Shown here: positions 1 to 64,000 of the stretch, piece after piece
Numbering within the stretch: position 1 is the first letter of the stretch
Layout: the number at the start of each line of letters is the position of its first letter
Assembly: GCA_030737835.1 (NCBI GenBank)
Contig: CM060847.1
Span: 16,406,656-16,470,655 of the forward strand
DNA: 64,000 bases
Origin: Acorus gramineus
Taxonomy: Eukaryota > Streptophyta > Magnoliopsida > Acorales > Acoraceae
Reading direction: 5' to 3'
Notes under the pieces: model-generated
Told to the model about the DNA's origin: nothing
The model's database searches: none
What the model saw: the letters and a program-made list of their open reading frames with translations, nothing else
Program-made: the position numbers and the translations under genes

Positions 1-787
1 TATGTATTATTGGCCGGTGGTGGATCGGTGGAGATAGAAAAATTGTTCCTGCGGCGAGAATGGTTTGGGATTGACGAGTAAGAGAAAAGTTAATTATTAA
101 AAAAAGAGATGAAAAATTTGGGTAAAAAAGTTTTTTTTCAATTCACCTAGATAGAGATTAGGGGAATACTACTTCTTAAATGGGATTCTCAATCCCCCTA
201 ATTAATGATGTATCAATGAAACATTAACCAATTTTACATTATAGAAAGTGACAGAATGAAATATCAATCTTCTGGTCACCCAGTGAATTTTTTTGTTGTC
301 ATTGATAAATAAAAATTATCACTAGATCAGAACCCTTCCACTAAATCCACACATCTAAATGCTTTTATAAAGTGCTAAAGTTACAAAATATGTTTAATAT
401 TGTAAAATAACACACAAGAATCACAGGCAACAAAATATAAAAGACAGGTACATGATAGATTCAACCTTTTAACAAAAAGTTGAATATAACAGGTACTTGA
501 AAGTATAGAAAGTGATCCTTGAAGGAGTTCGGATTCAGTCAGGTTTGGTATCATTAGTACCATTAATATTAAACTGCACTGTTAATTAAACTGCACTGTT
601 AATATTAATATTAAACTGCACTGTTAATTAATTGAACTATACAGCCTGATGATCGAACTGTACATAGAGTGACACTGTACATAACAATTGATTGTGTAGT
701 TCGATTCATAGGTTGTGTAGATCGATTGATTGGCAGTGGAGTTCGATACTGATAGTACCCAGGCTTGAGTAATGGATCCGGTCTCTA
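1..787. other. AT-rich intergenic DNA
   Basis: No supportable gene. Around 565-630 there are short direct repeats of a motif containing AAACTGCACTGTTAAT, repeated three times with small gaps, which looks like local slippage. The rest is AT-rich sequence without a recognisable element. Confidence 0.5.
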
Positions 788-946
788 CTAGAAGATGAAG
801 AGTGACATCCGTAGAGCTAGAGTGAAGACAGCTAAAACGACCATAAACACCCCAAGAAGCACGAGTACGTGCATTGGAAGCTCCTCCTCTTCCTTCTGCT
901 CCTTGAACAGGAGATTCACCGCAAGAGTGACAACTTTAGTGAGGGG
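788..946 (-). CDS. Possible terminal exon or relic, one membrane segment
   Basis: A 52-codon minus-strand frame opens after a stop at 947-949 and ends with TAG at 788-790. It has an acidic stretch (KEQKEEEELP) followed by a strongly hydrophobic run (HVLVLLGVFMVVLAVFTLAL) ending RMSLFIF, which looks like a C-terminal membrane anchor. Its base composition is more gene-like than the flanks. There is no start codon in good context, so it would be a last exon or a fragment cut off by the transposon just to its right. I do not recognise the protein, and a chance frame is possible. Confidence 0.25.
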   Translation of the reverse strand, partial: PLTKVVTLAVNLLFKEQKEEEELPMHVLVLLGVFMVVLAVFTLALRMSLFIF

Positions 947-984
947 TTACCCACAAAGAAAGACAAGAAGCGGAGTTTCTTTGG

Positions 985-1450
985 TTGGGTGTCTGGCCTT
1001 TCTGTTGGCTTTGAAAATTGATTTTTTTGACTGAGCCCTAGGTGAACTTTTGAAATGGGCCCCATACATATCCATACAAAAAAAAAAAATTAGATTGTTT
1101 GAATCTTATACATTATTTTATTTTAAACTTCAAATGTTATAAAATGAATATAAAACATTAAATCATTATGGGTTTGGGAGATAATTTTGGGAAGAGAGAA
1201 ATTTAGGGGATTTGGGAATATGAAACGGTTTATTAGTGTGTGTGTATATTGAGAGAGATTTAATAAAATTCATATGGGAATTTTCAAGTTTTTCAGAATG
1301 AGCACTAATAGGATATGATATGGGCATATCTAAGGTTTAATAGCTTTCATAGTATGGTAGACCTTTCAAGATTATAGGGATTTGGGGCCCTTTCTAGGTG
1401 GAGGCCCTAGGCAGTTGCCTTGGTGACTTCTGTCCAAGGTCGGCCTTGGC
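985..1450. mobile_element. Non-autonomous hAT-like element, edges uncertain
   Basis: The stretch has the same plan as better bounded elements at 41463-42230 and 42971-43541: an AT-rich core between arms rich in GGGCCC and GGCCCTAGG, closing with a GGTCGGCCTTGG-type end like the GCCGGCCCTG ends of those copies. The left edge is eroded and I could not find a convincing 8-base target duplication, so the borders are approximate. Confidence 0.4.
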
Positions 1451-1584
1451 CCTTCCCGTGGGAAGGATTCCCATCAATCCATTAAATAGATTGATTGATT
1501 GCGCAGTAATTTTGATGAAGGTAGCTTTATAGGAAGTGCCGATAAGCAGGCGACAACAAAAGCCCCTTGGAATTATAACAATAA

Positions 1585-1868
1585 AAAAATGATTTTTTAT
1601 TTTTAAGTCCCCACAAACTATAGGATTTGGTGATTGATCCCTCACTTCTTCATATTTTGGTTTTAATACCCAGATATAAAGGATATGTTCATTTTTAGTC
1701 CCTCATAGAGACTAAAAAGCAAATCAAATAATTTAGGGATAGGTCCCTCCTAGAGACTAAAAAGTAACATCTTTTAAATCTGGAGATTAAAACCAAAATA
1801 TGAATAAGTGAGTGATCGATCACTAAATCTTATAGTTTATGAGGACTTAAAAATAAAAAACCCTAAAA
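1585..1868. repeat. Fold-back MITE, family F copy 1
   Basis: The two halves are long imperfect reverse complements. The left arm (TTTTTAAGTCCCCACAAAC, then GATTGATCCCTCACTTCTTC) reappears inverted in the right arm, which ends GAGGACTTAAAAATAAAA. The centre carries paired AGTCCCTC...GAGACT blocks. Related copies lie at 4008-4262, 6117-6555, 37826-38102 and 41306-42360. It is non-coding and would form a long hairpin if transcribed. Confidence 0.7.
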
Positions 1869-2556
1869 AAAAACAAAAAAAGCCGCGTAGAATAACAAAG
1901 GTTGAAGCACATCTTATTGCTGGTTTAATTAGTTGGTTATAGCTTCCCAATTTTATTATTATTGTATATCTTTATATTTATTATATCAAACCATAAGAAG
2001 CCATGGAGACACTTTTTAGGTGAAGGGTGGACCTCATGGGTCCTGCCTTAGCGTGCCAGGCGTCAAACTTTTAAGGCCCCACTCAAAATTGGACAAAAAA
2101 ATTTCTATCAAATCTCAACCACTAATCAATAAAACAAGGTGGGGAGGATGATGTCACACTGACCTCACACATGAGTGAAAGCATGTCGTCTCTTCTTTAC
2201 CAAACTTAACAAGATCATAAACAAATCTCTTAATAGAAATCCTTAAATTTTTGAAGAATAATGAAATTCTAAACAATAAGACCATAATCTCTTAACGAAA
2301 ATTTCATTGACTGAAAACTAATTTATTGATTCTGGCAACATAAAACAAAGATTACACTATACCCAGACACTAATATCCAGTATTAAAAAAGTATAAAAAG
2401 TACAAACCACTTCAGGACACATTTTCTGAATGAAAACAGATAGACATACATGTATAGTTAGAGGAGGATCTCCTCGACACACTATATATATAGAAGCTAT
2501 TCAACTGGCTCCTCCACCATATATAGCAAACGGTGCCAGACCAGGTTCGACCCACA

Positions 2557-2772
2557 TCAGACGTCGGGAGCAGGTACAAGGAGTGGCGACGGGCACCTCT
2601 GTTTTCGCAGGTTCAAACAGAGGAGAACCCAACCCAGATTGAATGTCAAGAACGTCGTGACCCCATAAACCATGACAAGAACCTCCCCAAACAGGGTATC
2701 CTTCTTCGCCGCCGTGGGGAGGTTGAACAGGGCAGCTGCGGAGAGGGAGATGACCCAGAGAGCGAACTTCAT
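2557..2772 (-). CDS. Small hydrophobic membrane protein, one-unit family member (copy 1)
   Basis: The protein is 71 residues. It starts MKFALWVISLSAAALFNLP, continues with a short polar loop (TAAKKDTLFGE) and a long hydrophobic segment (VLVMVYGVTTFLTFNLGWVLLCL), and ends in a basic, proline-rich tail (RKQRCPSPLLVPAPDV). Two membrane segments are likely. ATG at 2772 is the first ATG after a TATA box at 2838-2845. Copies 2 and 4 contain two such modules in tandem; here the start matches their first module and the rest matches their second, so this is either a collapsed gene or the ancestral single unit. The 3' flank (about 2310-2550) is shared with the other copies. The family is unknown to me and the localisation is inferred. 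Confidence 0.65.
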   Translation of the reverse strand: MKFALWVISLSAAALFNLPTAAKKDTLFGEVLVMVYGVTTFLTFNLGWVLLCLNLRKQRCPSPLLVPAPDV

Positions 2773-2837
2773 GAGTGCTTGTGATGGGGAAGAGGAGGGG
2801 AGGAAATGTGGAGATGGATGGGTTTGCCAGATGAGAG

Positions 2838-2845
2838 TTTATATA
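2838..2845 (-). promoter_or_regulatory. TATA box of copy 1
   Basis: TATATAAA on the minus strand, 66 bases upstream of the ATG at 2772 with no ATG in between. Copies 2, 3 and 4 also have TATA-like elements upstream of their starts. Confidence 0.55.
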
Positions 2846-3059
2846 TCGTTGGGGTTGGGAAATGGGAACCAGATGAAAAAAATTCTACGAAGAAAATGAT
2901 ACGGGAATCCTTCGCCTGTCAATTTCGTTGTAATAAAGAAAAGGGACCACTTTGTCCCAGTTTCTTTATGTACAAGTATAGTCACAAAATTGGGCAAATG
3001 TTACCGATTATTCGGATATGTCAAGTACTCAAGTGTCTTTCAAATATAAAATAATAAAA

Positions 3060-4007
3060 ATGAGTTTGTTAGTGTCAATAACATTAGATATTTGACAAGT
3101 GCAACAACAATGCTTTATGTGCAAGTAGGACTCTAGAAACCTCACAAAACCAAGTCACCGACTCACATGCCTAAACCAAAAATATCTATTTTAATATTTT
3201 ATTTTAGATGTTCATCTATCCATTAATATTAAATTTTCTCTGTGTTGACAAAATATAATTTGATATTTTATGTCTACTCAATACTCATGGTTTATATCAT
3301 ATTTATGTGTCCCCGTATATTTTCCGTATCTATCCCGTATAATTCACGAATGTACACGCACCGTACCGAACTGAACACTAGCCGTATATTTGCCGTACAC
3401 GAACTTTGTTACTATGTGTACTACAATACATATAAAAAGGGACCACTTTGTCTCCTCTCATCTTGTTTATAATTAACAAACATTTCCGTATAATATTAGA
3501 GAACCTTCCTTCCTCTCTCATTCTTTAATATATTAATATTAAGATTAAAGCAGAGATGTAAGATGTAGTCTTTTGTATATTTGAGTTTCTCTTCTTCTCT
3601 CTCTTCTTCTTGCATTATCTTTTATATTTATTTTAGATTAGATTTTCTACTTAATTGAAAAAATAAAGAAAATTTTAGTGGAATAATAAAGAAAATTATT
3701 TGTTTTGGATGAATAAATCCATGTAACTTTGTATGGATGGGTTTGCAATATGTTTGATAACTATTCTAGGGTGGTGGTAGAATTGCTTATCAAGTTTAAT
3801 TATACCGATGGATAAAAATATCTTTCTATATTATTCTATTTTTTTTTAATCTTATCTAACAATCTCACACACTCCCCTAAAACATACATGTCATATCTAT
3901 TCATGCCCGCCCTGGGGATAGACCGATTAGGCCCCCATCCCAAACAAGGAAATAATAAATAAATATAAAAAATCATTTTTTTAAAATTAACATTTGGATA
4001 TATTTTT
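3060..4007. other. AT-rich intergenic DNA with CCGTA-rich patch
   Basis: No gene seen. At about 3308-3400 the motif CCGTA or CCGTATA recurs at least five times in 90 bases. An 18-base direct repeat (AAAAGGGACCACTTTGTC) lies near 2939 and near 3435, so the sequence between may be an insertion or a local duplication. I could not assign a family. Confidence 0.4.
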
Positions 4008-4262
4008 TTAGGGATTTTTATTTTTAAGTCCCCATAAATCATAAGATTTAGTGATCGATCCTTCAATTCTTCATATTTTGGTTTTAGTCCTCAGATTTAA
4101 AGGATATGTTCCTTTTTAGTCTTTGGGAGGGACCTATCCCTAAATTATTTGGTTTTGTTTTTAGTCCCTCTGAAGGACTAAAAAGGAACATATCCTTTTA
4201 AATATGAAGAAGTAAGGGATCGATCCCTATGGTATGTTTACAGGGAAACTTAAAAACCCATT
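4008..4262. repeat. Fold-back MITE, family F copy 2
   Basis: Begins near TTTTTAGGGATTTTTA and runs through AAGTCCCCATAAATCA, GTGATCGATCC and AAGGATATGTTCC. After the centre it returns through the complements (GGAACATATCC, GGGATCGATCCC, AAACTTAAAAACCC). The two arms pair over most of their length. There is no coding content. Confidence 0.7.
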
Positions 4263-4554
4263 TTTTTTAACGAAACACTTTTTTTTTTTTTTTATGTAAT
4301 CCTATTCTTTTTTTTTCTATGTTTAACTAATGTAAATTTTACGTTTATATGTTTTCAGATTTTTTATTTTCTTTTTTAAACAACTTATCTACTCCTTTAT
4401 TTTTGTGCGATTTTAATTTTTTCTTTTTTTTTTAATCTTGTTTTTGTTTTTTAGGGATTTAGTTTTTTATTTTATTTTAAATAAAATAATTTTACTTTAA
4501 CATATTGGTAGATAAGAATAAATTCCTAGAATTTTTATGAGTTTATTCATTTAA

Positions 4555-5345
4555 AAGAGTTTTATCTATTACTTACTTATTAAAAGAAATTTGTGACCTG
4601 GTATTTTCATTTCCCTTTTTATCCTTTAATCATTTGTTTAATTACAAATAGTAATAATAGATTTATTTAATATTTTTAAATTATTCAATGATATAGTCTT
4701 ATCTAATAAGATTATGATCAATAATAGATTTATTTAAATTTTTAAAATTTTAAATTATTCAATGATACAGTCTTATCTAATAAGATTATCTATTACTTAC
4801 TTATTAAAAGAATTATGTGACCCAGTATTTTCATTTCCCGTTTTATCCTTTAATCATTTGTTTAATTACTAATAGTAATAATAGATTTATTTAATATTTT
4901 TTAAATTTTAAATTATTCAATGATATAGTCTTATCTAATAAGATTATGATCAATAATAGATTTATTTAAATTTTAAAAATTTTAAATTATTCAATGATAC
5001 AGTCTTTTCTAATAAGATTATGATTAGTAAATAAATTTATTTAAATTTTAAAATTATTCAATTATATAATCTAATTTAATAAGATTATGATTTATTTAAT
5101 TACTAATAATAATAATGACATATTTATTTAAATTTAAAATTTTAAAATTTATCGATGATACAATTTAATCTAATAATAAAATTATAATATTATTTAATGT
5201 TACATTAATATATTTACATTTTAATTTTTAAAAAATATTCAATAATACAATCTGGTATAATAACATTATTATATATGATATGATTTAGATTGAGTAGAGA
5301 TAAAATAGGTTATGATATAAAGATATGATAAAACAATTGAGTAGA
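4555..5345. repeat. AT-rich repeat block with ~230-base internal duplication
   Basis: The segment starting TCTATTACTTACTTATTAAA at about 4566 is repeated from about 4791, including the following GTATTTTCATTTCCC and TTTAATCATTTGTTTAATTA. The motif CTTATCTAATAAGATTA then recurs several times. A third relative of the leading edge lies at about 6687-6780. A leading edge of this type is common at ends of plant Helitrons and MULEs, but I cannot assign it. No gene seen. Confidence 0.5.
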
Positions 5346-6116
5346 GCTAGATAGATAAGTTAAGATATAAAGATATATGTTTTGACTTAGTTTTAAGCCT
5401 CCACAATTCCCTCCCATTAGGTTTTCGTCCAAAAGTCCCATTATATTTTCTTCCCCTCTTTTGGACGAAAACCTAATGTGACTCCTTCATCATCTCGGGA
5501 TTTTTGGATGCTGGAAAAGACAGGGAAAACTGAACACGAAGCACAACAGGTTCTAAAGATGATGCAAAAACTATTCATTTTATCCACAAAGAGTTGATTT
5601 ATGTATATTTTTATACATGCATTATGATTAGAGGTTCCAACATATGGGAGTTTTGCTTGGTCTGATTGACTTCGAATTTTGATTTTGATTCAATTTGTTT
5701 TTGTGGTGGAACAATTTTAGTCTTACGGGAGCATGTGTATAATTGTTTTGTTAATTTGTTTGGTAGTTGGTGGATGATTGGGGACTGGTTTTGTTTTGGT
5801 TTTCAAAAATTTCAAGAGTTTGAAATTATATCCATCACCTAATTTTTTGTGGATTTCTACTTTGAAGTTTATATATTCTTGTTTATTTGGAAGCTGTTGA
5901 TATGCCTTTTTTTTTTTTTTTTTTGGCCAAAGTGCTTAAACACTAGAATACCCAATTCAACTCTTCCTCCTTTTTTTTTTTTTTCCATCGAATAATGCTT
6001 AGAAGTTATTTTTAGACTGTGAGAATCATTTTAGCTTTGTCACTGTTTTCTCTACCAAAAATGTAAACATGGTTTTGTTCTACATGATTGTAGGGTCCTA
6101 ATCTTATTATATTTAG
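5346..6116. other. Intergenic DNA without recognisable gene
   Basis: AT-rich sequence with poly(T) runs near 5909-5924 and 5972-5985. A short TTTTGGACGAAAACCTAAT motif near 5458 is the inverse of ATTAGGTTTTCGTCCAAAAG near 5417, giving a 19-20-base hairpin with a loop of about 20 bases. No coding frame supported. Confidence 0.4.
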
Positions 6117-6555
6117 GGGATTTTTAGTTTTAAGTATGTAAACATGTCTATTTAGGTATCGGTCCCTCACTTCTTCATATTTCTTTTAAGTCTCTCTATT
6201 CAACCGCCTATTTGGTTTTTAGTCCCCCCATCAAATTTCCGTCCATATATTTGTGAAATCTGATTTTATTTTTAAGTCCCTGTAAATTATATTATCTAGT
6301 GTTAAGTCTTTGTAAACTATGTTATTTAGTTATCAATCCCTCTAAAATATGAAGAAGGGAGGGACTAATCACTAAATAACATAATTTATAGGGACTTAAA
6401 AATAAATCATATTTTACAAATTAACTGGACAGACGTTTGACGGAGAGACTAAAAATCAAATAGGCGATTGAATATGGGGACTTGAAATGAAATATGAAGA
6501 ATGGATGGATCAATCCCTAAAGAAGCATGTTTATATGGATTTAAAAATAAAAAAT
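6117..6555. repeat. Nested fold-back MITE, family F copy 3
   Basis: An outer inverted repeat runs from GGGGATTTTTAGTTTTAAGT to the closing ATTTAAAAATAAAAAATTCC. It encloses a second inverted repeat (about 6262-6425) built from the same motifs (TTTTTAAGTCCCTGTAAAT ... TTTATAGGGACTTAAAAATA). It looks like one family member inside another, or an expanded version. Arms of about 120 and 75 bases could pair. No coding content. Confidence 0.65.
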
Positions 6556-6679
6556 TCCTATTTTTAACTTCTACCTAATCTGACCCCAATGAATTAATGC
6601 ATCCTATTTGATTTCTAAAGAATGTGCACACGTGGATTCATATATTACTATAATTGATTTTAAAGCATTTGTGTGTGTA

Positions 6680-6800
6680 TTATATCTATTACTTACTTAT
6701 TAAAAGAATTCTGTGATGCAGTATTTTCATTTTCCATTTTATCATTTAAACAATGGATCAATTACTAATATATCTATTTATTTAAATTTTAAAATTATTA
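6680..6800. repeat. Third copy of the AT-rich repeat edge
   Basis: TCTATTACTTACTTATTAAA followed by GTATTTTCATTTTCC and a TTACTAATA stretch matches the leading parts of the blocks at 4566 and 4791, with many point differences. It ends close to the left edge of the Copia fragment. Confidence 0.45.
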
Positions 6801-6917
6801 AAGATGACATTTTCTCTTTTACAATTACTCATTTATCCAAATCCTATTTTGTGGGGATCGAGTGACATTATAATTAATTAGTTGTGACTGTTTTGGATCT
6901 ATCAGATACTGTTTATT

Positions 6918-7749
6918 TTGATCTATTGCTGTGCAAGTACTATGGATTGCAGATATTGTCACTCCTTTGGTCATGTGACCCTCGATTGCCGCAAGTTGGC
7001 TAGAAAACGTGCTCGAGATGCCGCTTTCTCTTTATCAATCCAGTCGTCTACTCAATCTTCTCTTTGTCAGGATCAGATATGTACATCAATTGCACCTCGC
7101 GTTGCTTCTACTCAGTCACAGTTTACCACAACTCGCCTTATTGCACATTTAAAGGGGCTACAAGATCAATATCAACAGCTTTATGTTATGTTACGATCAT
7201 TGACTGGTATAGATCTTTCTGGTTCTGTTCAGTCTGCTTCTACTCCCGTACCAAGTATACCGATTACCTCATGGGTTTTTTATTCTGGGGCTTCCCATCA
7301 CATGACATCGGATGCATCGATTCTTGTTAATTGTATACCACTCCGTTCTCCTTCACTTATTCGCACTGCTGATGGTTCTCCTATGTCTGTCTCGAGCTCT
7401 GGCATTCTTTCTAATCATTCTCATCGATTTAATGTGCCAAATGTTTTGCATGTTCCTAAACTTTCCATGAGTTTGTTTTCTGTCAGTCAACTTGCTGACC
7501 TTGGTTATACGATCACATTTGATTCATCATCTTGTTCTGTTCAGGATCGACTTACTGGGAGACGGATTGGGACTGGGCGACGACAAGGTGGACTCTATTA
7601 CATGGATCAGCTTCATGTTCCTCTGCCTTCCGCTGCTTCTGTGCAGTTAGATACAAATTCCCCTTCCCCTTTCGATCTTTGGCATCGTCGTCTTGGTCAT
7701 TTGTCTCAGCCTAGACTCCGATATCTTGTTTTGGTACTCATTTTGATCA
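6918..7749 (+). mobile_element. Ty1/Copia gag-pol fragment (fossil)
   Basis: This is the end of gag, the protease and the start of the integrase region of a Copia retrotransposon. A CCHC zinc knuckle (CRYCHSFGHVTLDC) comes first. The protease region around SGASHHMT follows, then a stretch ending NVLHVPKLSMSLFSVSQLAD, and the integrase zinc-binding start (LWHRRLGHLS). The fragment lacks both LTRs, most of integrase and all of reverse transcriptase and RNase H. It stops abruptly at an inverted junction at 7731-7776. It is broken and looks old. Confidence 0.85.
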
Positions 7750-7776
7750 CGAAAAGCTGATCAAAATGAGTACCAA
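7731..7776. repeat. Perfect 19-base inverted repeat at element junction
   Basis: The arms are TTGGTACTCATTTTGATCA at 7731-7749 and its exact reverse complement at 7758-7776, with an 8-base loop. It sits where the plus-strand Copia fragment meets the minus-strand GC-rich leader and LTR piece. This suggests a fold-back or template-switch rearrangement joined two pieces head-to-head. Confidence 0.85.
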
Positions 7777-7789
7777 TATGACTATATTT

Positions 7790-8640
7790 GGAGTCCGAAT
7801 GAGCCCGTAGCGGCCGGATAAAGAAAATACCGAAAGATCGATGACGGAGCGACAAACGGGTCGGGCCGCGGATCCGGGTCGAGCCACGGACCCAGGTCGG
7901 GCAGCTGGCGCTGGAACCGGGTCAGGCGCTAGAGCCGGGTCGGCAGCTGGGCCGGGCGCTAGAGCCGGGTCGGCAGCTGGGCCAGGCGTGAGCGGGTGCT
8001 GGGCCGGGCGCGTGCGAGCGCGAAGCACGGGATCTCGGGACAAATTCCCGGAAGATCCGGGATGCTGTCCGGGACCGAATCCGGGACAGGATCCCAGGAA
8101 ATCCGGGCTGGTCGGCGCGGATCCGCGCTGATCACGCAATTCCGAGACGACGCGCAGGCAGACGCGGACGGTGCGCGGACGGTGTGCGGGCACTGGGGCG
8201 CGGGCACGGCGCGCGGACGGGCAGGGCGCGGAAGGGGCGCGGGCAGGGAGCCGGCAGGGCGCGGACTGGGCGCGCGTGGGGGACTGGGCGGGGTAGGGCG
8301 GCGCTAGACGGCGCAGCAGGGTGGCAGGGGCTGCGGCAGCGGCGGGGCAGCCGCTGCGGCAGGGGTTGCAGCAGGGCGGGGCAGCGACGGGGGCAGCGGA
8401 TCTGCGCGGGGCAGCGGCGGGGCTGCGCGGGACTGCGGCGGGGGCAGCGGATCTGCGCGGGGCTGCGGTGGGTGCAGCGGATCTGCGCGGGGCAGCGGTA
8501 GGGCTGCGGCGGGGGCAGCGGATCTGCGCGGGGCAACGGCGGGGCTGCGGCGGGGGCAGCGGATCTGCGCGGGGCAACCGCGGGGCTGCGGCAGGGGCAG
8601 CGGATAAGTGCGGGGCAGCGGTGGGGCTGCCCGCGGGTGC
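7790..8640. repeat. GC- and CpG-rich minisatellite tract
   Basis: At 8396-8640 a unit of roughly 40 bases starting GCGGATCTGCGCGGGG recurs at least five times, with variants. At 7923-7985 a 30-base unit (GGGCGCTAGAGCCGGGTCGG plus ten bases) occurs twice. Composition is far from the surrounding AT-rich DNA. Long alanine-, proline- and arginine-rich readings appear on both strands but have no domain and are compositional. The tract forms the leader of the minus-strand LTR element. Confidence 0.7.
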
Positions 8641-9028
8641 CACGAACAGAATGACGGACAGCGGAGCGTCGACGATCTCCGAACGGAGAGTATCGCCAAC
8701 AAAAAAATCAAGGAAAAAAATTGGATTCAAGCTCTGATACCATGTTAGAATATGAAAAGAATGAATCAAGAATCTTATTAGGGTTTGTATCCAATATTTA
8801 TAGTACAAAAAGGGGCAGCGGATAAGTGCGGGGCAGCCGCGGGGCTGCGCGCGGGTGACACGAACAGAACGACGGACAGCGGAGCGTGGACGATCTCCGA
8901 ACGGAGAGTATTGCCAACAAAAAAATCAAGGAAAAAAATTGGATTCAAGCTCTGATACCATGTTAGAATATGAAAAGAATGGATCAAGAATCTTATTAGG
9001 GTTTGTATCCAATATTTATAGTACAAAA
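8593..9028. repeat. 218-base tandem duplication within the LTR element
   Basis: 8593-8810 and 8811-9028 are near-identical direct repeats, each beginning AGGGGCAGCGGATAAGTG. Each contains the end of the GC-rich leader, the primer-binding site and the first part of the LTR. Only the right copy continues into a full LTR. The few differences suggest a fairly recent duplication. Confidence 0.85.
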
Positions 9029-9069
9029 AGGGAAACAAGGAAAAGACCAATCTACCCTTAACCCTAACA

Positions 9070-10942
9070 TATATATACATTTAACATTATTCACCGAGGA
9101 CAGAATGTCTTCACTCGCTTCCACATTTCTGGACACACTTTTTTAATCCATTACTCTTTTATTTCATGCTTTTATTATATATTTTGGAGTATGCATGATT
9201 TAATATATATTTAACGTGTATATTCTTGATGTGATAATTACAAGAATTTGTTTAACATGGATAAGTTACTTTCATTATCTTTTAGGCTATAAAAGCTAAA
9301 TAAGATTAATTGAATTAATTTTACAAATATTACATATCTTATTTAGTGAAAAAGAGTGCAAGAGTGCATGGGTTAGAGTGAACCTACTCTTGATTTTTTA
9401 AAGTATCTCTTCTATTCATTAATATGTGAGAGACGCCTCCTATATGATAGATACATTTCACCAAGCACAAAACATTTAAAAAAGAAGGCTTATACTAATA
9501 TAATCATGGGGCAATGTTTCTAGAAATTGTTTCTTCATAAACAAAAGCAGAAAGAAAACATGAAAATATTCCTAAAGATGACATGAAGGATTGTGCAGAA
9601 ATAATAAATCACATGGGTACTCTAAACTTACCTTGAAATGAATGTAAAAATCACTTAATTTTAAAGCAAAAATGATAATTTCGGAATGGGTAGATGAATG
9701 AAAATAGACATACAATATGGAATCCAAGTTAAAAAAAAAAACTATGAGAGGATTGAAGAAGTCATGACAATGGAATTCAAGTACAATCTATAAGTGAGTG
9801 TGAAAAAGTGAGCCATCAAGTATTCAAAGCATTAGAATATAAAATTAATTTAGGTAATGTTTATATAAACTTAATTAAGATAAACCATGGATGAAGCGTA
9901 AGAACATTGAACAAAATTGTAATTTCATCTAAGTGATGTTCCTTTTGCACTTTTTTAGTTGTTAAACACAATGAAAAATGTTAATGATAAACCTCCTATC
10001 CCTTTTGCGCTTTTTTTTACAAGAGAAAGTTACATATCTATTTGTATGTAAAATTGATAACACAGTTACATGGAAAATTGATTATATAGTGATAGGATAA
10101 GTTGCTGAAATTAGGTCCCCAAACATCAGACATTAAACAAATGAAAGTTTATGCATCAGAATCAAAATACATGAGCATCAACACTCCTCCAAGTAAACTA
10201 TGTATCAAAAGATAATGAGAAGGATATAAGATAATTGGGGGCAACAAAAACAGGAAGAAGAACTTCTCATGGAAGGTGAACCACTGGTCAGATGCAACAA
10301 TTATAAGGATAGAAAAAAAAAAAAACAAATCCATTAAGTAGGATAAAGGGAAAAGGACATACCTGATGCTGGTCTTGGAATTTGACAAGTCAGTGAGGGC
10401 CCCCATAGTCAATCCTACCGATGAGAAGAAGAAGAACAATTAATCTACCCAAACACAATGGTGCCTCCATGATGAGGCAAAGTGGCAAATAGAGAAAAAG
10501 AGAACTTCTGAGAGTCCTAGCAGTGAATATCAAATACTCATCGCCAATTCAACACAGAGAATCTGACTATCCATTCAATTATATATTCAGTTAGAAAATG
10601 ACCATATCATGAATAATAATTCTTACATTTGACAATAAAGGAACAGAGAATGAAACAGACTGTAGGAGAGAAACAACAGCACACAAATTATTGTTTGTAT
10701 GATATGATGAGCTAATGAACAGTACCCAAATTTACAATGGGTTCCACTGTCAATGATTTCTTCACTTGTGAATCTTCAAACCATATTTAATTGCATAACT
10801 ATTTGTTATTAGCATTCCCTCGGTTGCCAATTTGCCATGTGATTTGGTTTGTTCAGAATAGATTTTAGTGCATTCCGGATTTAAGCATATGAATACCTAC
10901 CAATCACATGCTCCATTCATCACAGACCAACATAACCTCACT
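9070..10942. other. AT-rich DNA, no supported gene
   Basis: The only gene-like hint is near 10364-10375, where the minus strand reads CATCAGGTATGT, a good plant splice donor, after a short stretch with ATG at about 10470. The frame there is not long enough to support an exon. No transposon ends seen. Confidence 0.4.
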
Positions 10943-11079
10943 AAATGAAAGAGGGAACCGTTGTATTAGTCCCAAATTCAGAAGATACCAGTGTCGAGCA
11001 TGGTACCGAGGCCCTTCCAGATGTTGCCTCCCCACGTTCTCTATCGCGAGCTTTTGGTGGTTCAGCATCTTCTGCCCAG
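10943..11079 (-). CDS. Possible C-terminal exon of an unidentified gene
   Basis: On the minus strand an acceptor-like TTTGCAACTGGGCAG precedes an open stretch that reads EDAEPPKARDRERGEATSG and then RASVPCSTLVSSEFGTNTT, ending VPSFI and a stop (TAG, 10943-10945). The region is richer in GC than its flanks and polar, like the disordered tail of a plant protein. I do not recognise it. No other exon of the same gene could be placed with confidence, so it could be a relic. Confidence 0.35.
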
Positions 11080-11159
11080 TTGCAAACCCACATAACAAAT
11101 CAAAACACAAATCCGACACACATAAAGCTACAGATCAAACCCAAACAAAGTGTTAAATC

Positions 11160-13090
11160 TTAATTAAAAATCTTGAAAACAATTGATAAATCAATATTCA
11201 GAATTAAAAATAAAAATTAAATTTAAGCTCACTTCATCTGGTGTGGACTGTGGAGGGGAAACCTCTAACACACTAAATAGGTTGTTAGCTCATTGTCTAA
11301 ATAACCTATATTGTCAAAATCACCACACAATCACAAACAATTAGTCTACATTTAATATGGTTGAATATGGAATTCCTCTGACCGCAGATTAAACAACAAA
11401 TCAAGGCACAAATCAAACACAAAAATAATAAAGAATAACAGACGGACAAATGCGCGTGTTGTTTTATTATACTTTACAAAGAGATTTTCATTAGGTACCA
11501 ATTTTTATGAAAACTATAAACATCTAACAATCTAATCTAATATACAAGTGATAGATAATTAATATAGAGATTTGCATAAAAAGAAAATGTATAAATACAA
11601 CTTTAGAATCATTTATACAAAGTTGTACATCAAAATGATAGGTAGGTGGCCATTAATGTTGTTTCATGGCAAATACTCTCAGTTTTCATATAACAGCAAG
11701 AAAAGCAAGAAGAATCATCAAAGGCACAAATTGTAATTTTTTTATATATGACAAGGATATAATGAAAAAGTCAATTAAAGAATGGAAATTAAACACATTT
11801 TTTTAATAAAGCTGTGACATTACCCCCAAATAATAGGATAATATATATTACATCATAGGATATTATGTATATCTAATATTCTATTTCTAGATAAGTTGTG
11901 CTAACAATAAATAATAAATGTATTATACATAAAAAAAAAGATCCATGAGATCTTTTATACACCTCAAAAAATACTTGTGTATAGGTTTGATGTCCTAAAA
12001 CTATACAAACAAATACATCAATGCCTAAATCTTCATCCCAATGATATTCTAAACTGAGCTGTTGATTCTGTTTGGATTTTTTTTTTTCTGTATCATCTTA
12101 TTTAAGGATTGGGGTATAGAGAACTAAGAAAATAGTTAGATGATGTAGGCTCATATTAGAATACTGAATATCCCCCTCTGGTCATGTCTAAATTGATGTT
12201 GAACTGTTAAGTTGGATAATATAGACTTCAATGGGCATTTTATGGTCACGAGCATGGACCTTTAGTTCTTAAATTTTGACATCAGTAGTTTAGATATGTT
12301 AACAATCCTAATACTTTCCTTTTCAGTCATTTCCGGTAAATGATATTTCACTTCTGAAAGCACAAACATATCGGGTTACTATTATGATCCCCAAAACTTG
12401 CTTTGTCAAGAATCAATACTGATATAATAGCAATTAATCATTAATCATGAATGATTAATAAAAAAATATCAGAAGCTAATGTATGAATCCAATTATAGCA
12501 TGAAAGAAATTAACATAGCAAACCTAACAGAAACTGAAGCATAGAAAGGCATACAGGCTACAGCTGAATCAAAACTTCTAACTCCAAAACTCAGAAATCC
12601 AAGCAAACCCCGTGAGCTGGAATAATCATTGGGTGGATAGTTCACTAACACCCTGATCACATGGAATGGAATGCTAGCACACAATGGTGGAATGAGTTAT
12701 TGAACTTGGTGGAATGAGTTATTGAACTTCTAATGGAAGTACAGGATTCACACAGCTTGATAGTTAATTAACAGTCATGCTTAGTCTACCTTTCCCTAAA
12801 CAAAATAACAGTTAATGCCAATACATTTTTAGAGGAAAGTATAAATAAACATTATTAAAATAAATATACAAATATAAATGGAAGTTGAAGTCAGACTTAT
12901 TATAAATCTATTATGTATCTGATTGAGTGTTATCTGTTTCAATAATACTTCCACATAACCATGAATATGATATCAAAAAAATTCACATAGAAAGAACCCT
13001 GACCTCACTTATGAAACCAATCCTTTTTTTTTTCTTTTTTTTTACTAATGAGTGGAGGCATGATTAAAAAAAACACAGTCAAATCTCAAT
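11160..13090. other. AT-rich DNA, no supported gene
   Basis: Long AT-rich stretch with poly(A) and poly(T) runs. GGTGGAATGAGTTATTGAACTT is repeated in tandem near 12686 and 12708. No convincing exon or transposon edge found on either strand. Confidence 0.4.
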
Positions 13091-13109
13091 AATAGAGCAG
13101 GTAAGAATA

Positions 13110-14710
13110 AAATAAATGATGGACTCAGTGGCCATAAAAGTCTCTTCTTTTTTATGATTCTATTTTATAGTTGAATTACCCACCCACACTGAATCCAGAA
13201 TCACCAAAAAAATTACCATAAATCTATACTGTGAATGCAATAGGTCATTTCAACAACATGTTTTAAAAACACATTAAGATACCAGTACTAGAGCACATAT
13301 TAATAGAACATATCATACATTGAGGGGCAATAAAGTCCCTTCTTTTTTGCTATTTCCATTCTCTAATTGAATTGGTCACATAGATACTGAAATCATAAAA
13401 ATAATACAAAATCATGCATAATATTTTTAAAAAATTAAGAAAAAAATATATCTATTCAGATTGTTCAGTGTTAATTATTAGATTCTTGTCAAATTAATCA
13501 ACTCAACTAATTAATCAGAACTATACAAGTTATTCAGTGTTAATAAATTGAGAGGCTATAGAAGTTCCTTCTCTCCTTCTTCTTGTTTATTTTTTGCTAT
13601 TTATATTTTCTAATTGAACTGGTCACAAAAAACATAAAAATGTGATATGAATCAATTAAATACAGTAACGCACTGAAAGAAATTAATCAAATCTAATCAT
13701 ATGGATTCATGTTGAATTTTTAACCGTTAAATATTGTCAAAATTAATTAGATGAACTATAAAAGTCCCTCCTTTTAGTTATTTCTACTATATAATTCATG
13801 CAACAACTGTCCTTCAATAGTACAATGTCATTATATGTCAAGAGATACATGGAATAGAAGAGAAAATAATAGAAATCACATTGAGATTATAAAAATCGCA
13901 CACCTAATCCTTAAGTAGGAAAGCATGAGCATTATTAGAAAAATAAACATATAATGTAGAATGATCGTTGTCACTTTAGAACATGTACATTATTGAAAAA
14001 ATAAACACACAAATGTTAAGAAGAAATGAATTGATGCTTACTACAACTTTGGTATGTTATCTTGTTGGGTGTTTATCCATTTAAGCAATGATATTTGCCC
14101 CTCTTTAAAACTATTCAACAAAAAAGATCAGCTATTTTTGAATCTAGAAATTAACTCATACCATAGTTGTATTCCATCAAAAAAAAAAAAAAAAAACTCA
14201 TATCATAGTAGTATTAAAATCAATTGTGTCAAATTATATTGAACTTCTAAATTAAATAGGACAACCTCCCACTACGGATTAATATATCATAATGTTAAAC
14301 ACCTCTTGATAATTGTTTAATTGTTAGTATCATTTATGTAGGAAAGTATAAATATTCATACGAAAATAACAATTGACTTTACACTTATTGCAACTATAAT
14401 ATGCTACCCAATTGGGTGTTCATGTATTTGAGTAATGATATATACTTCTCTTCATAAATTATTTGTACACAACCATGAACATAGCATAAAAAAACATTCA
14501 CATAAAAACACAGATCCTAACCTGTAAAATCAATCAGATTTTCTATACTAATAAGCACAATATAGTCAGTTGAACATCATGATTCAAAAAAAAAAAACAT
14601 AATCACAGTTCCAATGATAGAGAAGATAAACAAATAATAGTTAAAATGTTATAGAAATCATTTTATTTGCTATTTCTACTCTATAATTGAATTGGAACAA
14701 GGAACCCAAC
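13110..14710. repeat. Degenerate dispersed repeat, at least five copies
   Basis: A motif of the form TATAAAAGTCCCTTCTTTT followed by TGCTATTTCTACT and TATAATTGAATTGG recurs near 13130, 13325, 13550, 13750 and 14645 with irregular spacing of 200-900 bases. The copies are diverged. It resembles old, locally multiplied non-coding sequence, and no transposon ends are visible. Confidence 0.45.
14154..14215 (+). mobile_element. Tail-only retroposon insertion
   Basis: The 20-base sequence ACTCATACCATAGTTGTATT (14154-14173) is followed by CCATC and about 18 A, then by ACTCATATCATAGTAGTATT (14196-14215), the same sequence with two changes. This is the layout of a target-site duplication around a poly(A) tail with almost no element body, as expected from extreme 5' truncation during LINE-driven insertion. 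Confidence 0.65.
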
Positions 14711-14866
14711 ATCACCAAAAACAAATGAACCAAATTAGCTAAAACAACCAATCATGCCTTGATAAAACATTAAAAAATTTCAAAATTCTACCAGATCTAG
14801 CTTACTAAGTGTTAAATATTGGACAATGACATATTTAAACAAATAGACTAAATAGGATCATAACAA

Positions 14867-16183
14867 ATCTATATCTATCTATACTACTTATAAAAGCACA
14901 GATCCTAAAAAAACATTCATTTGACAGTTTTAGCCTTATCAAATTTTGAAATATTTAAGCATCATGATAATTGAATTTAATTTATACTTATATAGTATAA
15001 ATCAAAAGTGAGCCATTTTTTTTAAAAAAATGTGGCATCTGCATAAAAATAGACAAACTCCTATAAAATATAAAAATATATAGAACTGAAATTTAAATCC
15101 ATATTTTATCTTGGACATGAAATATATGAATCATATAAACATATTCAAAACAATAAATACTTGCATATTAAATTGGACCACAATAAATTACACGATACAG
15201 AAACAGTCATAACTAAATTAAGATTTGAGTAATCTTTTCTCTGTGCATATCCCTCTTGTTATATTATTCATTCATATATTCATACACCATACAAGCTTAC
15301 CTTCAATGTACTTAGCGGTGATCAAATTAAATAATATTTTACCTAGTAAGCAAAAACACAAAAGAAATCCAAAACAAATCCTACAAAAACTAAAACAATC
15401 CAACAATCAGAACAAAACAAAAGAGATGAAGAGTGACAAAACCAAAAAAAAATTACCTTCAAATAAAAATACTCACACAAGTCTCTTAGAGAAACAACTG
15501 CAATGCTGTTATATAGAGCTATTCAACAAAAAAAAAAGAGTCAATATGAATGTCTCTCACATTCAAAAAGGTTCATCAAAATAGGCACATCTCACTCATG
15601 CACCTACAAACATGCTAAACAACTATCACAAAAAAGGAATAATGAATCTCAATAACAAAAGCCCATCTTTTAATTCCTTACCTGGATCATCAAAATCCAA
15701 TCGAGCGCTACCTCCATATCACACACGATGCCGACGCCGATGCCGCACTACCTCTATATCACACACGATGTCGATGCCGACGCCGAACGCCACGACGAGG
15801 ACAGACGCCGCCACCCCCGGCGTGTACCTCTTTCCGTCCAGCATCCACTCCCTCTCTGTTTGGATATTTGTTGGAGGGGGGTTCTGTTTGGAGATGAAAA
15901 GAGGGAAAATAAAAAATGAAGAATGGTGAATGATTTGGGAAGATGAGGAGACATCTATTGTTTTTTTTTTTTAATAATTAATAATGAGACTCTTAAAGTA
16001 ATTTATCATTTGAATGGGAAGATCAAGGAAACGTGGGATAAATCGGTGAATTAATTTTATTTGGGGGTAGAGTTGAAATTTCAGAATTTAAAAAGGTTAA
16101 ATCTGTCAAACGAATGTTTTTTTTTACTATTGGTGCTTTTATAAGTAGTATAGATTTATAAGTAGTATAGATATAGATATAGA
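14867..16183. mobile_element. TIR-flanked element carrying a gene-like fragment (Pack-MULE-like)
   Basis: About 85 bases at 14867-14952 (including TATACTACTTATAAAAGCAC and ATTTGACAG) reappear inverted at about 16076-16183, with roughly four of five positions matching by eye. The right end also has a short duplication of AAGTAGTATAGATTTAT. Between the ends the DNA is AT-rich except for a GC-rich island at 15680-15880 that looks captured from a gene. Long inverted repeats and a captured fragment suggest a Mutator-type carrier; a Helitron-like origin of the TATACTACTTATAAAAG edge is the alternative. No clear target duplication found. Confidence 0.5.
15673..15838 (-). pseudogene. Captured GC-rich exon fragment, transporter-like
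   Basis: On the minus strand the GC-rich island reads MLDGKRYTPGVAASVLVVAF, then GVGIDIVCDIEV. This resembles one membrane segment of plant nucleotide-sugar or triose-phosphate translocator proteins, which have a GVGI-x-TVTD-like motif; the match is from memory and weak. A block of about 50 bases containing GTGTGTGATAT and GGCATCGGCGTCGGCATCG is duplicated in tandem, and the frame closes after it. The island ends ATCCAG followed by GTAAGG, a good splice donor. It lies inside the TIR-flanked element, so I read it as a captured fragment. Confidence 0.35.
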
Positions 16184-16346
16184 TATTTTGAATATATTTA
16201 TTTTTATATATGTTAAGGGAGATGAAGAGTCTTAGTAAAAATGTCTTTTTTTTTCAATCCATCTGGATTGAGATAGTGGAAATACAATTTTTTGAGTGGG
16301 ATTTTCAATTTCAATGCAGGTACCCAATACTCCTATCAAAACAGAC

Positions 16347-16588
16347 CTTAAAAAAGTTCGTTTGAATATGAGTTTAAGTAGATTTTGCGTTTGAAAAGCT
16401 AAAAAAATTTTGAAACTCAGATCCAAACACATTTTTAACGTTTAGCTTTTCAAACCATAATATTCTTTTTTATGCCAAAAAAATCTTGCGGTTGAAAATA
16501 TAATAAAACGTAGTTTTTAAAAGCTGAGTTTAAAACATAAGATTTTAAGAATTTCAAACTTTTAACCTCACATTCAAACGCAACCTTA
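16347..16588. repeat. Short MITE-like inverted repeat
   Basis: AGTTCGTTTGAATATGAG on the left faces GGTTGCGTTTGAATGTGAG inverted on the right. Inside, a block including ACGTTTAGCTTTTCAAACCAT is repeated at 16437 and 16638, so part of the element or its flank has been duplicated. TTA on both sides could be a 3-base target duplication of the PIF/Harbinger type, but this is uncertain. Confidence 0.35.
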
Positions 16589-16704
16589 GATAGATTAAAA
16601 AACTAAAAATTTTAAAACTCAAATTAAACACATTCTTGACGTTTAGCTTTTCAAACCATCATTTTTCCTACTTAGACCAAAAAAAAAAAAAAAATCTTGC
16701 ACCT

Positions 16705-18062
16705 CTTTGCATTCAAGTATAGGTGGACCGGCAACCCATGGGAGCTTCCAAGAAACAATCAAGGTTCTACTACGCAGAAAGCTTCAGATGCAGTGTATTA
16801 ATAAAAGACCATGGTTGTCCCCAATCCCATTCTCCAGGATACCAACCTTCTCAATATGGATTTTGTCCGTTTAGACTATCGATATATTATCATCAGTTTA
16901 GACTTATTTTCCTGGATTTTTGGGTTTGGGCCATATTGCGTACACCCCCACCGCGTGCAAGCACTACTAGAGGTCTGCGATGGAGTTCGGAGGAATCCAC
17001 TATTGACATTCCCCATATTCGGGACATCTATGAAGTTAATTCACCCAGATCGGGAGCTCAGTTTGAGCGTAGATGAAGTTGTTTGTGGAGGCTACCCATT
17101 CTTTAAAAACTAAAGCTTTTCTTATGGAAGGTCTTGTGGGCAAGACTACCAACTCACGTCTATCTGGACTCCATTGGAATGAGAATGGATACTCGTTGTC
17201 CATTGTGTGAAGCTTGTCCGGAATCAATGTCACACTTTTTTGCAGAATGTATGTTCGCTGCGGAATGTTGGCGATTTTATAAACCTGAATAAAAGTGATA
17301 AAAAGAGGGGGTGGGGAAGTAAACAATCGAGTGACCTGCAGGTGGTGGCTGCTAAAGCCTTTAAGCATAACTGATGAATGTTTGAGGTTGATTGCATATG
17401 CACAACCTTAATTATCCACATGCATCCATTGCAGATTAATAGCCTTCCATCTGAAGCTGTGATTAAAGTCCAGCAAGGAAGCTGGAATGCAGGGTAAGAC
17501 ATAATTGTATATATAGTCTCGAATGGTAGTGTGGACCCTAGTACGCGGGCTGCGGCACCGGTTTTATTGTCCTCCAAAACAAGCCTTTTGAGGTGGTAGG
17601 AGCTGGTTTTTTAAGCTGGTTATGGGAGTACCCCCTTCATGCTGAGGCGGAGGCAATTAGGCAGGGGATACAATTAGCGAGGAACCGTAGCTCAGGCCCG
17701 ATTTAGGTATGTACGGATGCTGAAACTCTTGTACGCCTGGTAGAGCTAGCGGGTCCTGGCCCACCTCAACTTCAGGAATTTATTGGCGATATTCAGGACT
17801 GCTTAAGATTGGGGTGTCAGATCAAGGTGTGTAAAGTCCATGGGCAGCATGTTTTGGCTGTTTGAGGCCCTTGCAAAGTATGCAAGAAGGCAACAAATCT
17901 CTAAAATTACAATGTAGTTGGAGGATACCCAAATTAGATTTTTGGTTCAGGAACATGTACATAGTTTGAAAGAATTGTATACTTTTTGCTGATGGGGTTC
18001 CAAGCCCGACTACTTTTGTAAACAAATACCTGAATAAGGTTAATTCAAAAAAAAAAAAAAAA
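16705..18062 (+). mobile_element. L1-type LINE relic: zinc-finger end of RT, RNase H-like region, poly(A)
   Basis: At about 17113-17292 the plus strand reads FLWKVLWARLPTHVYLDSIG, then CPLC, ACPESMSHFF and AECMFAAECW. This is the zinc-binding domain that follows reverse transcriptase in plant LINEs. At 17707-17857 an RNase H-like stretch reads VCTDAETLVRLVELAG and ends near KVHGQHVLAV; an in-frame TGA then interrupts what would be EALAKYARR. A poly(A) run near 18045-18062 closes the element. The 5' part, including endonuclease and most of the polymerase, is missing or unrecognisable. It carries several frame changes. Confidence 0.7.
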
Positions 18063-18600
18063 ATACACACACACACACTCAGGAGTCAAGTGGGCAACAA
18101 TGAAACGCTTGACTCAGATGTCCTGATTTCGAATATATTAAGATTTGTTCCTCTCCACGTCACAACTCTAATTTTGTGAGATTGAATGCACGTCCCAATG
18201 GAACCCCATTTGGAATCTTTGACGTTCCTAAAAAATTTTCTCTACTCACAAAATCATAACTGGATTTTTAAAAATGGTAAATTATCTTTTTGGATCTGAG
18301 TTACCCACTGGTCCTTGCTGACGTTTCCATCCATTGTGTGTTATTGTGTTCATTTGCTGCTCAAGAATCACTGGTTTAGTTGAATCTTGATAATTATTTT
18401 TTAAAAATCTTTAGCAACACTACAAGAAAAGTCACTTTTATGGCCAAAATTTATTGTAATATGATCATGTGAACAAGGCATATAATGATTGAAGAGTAAA
18501 TGCAACATGAATATCCTATGTGAGAGATTATGTGGATTGTCTTGTCTTCTTTCGTTTGAATATCTGATTCTTGCATTGTGTTAATGCAACGACACCTTAA
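18063..18600. other. Intergenic DNA, CA repeat at left edge
   Basis: A short (CA)n run follows the LINE tail at 18063-18078. Beyond that is AT-rich sequence with no gene or element I can support. Confidence 0.4.
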
Positions 18601-18609
18601 TATTAGATC

Positions 18610-18890
18610 TCAACACCTGTGATCAAGAAGAAAAAAATTCCACACAAGAGAAAACACGTATTTATGTGGTTTGATAAAATTTTGCTACATCTATGGAGGA
18701 GTAGGAGAACGAATCACTATATTATGTAATTTGATTACAAAATCTTTCAACCTCTATCTCCTCAGTACCCTTCTTTCAGTCTAGGAAAAACTTATACATG
18801 GCTACCTCTCGCATAGAAATATAAAATCTCTCTTAACCTAAGAAGAAAGAAATTTAATAAATAGGATATAAATGAGAAAAATTATGAAAA
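18610..18890 (-). mobile_element. Probable Copia-type LTR fragment (fossil)
   Basis: AAAACACGTATTTATGTGGT followed by TGCTACATCTATGGAGG is, in reverse, like the transcript-start portion of many plant Copia LTRs (a stretch that describes a spliced-looking ACCACGTAAAT motif). No second LTR or internal region is visible. The family is inferred from general resemblance only. Confidence 0.3.
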
Positions 18891-19197
18891 ACCCTATCCA
18901 AAAATTCAAGTGGAGGGTGATACTCCCAAACCCCATAGAGAATCGGTGCATGAGATGTTCCCTCAAGTCAAGTTAGGCCTATCTGCTCGACCCTAGACCT
19001 TCGCCAAAAAGACCCTCATGTTAGAATGTAAGACATCTTACAATGCACAAATTTTGCCTATGTCGTACTTTCTTGCCTTGATCAAGATTAGACATCAAGA
19101 ACGGGTCGGCCCAGCTTGTGTAAAAAGGACCCACGCCTGTGGGTCTGCCTGACCAATAGGCCTGAACCGGGAAAAAAAAGCCTATACCCTACCCAAG

Positions 19198-19520
19198 AGC
19201 TCCACTTCAGACCTTGGGAGAGCCTGCAGCCCCTCACAGATGGGAGGGATCAGTGGTGAGCTGGGGAAGCATATTTATTGGTGGGGCCAAAGGAGGTTGT
19301 ATTAAGTGTGGTACTCTTTGTATCGAAACATTATTTTGGTCATGCACCAATAAAAAAAAAAAAAAAAATGCTCTGGCGGTTGCGGAGGAACTTGGGGTAC
19401 GACTTTTCTAACGAGGCTTTCGTCCAAACTGGATTTTCTCTCTCAGATTTTGTATTTTCGTTTTATTAATGAAATCGTGATAGCAAGTGTCTACCTTATC
19501 TCACAAAAAAAAAAAAAAAA
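19198..19520 (+). mobile_element. 3' ends of two poly(A) retroposons
   Basis: Two pieces lie one after the other, each ending in a poly(A) run (about 19352-19367 and 19506-19523). The second ends TTATTAATGAAATCGTGATAG and TCTACC before its tail, close to the 3' end of the LINE at 50161-50966 (AATGAAATCAGGTAGCAAAC). No protein domain is left. Confidence 0.45.
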
Positions 19521-19852
19521 AATCTCCCAACTGGTTCCATGTGTTTTTATTATTTAAATCTGTAATATCTCGAGGAATAAAGATTAGAATGAATGCTATT
19601 TAACTATAATAATGTATTATAAAAGTTGATACCCCAATATTTAAAATTATTTTAGAAAACTCACTGCAAAAATGTGAATTTGGAAGCATAGCTAGAATCA
19701 GTTACTCTAAAAATTCAAAAACATATTTGTCGGAATTCTCATTTCAAATTCTCAAATCCTTCTCATAGATTCTTGAAACCGTGAAATTCTGGATTTGAAA
19801 CTACTCACTAGCCAATAAAAGAAGAAAAGATAGTAGGAAGAGCCTTGTTACA

Positions 19853-20066
19853 GCAGTCCGCACTGACAACCCATATGCGTCTCTATGGTAATTTAACAAA
19901 ATATATACGATGTATACATCTTGTAAAATATTTTTTACATTTTAATTTGAAATTAAATTATTTACATTTTTCATTAAAACATATGCATCATTAGATGATG
20001 TTTATTATTTACAAAAAAATGAAAATATTTGAGGACTGCTGTGGGATTATCGCTGGATTGTCCTTG
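19853..20066. repeat. MITE family G copy 1
   Basis: The ends GCAGTCCGCACTGAC and GGACTGCTGTGGG are partial inverted repeats. The core includes TACATTTTAATTTG and AAAACATATGCATCATTAGA. The core is shared with copies at about 26760-26970 and 63085-63348, and with the hAT MITE inside the tandem array (57303-57916 and its copies). Confidence 0.45.
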
Positions 20067-20221
20067 ACATTATTCTAGTATTATAGTAGGAATAAGCTCC
20101 ACATATATATATTCTATATTATTAATTAGAATTTCTAATATTCTTGACTTTCAAATATGAAACAATAACAATATACAACAATTAATCTGGTTCATTTTAT
20201 ATAGGCCCATCCAAAAAGAGG

Positions 20222-20482
20222 CCCCATAAGCCGTAGCTCACTTGTTAAAGGGCCACCCTTCCCAAGGGAGGTGCAAAATCGATTCTTGCTTCTAGGCTCT
20301 AGCAAGAAAATATGTGACACACAAAGCCCAGCTGGGCTTGTTCATGGGCCTTGGCCCAGTTTAGTTTGATTGTGTATCACGTACTTGTAGCTCTCTAGCG
20401 CTATTAAGTTTGTAATGGCCTTATGGAGCTGTCAGTTGTAATCGCCTTACAAGACCTTTCTACTAACATAAAAAAAAAAAAA
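20222..20482 (+). mobile_element. tRNA-derived SINE, family S copy 1
   Basis: TAGCTCACTTG (20234-20244) fits a Pol III A box, and AAATCGATTCTTGC downstream is close to a B box. The body ends GTAATGGCCTTATGGAGC ... ATCGCCTTACAAGACCT and a poly(A) tail. The 3' half matches the SINE at 43763-43926 on the other strand. AAAAAGAG occurs on both sides and may be the target duplication. It is non-coding and depends on a LINE for movement. Confidence 0.65.
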
Positions 20483-20499
20483 ACTCGAAAAAGAGACAA

Positions 20500-21684
20500 A
20501 CAAACTCTCATTCTTTTTACTTTATTTTCATAGAAAAATTATAAACAATTCTATATATTCAAATAATATAAAATGTGCAAATCAAACAAAAAAAAATCAG
20601 CAACCCCATAAAAAAAAAAAAAAAAGTTTCTTCAGAAATCACTCTCTGATCTGCATCCAAGCTTGGATCCCTTGGAGAGGTAGAAGACCAGAAGAGGAGG
20701 CAACCGGAGGGGGACAGGGAGGACCAAGTAGAGCCCCAGGAGCGCGCGCGCGCGGAGAGAGAGAGAGAGACCAATTTGTTTCCATGAAATGAAGATTAAT
20801 ATGAGAATTGGAAAAAGTTTTTGTTCAAATTGATCCAAAAAAGGATGATTGTATGAAGAACCCAATTCGAATCAGTTGAAGGTCCTGAGTTTTCCTTCAA
20901 GTTCCTATGATCAGAAATTAATGATTCTGGAAATGCAAAACAAAGATTCCACTAATAAATCCGACATAGATTATTACCAAATGGACACATTAAAGACAAA
21001 TAGACCTGCATATTCAATGACTAGTACTTGGGAACTGGGGAGTACAAATAAAAATAAAAAAATGTTTCAACAAACCACATGTATATGATTTTTATAGTGA
21101 TACATTAGCTAAAAATAAGACTGGATACTGAGAAGGCAAAAATACGAGATGGATATAATGATCGTGCAAGTGGAGCAGACATCAAAATATGAAAAGGCAG
21201 GGTACCCAGCAAACTATTGAACAGATTGATTGCATCCTCACTCAAATGTGATGCTGTTTTGAGGAATGGAGAAGACATTGGAGGGGGTCTGGAAAAGTGT
21301 ATACTGTGTTATGTTTTGGAGGGAAGTTGGGGAGGAACCTTTTGCAATGTGGAGGGTGTAGAAGAGGAACCTTTTTTTAATTATAAGGTGGTTTGTGCAA
21401 AATCGATCTTGGCGAAGAAGAGGTTTCATTCGAATAATTCAGATTGAACTTGTTGATGTTAGTATAGAAGGGTTTTATTTTGGACTGCATAGAAAAGCGT
21501 CCTTTACGATCGACAGATCAGGATCGAGAGGGTGGAGTGGGGGTTCGGATCCCCTGTTTCCATAAAAAACAGGAAACATGTTTTTTGACCAATGGCTAGA
21601 CTTCATGTTCAAAAGATCACGTCAGCTGACAGTGTAGATTCAAATCCCTTCAAATCATCACGTCACTGTTAAAGGGGATCCAAA
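20500..21684. other. Intergenic DNA with simple repeats
   Basis: Poly(A) runs near 20610-20625 and a (GC)n(GA)n tract at about 20741-20770. There are short open stretches near 20849 and 21217, but none has start context, splice signals or domain content that supports a gene. Confidence 0.4.
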
Positions 21685-21862
21685 ACTTGTCAAAAAGGTT
21701 TGTAAAAATTACATTAAAGTTATTGTACATCAAAATAATTACAACCTAGTCACTTTAAATTGAATCAAATAAGCCCATGTCAAAAGGTTTGTAAAATTTT
21801 TATTAAAGTTATTATATATCAAAATAATCACAAACTAATCCCTCTACATTGAATCAAACGAG
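21683..21862. repeat. 90-base tandem duplication
   Basis: GTCAAAAAGGTTTGTAAAAA ... ATTGAATCAAATAAGCCCAT is followed directly by GTCAAAAGGTTTGTAAAATT ... ATTGAATCAAACGAGACGT. The two 90-base units differ at roughly one position in six. Confidence 0.65.
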
Positions 21863-22740
21863 ACGTGAGATGGTGTAAAAAAACTATTTTAACTTTTATA
21901 CAAGTTCATATAGGTATGTAATTTTTTTTTTAAAAAAATACAAGTGGACTACATTTAAGACTATAAAAAAGAATAAAAAATATTTAAAAAAAAATTGAAT
22001 AAAAATCTATATGAACTTTAAACAACATCCACACAATTGTCATTATAAATCAAATTAAACCATAAGAAGTCATCATCAAATTTAACTAATAACATTCAAC
22101 TTAGTCATTTCATAATAAACATAAGGATAATAACAAAAAAATTTAAGTGACAATCCTGACTTACACATATCCTATAAAGACTTACAAATACTTAAATGAA
22201 ATTAATGAGTATGCTCGAATAGTTTGACATTAAATTTGTTCAAAAAACCTGTTTTGCCGATTTGGAGGGACCGTATAAAAGGGAAGATTTTCCCAACGAT
22301 TAACGTTACGGAGAAGGGAACATATGAACGATAAACGTTAAAAACGTCATCATACCTAGGCGTCTCAAATATTTCACACTTTTGGCTTTTGAAATTTTGG
22401 GAATTTCATGTGGGATGGGATAGGCGTTGACTAACAACTCTGATCTTATTACAAACTTATAAACCTCCTGCCTTCTCTCTCTTCTTGTTCTGGCCGGTTA
22501 ACTCCTTGAAAATCAAATATATCTACCCACCACATCTAATGGGTTTTATGGATATTTTTTTTTTAGTGATTTAAGTGTGGAGTATCAACAAATTAATCTT
22601 TAGCATTGTAAGCTTACTTCACATCTACATCTACTTTGATTTGATTTTTTTTTTTTGTCTTCTCATTACATTTTTTTTATACCAGTATTGAACATTCTCG
22701 TAAATCGTAGTGTTGATTCCATTACATGGTTTCCATTTGT
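21863..22740. other. Intergenic DNA, no supported gene
   Basis: AT-rich sequence with poly(T) runs. A CAT-free GC-poor stretch near 22480-22500 reads CTTCTCTCTCTTCTTGTTCT and could be promoter-like, but no gene follows on the plus strand. Confidence 0.35.
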
Positions 22741-22789
22741 TTAATCATTCCATTTGGTACTCAAAAAGTATAAAAAGAACAAACCCATT

Positions 22790-22996
22790 TAACAACAAAT
22801 ATGACATAATAATAAGATAAAAGGGAGGAGGATCTTCCCGACACACTGTATATAGAACATTAGAACCTATATAACAAACTCATTCAACAACAGATATGAC
22901 ATAGATATATATATATAATAAGATATAAAAGGGAGGAGGATCTCCCCGACACACTATATATAGAATAGAACATTAGAAGTTTAGAACCTATATATC
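22790..22996. repeat. ~105-base tandem duplication in the 3' flank of copy 2
   Basis: AACAACAAATATGACATA ... AAGGGAGGAGGATCTTCCC ... ACACTGTATATAGAAC is repeated directly as AACAACAGATATGACATA ... AAGGGAGGAGGATCTCCCC ... ACACTATATATAGAAT. The same sequence occurs once 3' of copies 1 and 4, so it belongs to the duplicated gene unit and was doubled only here. Confidence 0.7.
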
Positions 22997-23048
22997 CAAG
23001 TGGGTCCCCCACCATAGCAAACGTTGCCAGACCAAGATTCGACCCACA

Positions 23049-23501
23049 TCAGACCACGTCGAGGGCAGGTACAAGCAGTGGAGACGGGCACCTCTGTTTT
23101 AGCAAGTTGAAACAGAGGAGAAGAACCCAACCCAGATTGAATGTGAAGAACATCGTGACCCCATAAACCATGATAAGGTCCTCCCCAAACTGGGTCTCCT
23201 TCTTCGCCGTGGGGAGGTTGAAGAGTCCGCCCGCCGAGAGCGCCATCGCCCAGATTGCAAGCCTCGAGACTGCGTCGCGCGGTGGGGTCTGGCGGTGGTT
23301 CGGGGAAGGGGAAGGGGACGGGGGCGCTTTTTGGCGGAGCACGGAGACGGAGAGGAGGCACAGACCCACTACGAAGGCGGCGTAAACAATAACGGAATAT
23401 AAGATGATGAGGGTTCCGGAAGCAGGGATTTGCGGGGGAGACATGGGGAGGTTCAACAGGGCAGCTGCGGAGAGGAAGATGACGCAGAGAGCGAACTTCA
23501 T
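23049..23501 (-). CDS. Small hydrophobic membrane protein, two-unit family member (copy 2)
   Basis: The predicted protein has 150 residues from ATG at 23501. Unit 1 is MKFALCVIFLSAAALLNLPM, then a short loop and LIILYSVIVYAAFVVGLCLL. A proline- and serine-rich linker follows, then unit 2 (LAIWAMALSAGGLFNLPTAK ... LIMVYGVTMFFTFNLGWVLL). The tail is KQRCPSPLLVPALDVV. Four membrane segments are likely. The frame stays open upstream to 23654, but a TATA box at 23587-23594 lies inside that extension, so the inner ATG is the best start. The first ATG after the TATA box opens a short upstream frame (23498-23560). Function unknown to me. Confidence 0.7.
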   Translation of the reverse strand: MKFALCVIFLSAAALLNLPMSPPQIPASGTLIILYSVIVYAAFVVGLCLLSVSVLRQKAPPSPSPSPNHRQTPPRDAVSRLAIWAMALSAGGLFNLPTAKKETQFGEDLIMVYGVTMFFTFNLGWVLLLCFNLLKQRCPSPLLVPALDVV

Positions 23502-23560
23502 GAGTATGGTGTGGTGGTGGTGGGAAACGGGTCGGGTAAGAGAAGGGGAGGATAACGCAT
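23498..23560 (-). CDS. Upstream ORF overlapping the copy 2 start
   Basis: ATG at 23560 opens a 20-codon frame (MRYPPLLLPDPFPTTTTPYS) whose TGA (23498-23500) overlaps the main ATG (23499-23501) as ATGA. The same position in copy 4 holds an ATG that is in frame with the main protein, so a one-base difference turned a leader into an upstream frame. It may lower translation of copy 2 or make it depend on re-initiation. Confidence 0.5.
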   Translation of the reverse strand: MRYPPLLLPDPFPTTTTPYS

Positions 23561-23586
23561 GGCTCCGTTTGGGAGGGGTGTGAGAG

Positions 23587-23594
23587 TTTAAATA
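23587..23594 (-). promoter_or_regulatory. TATA box of copy 2
   Basis: TATTTAAA on the minus strand, 86 bases before the main ATG and 27 bases before the upstream ATG at 23560. The short distance to the upstream ATG suggests transcription could start close to it. Confidence 0.5.
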
Positions 23595-23671
23595 AGAGAT
23601 CGAGCTTTGATTGGGCTTCAAAGTCAACAGTTTCATTATTAAAAAAAGTGTCATGACAATGTGCGGTTGGG

Positions 23672-24080
23672 ATTATGTCTCGATCCGGTGTATCAACATT
23701 GGATCGGATGATACTTAAAATCAGGGAAACAAATTTGTTTAAAACAGATTTGTTTGTTAGGAGGTTACTTAGAGAGAAAAGAAGTTATTTATTTATATAA
23801 ATATCCTTTAGGATTTCAAGGTAAAACTTGGCATGGCTAGCATAGAAAAAAATGTAGAGATCCATACGAGAGAGGTTGAGAGGGTTCAAGAGAGGTAACC
23901 CCATGAAAGAGAGTTTGTAAGGCTTTTTTGTATCTCAACTATTATAGTGGATTCTCAGTTTTTGTCCTGTGGATATAGGCCTAGGCCGAACCACGTATTT
24001 TTGTGTTCTTCGTGTGATGGTATTTCGTTCTTATGTATGATCTCGCATTTCATCGACGACTTCTGCGTATCTGTTTCCCC
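23672..24080 (+). mobile_element. Copia-type solo LTR or LTR fragment (fossil)
   Basis: It begins TGTCTCGATCCGGTGTATCA, like the 3' LTR at 35485 (ATGTCTCAGATCCGGTGTAC). Near 23970-24010 it has GTGGATATAGGCCTAGGCCG and AACCACGTATTTTTGTGTTC, matching GTGGATGTAGAGCTTAGGGT and AACCACGTAAATCTGTGTTC of that LTR. No internal region is attached. It sits just upstream of copy 2. It looks old. Confidence 0.55.
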
Positions 24081-24660
24081 ACGTGTGCATGATGATCAAA
24101 GTGTCAAAGTGTTATTTTCATTGGATTGCGAATTAGGAGGGGGAGGGTGCATTTTCATTATTAAACGAAACAATACAGCGATGATGTGTCAAATGCCATT
24201 TTCATTTATTAGTTCTAGTTCGCACGTCATTTTTTCATTAGTTCTAGTTAAGAAATAATAAAATGACACCCCCGCCCTTCATTAAAACACGACATAAGGC
24301 AAAGGATGAGAGAATCTCGGAGGGCAAATTCGACAACAAGCAACAGTGAGAAGGGAGGAACGCCGGGGCGAGTGCGTCACAGTCCATGGCAATGGCAATC
24401 GCTTGGGACAAGGGTTGTTGGGACCATTTTTTTTGTATTTTTTATTGAGGCTTGTACTTTCTCTTTCATGGGCCATGGCAATTGGTTGAGTTTACTAAAA
24501 ACAAAAATATATGCTCAAACCTAACCCGCCTCGTATTCTCCATCTCAACAATCTGACGTGGCATGATCCGATGTGGCTTTTATCTGTTTTCTTTATTTTC
24601 AGATGGACGAATTTTGAAATTCGACCGCTGAATTTTGAAATTTAAAACTCTCTGACACAT
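24081..24660. other. Intergenic DNA, no supported gene
   Basis: Mixed sequence with GC-richer patches near 24340-24420, without a frame or element I can support. Confidence 0.35.
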
Positions 24661-24665
24661 ATTAA

Positions 24666-24667
24666 TG

Positions 24668-24699
<32 letters not shown>

Positions 24700-24702
24700 A
24701 CG
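24666..24702. repeat. (CT)n microsatellite
   Basis: A run of CT dinucleotides about 33 bases long, followed by TTC- and CTT-rich sequence to about 24830. Confidence 0.85.
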
Positions 24703-25304
24703 CCAAAACCACTTCTTTCCTCTCTCTCTTCTATTTCTTCTTCTTCTCTCAATGGATTTGCTTCTTCTAGTTCTCTCTTCATCTCTCTTTTTTACATATT
24801 CTAGTTCTCTCTTCCTCTCAGCCATTTTCATCTTCAGTGGCAGTCATTTTTTATATTTTTTTGTATTGTATTACATGAAGAACAAGTTGTTCTTTGTTGC
24901 GGATCATTTTTTTGTTCGTGTTAGAAGAAGTGTGGTAAGTAGGTGTGGTGCTTTCTGTTATGAATCCCTATTTTTTTGTGGGATACAATATATACAGTAT
25001 GTATGTTTCTGTAATTTCTGTTTGAAAATATACTATTAGTAATATACATTGTTTGAAAATCTATTAGTATACACTTTAGTAGCATAGTGTATGCATTGCT
25101 ATGATAGTATATGCTATGATGATAAATTTTATATTACACTAGATTATCTGATATATTCCGAGAGTAGATACCCCAATTTTGACCGTTCAAAAAGATAAAA
25201 ATACTTCAAGTAATACTCAAGAATGACCACATTTTGACATCTAATAGAAAACTCTCTCAGAAACTAAAACTGAAAACCCTAGTCTAAACACTTAGGAAAA
25301 CCTA

Positions 25305-25598
25305 ATGCCTGGACAGGGGCGGCTACTTGGGAGTATGCAGGGACTTATAGCTCCTCTGTCATCATCCCTAGTGGATGAAAAAAGTAATGTTTGGCTAGTG
25401 GGCCTTAAGCCCTTTGTAAGTGGATGAACAAGCCTGTTGAGCTTGGTGTTTCATGGACAGTAGCCTGGTATGACAGCCTAGTTGGGCTTTGGTTTCATGG
25501 GCAGTAGCCCAGTTACTGTAAGGCGTCCTCTAGGCCTGTTGTTGTATGCAGGGACTTGTAGCTCCTCTGAAACCCCTTTAATACAAAAAAAAAAAAAA
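25305..25598 (+). mobile_element. Poly(A) retroposon, SINE-like
   Basis: The segment ends CCCCTTTAATAC and about 15 A. GCAGGGACTTATAGCTCCTC near 25336 recurs as GCAGGGACTTGTAGCTCCTC near 25548. Blocks with GGGCTTTGGTTTCATGGGCA and AGTAGCCCAGTT are in between. No protein coding. A SINE or a chimeric retroposon fits best; the family is not known to me. Confidence 0.4.
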
Positions 25599-25794
25599 AT
25601 TGACAGGTAGAGGAATGAGACTATTTTTTTTATTGTTACATTTTATTTTTTCTTGGTGGTCAAATCTTTTCTTATTAACATGAGGTAAAACTCGAATCTA
25701 AGTTTTCTCATTAAAAAAGGATACCTCTATCATCCTACCAAGAGAAGGTTTGATGAACGAGACCAATCTCGTGGGCACTGCAAATAAATTTGTT

Positions 25795-26443
25795 GAAATA
25801 TGACAACCTAAGATCCTGCTTCACGTGAAGTTCTTTTTATGGCTCACTTACTAGGAGAAGCTTCTTACTAAAGCTTATTGATCTAAATGGCATCCGAACG
25901 AGGACACAACCTGTAAAATGTGTGACGACAGTATGGAAACAACTTCTCACATCTTCATTGATTTCCCCATTGCACAACAGGTGTGGTCCCTACACAAGGA
26001 GGCGACGGGAGCTGATACCGGTTTCACGATGCTTGATAGCATGTGGGAGAAAGGCAAGCTGCTACGGCCAAAAGGAGATAAAAGCATCAAAGGGAAAGTC
26101 TAACTCGCAATTGTTCTTTACAACGGTGGCCTGGACTCCTTATGGGTGACCCGCAACCACCTCCTGTTTAGAGGGACGATAGTTTATGCTGAAAATGTGT
26201 GGGATATATTCATTAACTCTATTCAAGACTGGGGATTATGCTAATAGCTAGTGTGTTGTATTCTAGGGGGAGAATTTCTGTAGTGGAGAGTCGAATTGTA
26301 GAGAGGGTTTCTTTCCGGATAGGGGGATTACATTAGAAGAGGATTATATATTTATTGTGTGCGTTCTAATAGTAACACTATATTTGACACTAAGTTTCCA
26401 AAATCGTGTTTACTCGAATGTCACCTTTAAAAAAAAAAAAAAT
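25795..26443 (+). mobile_element. L1-type LINE 3' relic
   Basis: Reading LLHVKFFLWLTY, then CKMCDDSMETTSHIFIDFPI and AQQVWSL, this is the zinc-binding domain downstream of reverse transcriptase. The C-terminal TRNHLLFRGTIVYAENVWD ... IQDWGLC matches the end encoded by the LINE piece at 44354-44705. Two in-frame stops lie in the zinc-finger region. A poly(A) run at about 26429-26441 marks the 3' end. The rest of the element is missing. Confidence 0.7.
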
Positions 26444-26759
26444 TAAAAGATATTGTGCATCTCAATTTTAATCGGTAATCAAAATGGTCAATGTCCGAGT
26501 TAATGATGAGAAGAATAAAAAAAACATGAAATAAAAGCATAACAAAACAGTGTGTGACAAAAAAAAAAAAGATGAGACCGCCTCCGCAGCAGCGGGAACC
26601 GTGCAGCATGGTAGAAAATGATTCTACCCTACCACATCCCAGGGACCCCTCACAATATACCACGAGTCTCCGGACGTCCTCCTCTGGCTGAATTCCTGAA
26701 ACCCCCACGAGGTACATTCCTTATGAAATAAAAACATAATGGTGCAAATAGAGACAGTA

Positions 26760-26970
26760 TAAATATATATCTTCACAGCCATTCAGTGATGTATATACCT
26801 GTTTAGCTGATGTATATATCTCGTTAAATTTTTTTTACATTTACTAAAAATGAGTTTATCCAATTTAAAAGAGAGCAGTATATCAAAATATATACCTTAG
26901 ACAATGTTGATTATTTTAAAATAAATAAAACATTGCAAACTGTCTATAAGACCGTTTGCGGTTATCCCTA
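26760..26970. repeat. MITE family G copy 2
   Basis: TATATCTCGTTAAATTTTTT and TACATTTACTAAAAATGAG are shared with the copies at 19853 and 63085, and with the tandem-array hAT element. The right end reads GTTATCCCTAACATTA, like TTGTCCCTAATATTATTC at 63340. Borders are approximate. Confidence 0.4.
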
Positions 26971-27950
26971 ACATTAAGGCATAGTTAATACCACCCCATC
27001 AGCTCCCATCCCACCCAATATTAATTTCTTTTCTTGTGTATTTGAAATGGAAAATGATTCCCAGGCCCCATCTTATAGGCCCCCCCATAAGCCCCATGAG
27101 GTGGCACATGTGTTAATACCTATTATACCCTCAGAGCCATTTTAGGTAACCACTCTGTACCATTATGGGATGGTTATTTTTTTCCTTTTTTTTGTGTGCA
27201 TTCATTTTGCCATTTCTTTTTATTTTAGCTTATCATAATTCAATTAATAATAAAAAAATTGAATCCAATTTTCAATATTTTGTTGAATTTTTTATTTTTT
27301 TTAAGAACATTGTGATGCAAATCGGAAGTTTGAATAACTCTTTTAATAATCGACAATTGCATCCTCTGATTTGATGTTTGAAGACTTTTCACTCTCTAAT
27401 TAGATCGGAAAGCATAATTGAACAATTTTGGCTATCATATCAAATCAATGTGTGGTGACTCAGGTTTGGCGTCTGTAATTTTTTTTTTACAATTTTTTAC
27501 AATTTTTTTGGAATATGATGTTTGTTGTTAATTATTCTAGTATCCGATCTAGCTATTCTTAATATGGGATTTGATTTTAATATTCTAATTCCTTTGATAT
27601 TACATTCTGAATCTGATATTTGATATGTATTTGATTTTTTATATTGAATCTGGTATATTATACTCATAGTTGGTCATATTTGTGAAATGTAACTTATTTT
27701 TTATATTGAATCTGGCATATTAAAATACTCATAGTTAGTTAGATTTTTGAAATGTAACTGTTTTTTTATATTGACATGTAGTAAGCATTAATAGCATGCA
27801 ATATAATATGAAACTAAATTACATTTAGTAAATGTAACTGACAGTTCATTATTTATATAAAATAAGTTACATTTTACAAATGTAACTAACTGTTAATCTA
27901 TGAGTACTTTAAATCCACAATGTGATTTCTAATTATATGGTCTTTTAGGG

Positions 27951-28133
27951 AACACAGGGGATTCAGTTACATTTTCATTTGAAGGTAGTTCACAAAAGGA
28001 TTCAATTAGTGAAGTTGAGCAACAATGTGCAAATGTGATTGTTCTATGTGTTGGAATGACACTTGACTCAGAAGATGATGGTCGTATGTTCTATAACAAC
28101 TTTGCTCAAAAGGAATGTTTTGATGTTAAATAA
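27951..28133 (+). pseudogene. FAR1/FHY3-like N-terminal fragment
   Basis: After an acceptor-like TTCTAATTATATGGTCTTTTAG, an open stretch reads NTGDSVTFSFEGSSQKDSIS, then VGMTLDSEDDGRMFYNNFAQ and KECFDVK before a stop. VGM-x-FDSE-x-x-x-x-x-FYN-x-YA is the opening of the FAR1 DNA-binding domain, found in light-signalling factors and in MULE-derived transposases. The rest of the zinc-binding domain and the transposase core are missing. It lies inside the MULE and is probably a leftover of its own or a related transposase. Confidence 0.55.
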
Positions 28134-28693
28134 AGTATGCATCATCAAAATATTTGTCAACGATAGCCCCATGACATACATGGAAGAGGGTCACCGAGTT
28201 TTAACAATGCGTTTTGATGATTGACTCAAGCTGTTCTGTCATGTACAAATGTGGATGTTTTGTCATGTATGTAGATGCAAAACAATTTGAAAGAACCATC
28301 CAAGTTCAAATGTGAACTGATGTGTCTAACTGAAATTAAAAATTTCTTATATTTTTGGTTGTTTTGAGAAATGTAAAGCAATGTGATCCATTCGTTTAAT
28401 ATTGGTCAATGCAAATGTTTTATGTATGTGATTTATGCTATATGATATGAATTCTATAGCAGGTGACAACATTGCTGCATATATTTGTAACAATGTAACT
28501 AGTTTTAAACAGATATGTAACTGACTATTTCATTAATGTAACTGACTTTTATAAAATGTAACTGGATTATGCTAAAATGTAACTCAGTCTCACATTAAGC
28601 CCATTACAAAACTTCACAGATATAACAAAAAGGGTGTTACACATGTCGATGGAAAAGAAATATACAAAAATAACTAGAAAATAAAAAAAAACA

Positions 28694-28876
28694 TCATAAG
28701 GCAGCAGATCCAGCAGCTTCACCAACATTCTGCACATTATCGCATTCAGAATTCTTCACTTGCTTTCTCCTTAGCTTGAAGACCTTAGATGCCTTCCTTT
28801 TTTTATGGTAGTCGCCCTTTACTTCAAACCTTGATTGAAGAGTGAACAACTGAATCTTGTATCGTTTAATCACCAA
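28694..28876 (-). CDS. Basic open frame inside the MULE, unidentified
   Basis: A 60-codon minus-strand frame with lysine- and arginine-rich parts (KKRKASKVFKLRRKQVKN) ends GEAAGSAAL and a stop. It begins at a non-ATG codon next to an acceptor-like TTGAACAG. A second basic stretch (PKKIEKPKKRR) upstream on the same strand (about 28950-28985) follows an intron-like TTTGTGTAG. This could be the tail of a transposon gene or a captured exon. There is no recognised domain. Confidence 0.3.
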   Translation of the reverse strand: MVIKRYKIQLFTLQSRFEVKGDYHKKRKASKVFKLRRKQVKNSECDNVQNVGEAAGSAAL

Positions 28877-30179
28877 CTGTTCAACAATTATTAATTTCTA
28901 TGGAAAAGTTCATCAGATATACATGCAGTGAGTCCAAATAGTTCGTTACCCTTCTCTTTTTTGGTTTTTCTATTTTCTTTGGTCCTACACAAAGAAAATA
29001 TACATATTGAAATCAGTTACAATGCTTAACATTCAATTCTATGTTATATACAAAGAAACATACTTTTGATTTTGTCAATTACATTTAATAAGGAGTAAAT
29101 TCAATTTACACACATTATCATTGGTCCTACTAAAGTTTACCATCTAGATTGAACCAGCTATTGACGGGATCTCAGTTAATAATTAAACTTCTAGTTATCC
29201 ATTGTTAGTTTTTTTTTCTTTATTCAAGTAATATGTTATCTATTAACTGAAAATGTCAGTTACATTTATCAAATAATGGATTACTTTTATTATGCTTAGT
29301 TACATATAAACACCTATAAAAAGTCTGATACGAATAATCAGTTACATTTAACAATAGTGAGTTACATTCAGCCATTTAGTCAGTTTCATTGTACATCACG
29401 AAGTACTCACAAGTCATACAAATAGTTCTTAGAATCAGTTACATTTATATATAAAATCACAAACATTTCATTCAGATCATATATGGGAACAAAATAAAAA
29501 TAAAAATTGAAATTTTTTTGTTTCATAGGATTGCATTACGAAAATTAGAAAAACCATGTGTGATTCGAAAAATTGGAAAAAGTAATTGCTTACCCATTAT
29601 TTGCAATTGGGCATTCAATCGGACGAAAAAACTTGAATAAATCAACAATACAACATGTGTAATTCAAAAAATTGAAAAAAAATAATCGTTTACCCATTAT
29701 TTGCAATTGGGCATTCAATCGGACGAAGAAACTTGAATAAATCGGGTTGAAATTGAATCCCCAAAAATTGCTTAGGGTTCTTTAATTTTTTAGACAAAAA
29801 ATAAAAAAGAATGATGAAATGGTTCAATTGTTGTGTTAATTTTTTGGAAATCAATCGATTTTGAAATTAAATGACAACCGGCGAGAGGGGCGGAAGACGA
29901 AAACAAACCCCAAAAAAGAGGGATTTGAGCGTTCAAATGTGTGAATTTAAATGTGAGTACTTTTATATTTTGCTATTTTATCCTTTTGTCAAAGTCAATC
30001 AGGCATCTAATGATAAGTTGACATTTATTAGGGCTTGTGAGTGGGGCCTATGAATTGGGGCCAATGTAGCAAGACTCATTTGAAATAGACCAATCTCACC
30101 CCCTTCACATTCCACTCCTTCACAATCTAACCCACTCCGGAGCCTCACCTTCTTCCTTCTTAACGGCAAACACCTTGTC

Positions 30180-30640
30180 GAACTCTTCCCGGTGACATCA
30201 CCTTTTCCCCGTCAACAGCGAACACCTTGTCAAACTCCTCCCCTTCTTAAAGAGCAGCTCGAACGCCTTGCATGTCTCCTCTGTCCGCCTCGACTTCGCG
30301 TACGCGGCCATGCCCGATCGGAGGTCCAGCAAACGGAGGTCTGGAAGTTGAAAAGGAGAAAGATGAGGGAGTCGTTGGTGGCGGCGGAGTACTGAGGGAG
30401 GAGATGGATCTTGTCGGGGAGATGCAGCGGAGGGTGCTTCTTCTCGGATGGGGCGGAGACGAAGAGGGGGAGGATGGTGTTGTGGAGGAGGTAGGTTCAA
30501 CCGGAGGAGGAGGAGGAGGAGAAGGGAGTGAAGGCAGCGGCAACAGCGACAACGAGGGTATAGAGGTAGGGACTAATGCTGTTGGAAGTCGACGGTGAGG
30601 GAGGTGGCGAGGGAGGAGCGGTTGTGGGATAGGAAGCACC
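30180..30640 (-). pseudogene. GC-rich broken coding fragment, unidentified
   Basis: The minus strand is GC-rich with gene-like periodicity. One frame reads GMAAYAKSRRTEETCKAFEL and LFKKG near 30240-30310, preceded by proline- and serine-rich sequence. A block with GAGTTCGACAAGGTGTT occurs twice near its left end (about 30172 and 30222), so a local duplication has occurred. The run of Pro and Ser before an alpha-helical AYAKSRRTEETCKAFELL stretch is reminiscent of the start of some PPR proteins, but the repeats that should follow are absent. I treat it as a relic. Confidence 0.3.
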
Positions 30641-30659
30641 GGTTCATTCCCACTTTGAC

Positions 30660-32180
30660 TGTACACTGTCGAATTGGTACCAGAATGTCGAGAACCGCTT
30701 AGTCGAACTATGCACAGAGTCCCGTCCCCTTTTTTGGATCATATTCGACACAAGTGTTGTTGAACCCTAAGGAATCGTCGACGGTGCCTAGGTCACCATT
30801 TTCTGTAAAGTTCGACAATATCATAGTCGACAGAGATAAAACAACTCTATGTATTCTCGCTAACTAAGCTATTGTCAAATATGACCGCCATTCGACCTGC
30901 TTTCTGTCGTCTTGGACCACAAACCACGACAATGCGTTGGTCGAACCCGGATTTTGTGAATGGTAGGAGTAATATTTGTGCATGGATTATTTCCCTTGAT
31001 AAATTGGATGCTCATGGGGGAGGAGTTATTCCACATTGGCATTTTCATATCCCAATAAACAAACATGCATAGGGTGACGTGTGGAAGATGATAGGTAGGT
31101 AAATGTTTGGGCAGTGGATTAGCTCTTTTTTTACTAAATCTTTTGTGGAGATTTCAGTTGCCAATTCAAATTCTTCCTCAAAATCCATCCCTTGTTTTAA
31201 ACACATCATATCATTTAAAACCAATATAAAACCCATACAAAATATTATTCAAAACATCTCTAAAACCCATACAAAACATGAGGCACACTGGTGAGTGGGC
31301 TGAACCGGAGGGGGAGCACCGGTGGCCAGGCAGAGCGGAGGGGAAGCAATACATGGATAGGGAGACGAAAAGGAGGAGGAAGAGCAAAAGGAGAGAGAGA
31401 GAGAAAGGGCTTTCAAAAATGCCTGGATGGGGTTGTCATGAATATAATCATGTATATTACGGGGTGGGTTAGCAAAATGTAAAAATTTGATGGGTGAGGA
31501 TAGAAAACTGGGTGGGGGTGAGTATCTTGAGGGGTTTATTTAACCGCTTCCCTAACATTATGTATCAGAATCTTTTTTATCATTCTTTTTTTTTTAATCT
31601 TTTATAGGTAGTTGGGGTCACTGTATGTGATATTATAGAGAGAGCAAGCAAATACATAAAAAATAAATTTTTAGAATTTTTCAATCACAAATATCTAAGC
31701 TATCACCGTTTCGTTAATCTGCAATAAAAAAAAAAAATACATTCAATCACACTTGTTGAAAGAAAAGGGTTGGATTTTTTTTGTATTTTTTTATATCTAA
31801 TTTGACTTTTAGTGGGTTGTCATCATTACATTAAAAATTAGACACTTATAAATAGATGTGAAATTTAAAAAAACTAAATATTTTTTTCACTTGATGTATG
31901 ATGATGTGATAAAGCAAAATGAGTTAAACAAGATACAAACATGAAATAAAACAATCATAATATTTTAATTAAAAATAAATAAATTATGGACTCTCTTTCA
32001 CCCACCACCTCCCATTGTCGACTGCACTAATCATTGCGGATGACGACCTCGCTGACTACTATCACGAGTCACGACTGTGCCGATCATCGTCGATCACGAA
32101 CGACCACACCAATCATTGCCGATCAGGTATCCACTGTTTGTGGGCATTGTGAGAAAGCTTTTTGAAGCCAAACGGAAATT
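30660..32180. other. Intergenic DNA, no supported gene
   Basis: Mixed sequence. Near 31978-32130 a GC-richer patch repeats motifs like CGATCATCGTCGATCACGA and CAATCATTGCCGATCA. There is a purine-rich stretch at 31360-31410. No exon or element ends supported. Confidence 0.35.
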
Positions 32181-32549
32181 TCATGGAGACTGAAAACTAA
32201 TTTATTGATATTGGCAAGCAAAGATTTAAATACATCCATGAGATACTGCATCCAAGAGATACTATTACATTACAGGACACATATATTATTATTCATACAA
32301 AGTACTCGAGTTTAAAAAGTACAGAACCTTTTTTCATATAAAGTTTCCAACAACAAATAAAATAGCTACAGTAAGACCATAGGGAGTATGATCTCCACGA
32401 CAATAGACAATAAGCTGTTCAAGATTTTCAAATGGCTTCCACCATGGCGAGAGATATCTTAAGAGCCACAGAAAACGTCGCCAGACTAAGTTCGACCCAC
32501 ATCAGGCATCGGGACAGGTACAAGGAGTACTGGAGATCGGTACCCCTGT

Positions 32550-33003
32550 TCACAGGTTCAAACAGAGGAGGACCCAACCCAGATTGAATGTCAAGATCAT
32601 CGTGACGGCATAAACCATGACAAGGATCTCCCCAAACTGGGTCTCCTCCTTCGCTGTGGGGAGGTTGAAGAGGCCGCCCGCTGAGAGAGCCATCGCCCAA
32701 ATTGCAAGCCTCAAGATTGTTTCGCCCGGTGGTGTCTGGCAGCGGTTCAGGGATGGGAACGGTGGTGCTATTCGGCGGAGCAGGGACACAGAGAGGAGGG
32801 ACAGACGCACAATGAATGCGGCGTAAACGATGACGGAATAGACGATGATGATGATCGTCCAAGGAAGAAATTCAGGGGGGAGACATGGGGAGGTTCAACA
32901 GGGCAGCTGTGGAGAGGGAGATGACACAGAGAGCGAACTTTAGGAGTGCAAGGTGCGGTGATGGTGGGGGAGGGGTTGGGGAAGAGGAGGGGATGAGAAG
33001 CAT
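32550..33003 (-). pseudogene. Small hydrophobic membrane protein family, pseudogene (copy 3)
   Basis: The ATG at 33003 starts MLLIPSSSPTPPPPSPHLAL, then LKFALCVISLSTAALLNLPM and SPP, and stops at TGA (32872-32874), where copy 4 has a glutamine codon. A one-base shift follows. The second part then reads YSVIVYAAFIVRLSLLSVSL and LAIWAMALSAGGLFNLPTAK ... LVMVYAVTMILTFNLGWVLL in the other frame, ending early at CLNL. The inner methionine used by copies 1 and 2 is a leucine codon here. A TATA-like element (33090-33097) remains. The full two-unit layout is still visible, so decay is recent compared with the duplication. Confidence 0.7.
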
Positions 33004-33089
33004 GGAAGCTGCGAAGGTTGGCTCAGCGGATCAGAAATGGGTTGGACTTAGTGGGAAGGGTTTGAGCACTTGATGATCATAATGGGGGG

Positions 33090-33097
33090 TATATATA
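33090..33097 (-). promoter_or_regulatory. TATA box of pseudogene copy 3
   Basis: TATATATA on the minus strand, 87 bases before the ATG at 33003. It is kept although the coding region is broken. Confidence 0.4.
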
Positions 33098-34057
33098 GGA
33101 TAGAAAAATAGGATACCGCCGTCACACCGACGCGGTTTGGAATGCAACAACCAATCAACCAATGGGTATACGCCACGTGTGTTAGTGCCGTGTGTGTCCC
33201 GTGTAAAAGAGCTGAAAGTTAGGACTGTGTGATTATTAATCTCCAAAAAAAAAATTTATCTTTTAAGAATTTTTTTTTATGGGTCTCTACACGGGTTGAA
33301 TCCTTTGATGGCTTTTGCAATCCAAAGTGGTAACTGAAAGAGTGCCTAAAACTCTATTTAAGTGAAATCTGAACAATTGAGCAAATGAATATGTTATGAT
33401 TTGTTTGTATAAAATCTTAAGTAGGGAAACTTTAAAATTTAACTTGGTTTGTACATTTGTATTTAGAGGCCCTAACGGAGATTGAGTGGGATAGTTAGGA
33501 AAAACTCTAATAGAGATTTGCATGTAGTCTTAATGTATCTGTAATTCTCAATTTTAGTAGATGCTCTACTATTTTGCAGCCCCCTGGATATAAGCTTTCT
33601 TGTTATTTGTGTTTTCTTCGATCTCGATATTTGTTATATTTTCGTTTCCGCCATGCACAAGTGGTATTAGAGCTCCACATTCGACCTCAGGGAACAAAAT
33701 CTGAAAAATTATGATATGAAGAATTATGAACAATGGCAACATCAGTGGCATCGGATCGGATTTGCAAGAAAAAAAAAAAAAAAAACACAAGAAGAAGAAG
33801 AAGAAAGAAATAGGGCAGATTCCTTGTCTGTCTAGGTATGGAATTTTTTTTATTCGCATGGATTTGTTGCATGGAATTTATTTACAGATGATTATGCATA
33901 GGATTTGTTTATGGCGTTCTCGGTAGAGATCATGAATTAAGATGGGATATGTTCAATTGGTATGCATACATGAAAAATTGGTCTAAAAAGAAAAAGGGAT
34001 TTTAATTTGAAATTTGTGACCGTGGGAATGCGGGATATGTAATCCCTGATTACATGG

Positions 34058-34195
34058 GATTTGCATGAAGGCATTGAATGATATTTGAATGAATATTCCT
34101 TGATCACAATGAATTTGCATGAAGGCATTGAATGATATTTGAATGAATATTCCTTGATCACATGGAATTTGCATGAAGGCATTGAATGGACAATG
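34058..34195. repeat. 53-55-base tandem repeats inside the LTR element
   Basis: ATTTGCATGAAGGCATTGAA followed by TGATATTTGAATGAATATTC and CTTGATCACA occurs about two and a half times in a row. It lies in the leader part of the LTR element. Confidence 0.7.
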
Positions 34196-34544
34196 ATGGT
34201 TTCTAAAAAAATGAAGATTGTGGCCGTAAGCATTCCTGATTGCATGGGATTTATATGAGTTTGCATAGAATTTGAATTTTGAATTTTTGAATAGTATATG
34301 AATATTGCATGCGTGAAGATGGTTCAGTTTGCAAACCCGAGATATGTGTATGGTTTTGGTATGTTTTTTTTTTTATTTGATTTGTTTTGAAGGTTTTTCA
34401 ACCGAGATTGTCCAAGGGCGGACGTGTAAGTTTATGATAACATGAGTAACATGTAAAAGAGGAATAGGTGCGCAGACATTGGTTTTATGGGTGTCCTATT
34501 TTTGAGGTGGAGGTCAAGTCAGATTTTAAGAGACGTGACTATTG

Positions 34545-35045
34545 TTTCAAAGGTTAGGGCGGTCATGAGAATTAAATTTTTTGATTGGGCCTTAAGCAAA
34601 CTTTTAAAGTAGGGCTCCATTTTTTTTAAAATGTAGATTGTTAGAATATTACACATAATTTTATTTTAAGTTATAAATATTACAAAATAGATACATAATA
34701 TTATATAATTATTTAAATTACAACCTTCTACAGTATTATATTCACATAAAAAACTATAAAAATAATAAAGTTTTAATAGAATGAAAAAAATTTAATAATA
34801 AAAAAATACAGAGGGTTTAAAATTTAAATTTTATATTGGTTGGAAAGATTTATGGAGGGAAAAGATTTTTAAGCTTGATTATAGGGATAATAGAGTGAGA
34901 GAGTGTTTTGAGAGTGACTAATTCATTTTTTTTAATTGGAACTCACCGTTCATTTTCAAAATTCTATTGATCAGATGATTGAGGCCCTCCTTGGATGGGG
35001 GGCCCTAGGCAATTGTCTTGGTGGTCTTACCTTAGGGCCGGCCCT
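34545..35045. mobile_element. hAT-like non-autonomous element nested in the LTR element
   Basis: The right end GGTCTTACCTTAGGGCCG then GCCCTG and the sub-terminal GGGGGGCCCTAGGCAATTGT match the plan of the elements at 985-1450, 41463-42230 and 42971-43541. The left end near GGTTAGGGCGGTCATGAG is less clear. I could not fix an 8-base target duplication. Confidence 0.5.
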
Positions 35046-35939
35046 GTTAATCAAGGCATTGATTTGGTTTTGCGTGATGTTTGATTCAGCAGTCGATTCA
35101 TGAAAAGCAGCGCAGGCTTATGGATTCGACATTTGGCGGTGGCAGAGGTCCGGAGGAAATAATTCCTGAAATATCTGTAATTTGGAGTCAGAGACTCACA
35201 TTTGCATTTGGCGGTAGTAGAGGGCCGTAGGAAGTAGTTCTTGAAATCCTTAGAATTTGGAATTTGTAGAGCAAGTCATTTGTATGTGAAGACTCGTGTT
35301 GGTGAAAACCATCTGGTTTAAAGTGGAGTTTGTATTTTGAATTTGCATTGACATTTGCATTTGTATGGTACACTATTTGCATGATCTTGCTTCAAGGATG
35401 ACACGAAGAGAGGTGGAGACATCAAGAAAAATCTTAAGGGTTCGAGGAATTCCGAATTCACCGGATATGAGCCAAGGTGGAGATTGTTGGATAAATGTCT
35501 CAGATCCGGTGTACCAAAATTTTGGATGGCCAAGATTAAGTCATTTAGGGTGGGCACCTAATTGACTAAATCATTAATTTTGAAAAATGTCTATCTTTGT
35601 GATGAAATTTAATGAGAGATTTTAGAGATTTGTTTATTATGATTTGTTTGTATAAAATCTCATATAGAGAGACTTTGAAATTTGGTTTGGTTGCATATTT
35701 GTATTTAGAGGCTCTAATGGAGGTTGAGTCGGATAGTTAAAAAAAACTCTAATGGAGATTTACATGTAAGTCTTAATTTATCTGTAATTCTCAACTCTAT
35801 TAGTGGATGCTCTACTATTTTGCAGCCCCGTGGATGTAGAGCTTAGGGTAAACCACGTAAATCTGTGTTCTTCTTATTATTTGTGTTTTACTCGATCTCA
35901 ATATTTGTTATATTTTCGCTTTCACTATGAACAACATGA

Positions 35940-37820
35940 ATATGTGCCTCCAATAGTCTCTTCAATAGTTTTTTCTTCTATATGAGCCACCCAATCCCTG
36001 CATGTTTTCACCTAATTCACTAAGTCCTATACTCTTTGCTCTGCACTAGTGCTAAGGGTTGCCGGCGACAGTCTCTTAGGATACAACGATTGGACATAGT
36101 GTGATAGTAACATTTCAAACCACAAGACCAACTAATGCACTGTTGCGTATCACTCTATCTTATGACATGACATAAAAAAATTAACGTAACAAATTTTTAT
36201 AGAATTCAAATAAGATATATTAACTGATCTTCAATTTTGTATTATTAAAATTTCAATATATTAATACGATTTACTTAAGTCCAATTTTGATTTCAAATCT
36301 TAATAGATGTTTTTTATGATTTATCTAAATATGATTTTATCTAAACAAGTTTGATTTGATTTTCGAATTAAATGTGATTATAATTTAGTTTAATTTCGAT
36401 TTGCAATAAATTGAACTAAACTGACTGAAAGACACCCTAGAGTGTATTCAAGTTTAGATAGTAAATCTGTCTAAACACATGAGAGGTTCTTGAGTAATAA
36501 AAAACTCAGTGATGAGCTCAAGTTAGTTGTCATCTGGTGTCAAGCCACTGACGCATGTATATTGTTATTAACTTTCTGGTTGTTAGAGTAAAATCTTCTA
36601 ATGTCTGTTCTAACTTGAGTATAGAAGACTCTTTAGCAAGTAACACACAGTTGTCCCAATTCAGACAACGCTTTAGTGTTCCCTGTCTTCTTCGATGCTA
36701 CATGGAGCACTCAAAAGAAGGACACGTCATCCTCCTTATTGTAGAGATTTTCAAGCTCCACACTGAAAAAACTTAGTTCAACAGAGATTCACAACAGATT
36801 GTGGATTATAAATTTACGAAAACCAACTCAAAAGGGTTGTTAATCCTTTTTATAATCGCGCTATTCAAACCAGATCCCCTTAAAAGAGGGATCAACAACC
36901 ACATCAATAGCATTTGGAACTAGAAATTTTCACGATTTATTTTAGTAAAAAAATGCAATTATATCTGTGTGAATTTAAACCTTTTGAATCTGGACTAGGC
37001 TAAATTTGAAGGAAAAATATTCAATAACCTAAATTCTTTTAAAAAATATTTATAAAATGATAACATTCTAAAAATAATATGATGACATGATATCTTCTCG
37101 TTCGTCAAAATTGATTGTAGTTGAAAATTGAATCAAAGATAAAATTTATATATAAAAAGCATATGAGCACAGGGGTGGTATATATACAGTGTCAACTGAT
37201 AGAAATAAAAGCAACAAGAGATACCCAAAAGGCTAAAAAAAAGATGAAAAAGGAAAGAAAAATCAAGAATTAATTCGAAGGACTGATTGGTAAAGTTAAT
37301 CTAAGTTAAGAAGATTAAAATATCACTATTATTATCCATATTTATATTTGATTTCGCTACCAAAACTATGAGTCGATGTCTTCTACCCTTTTTTCTGGGT
37401 TCAATAATACCCGCCTATCCTAGTGAGTTTTATGGACCTATTGGGAATATGCATTTTGTCAGCAGCTTTAGGCTGTAAGCGAGTCGATCATTCTCAAACT
37501 TCCGCTCACTTTTGGAATTATTTATCTCTCATCGTATTCATTTGATTCACATTCATGGTCTTTCGTTGAGTGGTTTAATAATTAATATCTCGGGCGGAAC
37601 AACCCGATGTTTTTGGCTATCTCCACTTTGTTTCTTTGGTCTTTCCAAAACCCTCTGGGTACGGATAAGCTATTCTTGAATCAAGAACAACTTTAACAAA
37701 TGTATTTTGTTATTCTCATTTTTTTTTTTTTTATCTTGAATTTTACATTTGAATCAAATAATCTAAAATATACGACAATTTTAAAAATAGTTTTAAAAAT
37801 ATCAAATCTACTCCCATTAA
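35940..37820. other. Intergenic DNA, no supported gene
   Basis: AT-rich sequence. A moderately GC-richer stretch near 36550-36770 has a 73-codon open frame but no domain and no splice or start context. Nothing else recognised. Confidence 0.4.
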
Positions 37821-37825
37821 AAAAA

Positions 37826-38102
37826 AGGGATTTTTAGTTTTAAGTCCCCACAAACCATCATATTTAGTGATCGATCCCTCCCTTCTTCGTATTTAGGTTT
37901 TAGTCCCCAGATTTAAATGGTAGTTCCTTTTTAGTCCCTGAGAGGGACCTATCCATAAATTATTTAATTTACTTTTTAGTCCCTGTGAGGGACCTATCCA
38001 TGAATTATCCTTTAAATCAGGGGACTAAAACCTAAATACGAAGAAAGGAGGGATCGATCACTAAATATGATGGTTTGTGGAGACTTAAAATTAAAAATTT
38101 CA
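37826..38102. repeat. Fold-back MITE, family F copy 4
   Basis: GGGATTTTTAGTTTTAAGTC and CCCACAAACCATCATATTTA on the left return inverted as TAAATATGATGGTTTGTGG and GACTTAAAATTAAAAATTTC on the right. The centre has a direct duplication of AGTCCCTGNGAGGGACCTAT. This is the best-preserved copy; the arms pair almost completely. Confidence 0.75.
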
Positions 38103-38234
38103 AAAAAAAATGCAAACAGACGCACAAACACATGCTTACACAAATTATGGTAATTATCACTATGTATATGTGTTTGACGGCTCTTTTTATCTTTTTTTGC
38201 TGACACTCACAGACTTACTTACCTCTCAAGGAAG

Positions 38235-38370
38235 GAAAGGAAACTTCCGGTTATACAGCGAACTTATATGACTTATCCCGTGTAATTGTCACAATGAGTG
38301 GGTCAACGTCATGTGACTTTTTTGTAATTAATTGTCCTAGGTTTTGTTTGCTCTGACGGCTCTTTTTATT
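38235..38370. repeat. Third, partial copy of the duplicated segment
   Basis: GAAACTTCCGGTTATACAGC, ACTTATCCC, GTCATGTGACTTTTT and TTTGTTTGCTCTGACGGCTC match 48641-48800 in duplicon A and part of 55244-55350 in duplicon B. It is more diverged than A and B are from each other. Confidence 0.55.
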
Positions 38371-38564
38371 ATTATTATTATTGTAAAGGCCAACTGGCTG
38401 TGATAACATATTGGCAACAGAAGATTTTCTGGGGACAAAATGTGTTAGGCTACACGGAGTAAAAATGAGGTTGAAGGAGTGCGTCGATGTGCGGGTCCCG
38501 TAAACCAAAAGAGAAAACTGCGGCTTTGTGTGGCGCAAGCCTGATGGGCTAAGGCACCAGCTGA

Positions 38565-38762
38565 TCAGCAGTACTGATTAATTGACGAGGGCAGTAGACA
38601 CCCTTCAATCTGCGGCCCTGCGAGGACCAGTAGCGAATATCCTCCGTTGAGTCTCTTAAGTGAGACGGTGGTGGAGCAAGGACTGCAAGAACGGAGTGAG
38701 AGCTGCTGCATCCGAGCATATATATGGATAGAGTTAGGCATCAGCCTATAGATTGTGTTCAA
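38565..38762 (-). CDS. Possible exon or relic, unidentified
   Basis: A 65-codon minus-strand frame in a GC-richer island ends RLNGGYSLLVLAGPQIEGCL and LPSSINQYC. It has an ATG, but the N-terminal half looks random. I do not recognise it. It may be an exon remnant or chance. Confidence 0.2.
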   Translation of the reverse strand: MNTIYRLMPNSIHIYARMQQLSLRSCSPCSTTVSLKRLNGGYSLLVLAGPQIEGCLLPSSINQYC

Positions 38763-39089
38763 TTTTGTATATCATTTTTTTGTTAAAAAGCGTTTCAATA
38801 ATTAAATATAAAGTTTTAAAAAATGTGTACCGATTACAAATAAGATTGTAAACAAGGTTATTAATAGGATTGAACATATCATCTTAATTTTTGGAGAAAT
38901 TAATTCAAGATCTCTTTGGTGATCTATATGTCTATTATTTTTAAGTCACTGCTTTTTTTAAAAAAAATTTAAGACGGTGAAAAATTATATTTAGGTCCTT
39001 TCAGACAGATGTCGTTAGTTTGCCCGTGAGAGATATCGAAAATTACACTGTCCAATAATCTCATGTACATTGTTAACATTTTCATGTAC

Positions 39090-39672
39090 ATTGTTAAGTA
39101 AGAATGCAACTTTAGTCGATTAAACCGAATCCGAACCGATCTAAATAGATTTTTATCACGTTTGGATGAATAATTTTATGATTTAATTTGGGTATGGATT
39201 GAAAAATTAATAAATCGATCTATATTGATTTGAGTTTGGTTTTACTTTTAAAAAAACTGAATTAATCAAACCGAACCAAATTGAACTAAATTTAAACACA
39301 TGATTATTCATAATCAATATTCATTTTTATTATTCTTTTTATATTAAAAACTATATTGTTGTTATGCTATTAATATTCATAAAAAAATGAATATATTAAT
39401 TTATACCATCAATCCTAACATTTTGATATTTATGTAATGTTGTAAGTCAACCCCCCCCCCCAAAAAAACTCTAACCAACCCATCAATCTTTAATAGTTCG
39501 GTTCCGTTTAGCCCAGGTTAACCGAACAAAAATCGGTTCAGTTCAATTTTGGGTTTTTGGCTCGATTTTCAGTTCGGTTTGATTTTTGGGTTACATGTGA
39601 ATATAGTTTGATTCAATTTGAGTTTGCAAAAAATCAAACCAAACCGATTGCACCCTATTATATTGTTAAGTA
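39090..39672. mobile_element. Non-autonomous element with 11-base target duplication
   Basis: ATTGTTAAGTA lies at 39090-39100 and again at 39662-39672. Between them the ends carry GAATGCAACTTTAGTCG and, inverted, GGGTGCAATCGGTTTGG. The interior is full of AACCGAACC and GGTTCGGTT motifs in both orientations. The target duplication length and inverted ends suggest a Mutator-type MITE; the class is not certain. Confidence 0.55.
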
Positions 39673-39959
39673 CTATCTGTAGTACACTATTAACACTCTC
39701 ATGTACACTATTAACCTTCTTTGCGGTAACCATATTTTGAGGGTTGAACATACATATATTAACATTTGGATTTTTAAAATGTTCCATTTATCAACATACA
39801 TATTTTGATATTTGGAGTATTTGTGATTCAATGTGGAAGAGAGAGAGGGAGGGGGCATTAACAAAAGAAGAACACAAGGGTAAAAAGGGATAAAAGAAAA
39901 CCCCAAATCACCAAATGGATGGAAGGAACCATATATTTAAAGAAAATTTCAAAAGTGTT

Positions 39960-39992
39960 AGTGACCTAAAAAGGGGTGTCTTGAGGACGGCA

Positions 39993-40026
<34 letters not shown>

Positions 40027-41300
40027 AAAACCAAGTGAAAAAAAAGTACAAAAACTAGAAAAAAAATAAAATGAAAAAGCAAATAACAATTGTCGGAATG
40101 GCATAAACTTTCTTCCTTGTATTTTTTCAAACAATAAAAACTCTCAATAAATATAATTCAAAACACAATTAAATAATAAAATTATTTTATTTTTATTTAT
40201 ACTAGGATAACAATTAACTTTAGAATAACTTAATTCTCTATTCAATTTATACTAGAATAGCTTAGAGACTGGGAGTGGTCCCCAATTCATAAAAATTCAT
40301 TTGATGCCAACAACAGTGCATGCATTTATATGAAAGTATATTCATTATTGTTGAATATGAGTGTTTTTCATGTATGTGATTGTGTGTTTTTTTTTTTTTA
40401 AGATGCATCAGGACTGGGTGCGTTGATTGCAAAGTCCAATGATGTATCCTATTTTTGGAATGTATAAAGTAGATGTGAAATTTTTTTGAATCATTCGCAC
40501 TTTTTCTGTAAATGATCACTGATATGAAATGAAATGCCTGAAAACTGGGCCTTGATACCAAACAAAAAAAAAAAGAAAAAAAGAAATTAATGTTAGGTCA
40601 TTTAATGAACCCCTAAATTATCTTTAACTTCTTGAAACATTTGAACTTATACTTACGTCCCCAGACCCTCATTGTGTATTATTTTGGGGTCTTTCTATTA
40701 GTATAGTGTTAAGTCTATTGTCTATTTTTCATTTTTATCCCTATTTTTTCACTATTTGTGTACACTGTTAACAGATCTATGCACATTGTTAGTCTATATG
40801 CATTGTCAAGGCAACAGACGTTGGGCGAGCAAATCCTTTACCCTCATCAGATTTGGTTTGAGCTAGATGATGCTATCAAGCTAGGTAAGGCGGGCACCCC
40901 TTACATTAGCAGATAACTGACAAGTAGACTAATGGCTCTTTTGCACAGTCTATATGTAATTTTGCTTTCAAATGAACGTGCTCCTTTAAAAAGTTGGTAG
41001 CTAAGGGGAACAGGATGCACGGTGACCTGGATTACCGTTCCGGTCCCTCTGTCTAACCGGCGCAACCTTCTAATTAAAGATTGCATGTTCTGTTTCTTGT
41101 ACAAACTCTCATTATAGAAATACAAAATTATCAATTATCAATTAAAAAATAAAAAAAATAAAGACATATAATGTTACACTAAACATATGTTAAATATATT
41201 TAATATTAGACTCATTTGAATCGTATCGATGACATCTATTCAATAGTATCAATTTTATAAAAATTAAATTTTTATAGAAGAAGTTATATATTTTATTTTA
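39960..41300. other. AT-rich DNA with a long poly(T) run
   Basis: Poly(T) of about 26 bases at 39999-40024 and a shorter one near 40388. The tract near 40820-41090 is GC-richer but holds no supported gene. TACACTGTTAACA and CACATTGTTAGTC near 40755-40795 echo motifs near 39065. Confidence 0.35.
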
Positions 41301-41305
41301 GAAAA

Positions 41306-42360
41306 AAAAATAAGAGTTTTTTTATTTTTAAATCCTTATAAACTATATAATTTAGTGATCAATATCTCACTTCTTCATACTTCGGTCTCATATTTAAAGG
41401 ATATGTTCATTTTTAGTCCCTCACAGGGACTAAAAAAAAATCAAATAATTTAGGGATAAGTCCATGGCCGGCCTTGACTATAGGCCAGGTAGGCGACCGT
41501 CTAGGGCCCCTTCTTCAAAGAGGGCCCCCAAATCCAGGAATTTTTTTTATGTTAAGCTTTTGACATTAAACTTAATGATAATTTTACATCCAGTCCATTT
41601 TGTAGCCCTAAATTCAATTTAAAAGTGTTTTGAATATTTTTAAAATATACATCATCTAAAAAAGTACATATTTCACAATAAGTGAAGCATATACTCTAAT
41701 AAATAGCATATATGCATTGCTAAGATGAGTATAAGCTCTGATAATTTTCTATCGACGCATATGGGACTGGAATTGAGGCTGGAATAAAAACTATGTGTAA
41801 CAACACTCTAAAATTAATTTTTTTTTCAAAATAACTTGAATATGTCTTCCTATTTATTTTAAAATTTAAATTTATAAGTTTTATTTGAAAATGTAATTAT
41901 TTTTCTTGTGATTTTTAAAAAATCTCATCTGTATCTTTATATATTTAATATATTCTTAGTATCTATTTTATAGGGATTTATTCATTTTCTATATATAAAA
42001 AAATGATCTTATTTTTGTAATTTTTTTTCTTTTTAAAGAACTTGATGAGTTTGTTTTTTATTATATATTATTTTTAATCATTATTATCATATTTTTGCTT
42101 AGTCTTGATTTTTTTATTACTAACATGATTAAAACATTCACTCAAAAATTTCAATATACATATATAGGGCCTCATTTTATAAGTGGGCCTAGGGCCCCAC
42201 CTAGATTTTCTTATCTCAGAGCCGGCCCTGGATAAGTCCCTCCCGGGGCCCAATAAGAAACATACCATTTAAATCTATAGACTTAAACTGAAATATAAGA
42301 AGTGAGGATCACTCACTAAATTATATAGTTTATAGGGATTAAAAAATAAAAAACTCAAAA
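41306..42360. repeat. Fold-back MITE, family F copy 5, split by a hAT element
   Basis: The left half (41306-41462: TTTTTATTTTTAAATCC ... AGTCCCTCACAGGGACT) and right half (42231-42360: AGTCCCTCCCGG ... GATTAAAAAATAAAAAACTC) form the usual palindrome once the insert 41463-42230 is set aside. This shows that the MITE is older than the hAT insertion. Confidence 0.7.
41463..42230. mobile_element. Non-autonomous hAT element, 768 bp, exact ends
   Basis: The terminal inverted repeats are CATGGCCGGCCTTGA and CAGGGCCGGCTCTGA (right end, reverse complement). The target duplication GATAAGTC is perfect (41455-41462 and 42231-42238). Sub-terminal blocks contain GGGCCCC. It has no coding capacity and would depend on a hAT transposase from elsewhere. 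It sits inside a fold-back MITE. Confidence 0.85.
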
Positions 42361-42970
42361 AACAAACCGCCATTTTAAAGGAATACAGAGGATCAAAAAC
42401 CGTTCGCCAAAATAGAGGGCCATTTTGGTAGACGGTTTGAGTGGGTATTTTAACCAAATTGTGCTTCATTTTAAAGGAATGGAGCACAGTTGGTGAAGCT
42501 CTAACAGAGATATCAGTTACCCCTTTTTTACTCATGAGGCATTAATAAGAAAAGATTTGACGGACACTATGTGGACAGGAGTATTTTTCAAAACATGTAT
42601 TTATATCTTCTGCAATTGAACAATAAGAGAAAATTAGAAAGCGTATCGATTTGATGAAAACGAGTAAAAATGCTCTGTCCTCGGTGAATATGCCCCTCTA
42701 ATACACATAATTGAATGAATTTTATCACTGAAAGATATGACTACCAGAGTGATGTCTTCTCGAGATGCGAGCTATAAAGAAACCATAGTGAAAGAACCAC
42801 GATCTTTTCAAATGCCCAGACAAGATTAAAGAACAAGTTCAACATAAGTGGCTTAGCCATCGGCCGTGTGTGAAGATGTATGAGAGACCAAAACCGAATT
42901 GTGGAGGAATGATGTATATTGTATACTAGGTTGAATATGGTGGAAGTTTATGTTTTCCATTTGATTTGAC

Positions 42971-43541
42971 CAGGCCGGCCCTGAGATTGACAAAATGAAA
43001 TGGGGCCTGGACATGTTTGTAAAAGGTGCCCCTAAATTCACTTTTTCTTTCTTTCTAATTTTTATTATTATAAAAGAAATTACATTTTTAAAATTTTAAT
43101 TTATATTTTTTTAACAATTAAGCCTAATAAAATAGAACAAAAAAATTAACATAATATATAGATAAGTTTTTAAAAATTAAATAAAATAATTAAAAAATAA
43201 CAAATGAATACACAAAATCCCAATTAAGTAGGTATAAAGAAACATAAATTAAAAAAGAAGATAAAAACAAATGAAAAAAAATTAAGAAACAAATCCAAAT
43301 AAATAATCTTAAAAAAATGTGTGAACTAAGTTTCTTCTCTATAAATCAAATAACAAATAAATAAATCCCAATGAATTAGGAACAACTATAAAATATGAAA
43401 AGAATTTAAAATAAAAATAAAAATTAATTACAAAATAAAATCCTAATAAAATAAGGATGAATAACATTTTTTAGATCTTGGGGCTCTCAAAAAGTGGGGT
43501 CTTAAGCGACTGTCTTGGTCACCTATGCTTAGCCGGCCCTG
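42971..43541. mobile_element. Non-autonomous hAT element, 571 bp, exact ends
   Basis: The ends CAGGCCGGCCCTGAG and CAGGGCCGGCTAAGC (reverse complement) are flanked by a perfect 8-base duplication GATTTGAC (42963-42970 and 43542-43549). The interior is AT-rich without coding capacity. It belongs to the same family as 41463-42230. Confidence 0.85.
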
Positions 43542-43632
43542 GATTTGACTCGGGGTTCCCGCTACTTGTACACTGCATATGAATAATTTGGTAATATATT
43601 CTAATGCTGAGTCACTGATTCACGTTCTCTAA

Positions 43633-44062
43633 GGTGATGGAGTTGGCCCCCAACAGATCCAGGATTGCATATCTGATATTCATGCTCATAATTCAGAACA
43701 GACTCTTATTAAATTTGTTATTCTCAAGGAAGAGCGTCTCTGCCACTCAACAACTTGCTAAGGTTTTTTTTTTTTTTTGGAAGAGGTCTCATAGGGCGAT
43801 CACATACTATAGGCCTCATAAGGCCATTACAGACTTAGGTGGGCAGACCCCACGAGTACACTCGGCCTAGTGGGCTCGCCAAAAGAAGGGTGCCCTCACT
43901 ACTGCGCCAGGCGCGTGGGGGGCAAACAGCTTGCTAAGTCAGCACAACAAACACAAAGTGCAACATTTTTGGTGCAGTGGGGCTTCAAAATGAAGGGGTC
44001 TGCCACTGTATTTCTAAATATAGAACACACTCAAGAGCATGAACAACTACTTATAGGGAGTT
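43633..44062 (+). pseudogene. Unidentified open frame interrupted by a SINE
   Basis: An acceptor-like ACGTTCTCTAAG precedes a plus-strand frame reading VMELAPNRSRIAYLIFMLII, then RLLLNLLFSRKSVSATQQLA. A SINE (43763-43926) interrupts it. The frame resumes as KSAQQTQSATFLVQWGFKMK ... FLNIEHTQEHEQLLIGS and a stop. The reading frame is kept across the target duplication, and this may point to a former host exon. I do not recognise the protein. Chance openness cannot be excluded. Confidence 0.3.
43763..43926 (-). mobile_element. tRNA-derived SINE, family S copy 2
   Basis: Minus-strand SINE with poly(A) (poly(T) at about 43764-43778). Near its 5' end TGGCGCAGTAGTGAGGG fits a Pol III A box. Its 3' part, GTAATGGCCTTATGAGGC ... 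ATCGCCCTATGAGACCT, matches the SINE at 20222-20482. The target duplication is CAACTTGCTAAG (43751-43762) and CAGCTTGCTAAG (43927-43938). Confidence 0.75.
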
Positions 44063-44353
44063 AGTCGACCTAAACTTTGACGGATTTATGTGAATAATAT
44101 TTAAATAATTGACTTTTATAAACTTTATAGACTTTTTATAAATGATGTAAAGTCCTTTTTTTTTTTTACAAATATAAAATGTGAGCCATGAGGCTCTTCA
44201 CCAAAAAAAAAAAAAAATTTCAATTCAATTATAATTATCAGGATCTGTGTTTGGTGAAATTTTTTTTAAATAGCCGTTCATGTTTCACTACATCCAAGAC
44301 ATCTCTTTTTATCAAATTTTGCCCACACTTAATTTTCTAGAAGATAATGTTAT

Positions 44354-44705
44354 TTTTTTAAGATAAACGATGAGCGACTGCCTTAATTTTATTTAAAGAA
44401 ATACAGCTTCCAAAGAAAATACAATGAACCTAGATAGACAACAAAAACTATCTAACACCCGGACCTCTTAAGTAAAAGAGCAATCTACTCAGAAGGTCTA
44501 GGCCCAAAACAAACCAACATGCTATTCCTCAATACACAAAATAACCCCCCTGAAAAGACACCCGACGTGCCCTTGCACAATTCACTCCCCAGTTCTGAAT
44601 CAAATACATTACCATTTCCCAAATATTTTCCTCGTAGACCTTGACACCCCGAAAGAGCAAATGATTCCTAGCGATCCGCAGAGACCATAAGACCGCCGGG
44701 ACTAA
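44354..44705 (-). mobile_element. 5'-truncated LINE fragment
   Basis: A minus-strand insert whose end encodes VLWSLRIARNHLLFRGVKVY, EENIWEMVMYLIQNWG and a short tail before a stop. It then has a 3' UTR (AAATAAAATTAAGGCAGTCG) and a short poly(A). The target duplication is AAGATAATGTTAT (44341-44353) and AATATAATGTTAT (44706-44718), with one change. Duplicon B has the uninterrupted site near 54911. Same family as the LINE at 25795-26443. Confidence 0.75.
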
Positions 44706-44971
44706 AATATAATGTTATATAGCATGTTTTTCAGCTTCAATTTCAATCTACACATTTTAAATTTTTAAAAATAATATACATTATCTAATGAGGTACATCA
44801 TTTTCAAAAAATGAAACATATACTTCAATTAATAATATGTTTATAGGAAATGTAAAATTCTTTTAGCAAAACATATACCACGCTAATGTGAACATATGTT
44901 ATAAATCGAACTTTAGTTAAATTGATAAGCATCTCTCATCTCTGTAAACAGGGGCGGAGGCACGTTAGAGC

Positions 44972-44995
44972 GAGTGGGGGCAGCTGCCCCCACTC
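44972..44995. repeat. 24-base perfect palindrome next to the hAT left end
   Basis: GAGTGGGGGCAG (44972-44983) is followed at once by its exact reverse complement. It starts 23 bases inside the element. It may be a transposase-binding or cruciform-forming sub-terminal site. Confidence 0.8.
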
Positions 44996-45775
44996 AGTTT
45001 TTTTTTTTTTTTAATTTATATGTATACTCAAAAACACTTAATCACCCTCCCTGACCTTTAACATTATCCAGAATATCCTAACTTCAACTCTTCCATACCA
45101 CGGTTCAACAAATACATTTTGAAAATCATCCACAACCGTCTGATCCGATGCACCCAACTTCTCTTCGTCCCCACTCACAATCACCCGACCCCACCAAATA
45201 TGTTGTGAAAAAATGAACTGAAACTTTTTTTTCTTCAATTTTCATTCATCCCACTGTCCTTCGCCCCTCTGGTCTCCCCGCCGCCCCTCCGACCTCCGGT
45301 CTCCCCGCACTGCAGCGGTGCCGCCCCTCTGGTCTCCCCATGCTAGTAACTCGGTAAGTAACTCGGTAACTCGGTAATATCCCTCTCTCTCTCTCTCTCT
45401 CTCTCTTAGTTGATTTAGGGCTTAGTATGATTTGATTTAGGGTTTAGTATGATTTGATTTAGCGTTTAATTTTTTTTTGTTGGTTCATTAGGTAGAATAT
45501 GTGTTGATAGATTTGAAATATTAAAACTTTATATACAATGAGCAATGAATGTTTAAAATAATAGGTTTTTTTGAGGGGGATATACTCATAAACCTCAAAT
45601 AAGAATAGGAATTGGGACAAGATTTGTATCTATCATGTTTGGTTTCCAAAAAAGAAGATGATATGAGCTTCTCTTTTTTCTTTTATATTTTTATTATCAC
45701 AATCTCATTATGCCTTTTTTTATTGTTTGATTAAAATTTAAATATTATAGAGATTTATGTCTTTTTGAAACAGTT

Positions 45776-48084
45776 ATGAATAAATACTTGAAAAGAAAGT
45801 CAAAATTTGAATCGTCACCTCCTTCAGAAAGAGATGATAATTCATCAAAACAAAGTGTGTAGAAATCAATTTGACAGATCTTCCTGCAGATCCAGGGTTA
45901 CGATCACGAATTACGGATTACAATCCTAATGATAGAGACCCAATTCGTAGAGCATATTTGCAAAGGGGTCCTTGTCAACCTTGTGGTCATAATTTTCCAC
46001 AAAGAAAGTTTGGATAATCATCACGGCGATGTAATCAGGCTTGGTTTAAAGAATTTGGCAACTAGTTAGAGTATAGCATAACAAAAGATGCTGCATTTTG
46101 CCTATGTTGTTATCTTTTTAAAGAAGATATTGGAGAACAAGGAGGTGGTGAGTCTTTTGTTGGTGAAGGTTTTTCAAATTGGAAGAAGAAGGAAAGATTA
46201 CAAATTCATGTAGGAGGTCCCAATAGTTCTCATAATCAAGCTTGGAGTAAATGTCAAGATTTACTAAATCAAAAGCAAAGTATACAAACAGTTTTTTCCA
46301 AGCAGTCGGACCAAGCTCGAAGTGAATACCAAATCCGCTTAAATGCATCAATTGATTGTATTCGATTTCTTCTACAACAAGGGCTTGCATTTCGTGGTCA
46401 TGATGAATCCGAAAATTCAAGTAATCAAGGAAATTTTCTTTAGCTTTTGGGATTTCTTGCAAATCATAATGAGAATGTGCAAGCCGTCACGTTGAAAAAT
46501 GCTCCTGAAAATCTTAAGTTGACCGCACCTGATATCCAGAAGGACATTGTAAATGCCATTGCTGTTGAAACCATCAATTCTATTTCTAGAGATATTGGTG
46601 ATGCATTTTTTTCCATTCTTGTTGATGAATCTTGTGACATATCAACCAAGGAGCAAATGGCTGTTGCATTGCGATATGTTGACAAGAAGGGGTACATGGT
46701 TGAGCATTTTCTTGGTATTGAGCACGTTAGTAATACTAGTGCTCTCTCACTCAAGGCGACAATCGAAGATTTGTTTTCTAGACATAGATTAAGCATGTCT
46801 AGGTTGCGTGGGCAAGGTTACGACGGGGCTAGTAATATGCAAGGTGAATTCAATGGCCTTAAGACGCTTGTAATGAATGAGAATCCATGTGCATATTTCA
46901 TTCATTGTTTTGCTCATCAATTACAATTAGCTCTCGTGGCCGTGGCAAAGAATCATAATCAAATTTCTATGCTCTTCAGTTTGGTTACTAATGTGGTGAA
47001 TGTTGTTGGAGCATCATGTAAACGTCAAATATTCTTAGAAAAAAACATGTTACAAGAGTTGTTGAAGCACTCAATAAAGGAGAGCTTTCAAGTGGGCAAG
47101 GCCTTAATCAAGAAATTATTCTCAAACGGTCAAGTGATACGCATTGGGGCTCAAACTATGGTACTTTGATAAGCTTGATTAGTATGTTCTCATCTGTCAT
47201 TGAAGTGTTTGAAATTATTTTTGAAGATGGTTCAAATTCAGAACAAAGAGAGGAAGCAGATATGTTATTGGACTCCATGCATTCTTTTGAATTCATATTT
47301 AACCTTCATTTGTGATTCCTCATTTGACGAGTTCTATTTTGGGAATCACAAATGAATTATCACAAACATTACAAAAGAAAGATCAAGATATTGTGAATGC
47401 CATGACTTTAGTTCAAGTATCAAAGCGGCGACTCCAAATGATGAGGGAGAGTGGATGGAGTTCTCTACTTGATGATGTATCTTCCTTTTCTGAAAAACAT
47501 GATATTAGTGTTCCTAATATGGATGACACATTTTTAGGTCGAGGACGACCAAGGCGTAAAGCACAAGAGATGACAAACTTGCACCATTATCGTGTTGAGT
47601 TATTCTATGTTGTCATAGATATGCAACTTCAAGAGCTAAATAGTCGTTTCACAGAGTCAAATACAGAATTGCTTCTTTGTGTGGCATGTTTGAATCCATT
47701 TAATTCATTCTCTTCCTTTGATAAGTACAAATTGATCCGCCTCGCCCAATTTTATCCTAATGAATTTCTTTGTTAGAGCTTATGACATTGTATGATCAAC
47801 TTGATAATTATATTGTTGATGTGCGCTCTACCGATGAGTTTTCAAGATTAAAGGGTATTGGTGATCTAGCTCAAACAATGGTCAAAACTGGGAGAGACAT
47901 AATATATCCATTAGTTTACTTGCTTGTGACTTTGGCATTGATTCTACCAGTTGCAACTGCTAGTGTTGAGAGAGCATTTTCAGCTATGAAGATTGTAAAG
48001 AACCGATTACGCAACCGCATGGGTGATCAAAGGATGAATGATGGCTTGATTGCATATTTAGAGAGATATTTTTTGGGATATTGA
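45776..48084 (+). pseudogene. hAT transposase, TTF-type zinc finger / ZMYM1-like (decayed)
   Basis: The start MNKYLKRKSKFESSPPSERD is followed by a stop. A second frame from 45862 reads EINLTDLPADPGLRSRITDY and the TTF zinc-finger region (GPCQPCGHNFPQRKFG ... DAAFCLCCYLFK), with in-frame stops at 46015, 46063 and 46441. The core follows: ILVDESCDISTKEQMAVALR (first catalytic Asp) and LRGQGYDGASNMQGEFNG (second). After a shift near 47090, SSDTHWGSNYGTLISL follows, then the middle region (47312-47776). Last comes the hAT dimerisation region with ASVERAFSAMKIVKNRLRNR (catalytic Glu). All main parts are present, but at least three stops and three frame changes make it inactive. This transposase family is common in plants. 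Confidence 0.85.
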
Positions 48085-48762
48085 CAACGAGGCTATCATT
48101 CAACGCTTCCAAAGCATGAAAACTCGTCGGGGTCAATTATAAAGATGCCAAATAGAATTTTTTTTGGAAATGTAGATAACATATTATACTTTTTTGTAAT
48201 TCTGAATTAATGTAAAGGGTGTAACTAGGCAATTTTTTATACACACCTTATAGTTTCAGTTTAATTATTGTAAAAGGTGTAATTTATCTCTTTTTTTGTA
48301 TACACCTTACAATATTTGGTTTGGTCCTTTTTTGTACTTCATGAATTTTTATATCATATAGATTTGTTGAAACTGTAAATGAGTTTCAATGACTTTACTT
48401 TTTGTACTTGAACTATTGTAAAGAGTGTATTTTTTTTTTTTTTTGGTACATCCCTTAGCTTCAAGTTTTTAGAAAAAAATTTAAAGATTATAGTTAAAAG
48501 TCCCCCCCCCCCCCCAAAATGAATTCCTGGCTCTGCCACTGTCTGTAAAAGAGGTCAACGGATCAAATTTTAAAAAATATTATTTTTCAAAATATATATA
48601 TATATATATAAATATATGCTCCAATGATTTTACTTTCAAGAAACTTCCGATTATACAACGTACTTATTTAACTTATCCCATTTTTTGTCACGCCCTAGTT
48701 GAATTGAAATTCTAAATTGTGTGGGTCCATGTCACGTGACTTTTTTTTAAAAAAAAAATTAG

Positions 48763-48984
48763 TTGTCAAAGGATTTGTTTGCTCTAACAGCTCTATTCTT
48801 TTTAAAAAAAGAAAAAGAAAATGGATGCCCACATCCTATTCAGATAAGATGGCCTGAAGGGAAATACAAGCGATTGGTCATAGTAGGTGAGGATCTTATC
48901 AAAGCACCAACCAAAGATCTATTTCACTGGCACAAAGCATGTGAGATGCTTTTTGAAAGGGTAAAGCGTGGGAGATTTTTTTAA
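48763..48984 (+). other. Short open frame in duplicon A, partly kept in B
   Basis: From about 48823 the frame reads GCPHPIQIRWPEGKYKRLVI, VGEDLIKAPTKDLFHWHKAC and EMLFERVKRGRFF. In duplicon B (about 55360-55455) KDLFHWHNACEMFFERVK is recognisable after a local shift. The composition looks protein-like, but I recognise no family. It could be an exon relic carried by the duplication. Confidence 0.25.
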
Positions 48985-49200
48985 AATTTTTTTTTTTATG
49001 AAAATCAAAAAAGACGATTATAAAATCTCTAAATCTCCTAAAGTCTCTATCTTTTGTTCTCGTTAATAATTTTATTCCTTATTAACATCCCGTCAATGCA
49101 TGAAACATATTCCATTAATATTTTGTTTAGTTAACGAAATCTTTTAAAACAATATTCGAATAAGTTTATGAAAAACTAATAAAATCTAAAGTAGTCAAAA

Positions 49201-50144
49201 TATTTTGAAAAAAGCTATTCACAACCAATCCCTCAATTTTTTTCAATCCATATATAAATGATATCATAATTTTTTTAATAATGATTAAATAAATAATTTG
49301 TAAAATTTATAATAAAATTATACATAAAGGAGATATGTTACCACTGAAAATGAGTTTTTTTACATATATACCCTTCAACCAATCTTATATTGTAAAAATA
49401 CTCTATTTAAAACTCTAAAACTAACAATACTGCTATAGGTGAGTATTAATGATATTATCCAATTTATACATATACAAAAAAAGACAAAGAAATGAATTGT
49501 TTATGAAATTCTTTAAAAATTTGTAACTTTTCAAGTATAACTCTGATTGAGGTGATTAATAACTCGTTGAAAATATCTTTTCGATATATATTTATGAAAA
49601 ATGACTATTTCACGATAAAAAGCGAAATTAAATGTTGAAACTCATATTTGACCCGAAATTAATTATTTATCACATATATTTCATGATTATCTTATTTATC
49701 TCAATATAAATCTAATAAAAATAATAACAATAAAAAAATGATTATGTGACATGATCACCACCATTCATCTAAATTGGAGAATTAGATGAAAATTAAGGAT
49801 GGCGTTACAAAAGAGTGTTGATACACTTAATTCAATTTGTAGTCTCATTTGTAATGTGTTGGAAAAAATTTAGAGTGCAATGAAGGGTCGAAATTGATGG
49901 TTTTGATACACATAACGAGTACGCTTTCTTTAAAGCGTAATTTGCTCCTACTTGAAAAAAAGTTGCTGCAAGAATTTGATGCAAATCGCTTCGAATACAA
50001 TAAAGCCCCATGGAATTGTGTTTTGCAAAATGAGGAATCCACAAAGAACTTGTAGTACTTGACCTTTGACACAAAGAAGTATTGTATGAATGGAGAAGAG
50101 TTGATGTGAAAAGAGGGCTTCTCAACACATAAAAAATTTTGGAT
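49201..50144. other. AT-rich DNA, no supported gene
   Basis: Minus-strand frames of 75-98 codons at 49832-50128 lack start context and domains. The sequence 50100-50144 continues at 50983 beyond the LINE insert. Confidence 0.35.
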
Positions 50145-50160
50145 GGTTTATGGAGACTTT

Positions 50161-50966
50161 TTTTTAAAGAAAATATAGATGTTTGCTACCTGATTTCATT
50201 AACTGAATTAGAATTACAAAGTCCGAAAGGAGGGAGAGTAGAAACATAAGACAGGATAAAGAATCTAGTTAGGAACAAAAGCACCGAGAACGGCTCACAA
50301 CGCCCTTCCTTCGGGTTTGAAGAGTCATCTAACCAGCAGGAGGAGCACGTGCTCGATCACCCCTCAATGTGTAGACTCCCATTGCTGAATTGAATGTCCT
50401 TTGCCTTCGCTATATATCGCCCCCAATCCTGCATACATCCTTGAAACATCTCCCACATTTTCTTGATACATACATGCGCCATTGAACACCGTATCATTTC
50501 GAGTCTTCCAGATCGTCCACGCTGCCTCTGGTATAATGGTCTGCCATGGCACTGCAGCCAAGCTGTTGTCGTCCGCCCTCTTAAGCGCTTTCCCGGCTTC
50601 CCAGAGTTTTTCAATGGTGTTACAAGGCATCCGAATCCCGGTTTTCTCCACCCAAAACACTCTTGTTACTGGACATCCACAGAACAAGTGTTGGACCATT
50701 TCCTCCATTGTCGAGCAAAGGGGACACTCCATTGGGTTGTTTGGTGCCCACTTAGCACAGTACGCCCTCGTGAGGAGACGCTCTAAGTACAAAAGCCACA
50801 TGAACACCTTGATTTTTAAAGGGATCTTCTACCTCCATGTTTGTTTGTACTTCGGGTTTGAAATGTACCCCCGAGCCAATGAATCTTGTCTTCCTCTGCC
50901 TCTTGCATGGACACATGGCCTAAATGCTCCAACAGTGCCATGAATTTTGTTGTCTCCAACAGCCCG
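50161..50966 (-). mobile_element. 5'-truncated LINE with perfect 16-base target duplication
   Basis: The minus strand encodes KIPLKIKVFMWLLYLERLLT, then CPLCSTMEEMVQHLFCGCPV, the zinc-binding end of a LINE polymerase, and AAWTIWKTRNDTVFNG near the C-terminus. A 3' UTR and short poly(A) (poly(T) at 50161-50165) follow. Both flanks are GGTTTATGGAGACTTT (50145-50160 and 50967-50982). The perfect duplication and the 147-codon open stretch suggest a recent insertion. Confidence 0.85.
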
Positions 50967-50982
50967 GGTTTATGGAGACTTT

Positions 50983-52190
50983 GGAGAGAGAGGATAGGAT
51001 GACTTAAGAGGACTATGGAGAGAGAGGAGTTTGTGTGTTCAAATGATCACTTTCACCCCTTTCACCCCTTCACACTCTCTCAACCGACTCTTCAACCAAG
51101 TCTATTGATACTCCAATGGATGTCCAAATTCCAGTGACACTCGAATGGATGTCATAGACTCATTCTGTCTCTACAAATGTTTCTCTATAGCATCCTTATT
51201 TTTAAAGTAACTAATGACAATTAAATTATTATTAATTATTAATTATTAAATAGGCCTAATTCTATCTCAATTAAATTAAATTAAATTAATTAAATTAAAT
51301 AGGCCTAATGGTCCAAGCCCATTAATAAATGGATCTTGGTAAGCCCATTCCTAGAAGATCCATTTAGGATAACTGTAAAAGCTATTAAATACTCTTTTTC
51401 ATTCTTTTATTTTTTCGATGTGGGACTAAAGGTGCCCCACACAAAGTATCATATTAAACTATATTTAATAAACACCCAGTTGATTTCTCAACATAATCCA
51501 CAAGCAATCTTTCAACCACATATACGTTGTGATAGTGCAATGCATACTGCACTATGTAGTGTATGAAATTTTTTTTTATTAGTTTAAAAGATACATCGAT
51601 CTTAGTGCATACTTTACTTTGTATAATAATAAGTATTTCAATGAACGATTGTATAATTAAAAAAAATGATAAGTACTGTGTGCGGGATTGCACATGGGGC
51701 ATGATTATATCAAAAGAATAGAGATGGATAGTTTTAACTGTAACTACAAGTAAATACTGTTGTACGTAACATATGAAATTTTTAGGTTGATCACGATAAG
51801 TTGTGAATAAAAAATAAATAAGACATAAATAAATATTTATAAAAAATAAAAAATTTACATGTTAGTCCATGATTTACAAGAGATAAGGATCTGGGATATC
51901 TATACCAGGTTATTATATTTATTTTGGCAACTATATTCATATATTCCTCAAGAACAAATTGTTGTTTTGTTTTTTCATCTTTATTTTATCATATTCCGCT
52001 TCTATTTTTCTATTTAAACATGACATTTTGTAGGTCATATCCACTTGTCCTTACATTATTTTGCCCGCCTATCTTCCATGGGGCCAATAGGGACAATTTG
52101 ATATGTGATTGAGTTGTTAATTTTCAGGAGTCAGACACTCATTTACTATAACTATAAGGATTATCATAAAGCATGGTAAAATGCATTATT
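50983..52190. other. Intergenic DNA, no supported gene
   Basis: AT-rich sequence with TTAATTATTAATTATTAAAT and ATTAAATTAAATTAAAT simple repeats near 51228-51300. AAATAGGCCTAAT occurs twice there. TTTTCGATGTGGGACTAAAG near 51413 is of a kind often seen in plant LTRs, but no element border was found. Confidence 0.35.
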
Positions 52191-52199
52191 AGCATAAAA

Positions 52200-52531
52200 T
52201 TGTGATTTGTGTCAACAAAAATTTCATGGAGACAGAAATCGCACAAGGTGGAAGACTTGCACCAAGAAAAAAAAAAAAAATTGATTCCGGCAGCATAAAA
52301 CAAAGATTACACAGAATCCATGACACATATATTATTATTTCTACAAAGTACTCAAAAAGTATGAAAAGAACAAACCAATTCAACAAAAGATATGACATAG
52401 ATATATATATATAGTAAGATAAAAGGGAGGAGGATATCCTGCACACGCACACGCACGTATAAGTATATAACCTATATATTCAAGTGGGTCCCCCACCATA
52501 GCAAACGTTGCCAGACCAAGTTCGACCCACA
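52200..52531 (-). other. Shared 3' flank of copy 4
   Basis: Blocks such as CAAAGATTACACAGAATCCA, AAAGTACTCAAAAAGTATGA and AGATAAAAGGGAGGAGGAT match the 3' flanks of copies 1 and 2 and, more weakly, copy 3. This shows that the duplication unit is longer than the coding region. A poly(A) stretch at about 52266-52280 interrupts the match and may be a small insertion. Confidence 0.6.
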
Positions 52532-53017
52532 TCAGGCGTCAGGGGAGACGGGACACTGTTTTCGCTGGTTCAAACAGAGGAGAACCAAACCCATATTGAA
52601 TGTCAAGAACATCGTGAGAGCATAAACCATGACAAGAACCTCCCCAAACAGGGTCTCCATTGTCGCCGTAGGGAGGTTGAAGAGTGCCCCAGCCGAGATC
52701 GCGATCGCCCAGATCGCAAGCCCCAAGACTGCCTCGCGCGGTGGGGTGTGGTGGCGGTTCGGGGAAGGGGAAGGAGACGGTGGCGCTGTTCGGCGGAGCA
52801 GGGAGACAGAGAGGAGGCACAGACCCACAACGAATGCGGCGTAAATGATGACGGAATAGATGATGAGGAAGATTTCCGAAGCCGGGATTTGCGGGGGAGA
52901 CATGGGGAGGTTCAACAGGGCAGCCGTGGAGAGGGAAATGAGCCAGAGAGCGAACTTCATTAGTGCTTTTGTGGTTGTGGTGGGAGACGGCTTGGGGAAG
53001 AGGAGGGAAAAGGCCAT
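52532..53017 (-). CDS. Small hydrophobic membrane protein, two-unit family member (copy 4)
   Basis: The predicted protein has 161 residues. ATG at 53017 is the first ATG after the TATA box at 53141-53147 and has an excellent context (AACCATGGCC). The leader MAFSLLFPKPSPTTTTKAL comes before unit 1 (MKFALWLISLSTAALLNLPM ... IIYSVIIYAAFVVGLCLLSV). A Pro/Ser-rich linker (TAPPSPSPSPNRHHTPPRE) follows, then unit 2 (LAIWAIAISAGALFNLPTAT ... VMVYALTMFLTFNMGLVLLC). The short tail is NQRKQCPVSPDA. Four membrane segments and a cytosolic or lumenal linker are inferred. The inner ATG at 52960 would give 142 residues. It is the most complete member. Role unknown to me. Confidence 0.75.
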   Translation of the reverse strand: MAFSLLFPKPSPTTTTKALMKFALWLISLSTAALLNLPMSPPQIPASEIFLIIYSVIIYAAFVVGLCLLSVSLLRRTAPPSPSPSPNRHHTPPREAVLGLAIWAIAISAGALFNLPTATMETLFGEVLVMVYALTMFLTFNMGLVLLCLNQRKQCPVSPDA

Positions 53018-53140
53018 GGTTCAGGGCAATTTTGGGATGATGCCAAGGTTGGCTCAGTGAGAAGGGCACGGTTGGATGCGGGTTTGATTTGTAGAGGTTT
53101 TTGAGATGGGATTGTTTGAGTTTGAATGGGTTTCAGTGGA

Positions 53141-53147
53141 ATTTATA
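53141..53147 (-). promoter_or_regulatory. TATA box of copy 4
   Basis: TATAAAT on the minus strand, 124 bases before the ATG at 53017 with no ATG in between. Confidence 0.5.
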
Positions 53148-53644
53148 GATGAATGTAATGGTTGGAAAATGGGGACAATATCAGGCTCTCCCACTCTTTT
53201 CCCTAACCAATAATAAAATAAAAAAATGATGTCATGGTGAACTCGTATTCACTTTGTTTTATTGCCGACTGCCATATTGTAAACCGTAGATTATCACACG
53301 TGAACGGTGGGAGACGTCACTCAGTAAACGACATAAGATTTATTAAAGATTTATCAGCAATTATTTGACTTGCGAATCTTCGTTTACGTCCGGGCAGTGT
53401 GGCCAGTGCCGTTTTCCGAGGGCGGAAACTAAAAAGGGTTTCGTCATCTTCGAGGATTAGCACAATAAATTGGGGTTTTTTTAATCGTTGTCTTTTTTTT
53501 CTCTCGTAGACACGGAGTTTTACACGTGCTCTCGGGAAAACAAATTTTTCATGCTTTTTGGATAAATAAATTATCAACTTTTTATTCAACTCTCAATATA
53601 CAAGGCTGATTGATGTGAGCATCGGTATCGCACGAAAAAAATTT

Positions 53645-54735
53645 CTAGTTCAAAATTTTACCCGTGATAGTTGGTAATTTGTCTTCGATAGCTGGAGGCA
53701 CTGTGGCAAAGCGATTTGGGCGCTTGGAGAAGCGGATGGAAGATCTGGAGGCAAAGCATGTCGCTTTGGCCGAAAGGATTGCTATGGTGGAGGCAACAAT
53801 GGTGGAAATAGTCAATACTTGGGAGTCAAAATTCAAGGGGCTCTAAGACGACGTAACCTCCACCTCCCAAACTCATCAATGATGTTGTGTTGATCAAGCG
53901 CCTCTTGAAGGAGATATCTGTCTCAAGCGAGACCAAACATCAGAGTCCTAAAGTCCCTGAACCGAAATCATTCAATGGCGCTCAGAGTGCCAAAAAACTC
54001 GAGAACTTTCTCTGGGACGTGGATCACTATTTCAAGGCGGTCAATCCAGAGAATGAGATGGTGACCTTGGTGAGCATGTACTTTTTGGGTGATGCAAAAC
54101 TATGGTGGCACACTCGGATGAAGGATGCAACTCGCCCGGTCATCATGACGTGGGAGGCCCTCATCAAAGAAATGAAGGAGTAGTTCCTATCTACCAACGT
54201 GGCATGGGTGGCGCGGGATGCCCTTCGAAAGCTCAAGCGCATAGGGAGTGTGCATGAGTACGTGAAGAAGTTTTCCTCCTTGATGTTGGATGTCAAGAAC
54301 ATGTTTGAGGAAGACAAACTCTCTTCAATTTCATGTCTGGGCCTAGAATGAATTGGGGCATCAAGGAGTCAAGGACCTTCCAGCGACAATGGCGGCAACA
54401 GATGCTTTTGTGGACTACAAACAGCTTGACCTTTCTGGGGCGGAAGGTGCAGGGAAGTCCAAAGCGGAACTCAAGAAGGGTATGAAAACTGACGGTAAGA
54501 AGGATCGGGATGCCTCTGATGGGGGACAGGCCACCAAATCCAGTGATAGCTGTTTCCTTTGTGGAGGGCCTCGTCGTGCCTGAAATTGTCCCAAGAAGGA
54601 GAAACTGAACGCCTTGATTGTCGAGGAAGCAGACTCATCATCAGCTAGGACTTGTGTGCGAGTCAATCCCCTCCAACTCTTGAGCGCACTGCAACTGGAG
54701 GAGGGTCCTCGGGAAGGGTGGCTAGACGAACCTTG
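53645..54735 (+). mobile_element. Ty3/Gypsy gag fragment (fossil)
   Basis: A coiled-coil-like start (RFGRLEKRMEDLEAKHVALA) precedes the retrotransposon gag core. Residues such as SAKKLENFLWDVDHYF, MYFLGDAKLWWHTRM and WEALIKEMKE are typical of plant Gypsy gag. A cysteine-rich stretch with CFLCGG near 54560 fits the zinc knuckle. No LTR, protease or polymerase is visible. It abuts duplicon B on the right. It is broken in several places and looks old. Confidence 0.8.
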
Positions 54736-54746
54736 ACGTGGTGGGA

Positions 54747-55725
54747 GTGAGCCATGAGGCTTTTCACCCAAAAAAAAAAAAAATCAATTCAATTATAATT
54801 ATCACGATCTATGTGTTTCATGAAATTTTTTTTGAAAAGCCATTCATGTTTCACTACATCCAAGACATCTCTTTTTATTTTTTTTTGCCAATACTTACTT
54901 TCCTCCAAGATAATGTTATATAGCCTGTTTTTTAGCTCCAATTTTAGTCTACACGTTTAAATTTTTTAAAAATAATATACATCATCTAAACAGGTACATA
55001 CTTTTCTAAAAAATAAAATATATATACTCCAATAAGTAATATGTTTATAGAAAATGTGAAAAAAATTTAACAAAACATATATCACGTTAATGTAAATATA
55101 TGTTGTAAACTGAATTTTGTTTAAGTTGGTACGCATCTCTCACCTGGCCTATTCAAATTTTAGAAAGCACCCTCCTTAAAAAAAAAATAATAATAATAAA
55201 GAAAAAAAAATACGAATATACGCTCCAATGATTTTAGTTTCAAGAAACTTTCGGTTATACAACGAACTTATTTAACTTATCCCCTTTTTTGTCACGCCCT
55301 GGTTGAAATTCTAGATTGTATGGGTCCACGTCACGTGACTTTTTTTAAAAATACAAGTGATTTGGTCATAGATGGAGAGGATCTGACTAGCACCAACCAA
55401 AGATCTATTTCACTGGCACAACGCTTGTGAGATGTTTTTTGAAAGGGTAAAGTGTGGGATAATTTTTTTTTTTTTTTTTGGGGGGGGGGGTTGGTTTGGA
55501 TGGATTTTTTAAAAATTCATGAAAATTAGAAATGTTGTTAGTAAAATCTGTAAATTTTTTAAAGTCTCTATCTTTTATTTTCATTAATGATTTTAGTCCC
55601 TAAGTTAACATATCGTCAATGCAAGAAACATGTTCCATTAATATTCCGTTTTGTTAACGAAATCTCTTAAAACAATTTTCGAATAAATCCATGAAAAACT
55701 AATAAAATCTAAATTAGTCATTTTT
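54747..55725. repeat. Segmental duplication, copy B (empty sites)
   Basis: Matches 44181-49200 from GTGAGCCATGAGGCTTTTCA to AAACTAATAAAATCTAAATT. It lacks the LINE and the hAT element of copy A: the LINE site reads AAGATAATGTTATATAGCC without interruption, and near the hAT site GCATCTCTCACC runs straight on to ATTCAAATTTTAG. A poly(T)-poly(G) tract lies at about 55469-55491. No gene. Confidence 0.8.
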
Positions 55726-56473
55726 ATAACTAAAATACCCATCAAACATAGAAACACCAAGAATGCCCTCATCACGTCTATTGAGAAGCCTCATCTGGTC
55801 AGAAAATTGTGTATTTTCTTTAGAAAAACAAATTTTAACATCTTATCTAAAAATTATTTATATATGCATTATAAAAATTAAAAGTAATGTGATTTAGTGA
55901 ATATGTGATATAGATTTTTAATGCAATGAGATTCGGATTTTTTTTTATTTTCATAAGTTTTCAAATAGTTAAATCAATTTCTTCTTCAAGAAGAAACTAA
56001 ATTTTAAATGAGCATTAGAATAATTTATCATGTATGTAGGATTAACTACGGATCTAATTAATTTTAATTACGATAGGAAATAAATTAAGCGTTAAAGACA
56101 ACAACATTATTCTAATATTTAAAAAAATCATATACATGCTTACACACGTTGGGCAGCCCGTACAAGTCTCTTACACATTGAATAATACCCATATTCATCC
56201 CTACCATCTCCTCTACAGTTTTACCTGGCTCTAACTAACTCAACCAGGGTGAAACCTAACTTAGCATGACGAATGACTATTCTGCCTTCCATTCAATTAA
56301 CCACTCCCCTCTCTGCCCCATGTTAGAACAGCAGCCCCATTAACCAAACACTAACTCCTCCACTTTCTCTCTACCAGGCGGCAGTGTTTGCACCCAACCG
56401 CCACAACTGCATCCACCGCCCTTTCTGTAATTTTTTGAGACTCAAAGGACCTTATGAAGAACCCAAGCTTTGA

Positions 56474-56845
56474 ATCCCCACCGTCAAATCTCCCTCCAAG
56501 CAGCACTACCACCTCCTCCCCCTATCAACCAACATCATCTTCGGCTGGTCCTTCACCGGCACGATCCGTTACGTCACAGCCGGCCCGAACCTCTCCCTCC
56601 CAAACGAATGCCAGGCATTCCTGCTCGGCCGAGGTTGTAAGATCAACCAGACTATCAAGTCGGCATGGTTTACTACGGAGATGAACGGTTTCCGCTCCTC
56701 TTGCGACTTCTGGGCCTGCTTCGCCGACCACTCCCACTCCCACTCCTCGAATTGCCCTCCGATCACTCTGTCACCGTTGAAAAGGCCATCTTGTATTCTT
56801 GTTCTCTCAAAGAGAACTAGAGGCCACTATTGCTCTGCTGCGTGA
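56474..56845 (+). CDS. Open frame of array unit 1, unidentified (no clear start)
   Basis: After a TGA the plus strand stays open for 123 codons: IPTVKSPSKQHYHLLPLSTN, then IIFGWSFTGTIRYVTAGPNL, CQAFLLGRGCKINQTIKSAW, FTTEMNGFRSSCDFWACFAD and on to GHYCSAA. It is cysteine-rich and more protein-like than the proline/serine-rich frame that overlaps it from ATG at 56454. It is kept in all three units. There is no ATG before residue 80 or so, so it would have to be an exon; TTTCTCTCTACCAG upstream could be an acceptor. I do not recognise it. Confidence 0.3.
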   Translation: MPTVKSPSKQHYHLLPLSTNIIFGWSFTGTIRYVTAGPNLSLPNECQAFLLGRGCKINQTIKSAWFTTEMNGFRSSCDFWACFADHSHSHSSNCPPITLSPLKRPSCILVLSKRTRGHYCSAA

Positions 56846-57302
56846 AGGAGGAGTCTCATAAGGAACAACGCCATGGACGCTCGCCTTTCAAAGGAGCTCC
56901 GCAGGGAAGAAAGGAGAAAAAAAGTGAGGGTGAATGAAGAAAGGGAAAAAGAAGGGTATTTTGGTCTTTGAAAAAGACTAAAATGTCTTTACATTAATTT
57001 TAAGGGACTATATTGACTTTTCATATGTAAGTGAATGGAATATTCATGGAATATTATGTAACTTTGGATGAAAAATTAATACAAAGATGGAAATAATTAA
57101 CCATATCTATATGAGGGACTTGTATGACTGGCCCAATAATCACATTGACTAATATGATTTTTCGAATGTTTGCAGAGACTCATGTATCTTTAATACATAA
57201 AATAAATATTGTCTAATAAGATAGAGACCTAAGGAGATTTACTGATTTTACATGAACTATCGTGAGATGCATGCATTTGAAAGGAGCCATGTTGCCTCCT
57301 AT

Positions 57303-57916
57303 CAATGGCGGGTCCAATTTTTTTTTGAAAGGAGGCTTAAAAACAAGAGGGTTGTTATACTTTATTTTTTTTACTATCCAAAATACAATTTTATATACCT
57401 CGTTAGACGATATATATACATCGTTAAATATTTTTTTGCATTTACAAAAATAAATTCATTTAATTTGAAAAAGAACGATTTACATTTTTTTGTCAAAACA
57501 TGTAACTCATTAGATGATGTTTAATATTTAAAAAAAATGAAAACATGCGTGGTATGAGTTTTGGTGGGTAAAAATGAATGAGTCAAACGTTTCCAAAAAA
57601 AAAAAATTAGACATGGTCCATCTACAATCCCATTTGTAGTTCACGCACAAATAATATTTCATGTAACTTACACTGTATAGTTTCATTTATACAAAATGCA
57701 AGATATTTTAACTAGGTATATACCTATGTCATTTTGAACTACTGATAACGTATATAAGATGGTCATTTTAGAAACTTTTGTTATTGTAAAAAAACAGATC
57801 TCTTTTATATTGTTGTACTTTTTATTTTTGTTAATTTAGAATAATATAAATGCAATAGTTTTTCCTATAAAAAAAAAAGTTTGCCCCCCCTATATCTCAA
57901 CGTGGGTTAGCCTCTG
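57303..57916. mobile_element. hAT MITE in array unit 1, 614 bp
   Basis: The ends CAATGGCGGGTCC and CAGAGGCTAACCCACG (right end, reverse complement) are hAT-like. The target duplication CCTCCTAT is perfect (57295-57302 and 57917-57924). No coding capacity. The same insertion is in units 2 and 3, so it is older than the array. Confidence 0.8.
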
Positions 57917-58623
57917 CCTCCTATCTTCATATTTTTATTTTTATTGACAAACATTTTTTTTATAAAACATTTCGTACATAAGGTTCTTTTATAATCTTAT
58001 CTAAAAATTATTTATATGTGCATTATAAAAATTAAAAGTAACTTGATTTAGTGAATATGTAATATAGATTTTTAATGTAATGAGATTGAGATTTTTTTAT
58101 TTTCATAAGTTTTCAAAGAGTTAAATCAATTTCTTTAAAGGAAATTAAATTTTAAATGAGTATTAGAATAATTTATCATGTATGATTAAGATTAACTACG
58201 GATCTAATTAATTTTAATTACAATAGGGAATAAATTAAGCGTTAAAGACAACAACATTATTCTAATCTTTAAAAAAGTCATATACATGCTTCCACATGTT
58301 GGACAGCCCGTACAAGTCTCTTAAACATTGAATAATACCCATATTCATCCCTACCATCTCTTCTACAGTTTTACCTAGCTCTAACTAACTCAACTAGGGT
58401 GAAACCTAACTTAGCATGACGAATGACTATTCTGCCTTCCATTCAATTAACCACTCCCCTCTCTGCCCCATGTTAGAACAGCAGCCCCATTAACCAAACA
58501 CTAACTCCTCCACTTTCTCTCTACCAGGCGGCAGTGTTTGCACCCAACCGCCACAACTGCATCCACCGCCCTTTCTGTAATTTTTTGAGACTCAAAGGAC
58601 CTTATGAAGAACCCAAGCTTTGA

Positions 58624-58995
58624 ATCCCCACCGTCAAATCTCCCTCCAAGCAGCACTACCACCTCCTCCCCCTATCAACCAACATCATCTTCGGCTGGTC
58701 CTTCACCGGCACGATCCGTTACGTCACAGTCGGCCCGAACCTCTCCCTCCCAAACGAATGCCAGGCATTCCTGCTCGGCCGAGGTTGTAAGATCAACCAG
58801 ACTATCAAGTCGGCATGGTTTACTACGGAGATGAACGGTCTCCGCTCCTCTTGCGACTTCTGGGCCTGCTTCGCCTCCCACTCCCACTCCCACTCCTCGA
58901 ATTGCCCTCCGATCACTCTGTCACCGTTGAAAAGGCCATCTTGTATTCTTGTTCTCTCAAAGAAAAATAGAGGCCACTATTGCTCTGCTGCGTGA
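58624..58995 (+). CDS. Open frame of array unit 2, unidentified
   Basis: Same 123-codon frame as in unit 1, ending at TGA. Differences include valine-to-valine and alanine-to-valine type changes near YVT-x-GPNL and one change near CFASHSHSHS. No stop has appeared. No recognised domain; it may be one exon of a multiplied gene or non-coding GC-rich sequence. Confidence 0.3.
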   Translation: MPTVKSPSKQHYHLLPLSTNIIFGWSFTGTIRYVTVGPNLSLPNECQAFLLGRGCKINQTIKSAWFTTEMNGLRSSCDFWACFASHSHSHSSNCPPITLSPLKRPSCILVLSKKNRGHYCSAA

Positions 58996-59455
58996 AGGAG
59001 GAGTCTCATAAGGAACAACGCCATGGACGCTCGCCTTTCAAAGGAGCTCCGCAGGGAAGAAAGGAGAAAAAAGTGAGGGTGAATGAAGAAAGGGAAAAAG
59101 AAGAAGGGGTATTTTGGTCTTTGAAAAGGACTAAAATGTTTTTACATTAATTTTAAGGGACTATATTGACTTTTCATATGTAAGTGAATGGAATATTCAT
59201 GGAATATTATGTAACTTTGGATGAAAAATTAATACAAAGATGGAAATAATTAACCATATCTATATGAGGGACTTGTATGACTGGCCCAATAATCACATTG
59301 ACTAATATGATTTTTTGAATGTTTGCAGAGACTCATGTATTTTTAATACATAAAATAAATATTGTCTAATAAGATAGAGACCTAAGGAGATTTACTGATT
59401 TTACATGAACTATCGTGAGATGCATGCATTTGAAAGGAGCCATGTTGCCTCCTAT

Positions 59456-60076
59456 CAATGGCGGGTCCAATTTTTTTTGAAAGGAGGCTTAAAAACAAGA
59501 GGGTTGTAATACTTAATTTTTTTTACTATCCAAAATACAATTTTATATACCTCGTTAGACGATATATATACATCGTTAAATATTTTTTTGCATTTACAAA
59601 AATAAATTCATTTAATTTGAAAAAGAACGATTTACATTTTTTTGTCAAAACATGTAACTCATTAGATGATGTTTAATATTTTAAAAAAATGAAAACATGC
59701 GTGGTATGAGTTTTGGTGGGTAAAAATGAATGAGTCAAACGTTTCCAAAAAAAAAAAAATTAGACATGGTCCATCTACAATCCCATTTGTAGTTCACGCA
59801 CAAATAATATTTCATGTAATAAGGTATACACTGTATAGTTTCATTTATACAAAATGCAAGATATTTTAACTAGGTATATACCTATGTCATTTTGAACTAC
59901 TGATAACGTATATAAGATGGTCATTTTAGAAACTTTTGTTATTGTAAAAAAACAGATCTCTTTTATATTGTTGTACTTTTTATTTTTGTTAATTTAGAAT
60001 AATATAAATGCAATAGTTTTTCCTATAAAAAAAAAAAGTTTGGGCCCCACTATATCTCAACGTGGGTTAGCCTCTG
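59456..60076. mobile_element. hAT MITE in array unit 2, 621 bp
   Basis: Copy of the element in unit 1 with the same CCTCCTAT duplication (59448-59455 and 60077-60084). A few bases are added near 59818 (AATAAGG), which unit 3 shares. Confidence 0.8.
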
Positions 60077-60588
60077 CCTCCTATCTTCATATTTTTATTT
60101 TTATTGACAAACATTTTTTTTATAAAACATTTCGTACATAAGGTTCTTTTATTATTTTATCTAAAAATTATTTATATGTGCATTATAAAAATTAAAAGTA
60201 ACGTGATTTAGTGAATATGTAATATAGATTTTTAATGTAATGAGATTCGGATTTTTTTTTATTTTCATAAGTTTTCAAATAGTTAAATCAATTTCTTCTT
60301 CAAGAAGAAACTAAATTTTAAATGAGTATTAGAATAATTTATCTTGTATGATTAAGATTAACTACGAATCTAATTAATTTTAATTACGATAGGAAATAAA
60401 TTAAGCGTTAAAGACAACAACATTATTCTAATCTTTAAAAAAGTCATATACATGCTTCCACATGTTGGACAGCCCGTACAAGTCTCTTAAACATTGAATA
60501 ATACCCATATTCATCCCTACCATCTCCTCTACAGTTTTACCTGGCTCTAACTAACTCAACCAGGGTGAAACCTAACTTAGCATGACGA

Positions 60589-61161
60589 ATGACTATTCTG
60601 CCTTCCATTCAATTAACCACTCCCCTCTCTGCCCCATGTTGGAACAGCAGCCCCATTAACCAAACACTAACTCCTCCACTTTCTCTCTACCAGGCGGCAG
60701 TGTTTGCACCCAACCGCCACAACTGCATCCACCGCCCTTTCTGTAATTTTTTGAGACTCAAAGGACCTTATGAAGAACCCAAGCTTTGAATCCCCACCGT
60801 CAAATCTCCCTCCAAGCAGCACTACCACCTCCTCCCCCTATCAACCAACATCATCTTCGGCTGGTCCTTCACCGGCACGATCCGTTACGTCACAGTCGGC
60901 CCGAACCTCTCCCTCCCAAACGAATGCCAGGCATTCCTGCTCGGCCGAGGTTGTAAGATCAACCAGACTATCAAGTCGGCATGGTTTACTACGGAGATGA
61001 ACGGTTTCCGCTCCTCTTGCGACTTCTGGGCCTGCTTCGCCGACCACTCCCACTCCCACTCCTCGAATTGCCCTCCAATCACTCTGTCACGGTTGAAAAG
61101 GCCATCTTGTATTCTTGTTCTCTCAAAGAGAACTAGAGGCCACTATTGCTCTGCTGCGTGA
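60589..61161 (+). CDS. Open frames of array unit 3, unidentified
   Basis: From ATG at 60589 the frame reads MTILPSIQLTTPLSAPCWNS ... GPYEEPKL to TGA (60787-60789). In the same phase it then continues for 123 codons as in units 1 and 2, to a stop at 61159-61161. In units 1 and 2 the tryptophan codon after SAPC is TAG, so unit 3 has a longer open upstream part. The in-frame TGA is shared by all units. Either two exons are read together by chance or the region is non-coding. Confidence 0.3.
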
Positions 61162-61655
61162 AGGAGGAGTCTCATAAGGAACAACGCCATGGACGCTCGC
61201 CTTTCAAAGGAGCTCCGCAGGGAAGAAAGGAGAAAAAAGTGAGGGTGAATGAAGAAAGGGAAAAAGAAGAAGGGGTATTTTGGTCTTTGAAAAGGACTAA
61301 AATGTTTTTACATTAATTTTAAGGGACTATAATGACTTTTCATATGTAAGTGAAAGGAATATTCGTATAATATTATGTAACTTTGGATGAAAAATTAACA
61401 CAGGGATGTAAATAATTAACCATATCTATTTGAGGGACTTGTATGACCGGCCCAATAATCACATTGACTTATATGATTTTTTGAATGTTTGTAAATACTA
61501 TGTGTCTTTAACACATAAAATAAATATTGTCTAATAAGATAGAGACCTAAGGAGATTTATTGATTTTACATGGACCATCGTGAGATGCATGCATTTGAAA
61601 GTTCTTCTTCCTTACGGTCCTAGGGGTTTTAAAAAGGAGCCATGTTGCGTCCCAT

Positions 61656-62064
61656 CAATGGCGGGTCCAATTTGTTTTTGAAAGGGGGCTTAAAAACAAG
61701 AGGGTTGTTATACTTAATTTTTTTTACTGTCCAAAATACAATTTTATATACCTCGTTAGACGATGTATATACCTCGTTAAATATTTTTTTGCACTTATCA
61801 AAATAGATTCGTTCAACTTGAAAAAGAGCAATTTATATTTTTTTGTCAAAGCATGTAACTCATTAGATGATGTTTAATATTTAAAAGAAATGAAAACATG
61901 TGTGGTCTGAGTTTTAGTTGGTAAAAATGAATGGGTCAAATATTTTCCAAAAAAAAAAAAAAATTAGACATGATCCATCTACAATCCCATTTGTAGTGCA
62001 CGCATTTTTTTTTTAAATAATATTTCATGTAATAAGGTATACACTATATAGTTTCATTTGTAAA
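61656..62064. mobile_element. hAT MITE in array unit 3, truncated
   Basis: The left end CAATGGCGGGTCC is preserved after GTCCCAT. The right third is missing, because the array is cut at 62064. Confidence 0.75.
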
Positions 62065-62092
62065 AATATGGTGTCTTCTTTGATACAATGCC

Positions 62093-62159
62093 CGTTTGGA
62101 TTTACGATGGGTGGATTCTATGGTAGGGAATCCCCGTAACACCATCGTAAATCCAAACG
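62093..62159. repeat. 18-base perfect inverted repeat
   Basis: CGTTTGGATTTACGATGG (62093-62110) and its exact complement (62142-62159) enclose 31 bases. It lies just right of the end of the tandem array and may be a tiny MITE or a relic of the rearrangement that cut unit 3. Confidence 0.7.
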
Positions 62160-62164
62160 AAAAA

Positions 62165-63060
62165 CTCTCGTCTGCATTACCAAATGAAAATCAACTTTCA
62201 AATAATCAAAGGCAAAAAATATCCGTGTTTGAGAAGCTGTAAAAACAATGTTTCTCTATCATTCCCCGCTTTCCGAACACGGAGTTCCCAACCGTACTTC
62301 CAAGCGCATCCACAACCTTTTACTGCAAAAGAGATTAAACGGGTGATCCGACCAACGCCTAATAAAAAACGTCAGGGCCGGACGGATATCTGCCTGAGTT
62401 TTATAAGGCTTAATTTCTGGCCTATGCTGAAGGATGATATGGTGCAAGCACTTACTCATTTCCACCATACATCCACTTTGCCGCTCACTTGGGAGTTGGG
62501 GCTCAACGCATGTGATGCTAGTCCCTAAGATTCAATACCCGCAGAAACTCAAGGACTCTAGACCGATTAGTATATGTGACTCTAAGTACATAATTCTGGC
62601 ATGGATACTTGTTCGGAGACTCAAAACGGTGTTGACACATGTGGTAAGTCGATAGGGAGCAAGGGGCTTTCGTTCCCTCAAGATCAGTGCATGAAAATCT
62701 TTTCATTTTTTTTTTTTTTTTTAACTAAATGGTAGGCATGCGCTCTAATTTTATTTCAAAATCAAAACGAGCATGTCCAAAGCAGGGAAATGTAGAGAAA
62801 GAGTCTACCAAGAAAACAAAGCAAACAAAATAAAAAATTCACATCAAAGACTACTTCTCAATCATGATTTTTCCCTCGACATACAAGACTTTGCTTGCCC
62901 CCGCACACACAGTCTTTTCATTTTACAGGATGTACTTCACTCACTACAACGTAGAAAGGGGTGGCATGCGCTCATGGCTGCCAAGATTGATTTAGTCAGC
63001 GCCTACGAATCAGTTGAATGGCCGAATTTACTTTTGCTACAAGTCCTAAATACTACATAG
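62165..63060 (+). mobile_element. LINE reverse transcriptase relic, interrupted
   Basis: PFTAKEIKRVIRPTPNKK, then WPMLKDDMVQALTHFHHTST, MLVPKIQYPQKLKDSRPISI, CDSKYIILAWILVRRLKTVL and, after an insert (62710-62912), LQRRKGWHALMAAKIDLVSA with YESVEWPNLLLLQVLN. These are the first blocks of the LINE polymerase, up to the first catalytic Asp (KIDL). Several frame changes are present and the C-terminal blocks are absent. Confidence 0.75.
62710..62912 (-). mobile_element. Short LINE 3'-end retroposon nested in the LINE relic
   Basis: A 203-base minus-strand insert with poly(A) (poly(T) at 62710-62722) and the 3' sequence GAAATAAAATTAGAGCGCAT, like the 3' UTR of the LINE at 44354-44705. The target duplication TCTTTTCATTTT is perfect (62698-62709 and 62913-62924). 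It is younger than its host. Confidence 0.75.
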
Positions 63061-63084
63061 TCATATATACAATGAGCGTTGTTA

Positions 63085-63348
63085 GACGCAGTCCATGGCC
63101 GGGACGATGCCGTGGATAATCTATATACCTCAACAATCTTCCAATGAGGTATATATACCTCACTAGACCAAATATATACTTCGTTCAATTTTTTTTGTAT
63201 TCGTTAAAAATTGATAAATTCAATTCATCATGAAATTATACATGTTTTATCTTCAAAACATTTATCTCATTAAAACATATTTACAATTTTTTTTTAAATT
63301 AAAAAAACTGTGGACTTCCCACGGGACTGTCTCTCGGTTTGTCCCTAA
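63085..63348. repeat. MITE family G copy 3
   Basis: Ends with GCAGTCCATGGCCGGGACG and CCCACGGGACTGTCTCTCGG show partial inversion. The core has TATATACTTCGTTCAATTTT and AAAACATTTATCTCATTAAA. Related to 19853-20066 and 26760-26970. Confidence 0.45.
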
Positions 63349-64000
63349 TATTATTCATATATAATAGATCATATCACTGCTAGAAATGAAAGAGACGTCA
63401 TGTGTTCAGAAATTATATAGCATAAATCCAATAGAGTTGATACAATCTGTCCGTTTTGAGCCCAGATCCAAAAGGCGCTCATCTATTAAATATTTATAGT
63501 AGATCTCATCAAATGTTGAAAGGCTTGTTTGGATACTGTGTAAATGGGGGTGGATTTTCATTTGCACTGAATCAAACACAATATCTTGTTTGGTTATGAT
63601 AATTAAGTGTAACAAATAAAATCACAGGGTTCTCATTTGCTCCATCAAATGGGGCAATCAAAATCTCAACGAACCCCACGTGTTGTTATTTGCAACAACT
63701 TTTATTTTCACACCTCTCAAGTCTATGTAAAGTAATTTTACATTTTTATCCTCTAACAAATTTATTAAACTCCATATTATCTAAAACAAATATTTCTTCT
63801 CTTAATCTTATCTTAAGAATTAAAATAAATAATTACATTTTATACATTTATATAACTTAGAATAATATTAAAATATATCAAGAAATCTTAACTAACTATC
63901 ATAGATATTATCCAACAAAATTGCTATTTATAAAATATAAAATAACCTTGTGGGATTATTTTTTAGTTGAAATCATATTTATTTTTGTTTATATTCTATT
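63349..64000. other. AT-rich DNA, no supported gene
   Basis: GGCTTGTTTGGATACTGTG near 63521 and GGGGGTGGATTTTCATTTGC near 63547 are typical of MITE edges in plant genomes, but no matching right end was identified. The remainder is AT-rich. Confidence 0.35.

Follow-up and report, generated by a model that had tools for sequence, protein, structure and literature searches.

Four related loci, all on the minus strand as originally predicted, were confirmed in the window, the 64,000-nucleotide stretch of Acorus gramineus DNA analysed here (Table 1). The unit of the encoded proteins is a two-helix hairpin whose first helix is closed by a conserved S-A-G-x-L-x-N-L-P motif; within the longer pattern first proposed (W-x-I/M-x-x-S-A-...-N-L-P) this core is upheld, while the starting W is not constant. 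In single-module genes, which have three helices and about 89-124 aa, a Pro/Ser linker and a third helix come after the hairpin, and two-module "doubles", such as copies 2-4, contain two hairpins per protein. The two-module layout put forward at the outset is accordingly real in the doubles, but it is one form among several, singles and a single hairpin being present too. Internal duplication is well supported, since each module of copy 4 alone matches the single-module profile (Table 1) and module 1 aligns with module 2 at hhalign E = 7.2e-11 and a probability of 97.1% (12 rows each), against E = 0.26 for the control in which module 2 was reversed.

Table 1. Positions of the family loci, their modules and third-helix remnants in the window, and genomic locations of the five-helix genes
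Feature	Position	Strand	Remarks
Copy 1, 71-aa single-hairpin ORF	2557..2772	-	in-frame joining of module-1 start and module-2 end
Third-helix remnant RRLMWVEPGLAPFAI	2522..2566	-	+2 frame, overlaps copy 1 stop codon; score 58 vs best shuffled 34
Copy 2, two-module ORF from MKFAL methionine, 150 aa	23049..23501	-	201 aa from first ATG (23049-23654)
Copy 2 module 1, hairpin	23313..23504	-	profile match residues 51-114, i-E 7.1e-12
Copy 2 module 2, hairpin	23067..23273	-	profile match residues 128-196, i-E 1.3e-13
Copy 2 5' flank, diverges from relatives	23662..24030	-	part is dispersed repeat
Copy 3, two-module pseudogene	32550..32944	-	start codon lost, in-frame TGA
Full third-helix remnant LMWVELSLATFSVALKISLAMVEAI, downstream of copy 3	32431..32505	-	score 95 vs best shuffled 37
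Copy 4, two-module ORF, 161 aa	52532..53017	-	141 aa from inner MKFAL methionine at 52960
Copy 4 module 1, hairpin	52772..52969	-	profile match residues 17-82, i-E 3.8e-14
Copy 4 module 2, hairpin	52544..52732	-	profile match residues 96-158, i-E 1.4e-17
Third-helix remnant RLMWVELGLATFAM	52497..52538	-	+2 frame, overlaps copy 4 stop codon; score 68 vs best shuffled 33
Five-helix genes	C1 20.3 and 26.0-26.3 Mb; C11 5.7-6.1 Mb; C116		

The four copies differ in state. In copy 1, bases 1-58 correspond to module 1 of copies 2 and 4, and bases from 14 on correspond to module 2; copy 1 is a deletion product in which both modules of a double became fused in frame, and it is identical to its C98 counterpart over 216 nt. 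Copy 3 is not open and is a pseudogene, having lost its start codon and containing an in-frame TGA. The originally stated range of 71 to 161 residues holds for copies 1 and 4 but not for copy 2, which is longer when read from its first ATG. The first 51 residues of copy 2 are nevertheless doubtful, as the open frame of its C98 counterpart, identical over 453 nt, does not begin before the MKFAL methionine (150 aa). Upstream, the match of copy 2 to L016 stops about 170 nt before the MKFAL ATG, the repeat in its 5' flank is common to L061, L038, and L035, and no TATA-like box was found within 250 nt of that ATG.

A hydropathy rule called four helices in eight of 12 doubles, in which the central linker has a net charge of +1 to +6, and three in the remaining four, among them the double that retains its third helix. 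AlphaFold2 placed the helices of copy 4, at low confidence, at residues 12-35, 46-77, 94-113, and 123-154. As the models of the three window proteins are poor (mean pLDDT 54.4) and a Foldseek comparison of such a model with the PDB returned nothing convincing (best match E 3.6), the predicted structure supports no function.

Family extent, helix loss, and coding constraint

When the plant's own 398.6 Mb genome was searched, the window loci proved to be part of a tandem array on contig C1. The same genome was searched for homologues beyond the window, which were found at about 60 sites (61 by the searches, 60 after merging, with overlapping frames of one place left out of the count); ten lie on small contigs that resemble alternate haplotypes, members of the larger family are dispersed across several chromosomes, and open two-module frames are present in many copies. 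The prediction of a dispersed, internally duplicated, hydrophobic host gene family is therefore supported. Loci L001-L008, which repeat window stretches or L009-L014, were left out of the analyses. Six family motif strings had no occurrence in the searched literature. Prokaryotic and viral origins were considered and rejected: a contig search with pattern A1 gave 103 pattern stretches and a viral contig search with pattern A2 gave 51, none of them confirmed.

The two-module layout was probably derived from the three-helix single module. At 19 of 22 double-type loci the third helix is recognisable at or beyond the stop codon, clearly above shuffled sequences, although it is still read in frame at one locus only; most doubles thus appear to have lost their C-terminal helix through a frameshift or stop.

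Such losses raise an alternative that is unlikely but deserves serious weight, namely that the doubles are decaying relics of an old duplicated and fused three-helix gene and that the window frames are functionless short survivals. Besides the helix left out of frame in most doubles, the pseudogene state of copy 3, the origin of copy 1 by deletion, the disappearance of the shared upstream region from copy 2, and the in-frame break in the C98 counterpart of C1:16475711 (L025 vs L022) all speak for decay, as does the comparison of the two haplotype forms of copy 4, which differ by four synonymous and 11 non-synonymous changes; with dN about equal to dS (0.032 each), copy 4 itself may be drifting. 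Against decay stand the many copies with open two-module frames and the constraint on both modules over the tree. Equal synonymous and non-synonymous divergence is refuted among the 12 double-type loci on which selection was tested (a set without near-copies and some alleles), non-synonymous divergence being lower in 66 of 66 pairs and pooled NG86 pN/pS being 0.62. The MGK codon model gave 2dlnL values against omega = 1 of 29.0 for doubles, 12.3 for singles, and 10.9 for the C11 set, and among the values 0.35, 0.5, 0.7, and 1.0 (fixed tree, kappa 2) an omega of 0.5 gave the best fit, both overall and for each module taken separately. In the three-gene C11 set 4483/4597/4970 (c11a), pN/pS is 0.90. 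Purifying selection on the doubles is moderate, with omega near 0.5, and the constraint is modest.

Duplication mode and relation to other families

The original prediction of duplication at the DNA level, not by retroposition, fares differently inside and outside the window. The match between copies 2 and 4 extends beyond the gene by about 47 nt on the upstream side, counted from the MKFAL ATG, and by about 176 nt on the downstream side, and the upstream stretch common to copies 3 and 4 is 38 nt; with shared flanks this short, the DNA-level mode is not established for the window copies. Recent array copies elsewhere, on the other hand, are clearly DNA-level duplications by the evidence of their surroundings, flanking DNA being 95.8% identical over 3.5 kb for L010/L011 and 98.1% identical over 5.6 kb for L018/L019, and L012 forming a 1.35 kb inverted pair at 99.3%. 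Those common flanks, together with the arrangement of the copies in arrays with one main orientation, make it highly improbable that the copies spread as retrogenes or within a transposon and are not ordinary tandem duplicates, even though the frames are single-exon, the homology among window copies is about gene-length, and many transposon pieces lie in the window.

As originally suspected, no known family could be assigned: Pfam searches with 14 proteins of the wider family reached 18.3 bits at best against a cut-off of 30 (DUF998), an NCBIfam scan of two proteins gave nothing over cut-off, and a PDB sequence search gave no convincing E-value. Relatives were found in the same genome, in the form of five-helix genes (L082, L084, L086, and kin) that give weak but reciprocal genome matches with the window family. 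The window module is homologous to the C-terminal three-helix (B) domain of these genes (hhalign with the pooled family profile SBM, E = 1.6e-11, probability 97.4%; reversed control, E = 0.14). At their N-terminus the five-helix genes carry an A hairpin unlike either module of the doubles, where that position is occupied by a repeat of the module hairpin itself. A match to the B hairpin was obtained for module 1 of the doubles (E = 4.8e-7), and the identification of module 1 with the A hairpin was rejected (A5 vs M1, E = 0.14; reversed, 0.19). On these profile matches, the window family is a branch of a wider gene set in its own genome.

The L085/L088 family (C32, C102, C11), which we take to be PANTHER PTHR46610 'OS05G0181300 protein', presumably plant-wide and unnamed, has an N-terminal hairpin in common with the five-helix genes (E = 4.1e-18), but its C-terminal half is unlike the window module (B5, E = 0.19; reversed, 0.45). 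Os05g0181300 appears as 'Unknown', at 2.6-fold, among the rice genes tabulated as glutamate-responsive (PMC5316172).

The family also resembles PGG (PF13962), likewise a small membrane domain of several helices in which helix 1 is followed by a Pro/Gly loop. In plant ankyrin-repeat proteins, PGG forms the three-helix membrane domain, and the notion that the family proteins are short PGG-domain relatives acting in salicylate-type defence signalling is very improbable: the order of features is alike by eye (helix, Pro/Gly loop, helix, linker, helix) and C11 set Bb aligns co-linearly (hhalign 19.7, E = 0.0072; reversed controls, 10.9 and 11.2), but that alignment has a probability of only 5.4%, most profile comparisons do not rise above their reversed controls (Sg, 14.3 forward vs 18.4 reversed; B5, E 0.085 forward, worse than 0.029 reversed; SB, 14.8 vs 13.8 and 11.3, and SBM, 18.1 vs 12.7 and 11.4, no clear excess), and the family proteins have no Pfam PGG match in a genome that yields 28 such matches as a positive control.

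Proposed role and significance

The reading we favour, with about an even chance of being correct, is that the loci belong to a plant family of small, adaptor-like integral membrane proteins that is kept by selection and turns over rapidly, through what would be a combination of tandem duplication, gene fusion, inter-module recombination, and pseudogenisation. The positive-inside rule would place the arginine-rich Pro/Ser linker, like the C-terminal tail of doubles, in the cytosol and the NLP loops on the opposite side. As no enzyme or receptor motif is recognisable in the family proteins, a membrane-embedded adaptor or subunit role is the likeliest, and the proteins may act as non-enzymatic membrane adaptors, with helices that contain small residues (S/A/G) packing on partner membrane proteins or on one another and the basic linker offering a docking site for cytosolic partners. 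Judging from array turnover, the biological setting would most likely be a stress or biotic response.

A more specific and improbable proposal is that the array constitutes a haplotype-variable recognition locus, supplying variable membrane partners in immunity or pollen-pistil recognition. Duplication of the three-helix module would then have rebuilt the five-helix layout, subsequent loss of the last helix in most copies would have moved the C-terminus into the cytosol, and alleles would vary in copy number, intactness, promoters, and tails.

The family is real and uncharacterised, and copies that differ in helix number and in the side on which the C-terminus lies are nevertheless one family, which calls for caution in annotation. 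If expressed, these genes would constitute a sizeable plant membrane-protein family without a Pfam model. The steps of the layout, from single module to double, helix loss, and single hairpin, are all visible in one genome, and the family, again if expressed, would provide a clean example of the evolution of membrane topology within a tandem array.

Four loci in the window and their relatives in the genome

The four related minus-strand loci described in the original prediction were confirmed in place, as listed below. Copies 1 and 4 mark the ends of the proposed size range, 71 to 161 residues; copy 2 exceeds it when counted from its first ATG, but on contig C98 its counterpart has an open frame only from the inner methionine of the MKFAL motif (150 aa). 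The tandem modules (two-helix hairpins) are genuine repeats, as had been proposed: each module of copy 4 independently matches the profile of single-module genes (E = 3.8e-14 and 1.4e-17), and the module 1 and module 2 alignments match one another in profile comparison (E = 7.2e-11; reversed control 0.26).

Features of the window (positions in the window)
Feature	Position	Strand	Description
Copy 1	2557-2772	minus	ORF, 71 aa
Copy 2	23049-23654	minus	201 aa from first ATG
Copy 3	about 32550-32944	minus	pseudogene; start codon gone, in-frame TGA
Copy 4	52532-53017	minus	ORF, 161 aa
Low-divergence blocks	2100-2800; 32200-32900		C1/C98 difference near zero
Copia-type fragment	6942-7760		gag-pol (Pol_BBD, gag_pre-integrase)
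Tandem repeat	8376-8661		unit ~41 nt, G+C-rich, in A+T-rich region
hAT-type transposase pieces	46657-48084		DUF4371 and hAT dimerisation domain, in separate frames
zf-RVT domain	50364-50801		non-LTR reverse transcriptase remnant
Tandem unit, three copies	55833-61932		~2.15 kb, mostly 90-97% alike; each with a 76-aa Pro/Ser-rich ORF (no Pfam match for the first)

The window lies at C1:16406656-16470655 of a 398.6-Mb assembly. When this assembly, window included, was searched, copy 4 returned at least 47 matches, and queries with other members enlarged the set. The family, which extends beyond the window as anticipated, occupies at least 60 places (61 listed, merging to 60), all counts being lower bounds: 22 on C11, 20 on C1 (the contig of the window), seven each on C2 and C98, two on C132, and one each on C107 and C8. 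C98 appears to represent the alternate haplotype of the region; its seven copies match copies on C1 in order and strand, and the two contigs are 94.2% identical around copy 4 (3.5 kb), 96.0% identical at copy 2 (2.1 kb), and 95.5% and 92.6% identical in the surroundings of copy 1. C2 27.22-27.26 Mb repeats C1 16.54-16.575 Mb in reverse order (four pairs were compared, with 95.8-98.3% identity in their best blocks).

A double, i.e., a two-module gene, at C1:16386400-16393500 exists in three near-copies, one of them inverted (99.3% identity within the inverted pair along 1.35 kb), for which only one C98 counterpart was found, suggesting that copy number differs between haplotypes. Intactness seems to differ as well, given that the double at C1:16475711 has a C98 counterpart with a broken reading frame (L025 against L022; 96.9% DNA identity). 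Each of the two low-divergence blocks has a copy at its centre, in one case pseudogene copy 3, and more diverged flanks; gene conversion is a possible origin.

A single doubling of the hairpin

Single-module genes on C1/C2/C107 and C11 consist of a hairpin joined by a linker to a third helix; a hydropathy rule called three helices in 6/6 of the former, in 9/9 of the C11b set, and in 1/3 of the C11a set. Profile matches among the groups indicate that singles, modules, and C11b belong together (reversed controls, 0.013 to 0.51): singles match module 1 at E = 2e-18 and module 2 at 2.7e-15, and C11b matches singles at 1.3e-7, module 2 at 5e-9, and module 1 at only 4.3e-4. In a 49-row tree, each module forms one group (support 99/99 for module 1 and 94/86 for module 2), so the doubling occurred once and predated the spread of doubles; module 1 clusters with singles (95/90), subject to a long-branch warning and an arbitrary root.

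Downstream, a third-helix-like stretch lies at or beyond the stop codon in 19 of 22 double-type loci, clearly above 100 shuffles, although these loci are not independent events because several are near-copies or alleles. Fourteen stretches overlap the stop in the +2 frame, three lie in frame past it, one lies downstream of pseudogene copy 3, and one is still in frame, at C1:16522695; hydropathy peaks at this retained helix, yet only three helices are called in the protein. Scores did not exceed shuffles for copy 2 and its C98 form (34 vs 35 and 34) and scarcely did so for L022 (35 vs 34).

As its mosaic of matches shows, copy 1 arose from a double by in-frame recombination and so has a single hairpin again. 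Bases 1-58 match module 1 of copy 2 (94.8%) and of copy 4 (91.4%), and from base 14 onward copy 1 matches their module 2 (84.2% and 82.0%); the switch point falls where the two modules share a stretch coding for the L-F/L-N-L-P motif. All 216 bases are identical in the C98 form.

Selection and upstream regions

Synonymous and non-synonymous divergence between copies, expected to be unequal in a host gene family, proved so: pN/pS is below 1 in 66/66 pairs of 12 doubles (pooled 0.62), in 12/15 pairs of singles (0.44; the remaining three have dS 0), in 33/36 pairs of C11b (0.57), and in 2/3 pairs of C11a (0.90). A codon model, with null kappa chosen from a grid, rejected omega = 1 (2dlnL 29.0 for doubles, 12.3 for singles, and 10.9 for C11b), and, of four omega values compared, 0.5 fitted best both for the double as a whole and for each module (fixed tree, kappa 2). 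Counting against constraint, copy 4 differs from its C98 form by 4 synonymous and 11 non-synonymous changes. Copies 1 and 2 show zero coding differences between haplotypes, an identity explained as well by conversion or shared ancestry as by selection, since near-identity also spans pseudogene copy 3.

Upstream similarity among doubles is short. Of 12 copies examined, 11 have a TATA-like box no more than 250 nt from the inner ATG; window copy 2 has none in that interval, and its match to relatives stops ~170 nt upstream, at the start of a dispersed repeat, so that copy 2 may be poorly expressed in the window haplotype.

Wider kin and a putative role

A C11 gene query weakly matched further genes, several of them longer (L082, L084, and L086), with two N-terminal helices followed by a three-helix domain; L082 and L084 were called with five helices, L086 and L083 with four, and L081 with three. 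Homology links the three-helix domain of the longer genes with the window family (pooled-family profile, E = 1.6e-11, reversed 0.14; C11-subset profile, E = 8.9e-11, reversed 0.34), and their N-terminal hairpin is shared with L085/L088 (E = 4.1e-18, reversed 0.32). Equivalence of this hairpin to module 1 was rejected, as the two do not match in profile comparison. L085 is presumably a typical member of PANTHER PTHR46610, an unnamed family present across plants and labelled after the rice gene Os05g0181300. One list of glutamate-responsive rice root genes enters Os05g0181300 as "Unknown", 2.6-fold (PMC5316172), a weak hint at best. Prokaryote and viral collections yielded no relatives, as expected of a plant family.

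Enzyme, receptor, and channel motifs were absent from all scans. In the 8 of 12 doubles for which four helices were called, the net charge ranges from +1 to +6 in the central linker and from +1 to -3 in the loops on either side, so that the linker most likely faces the cytosol. The small residues of S-A-G-x-L suggest a part in helix packing, and the doubles would act as a putative membrane adaptor or subunit.
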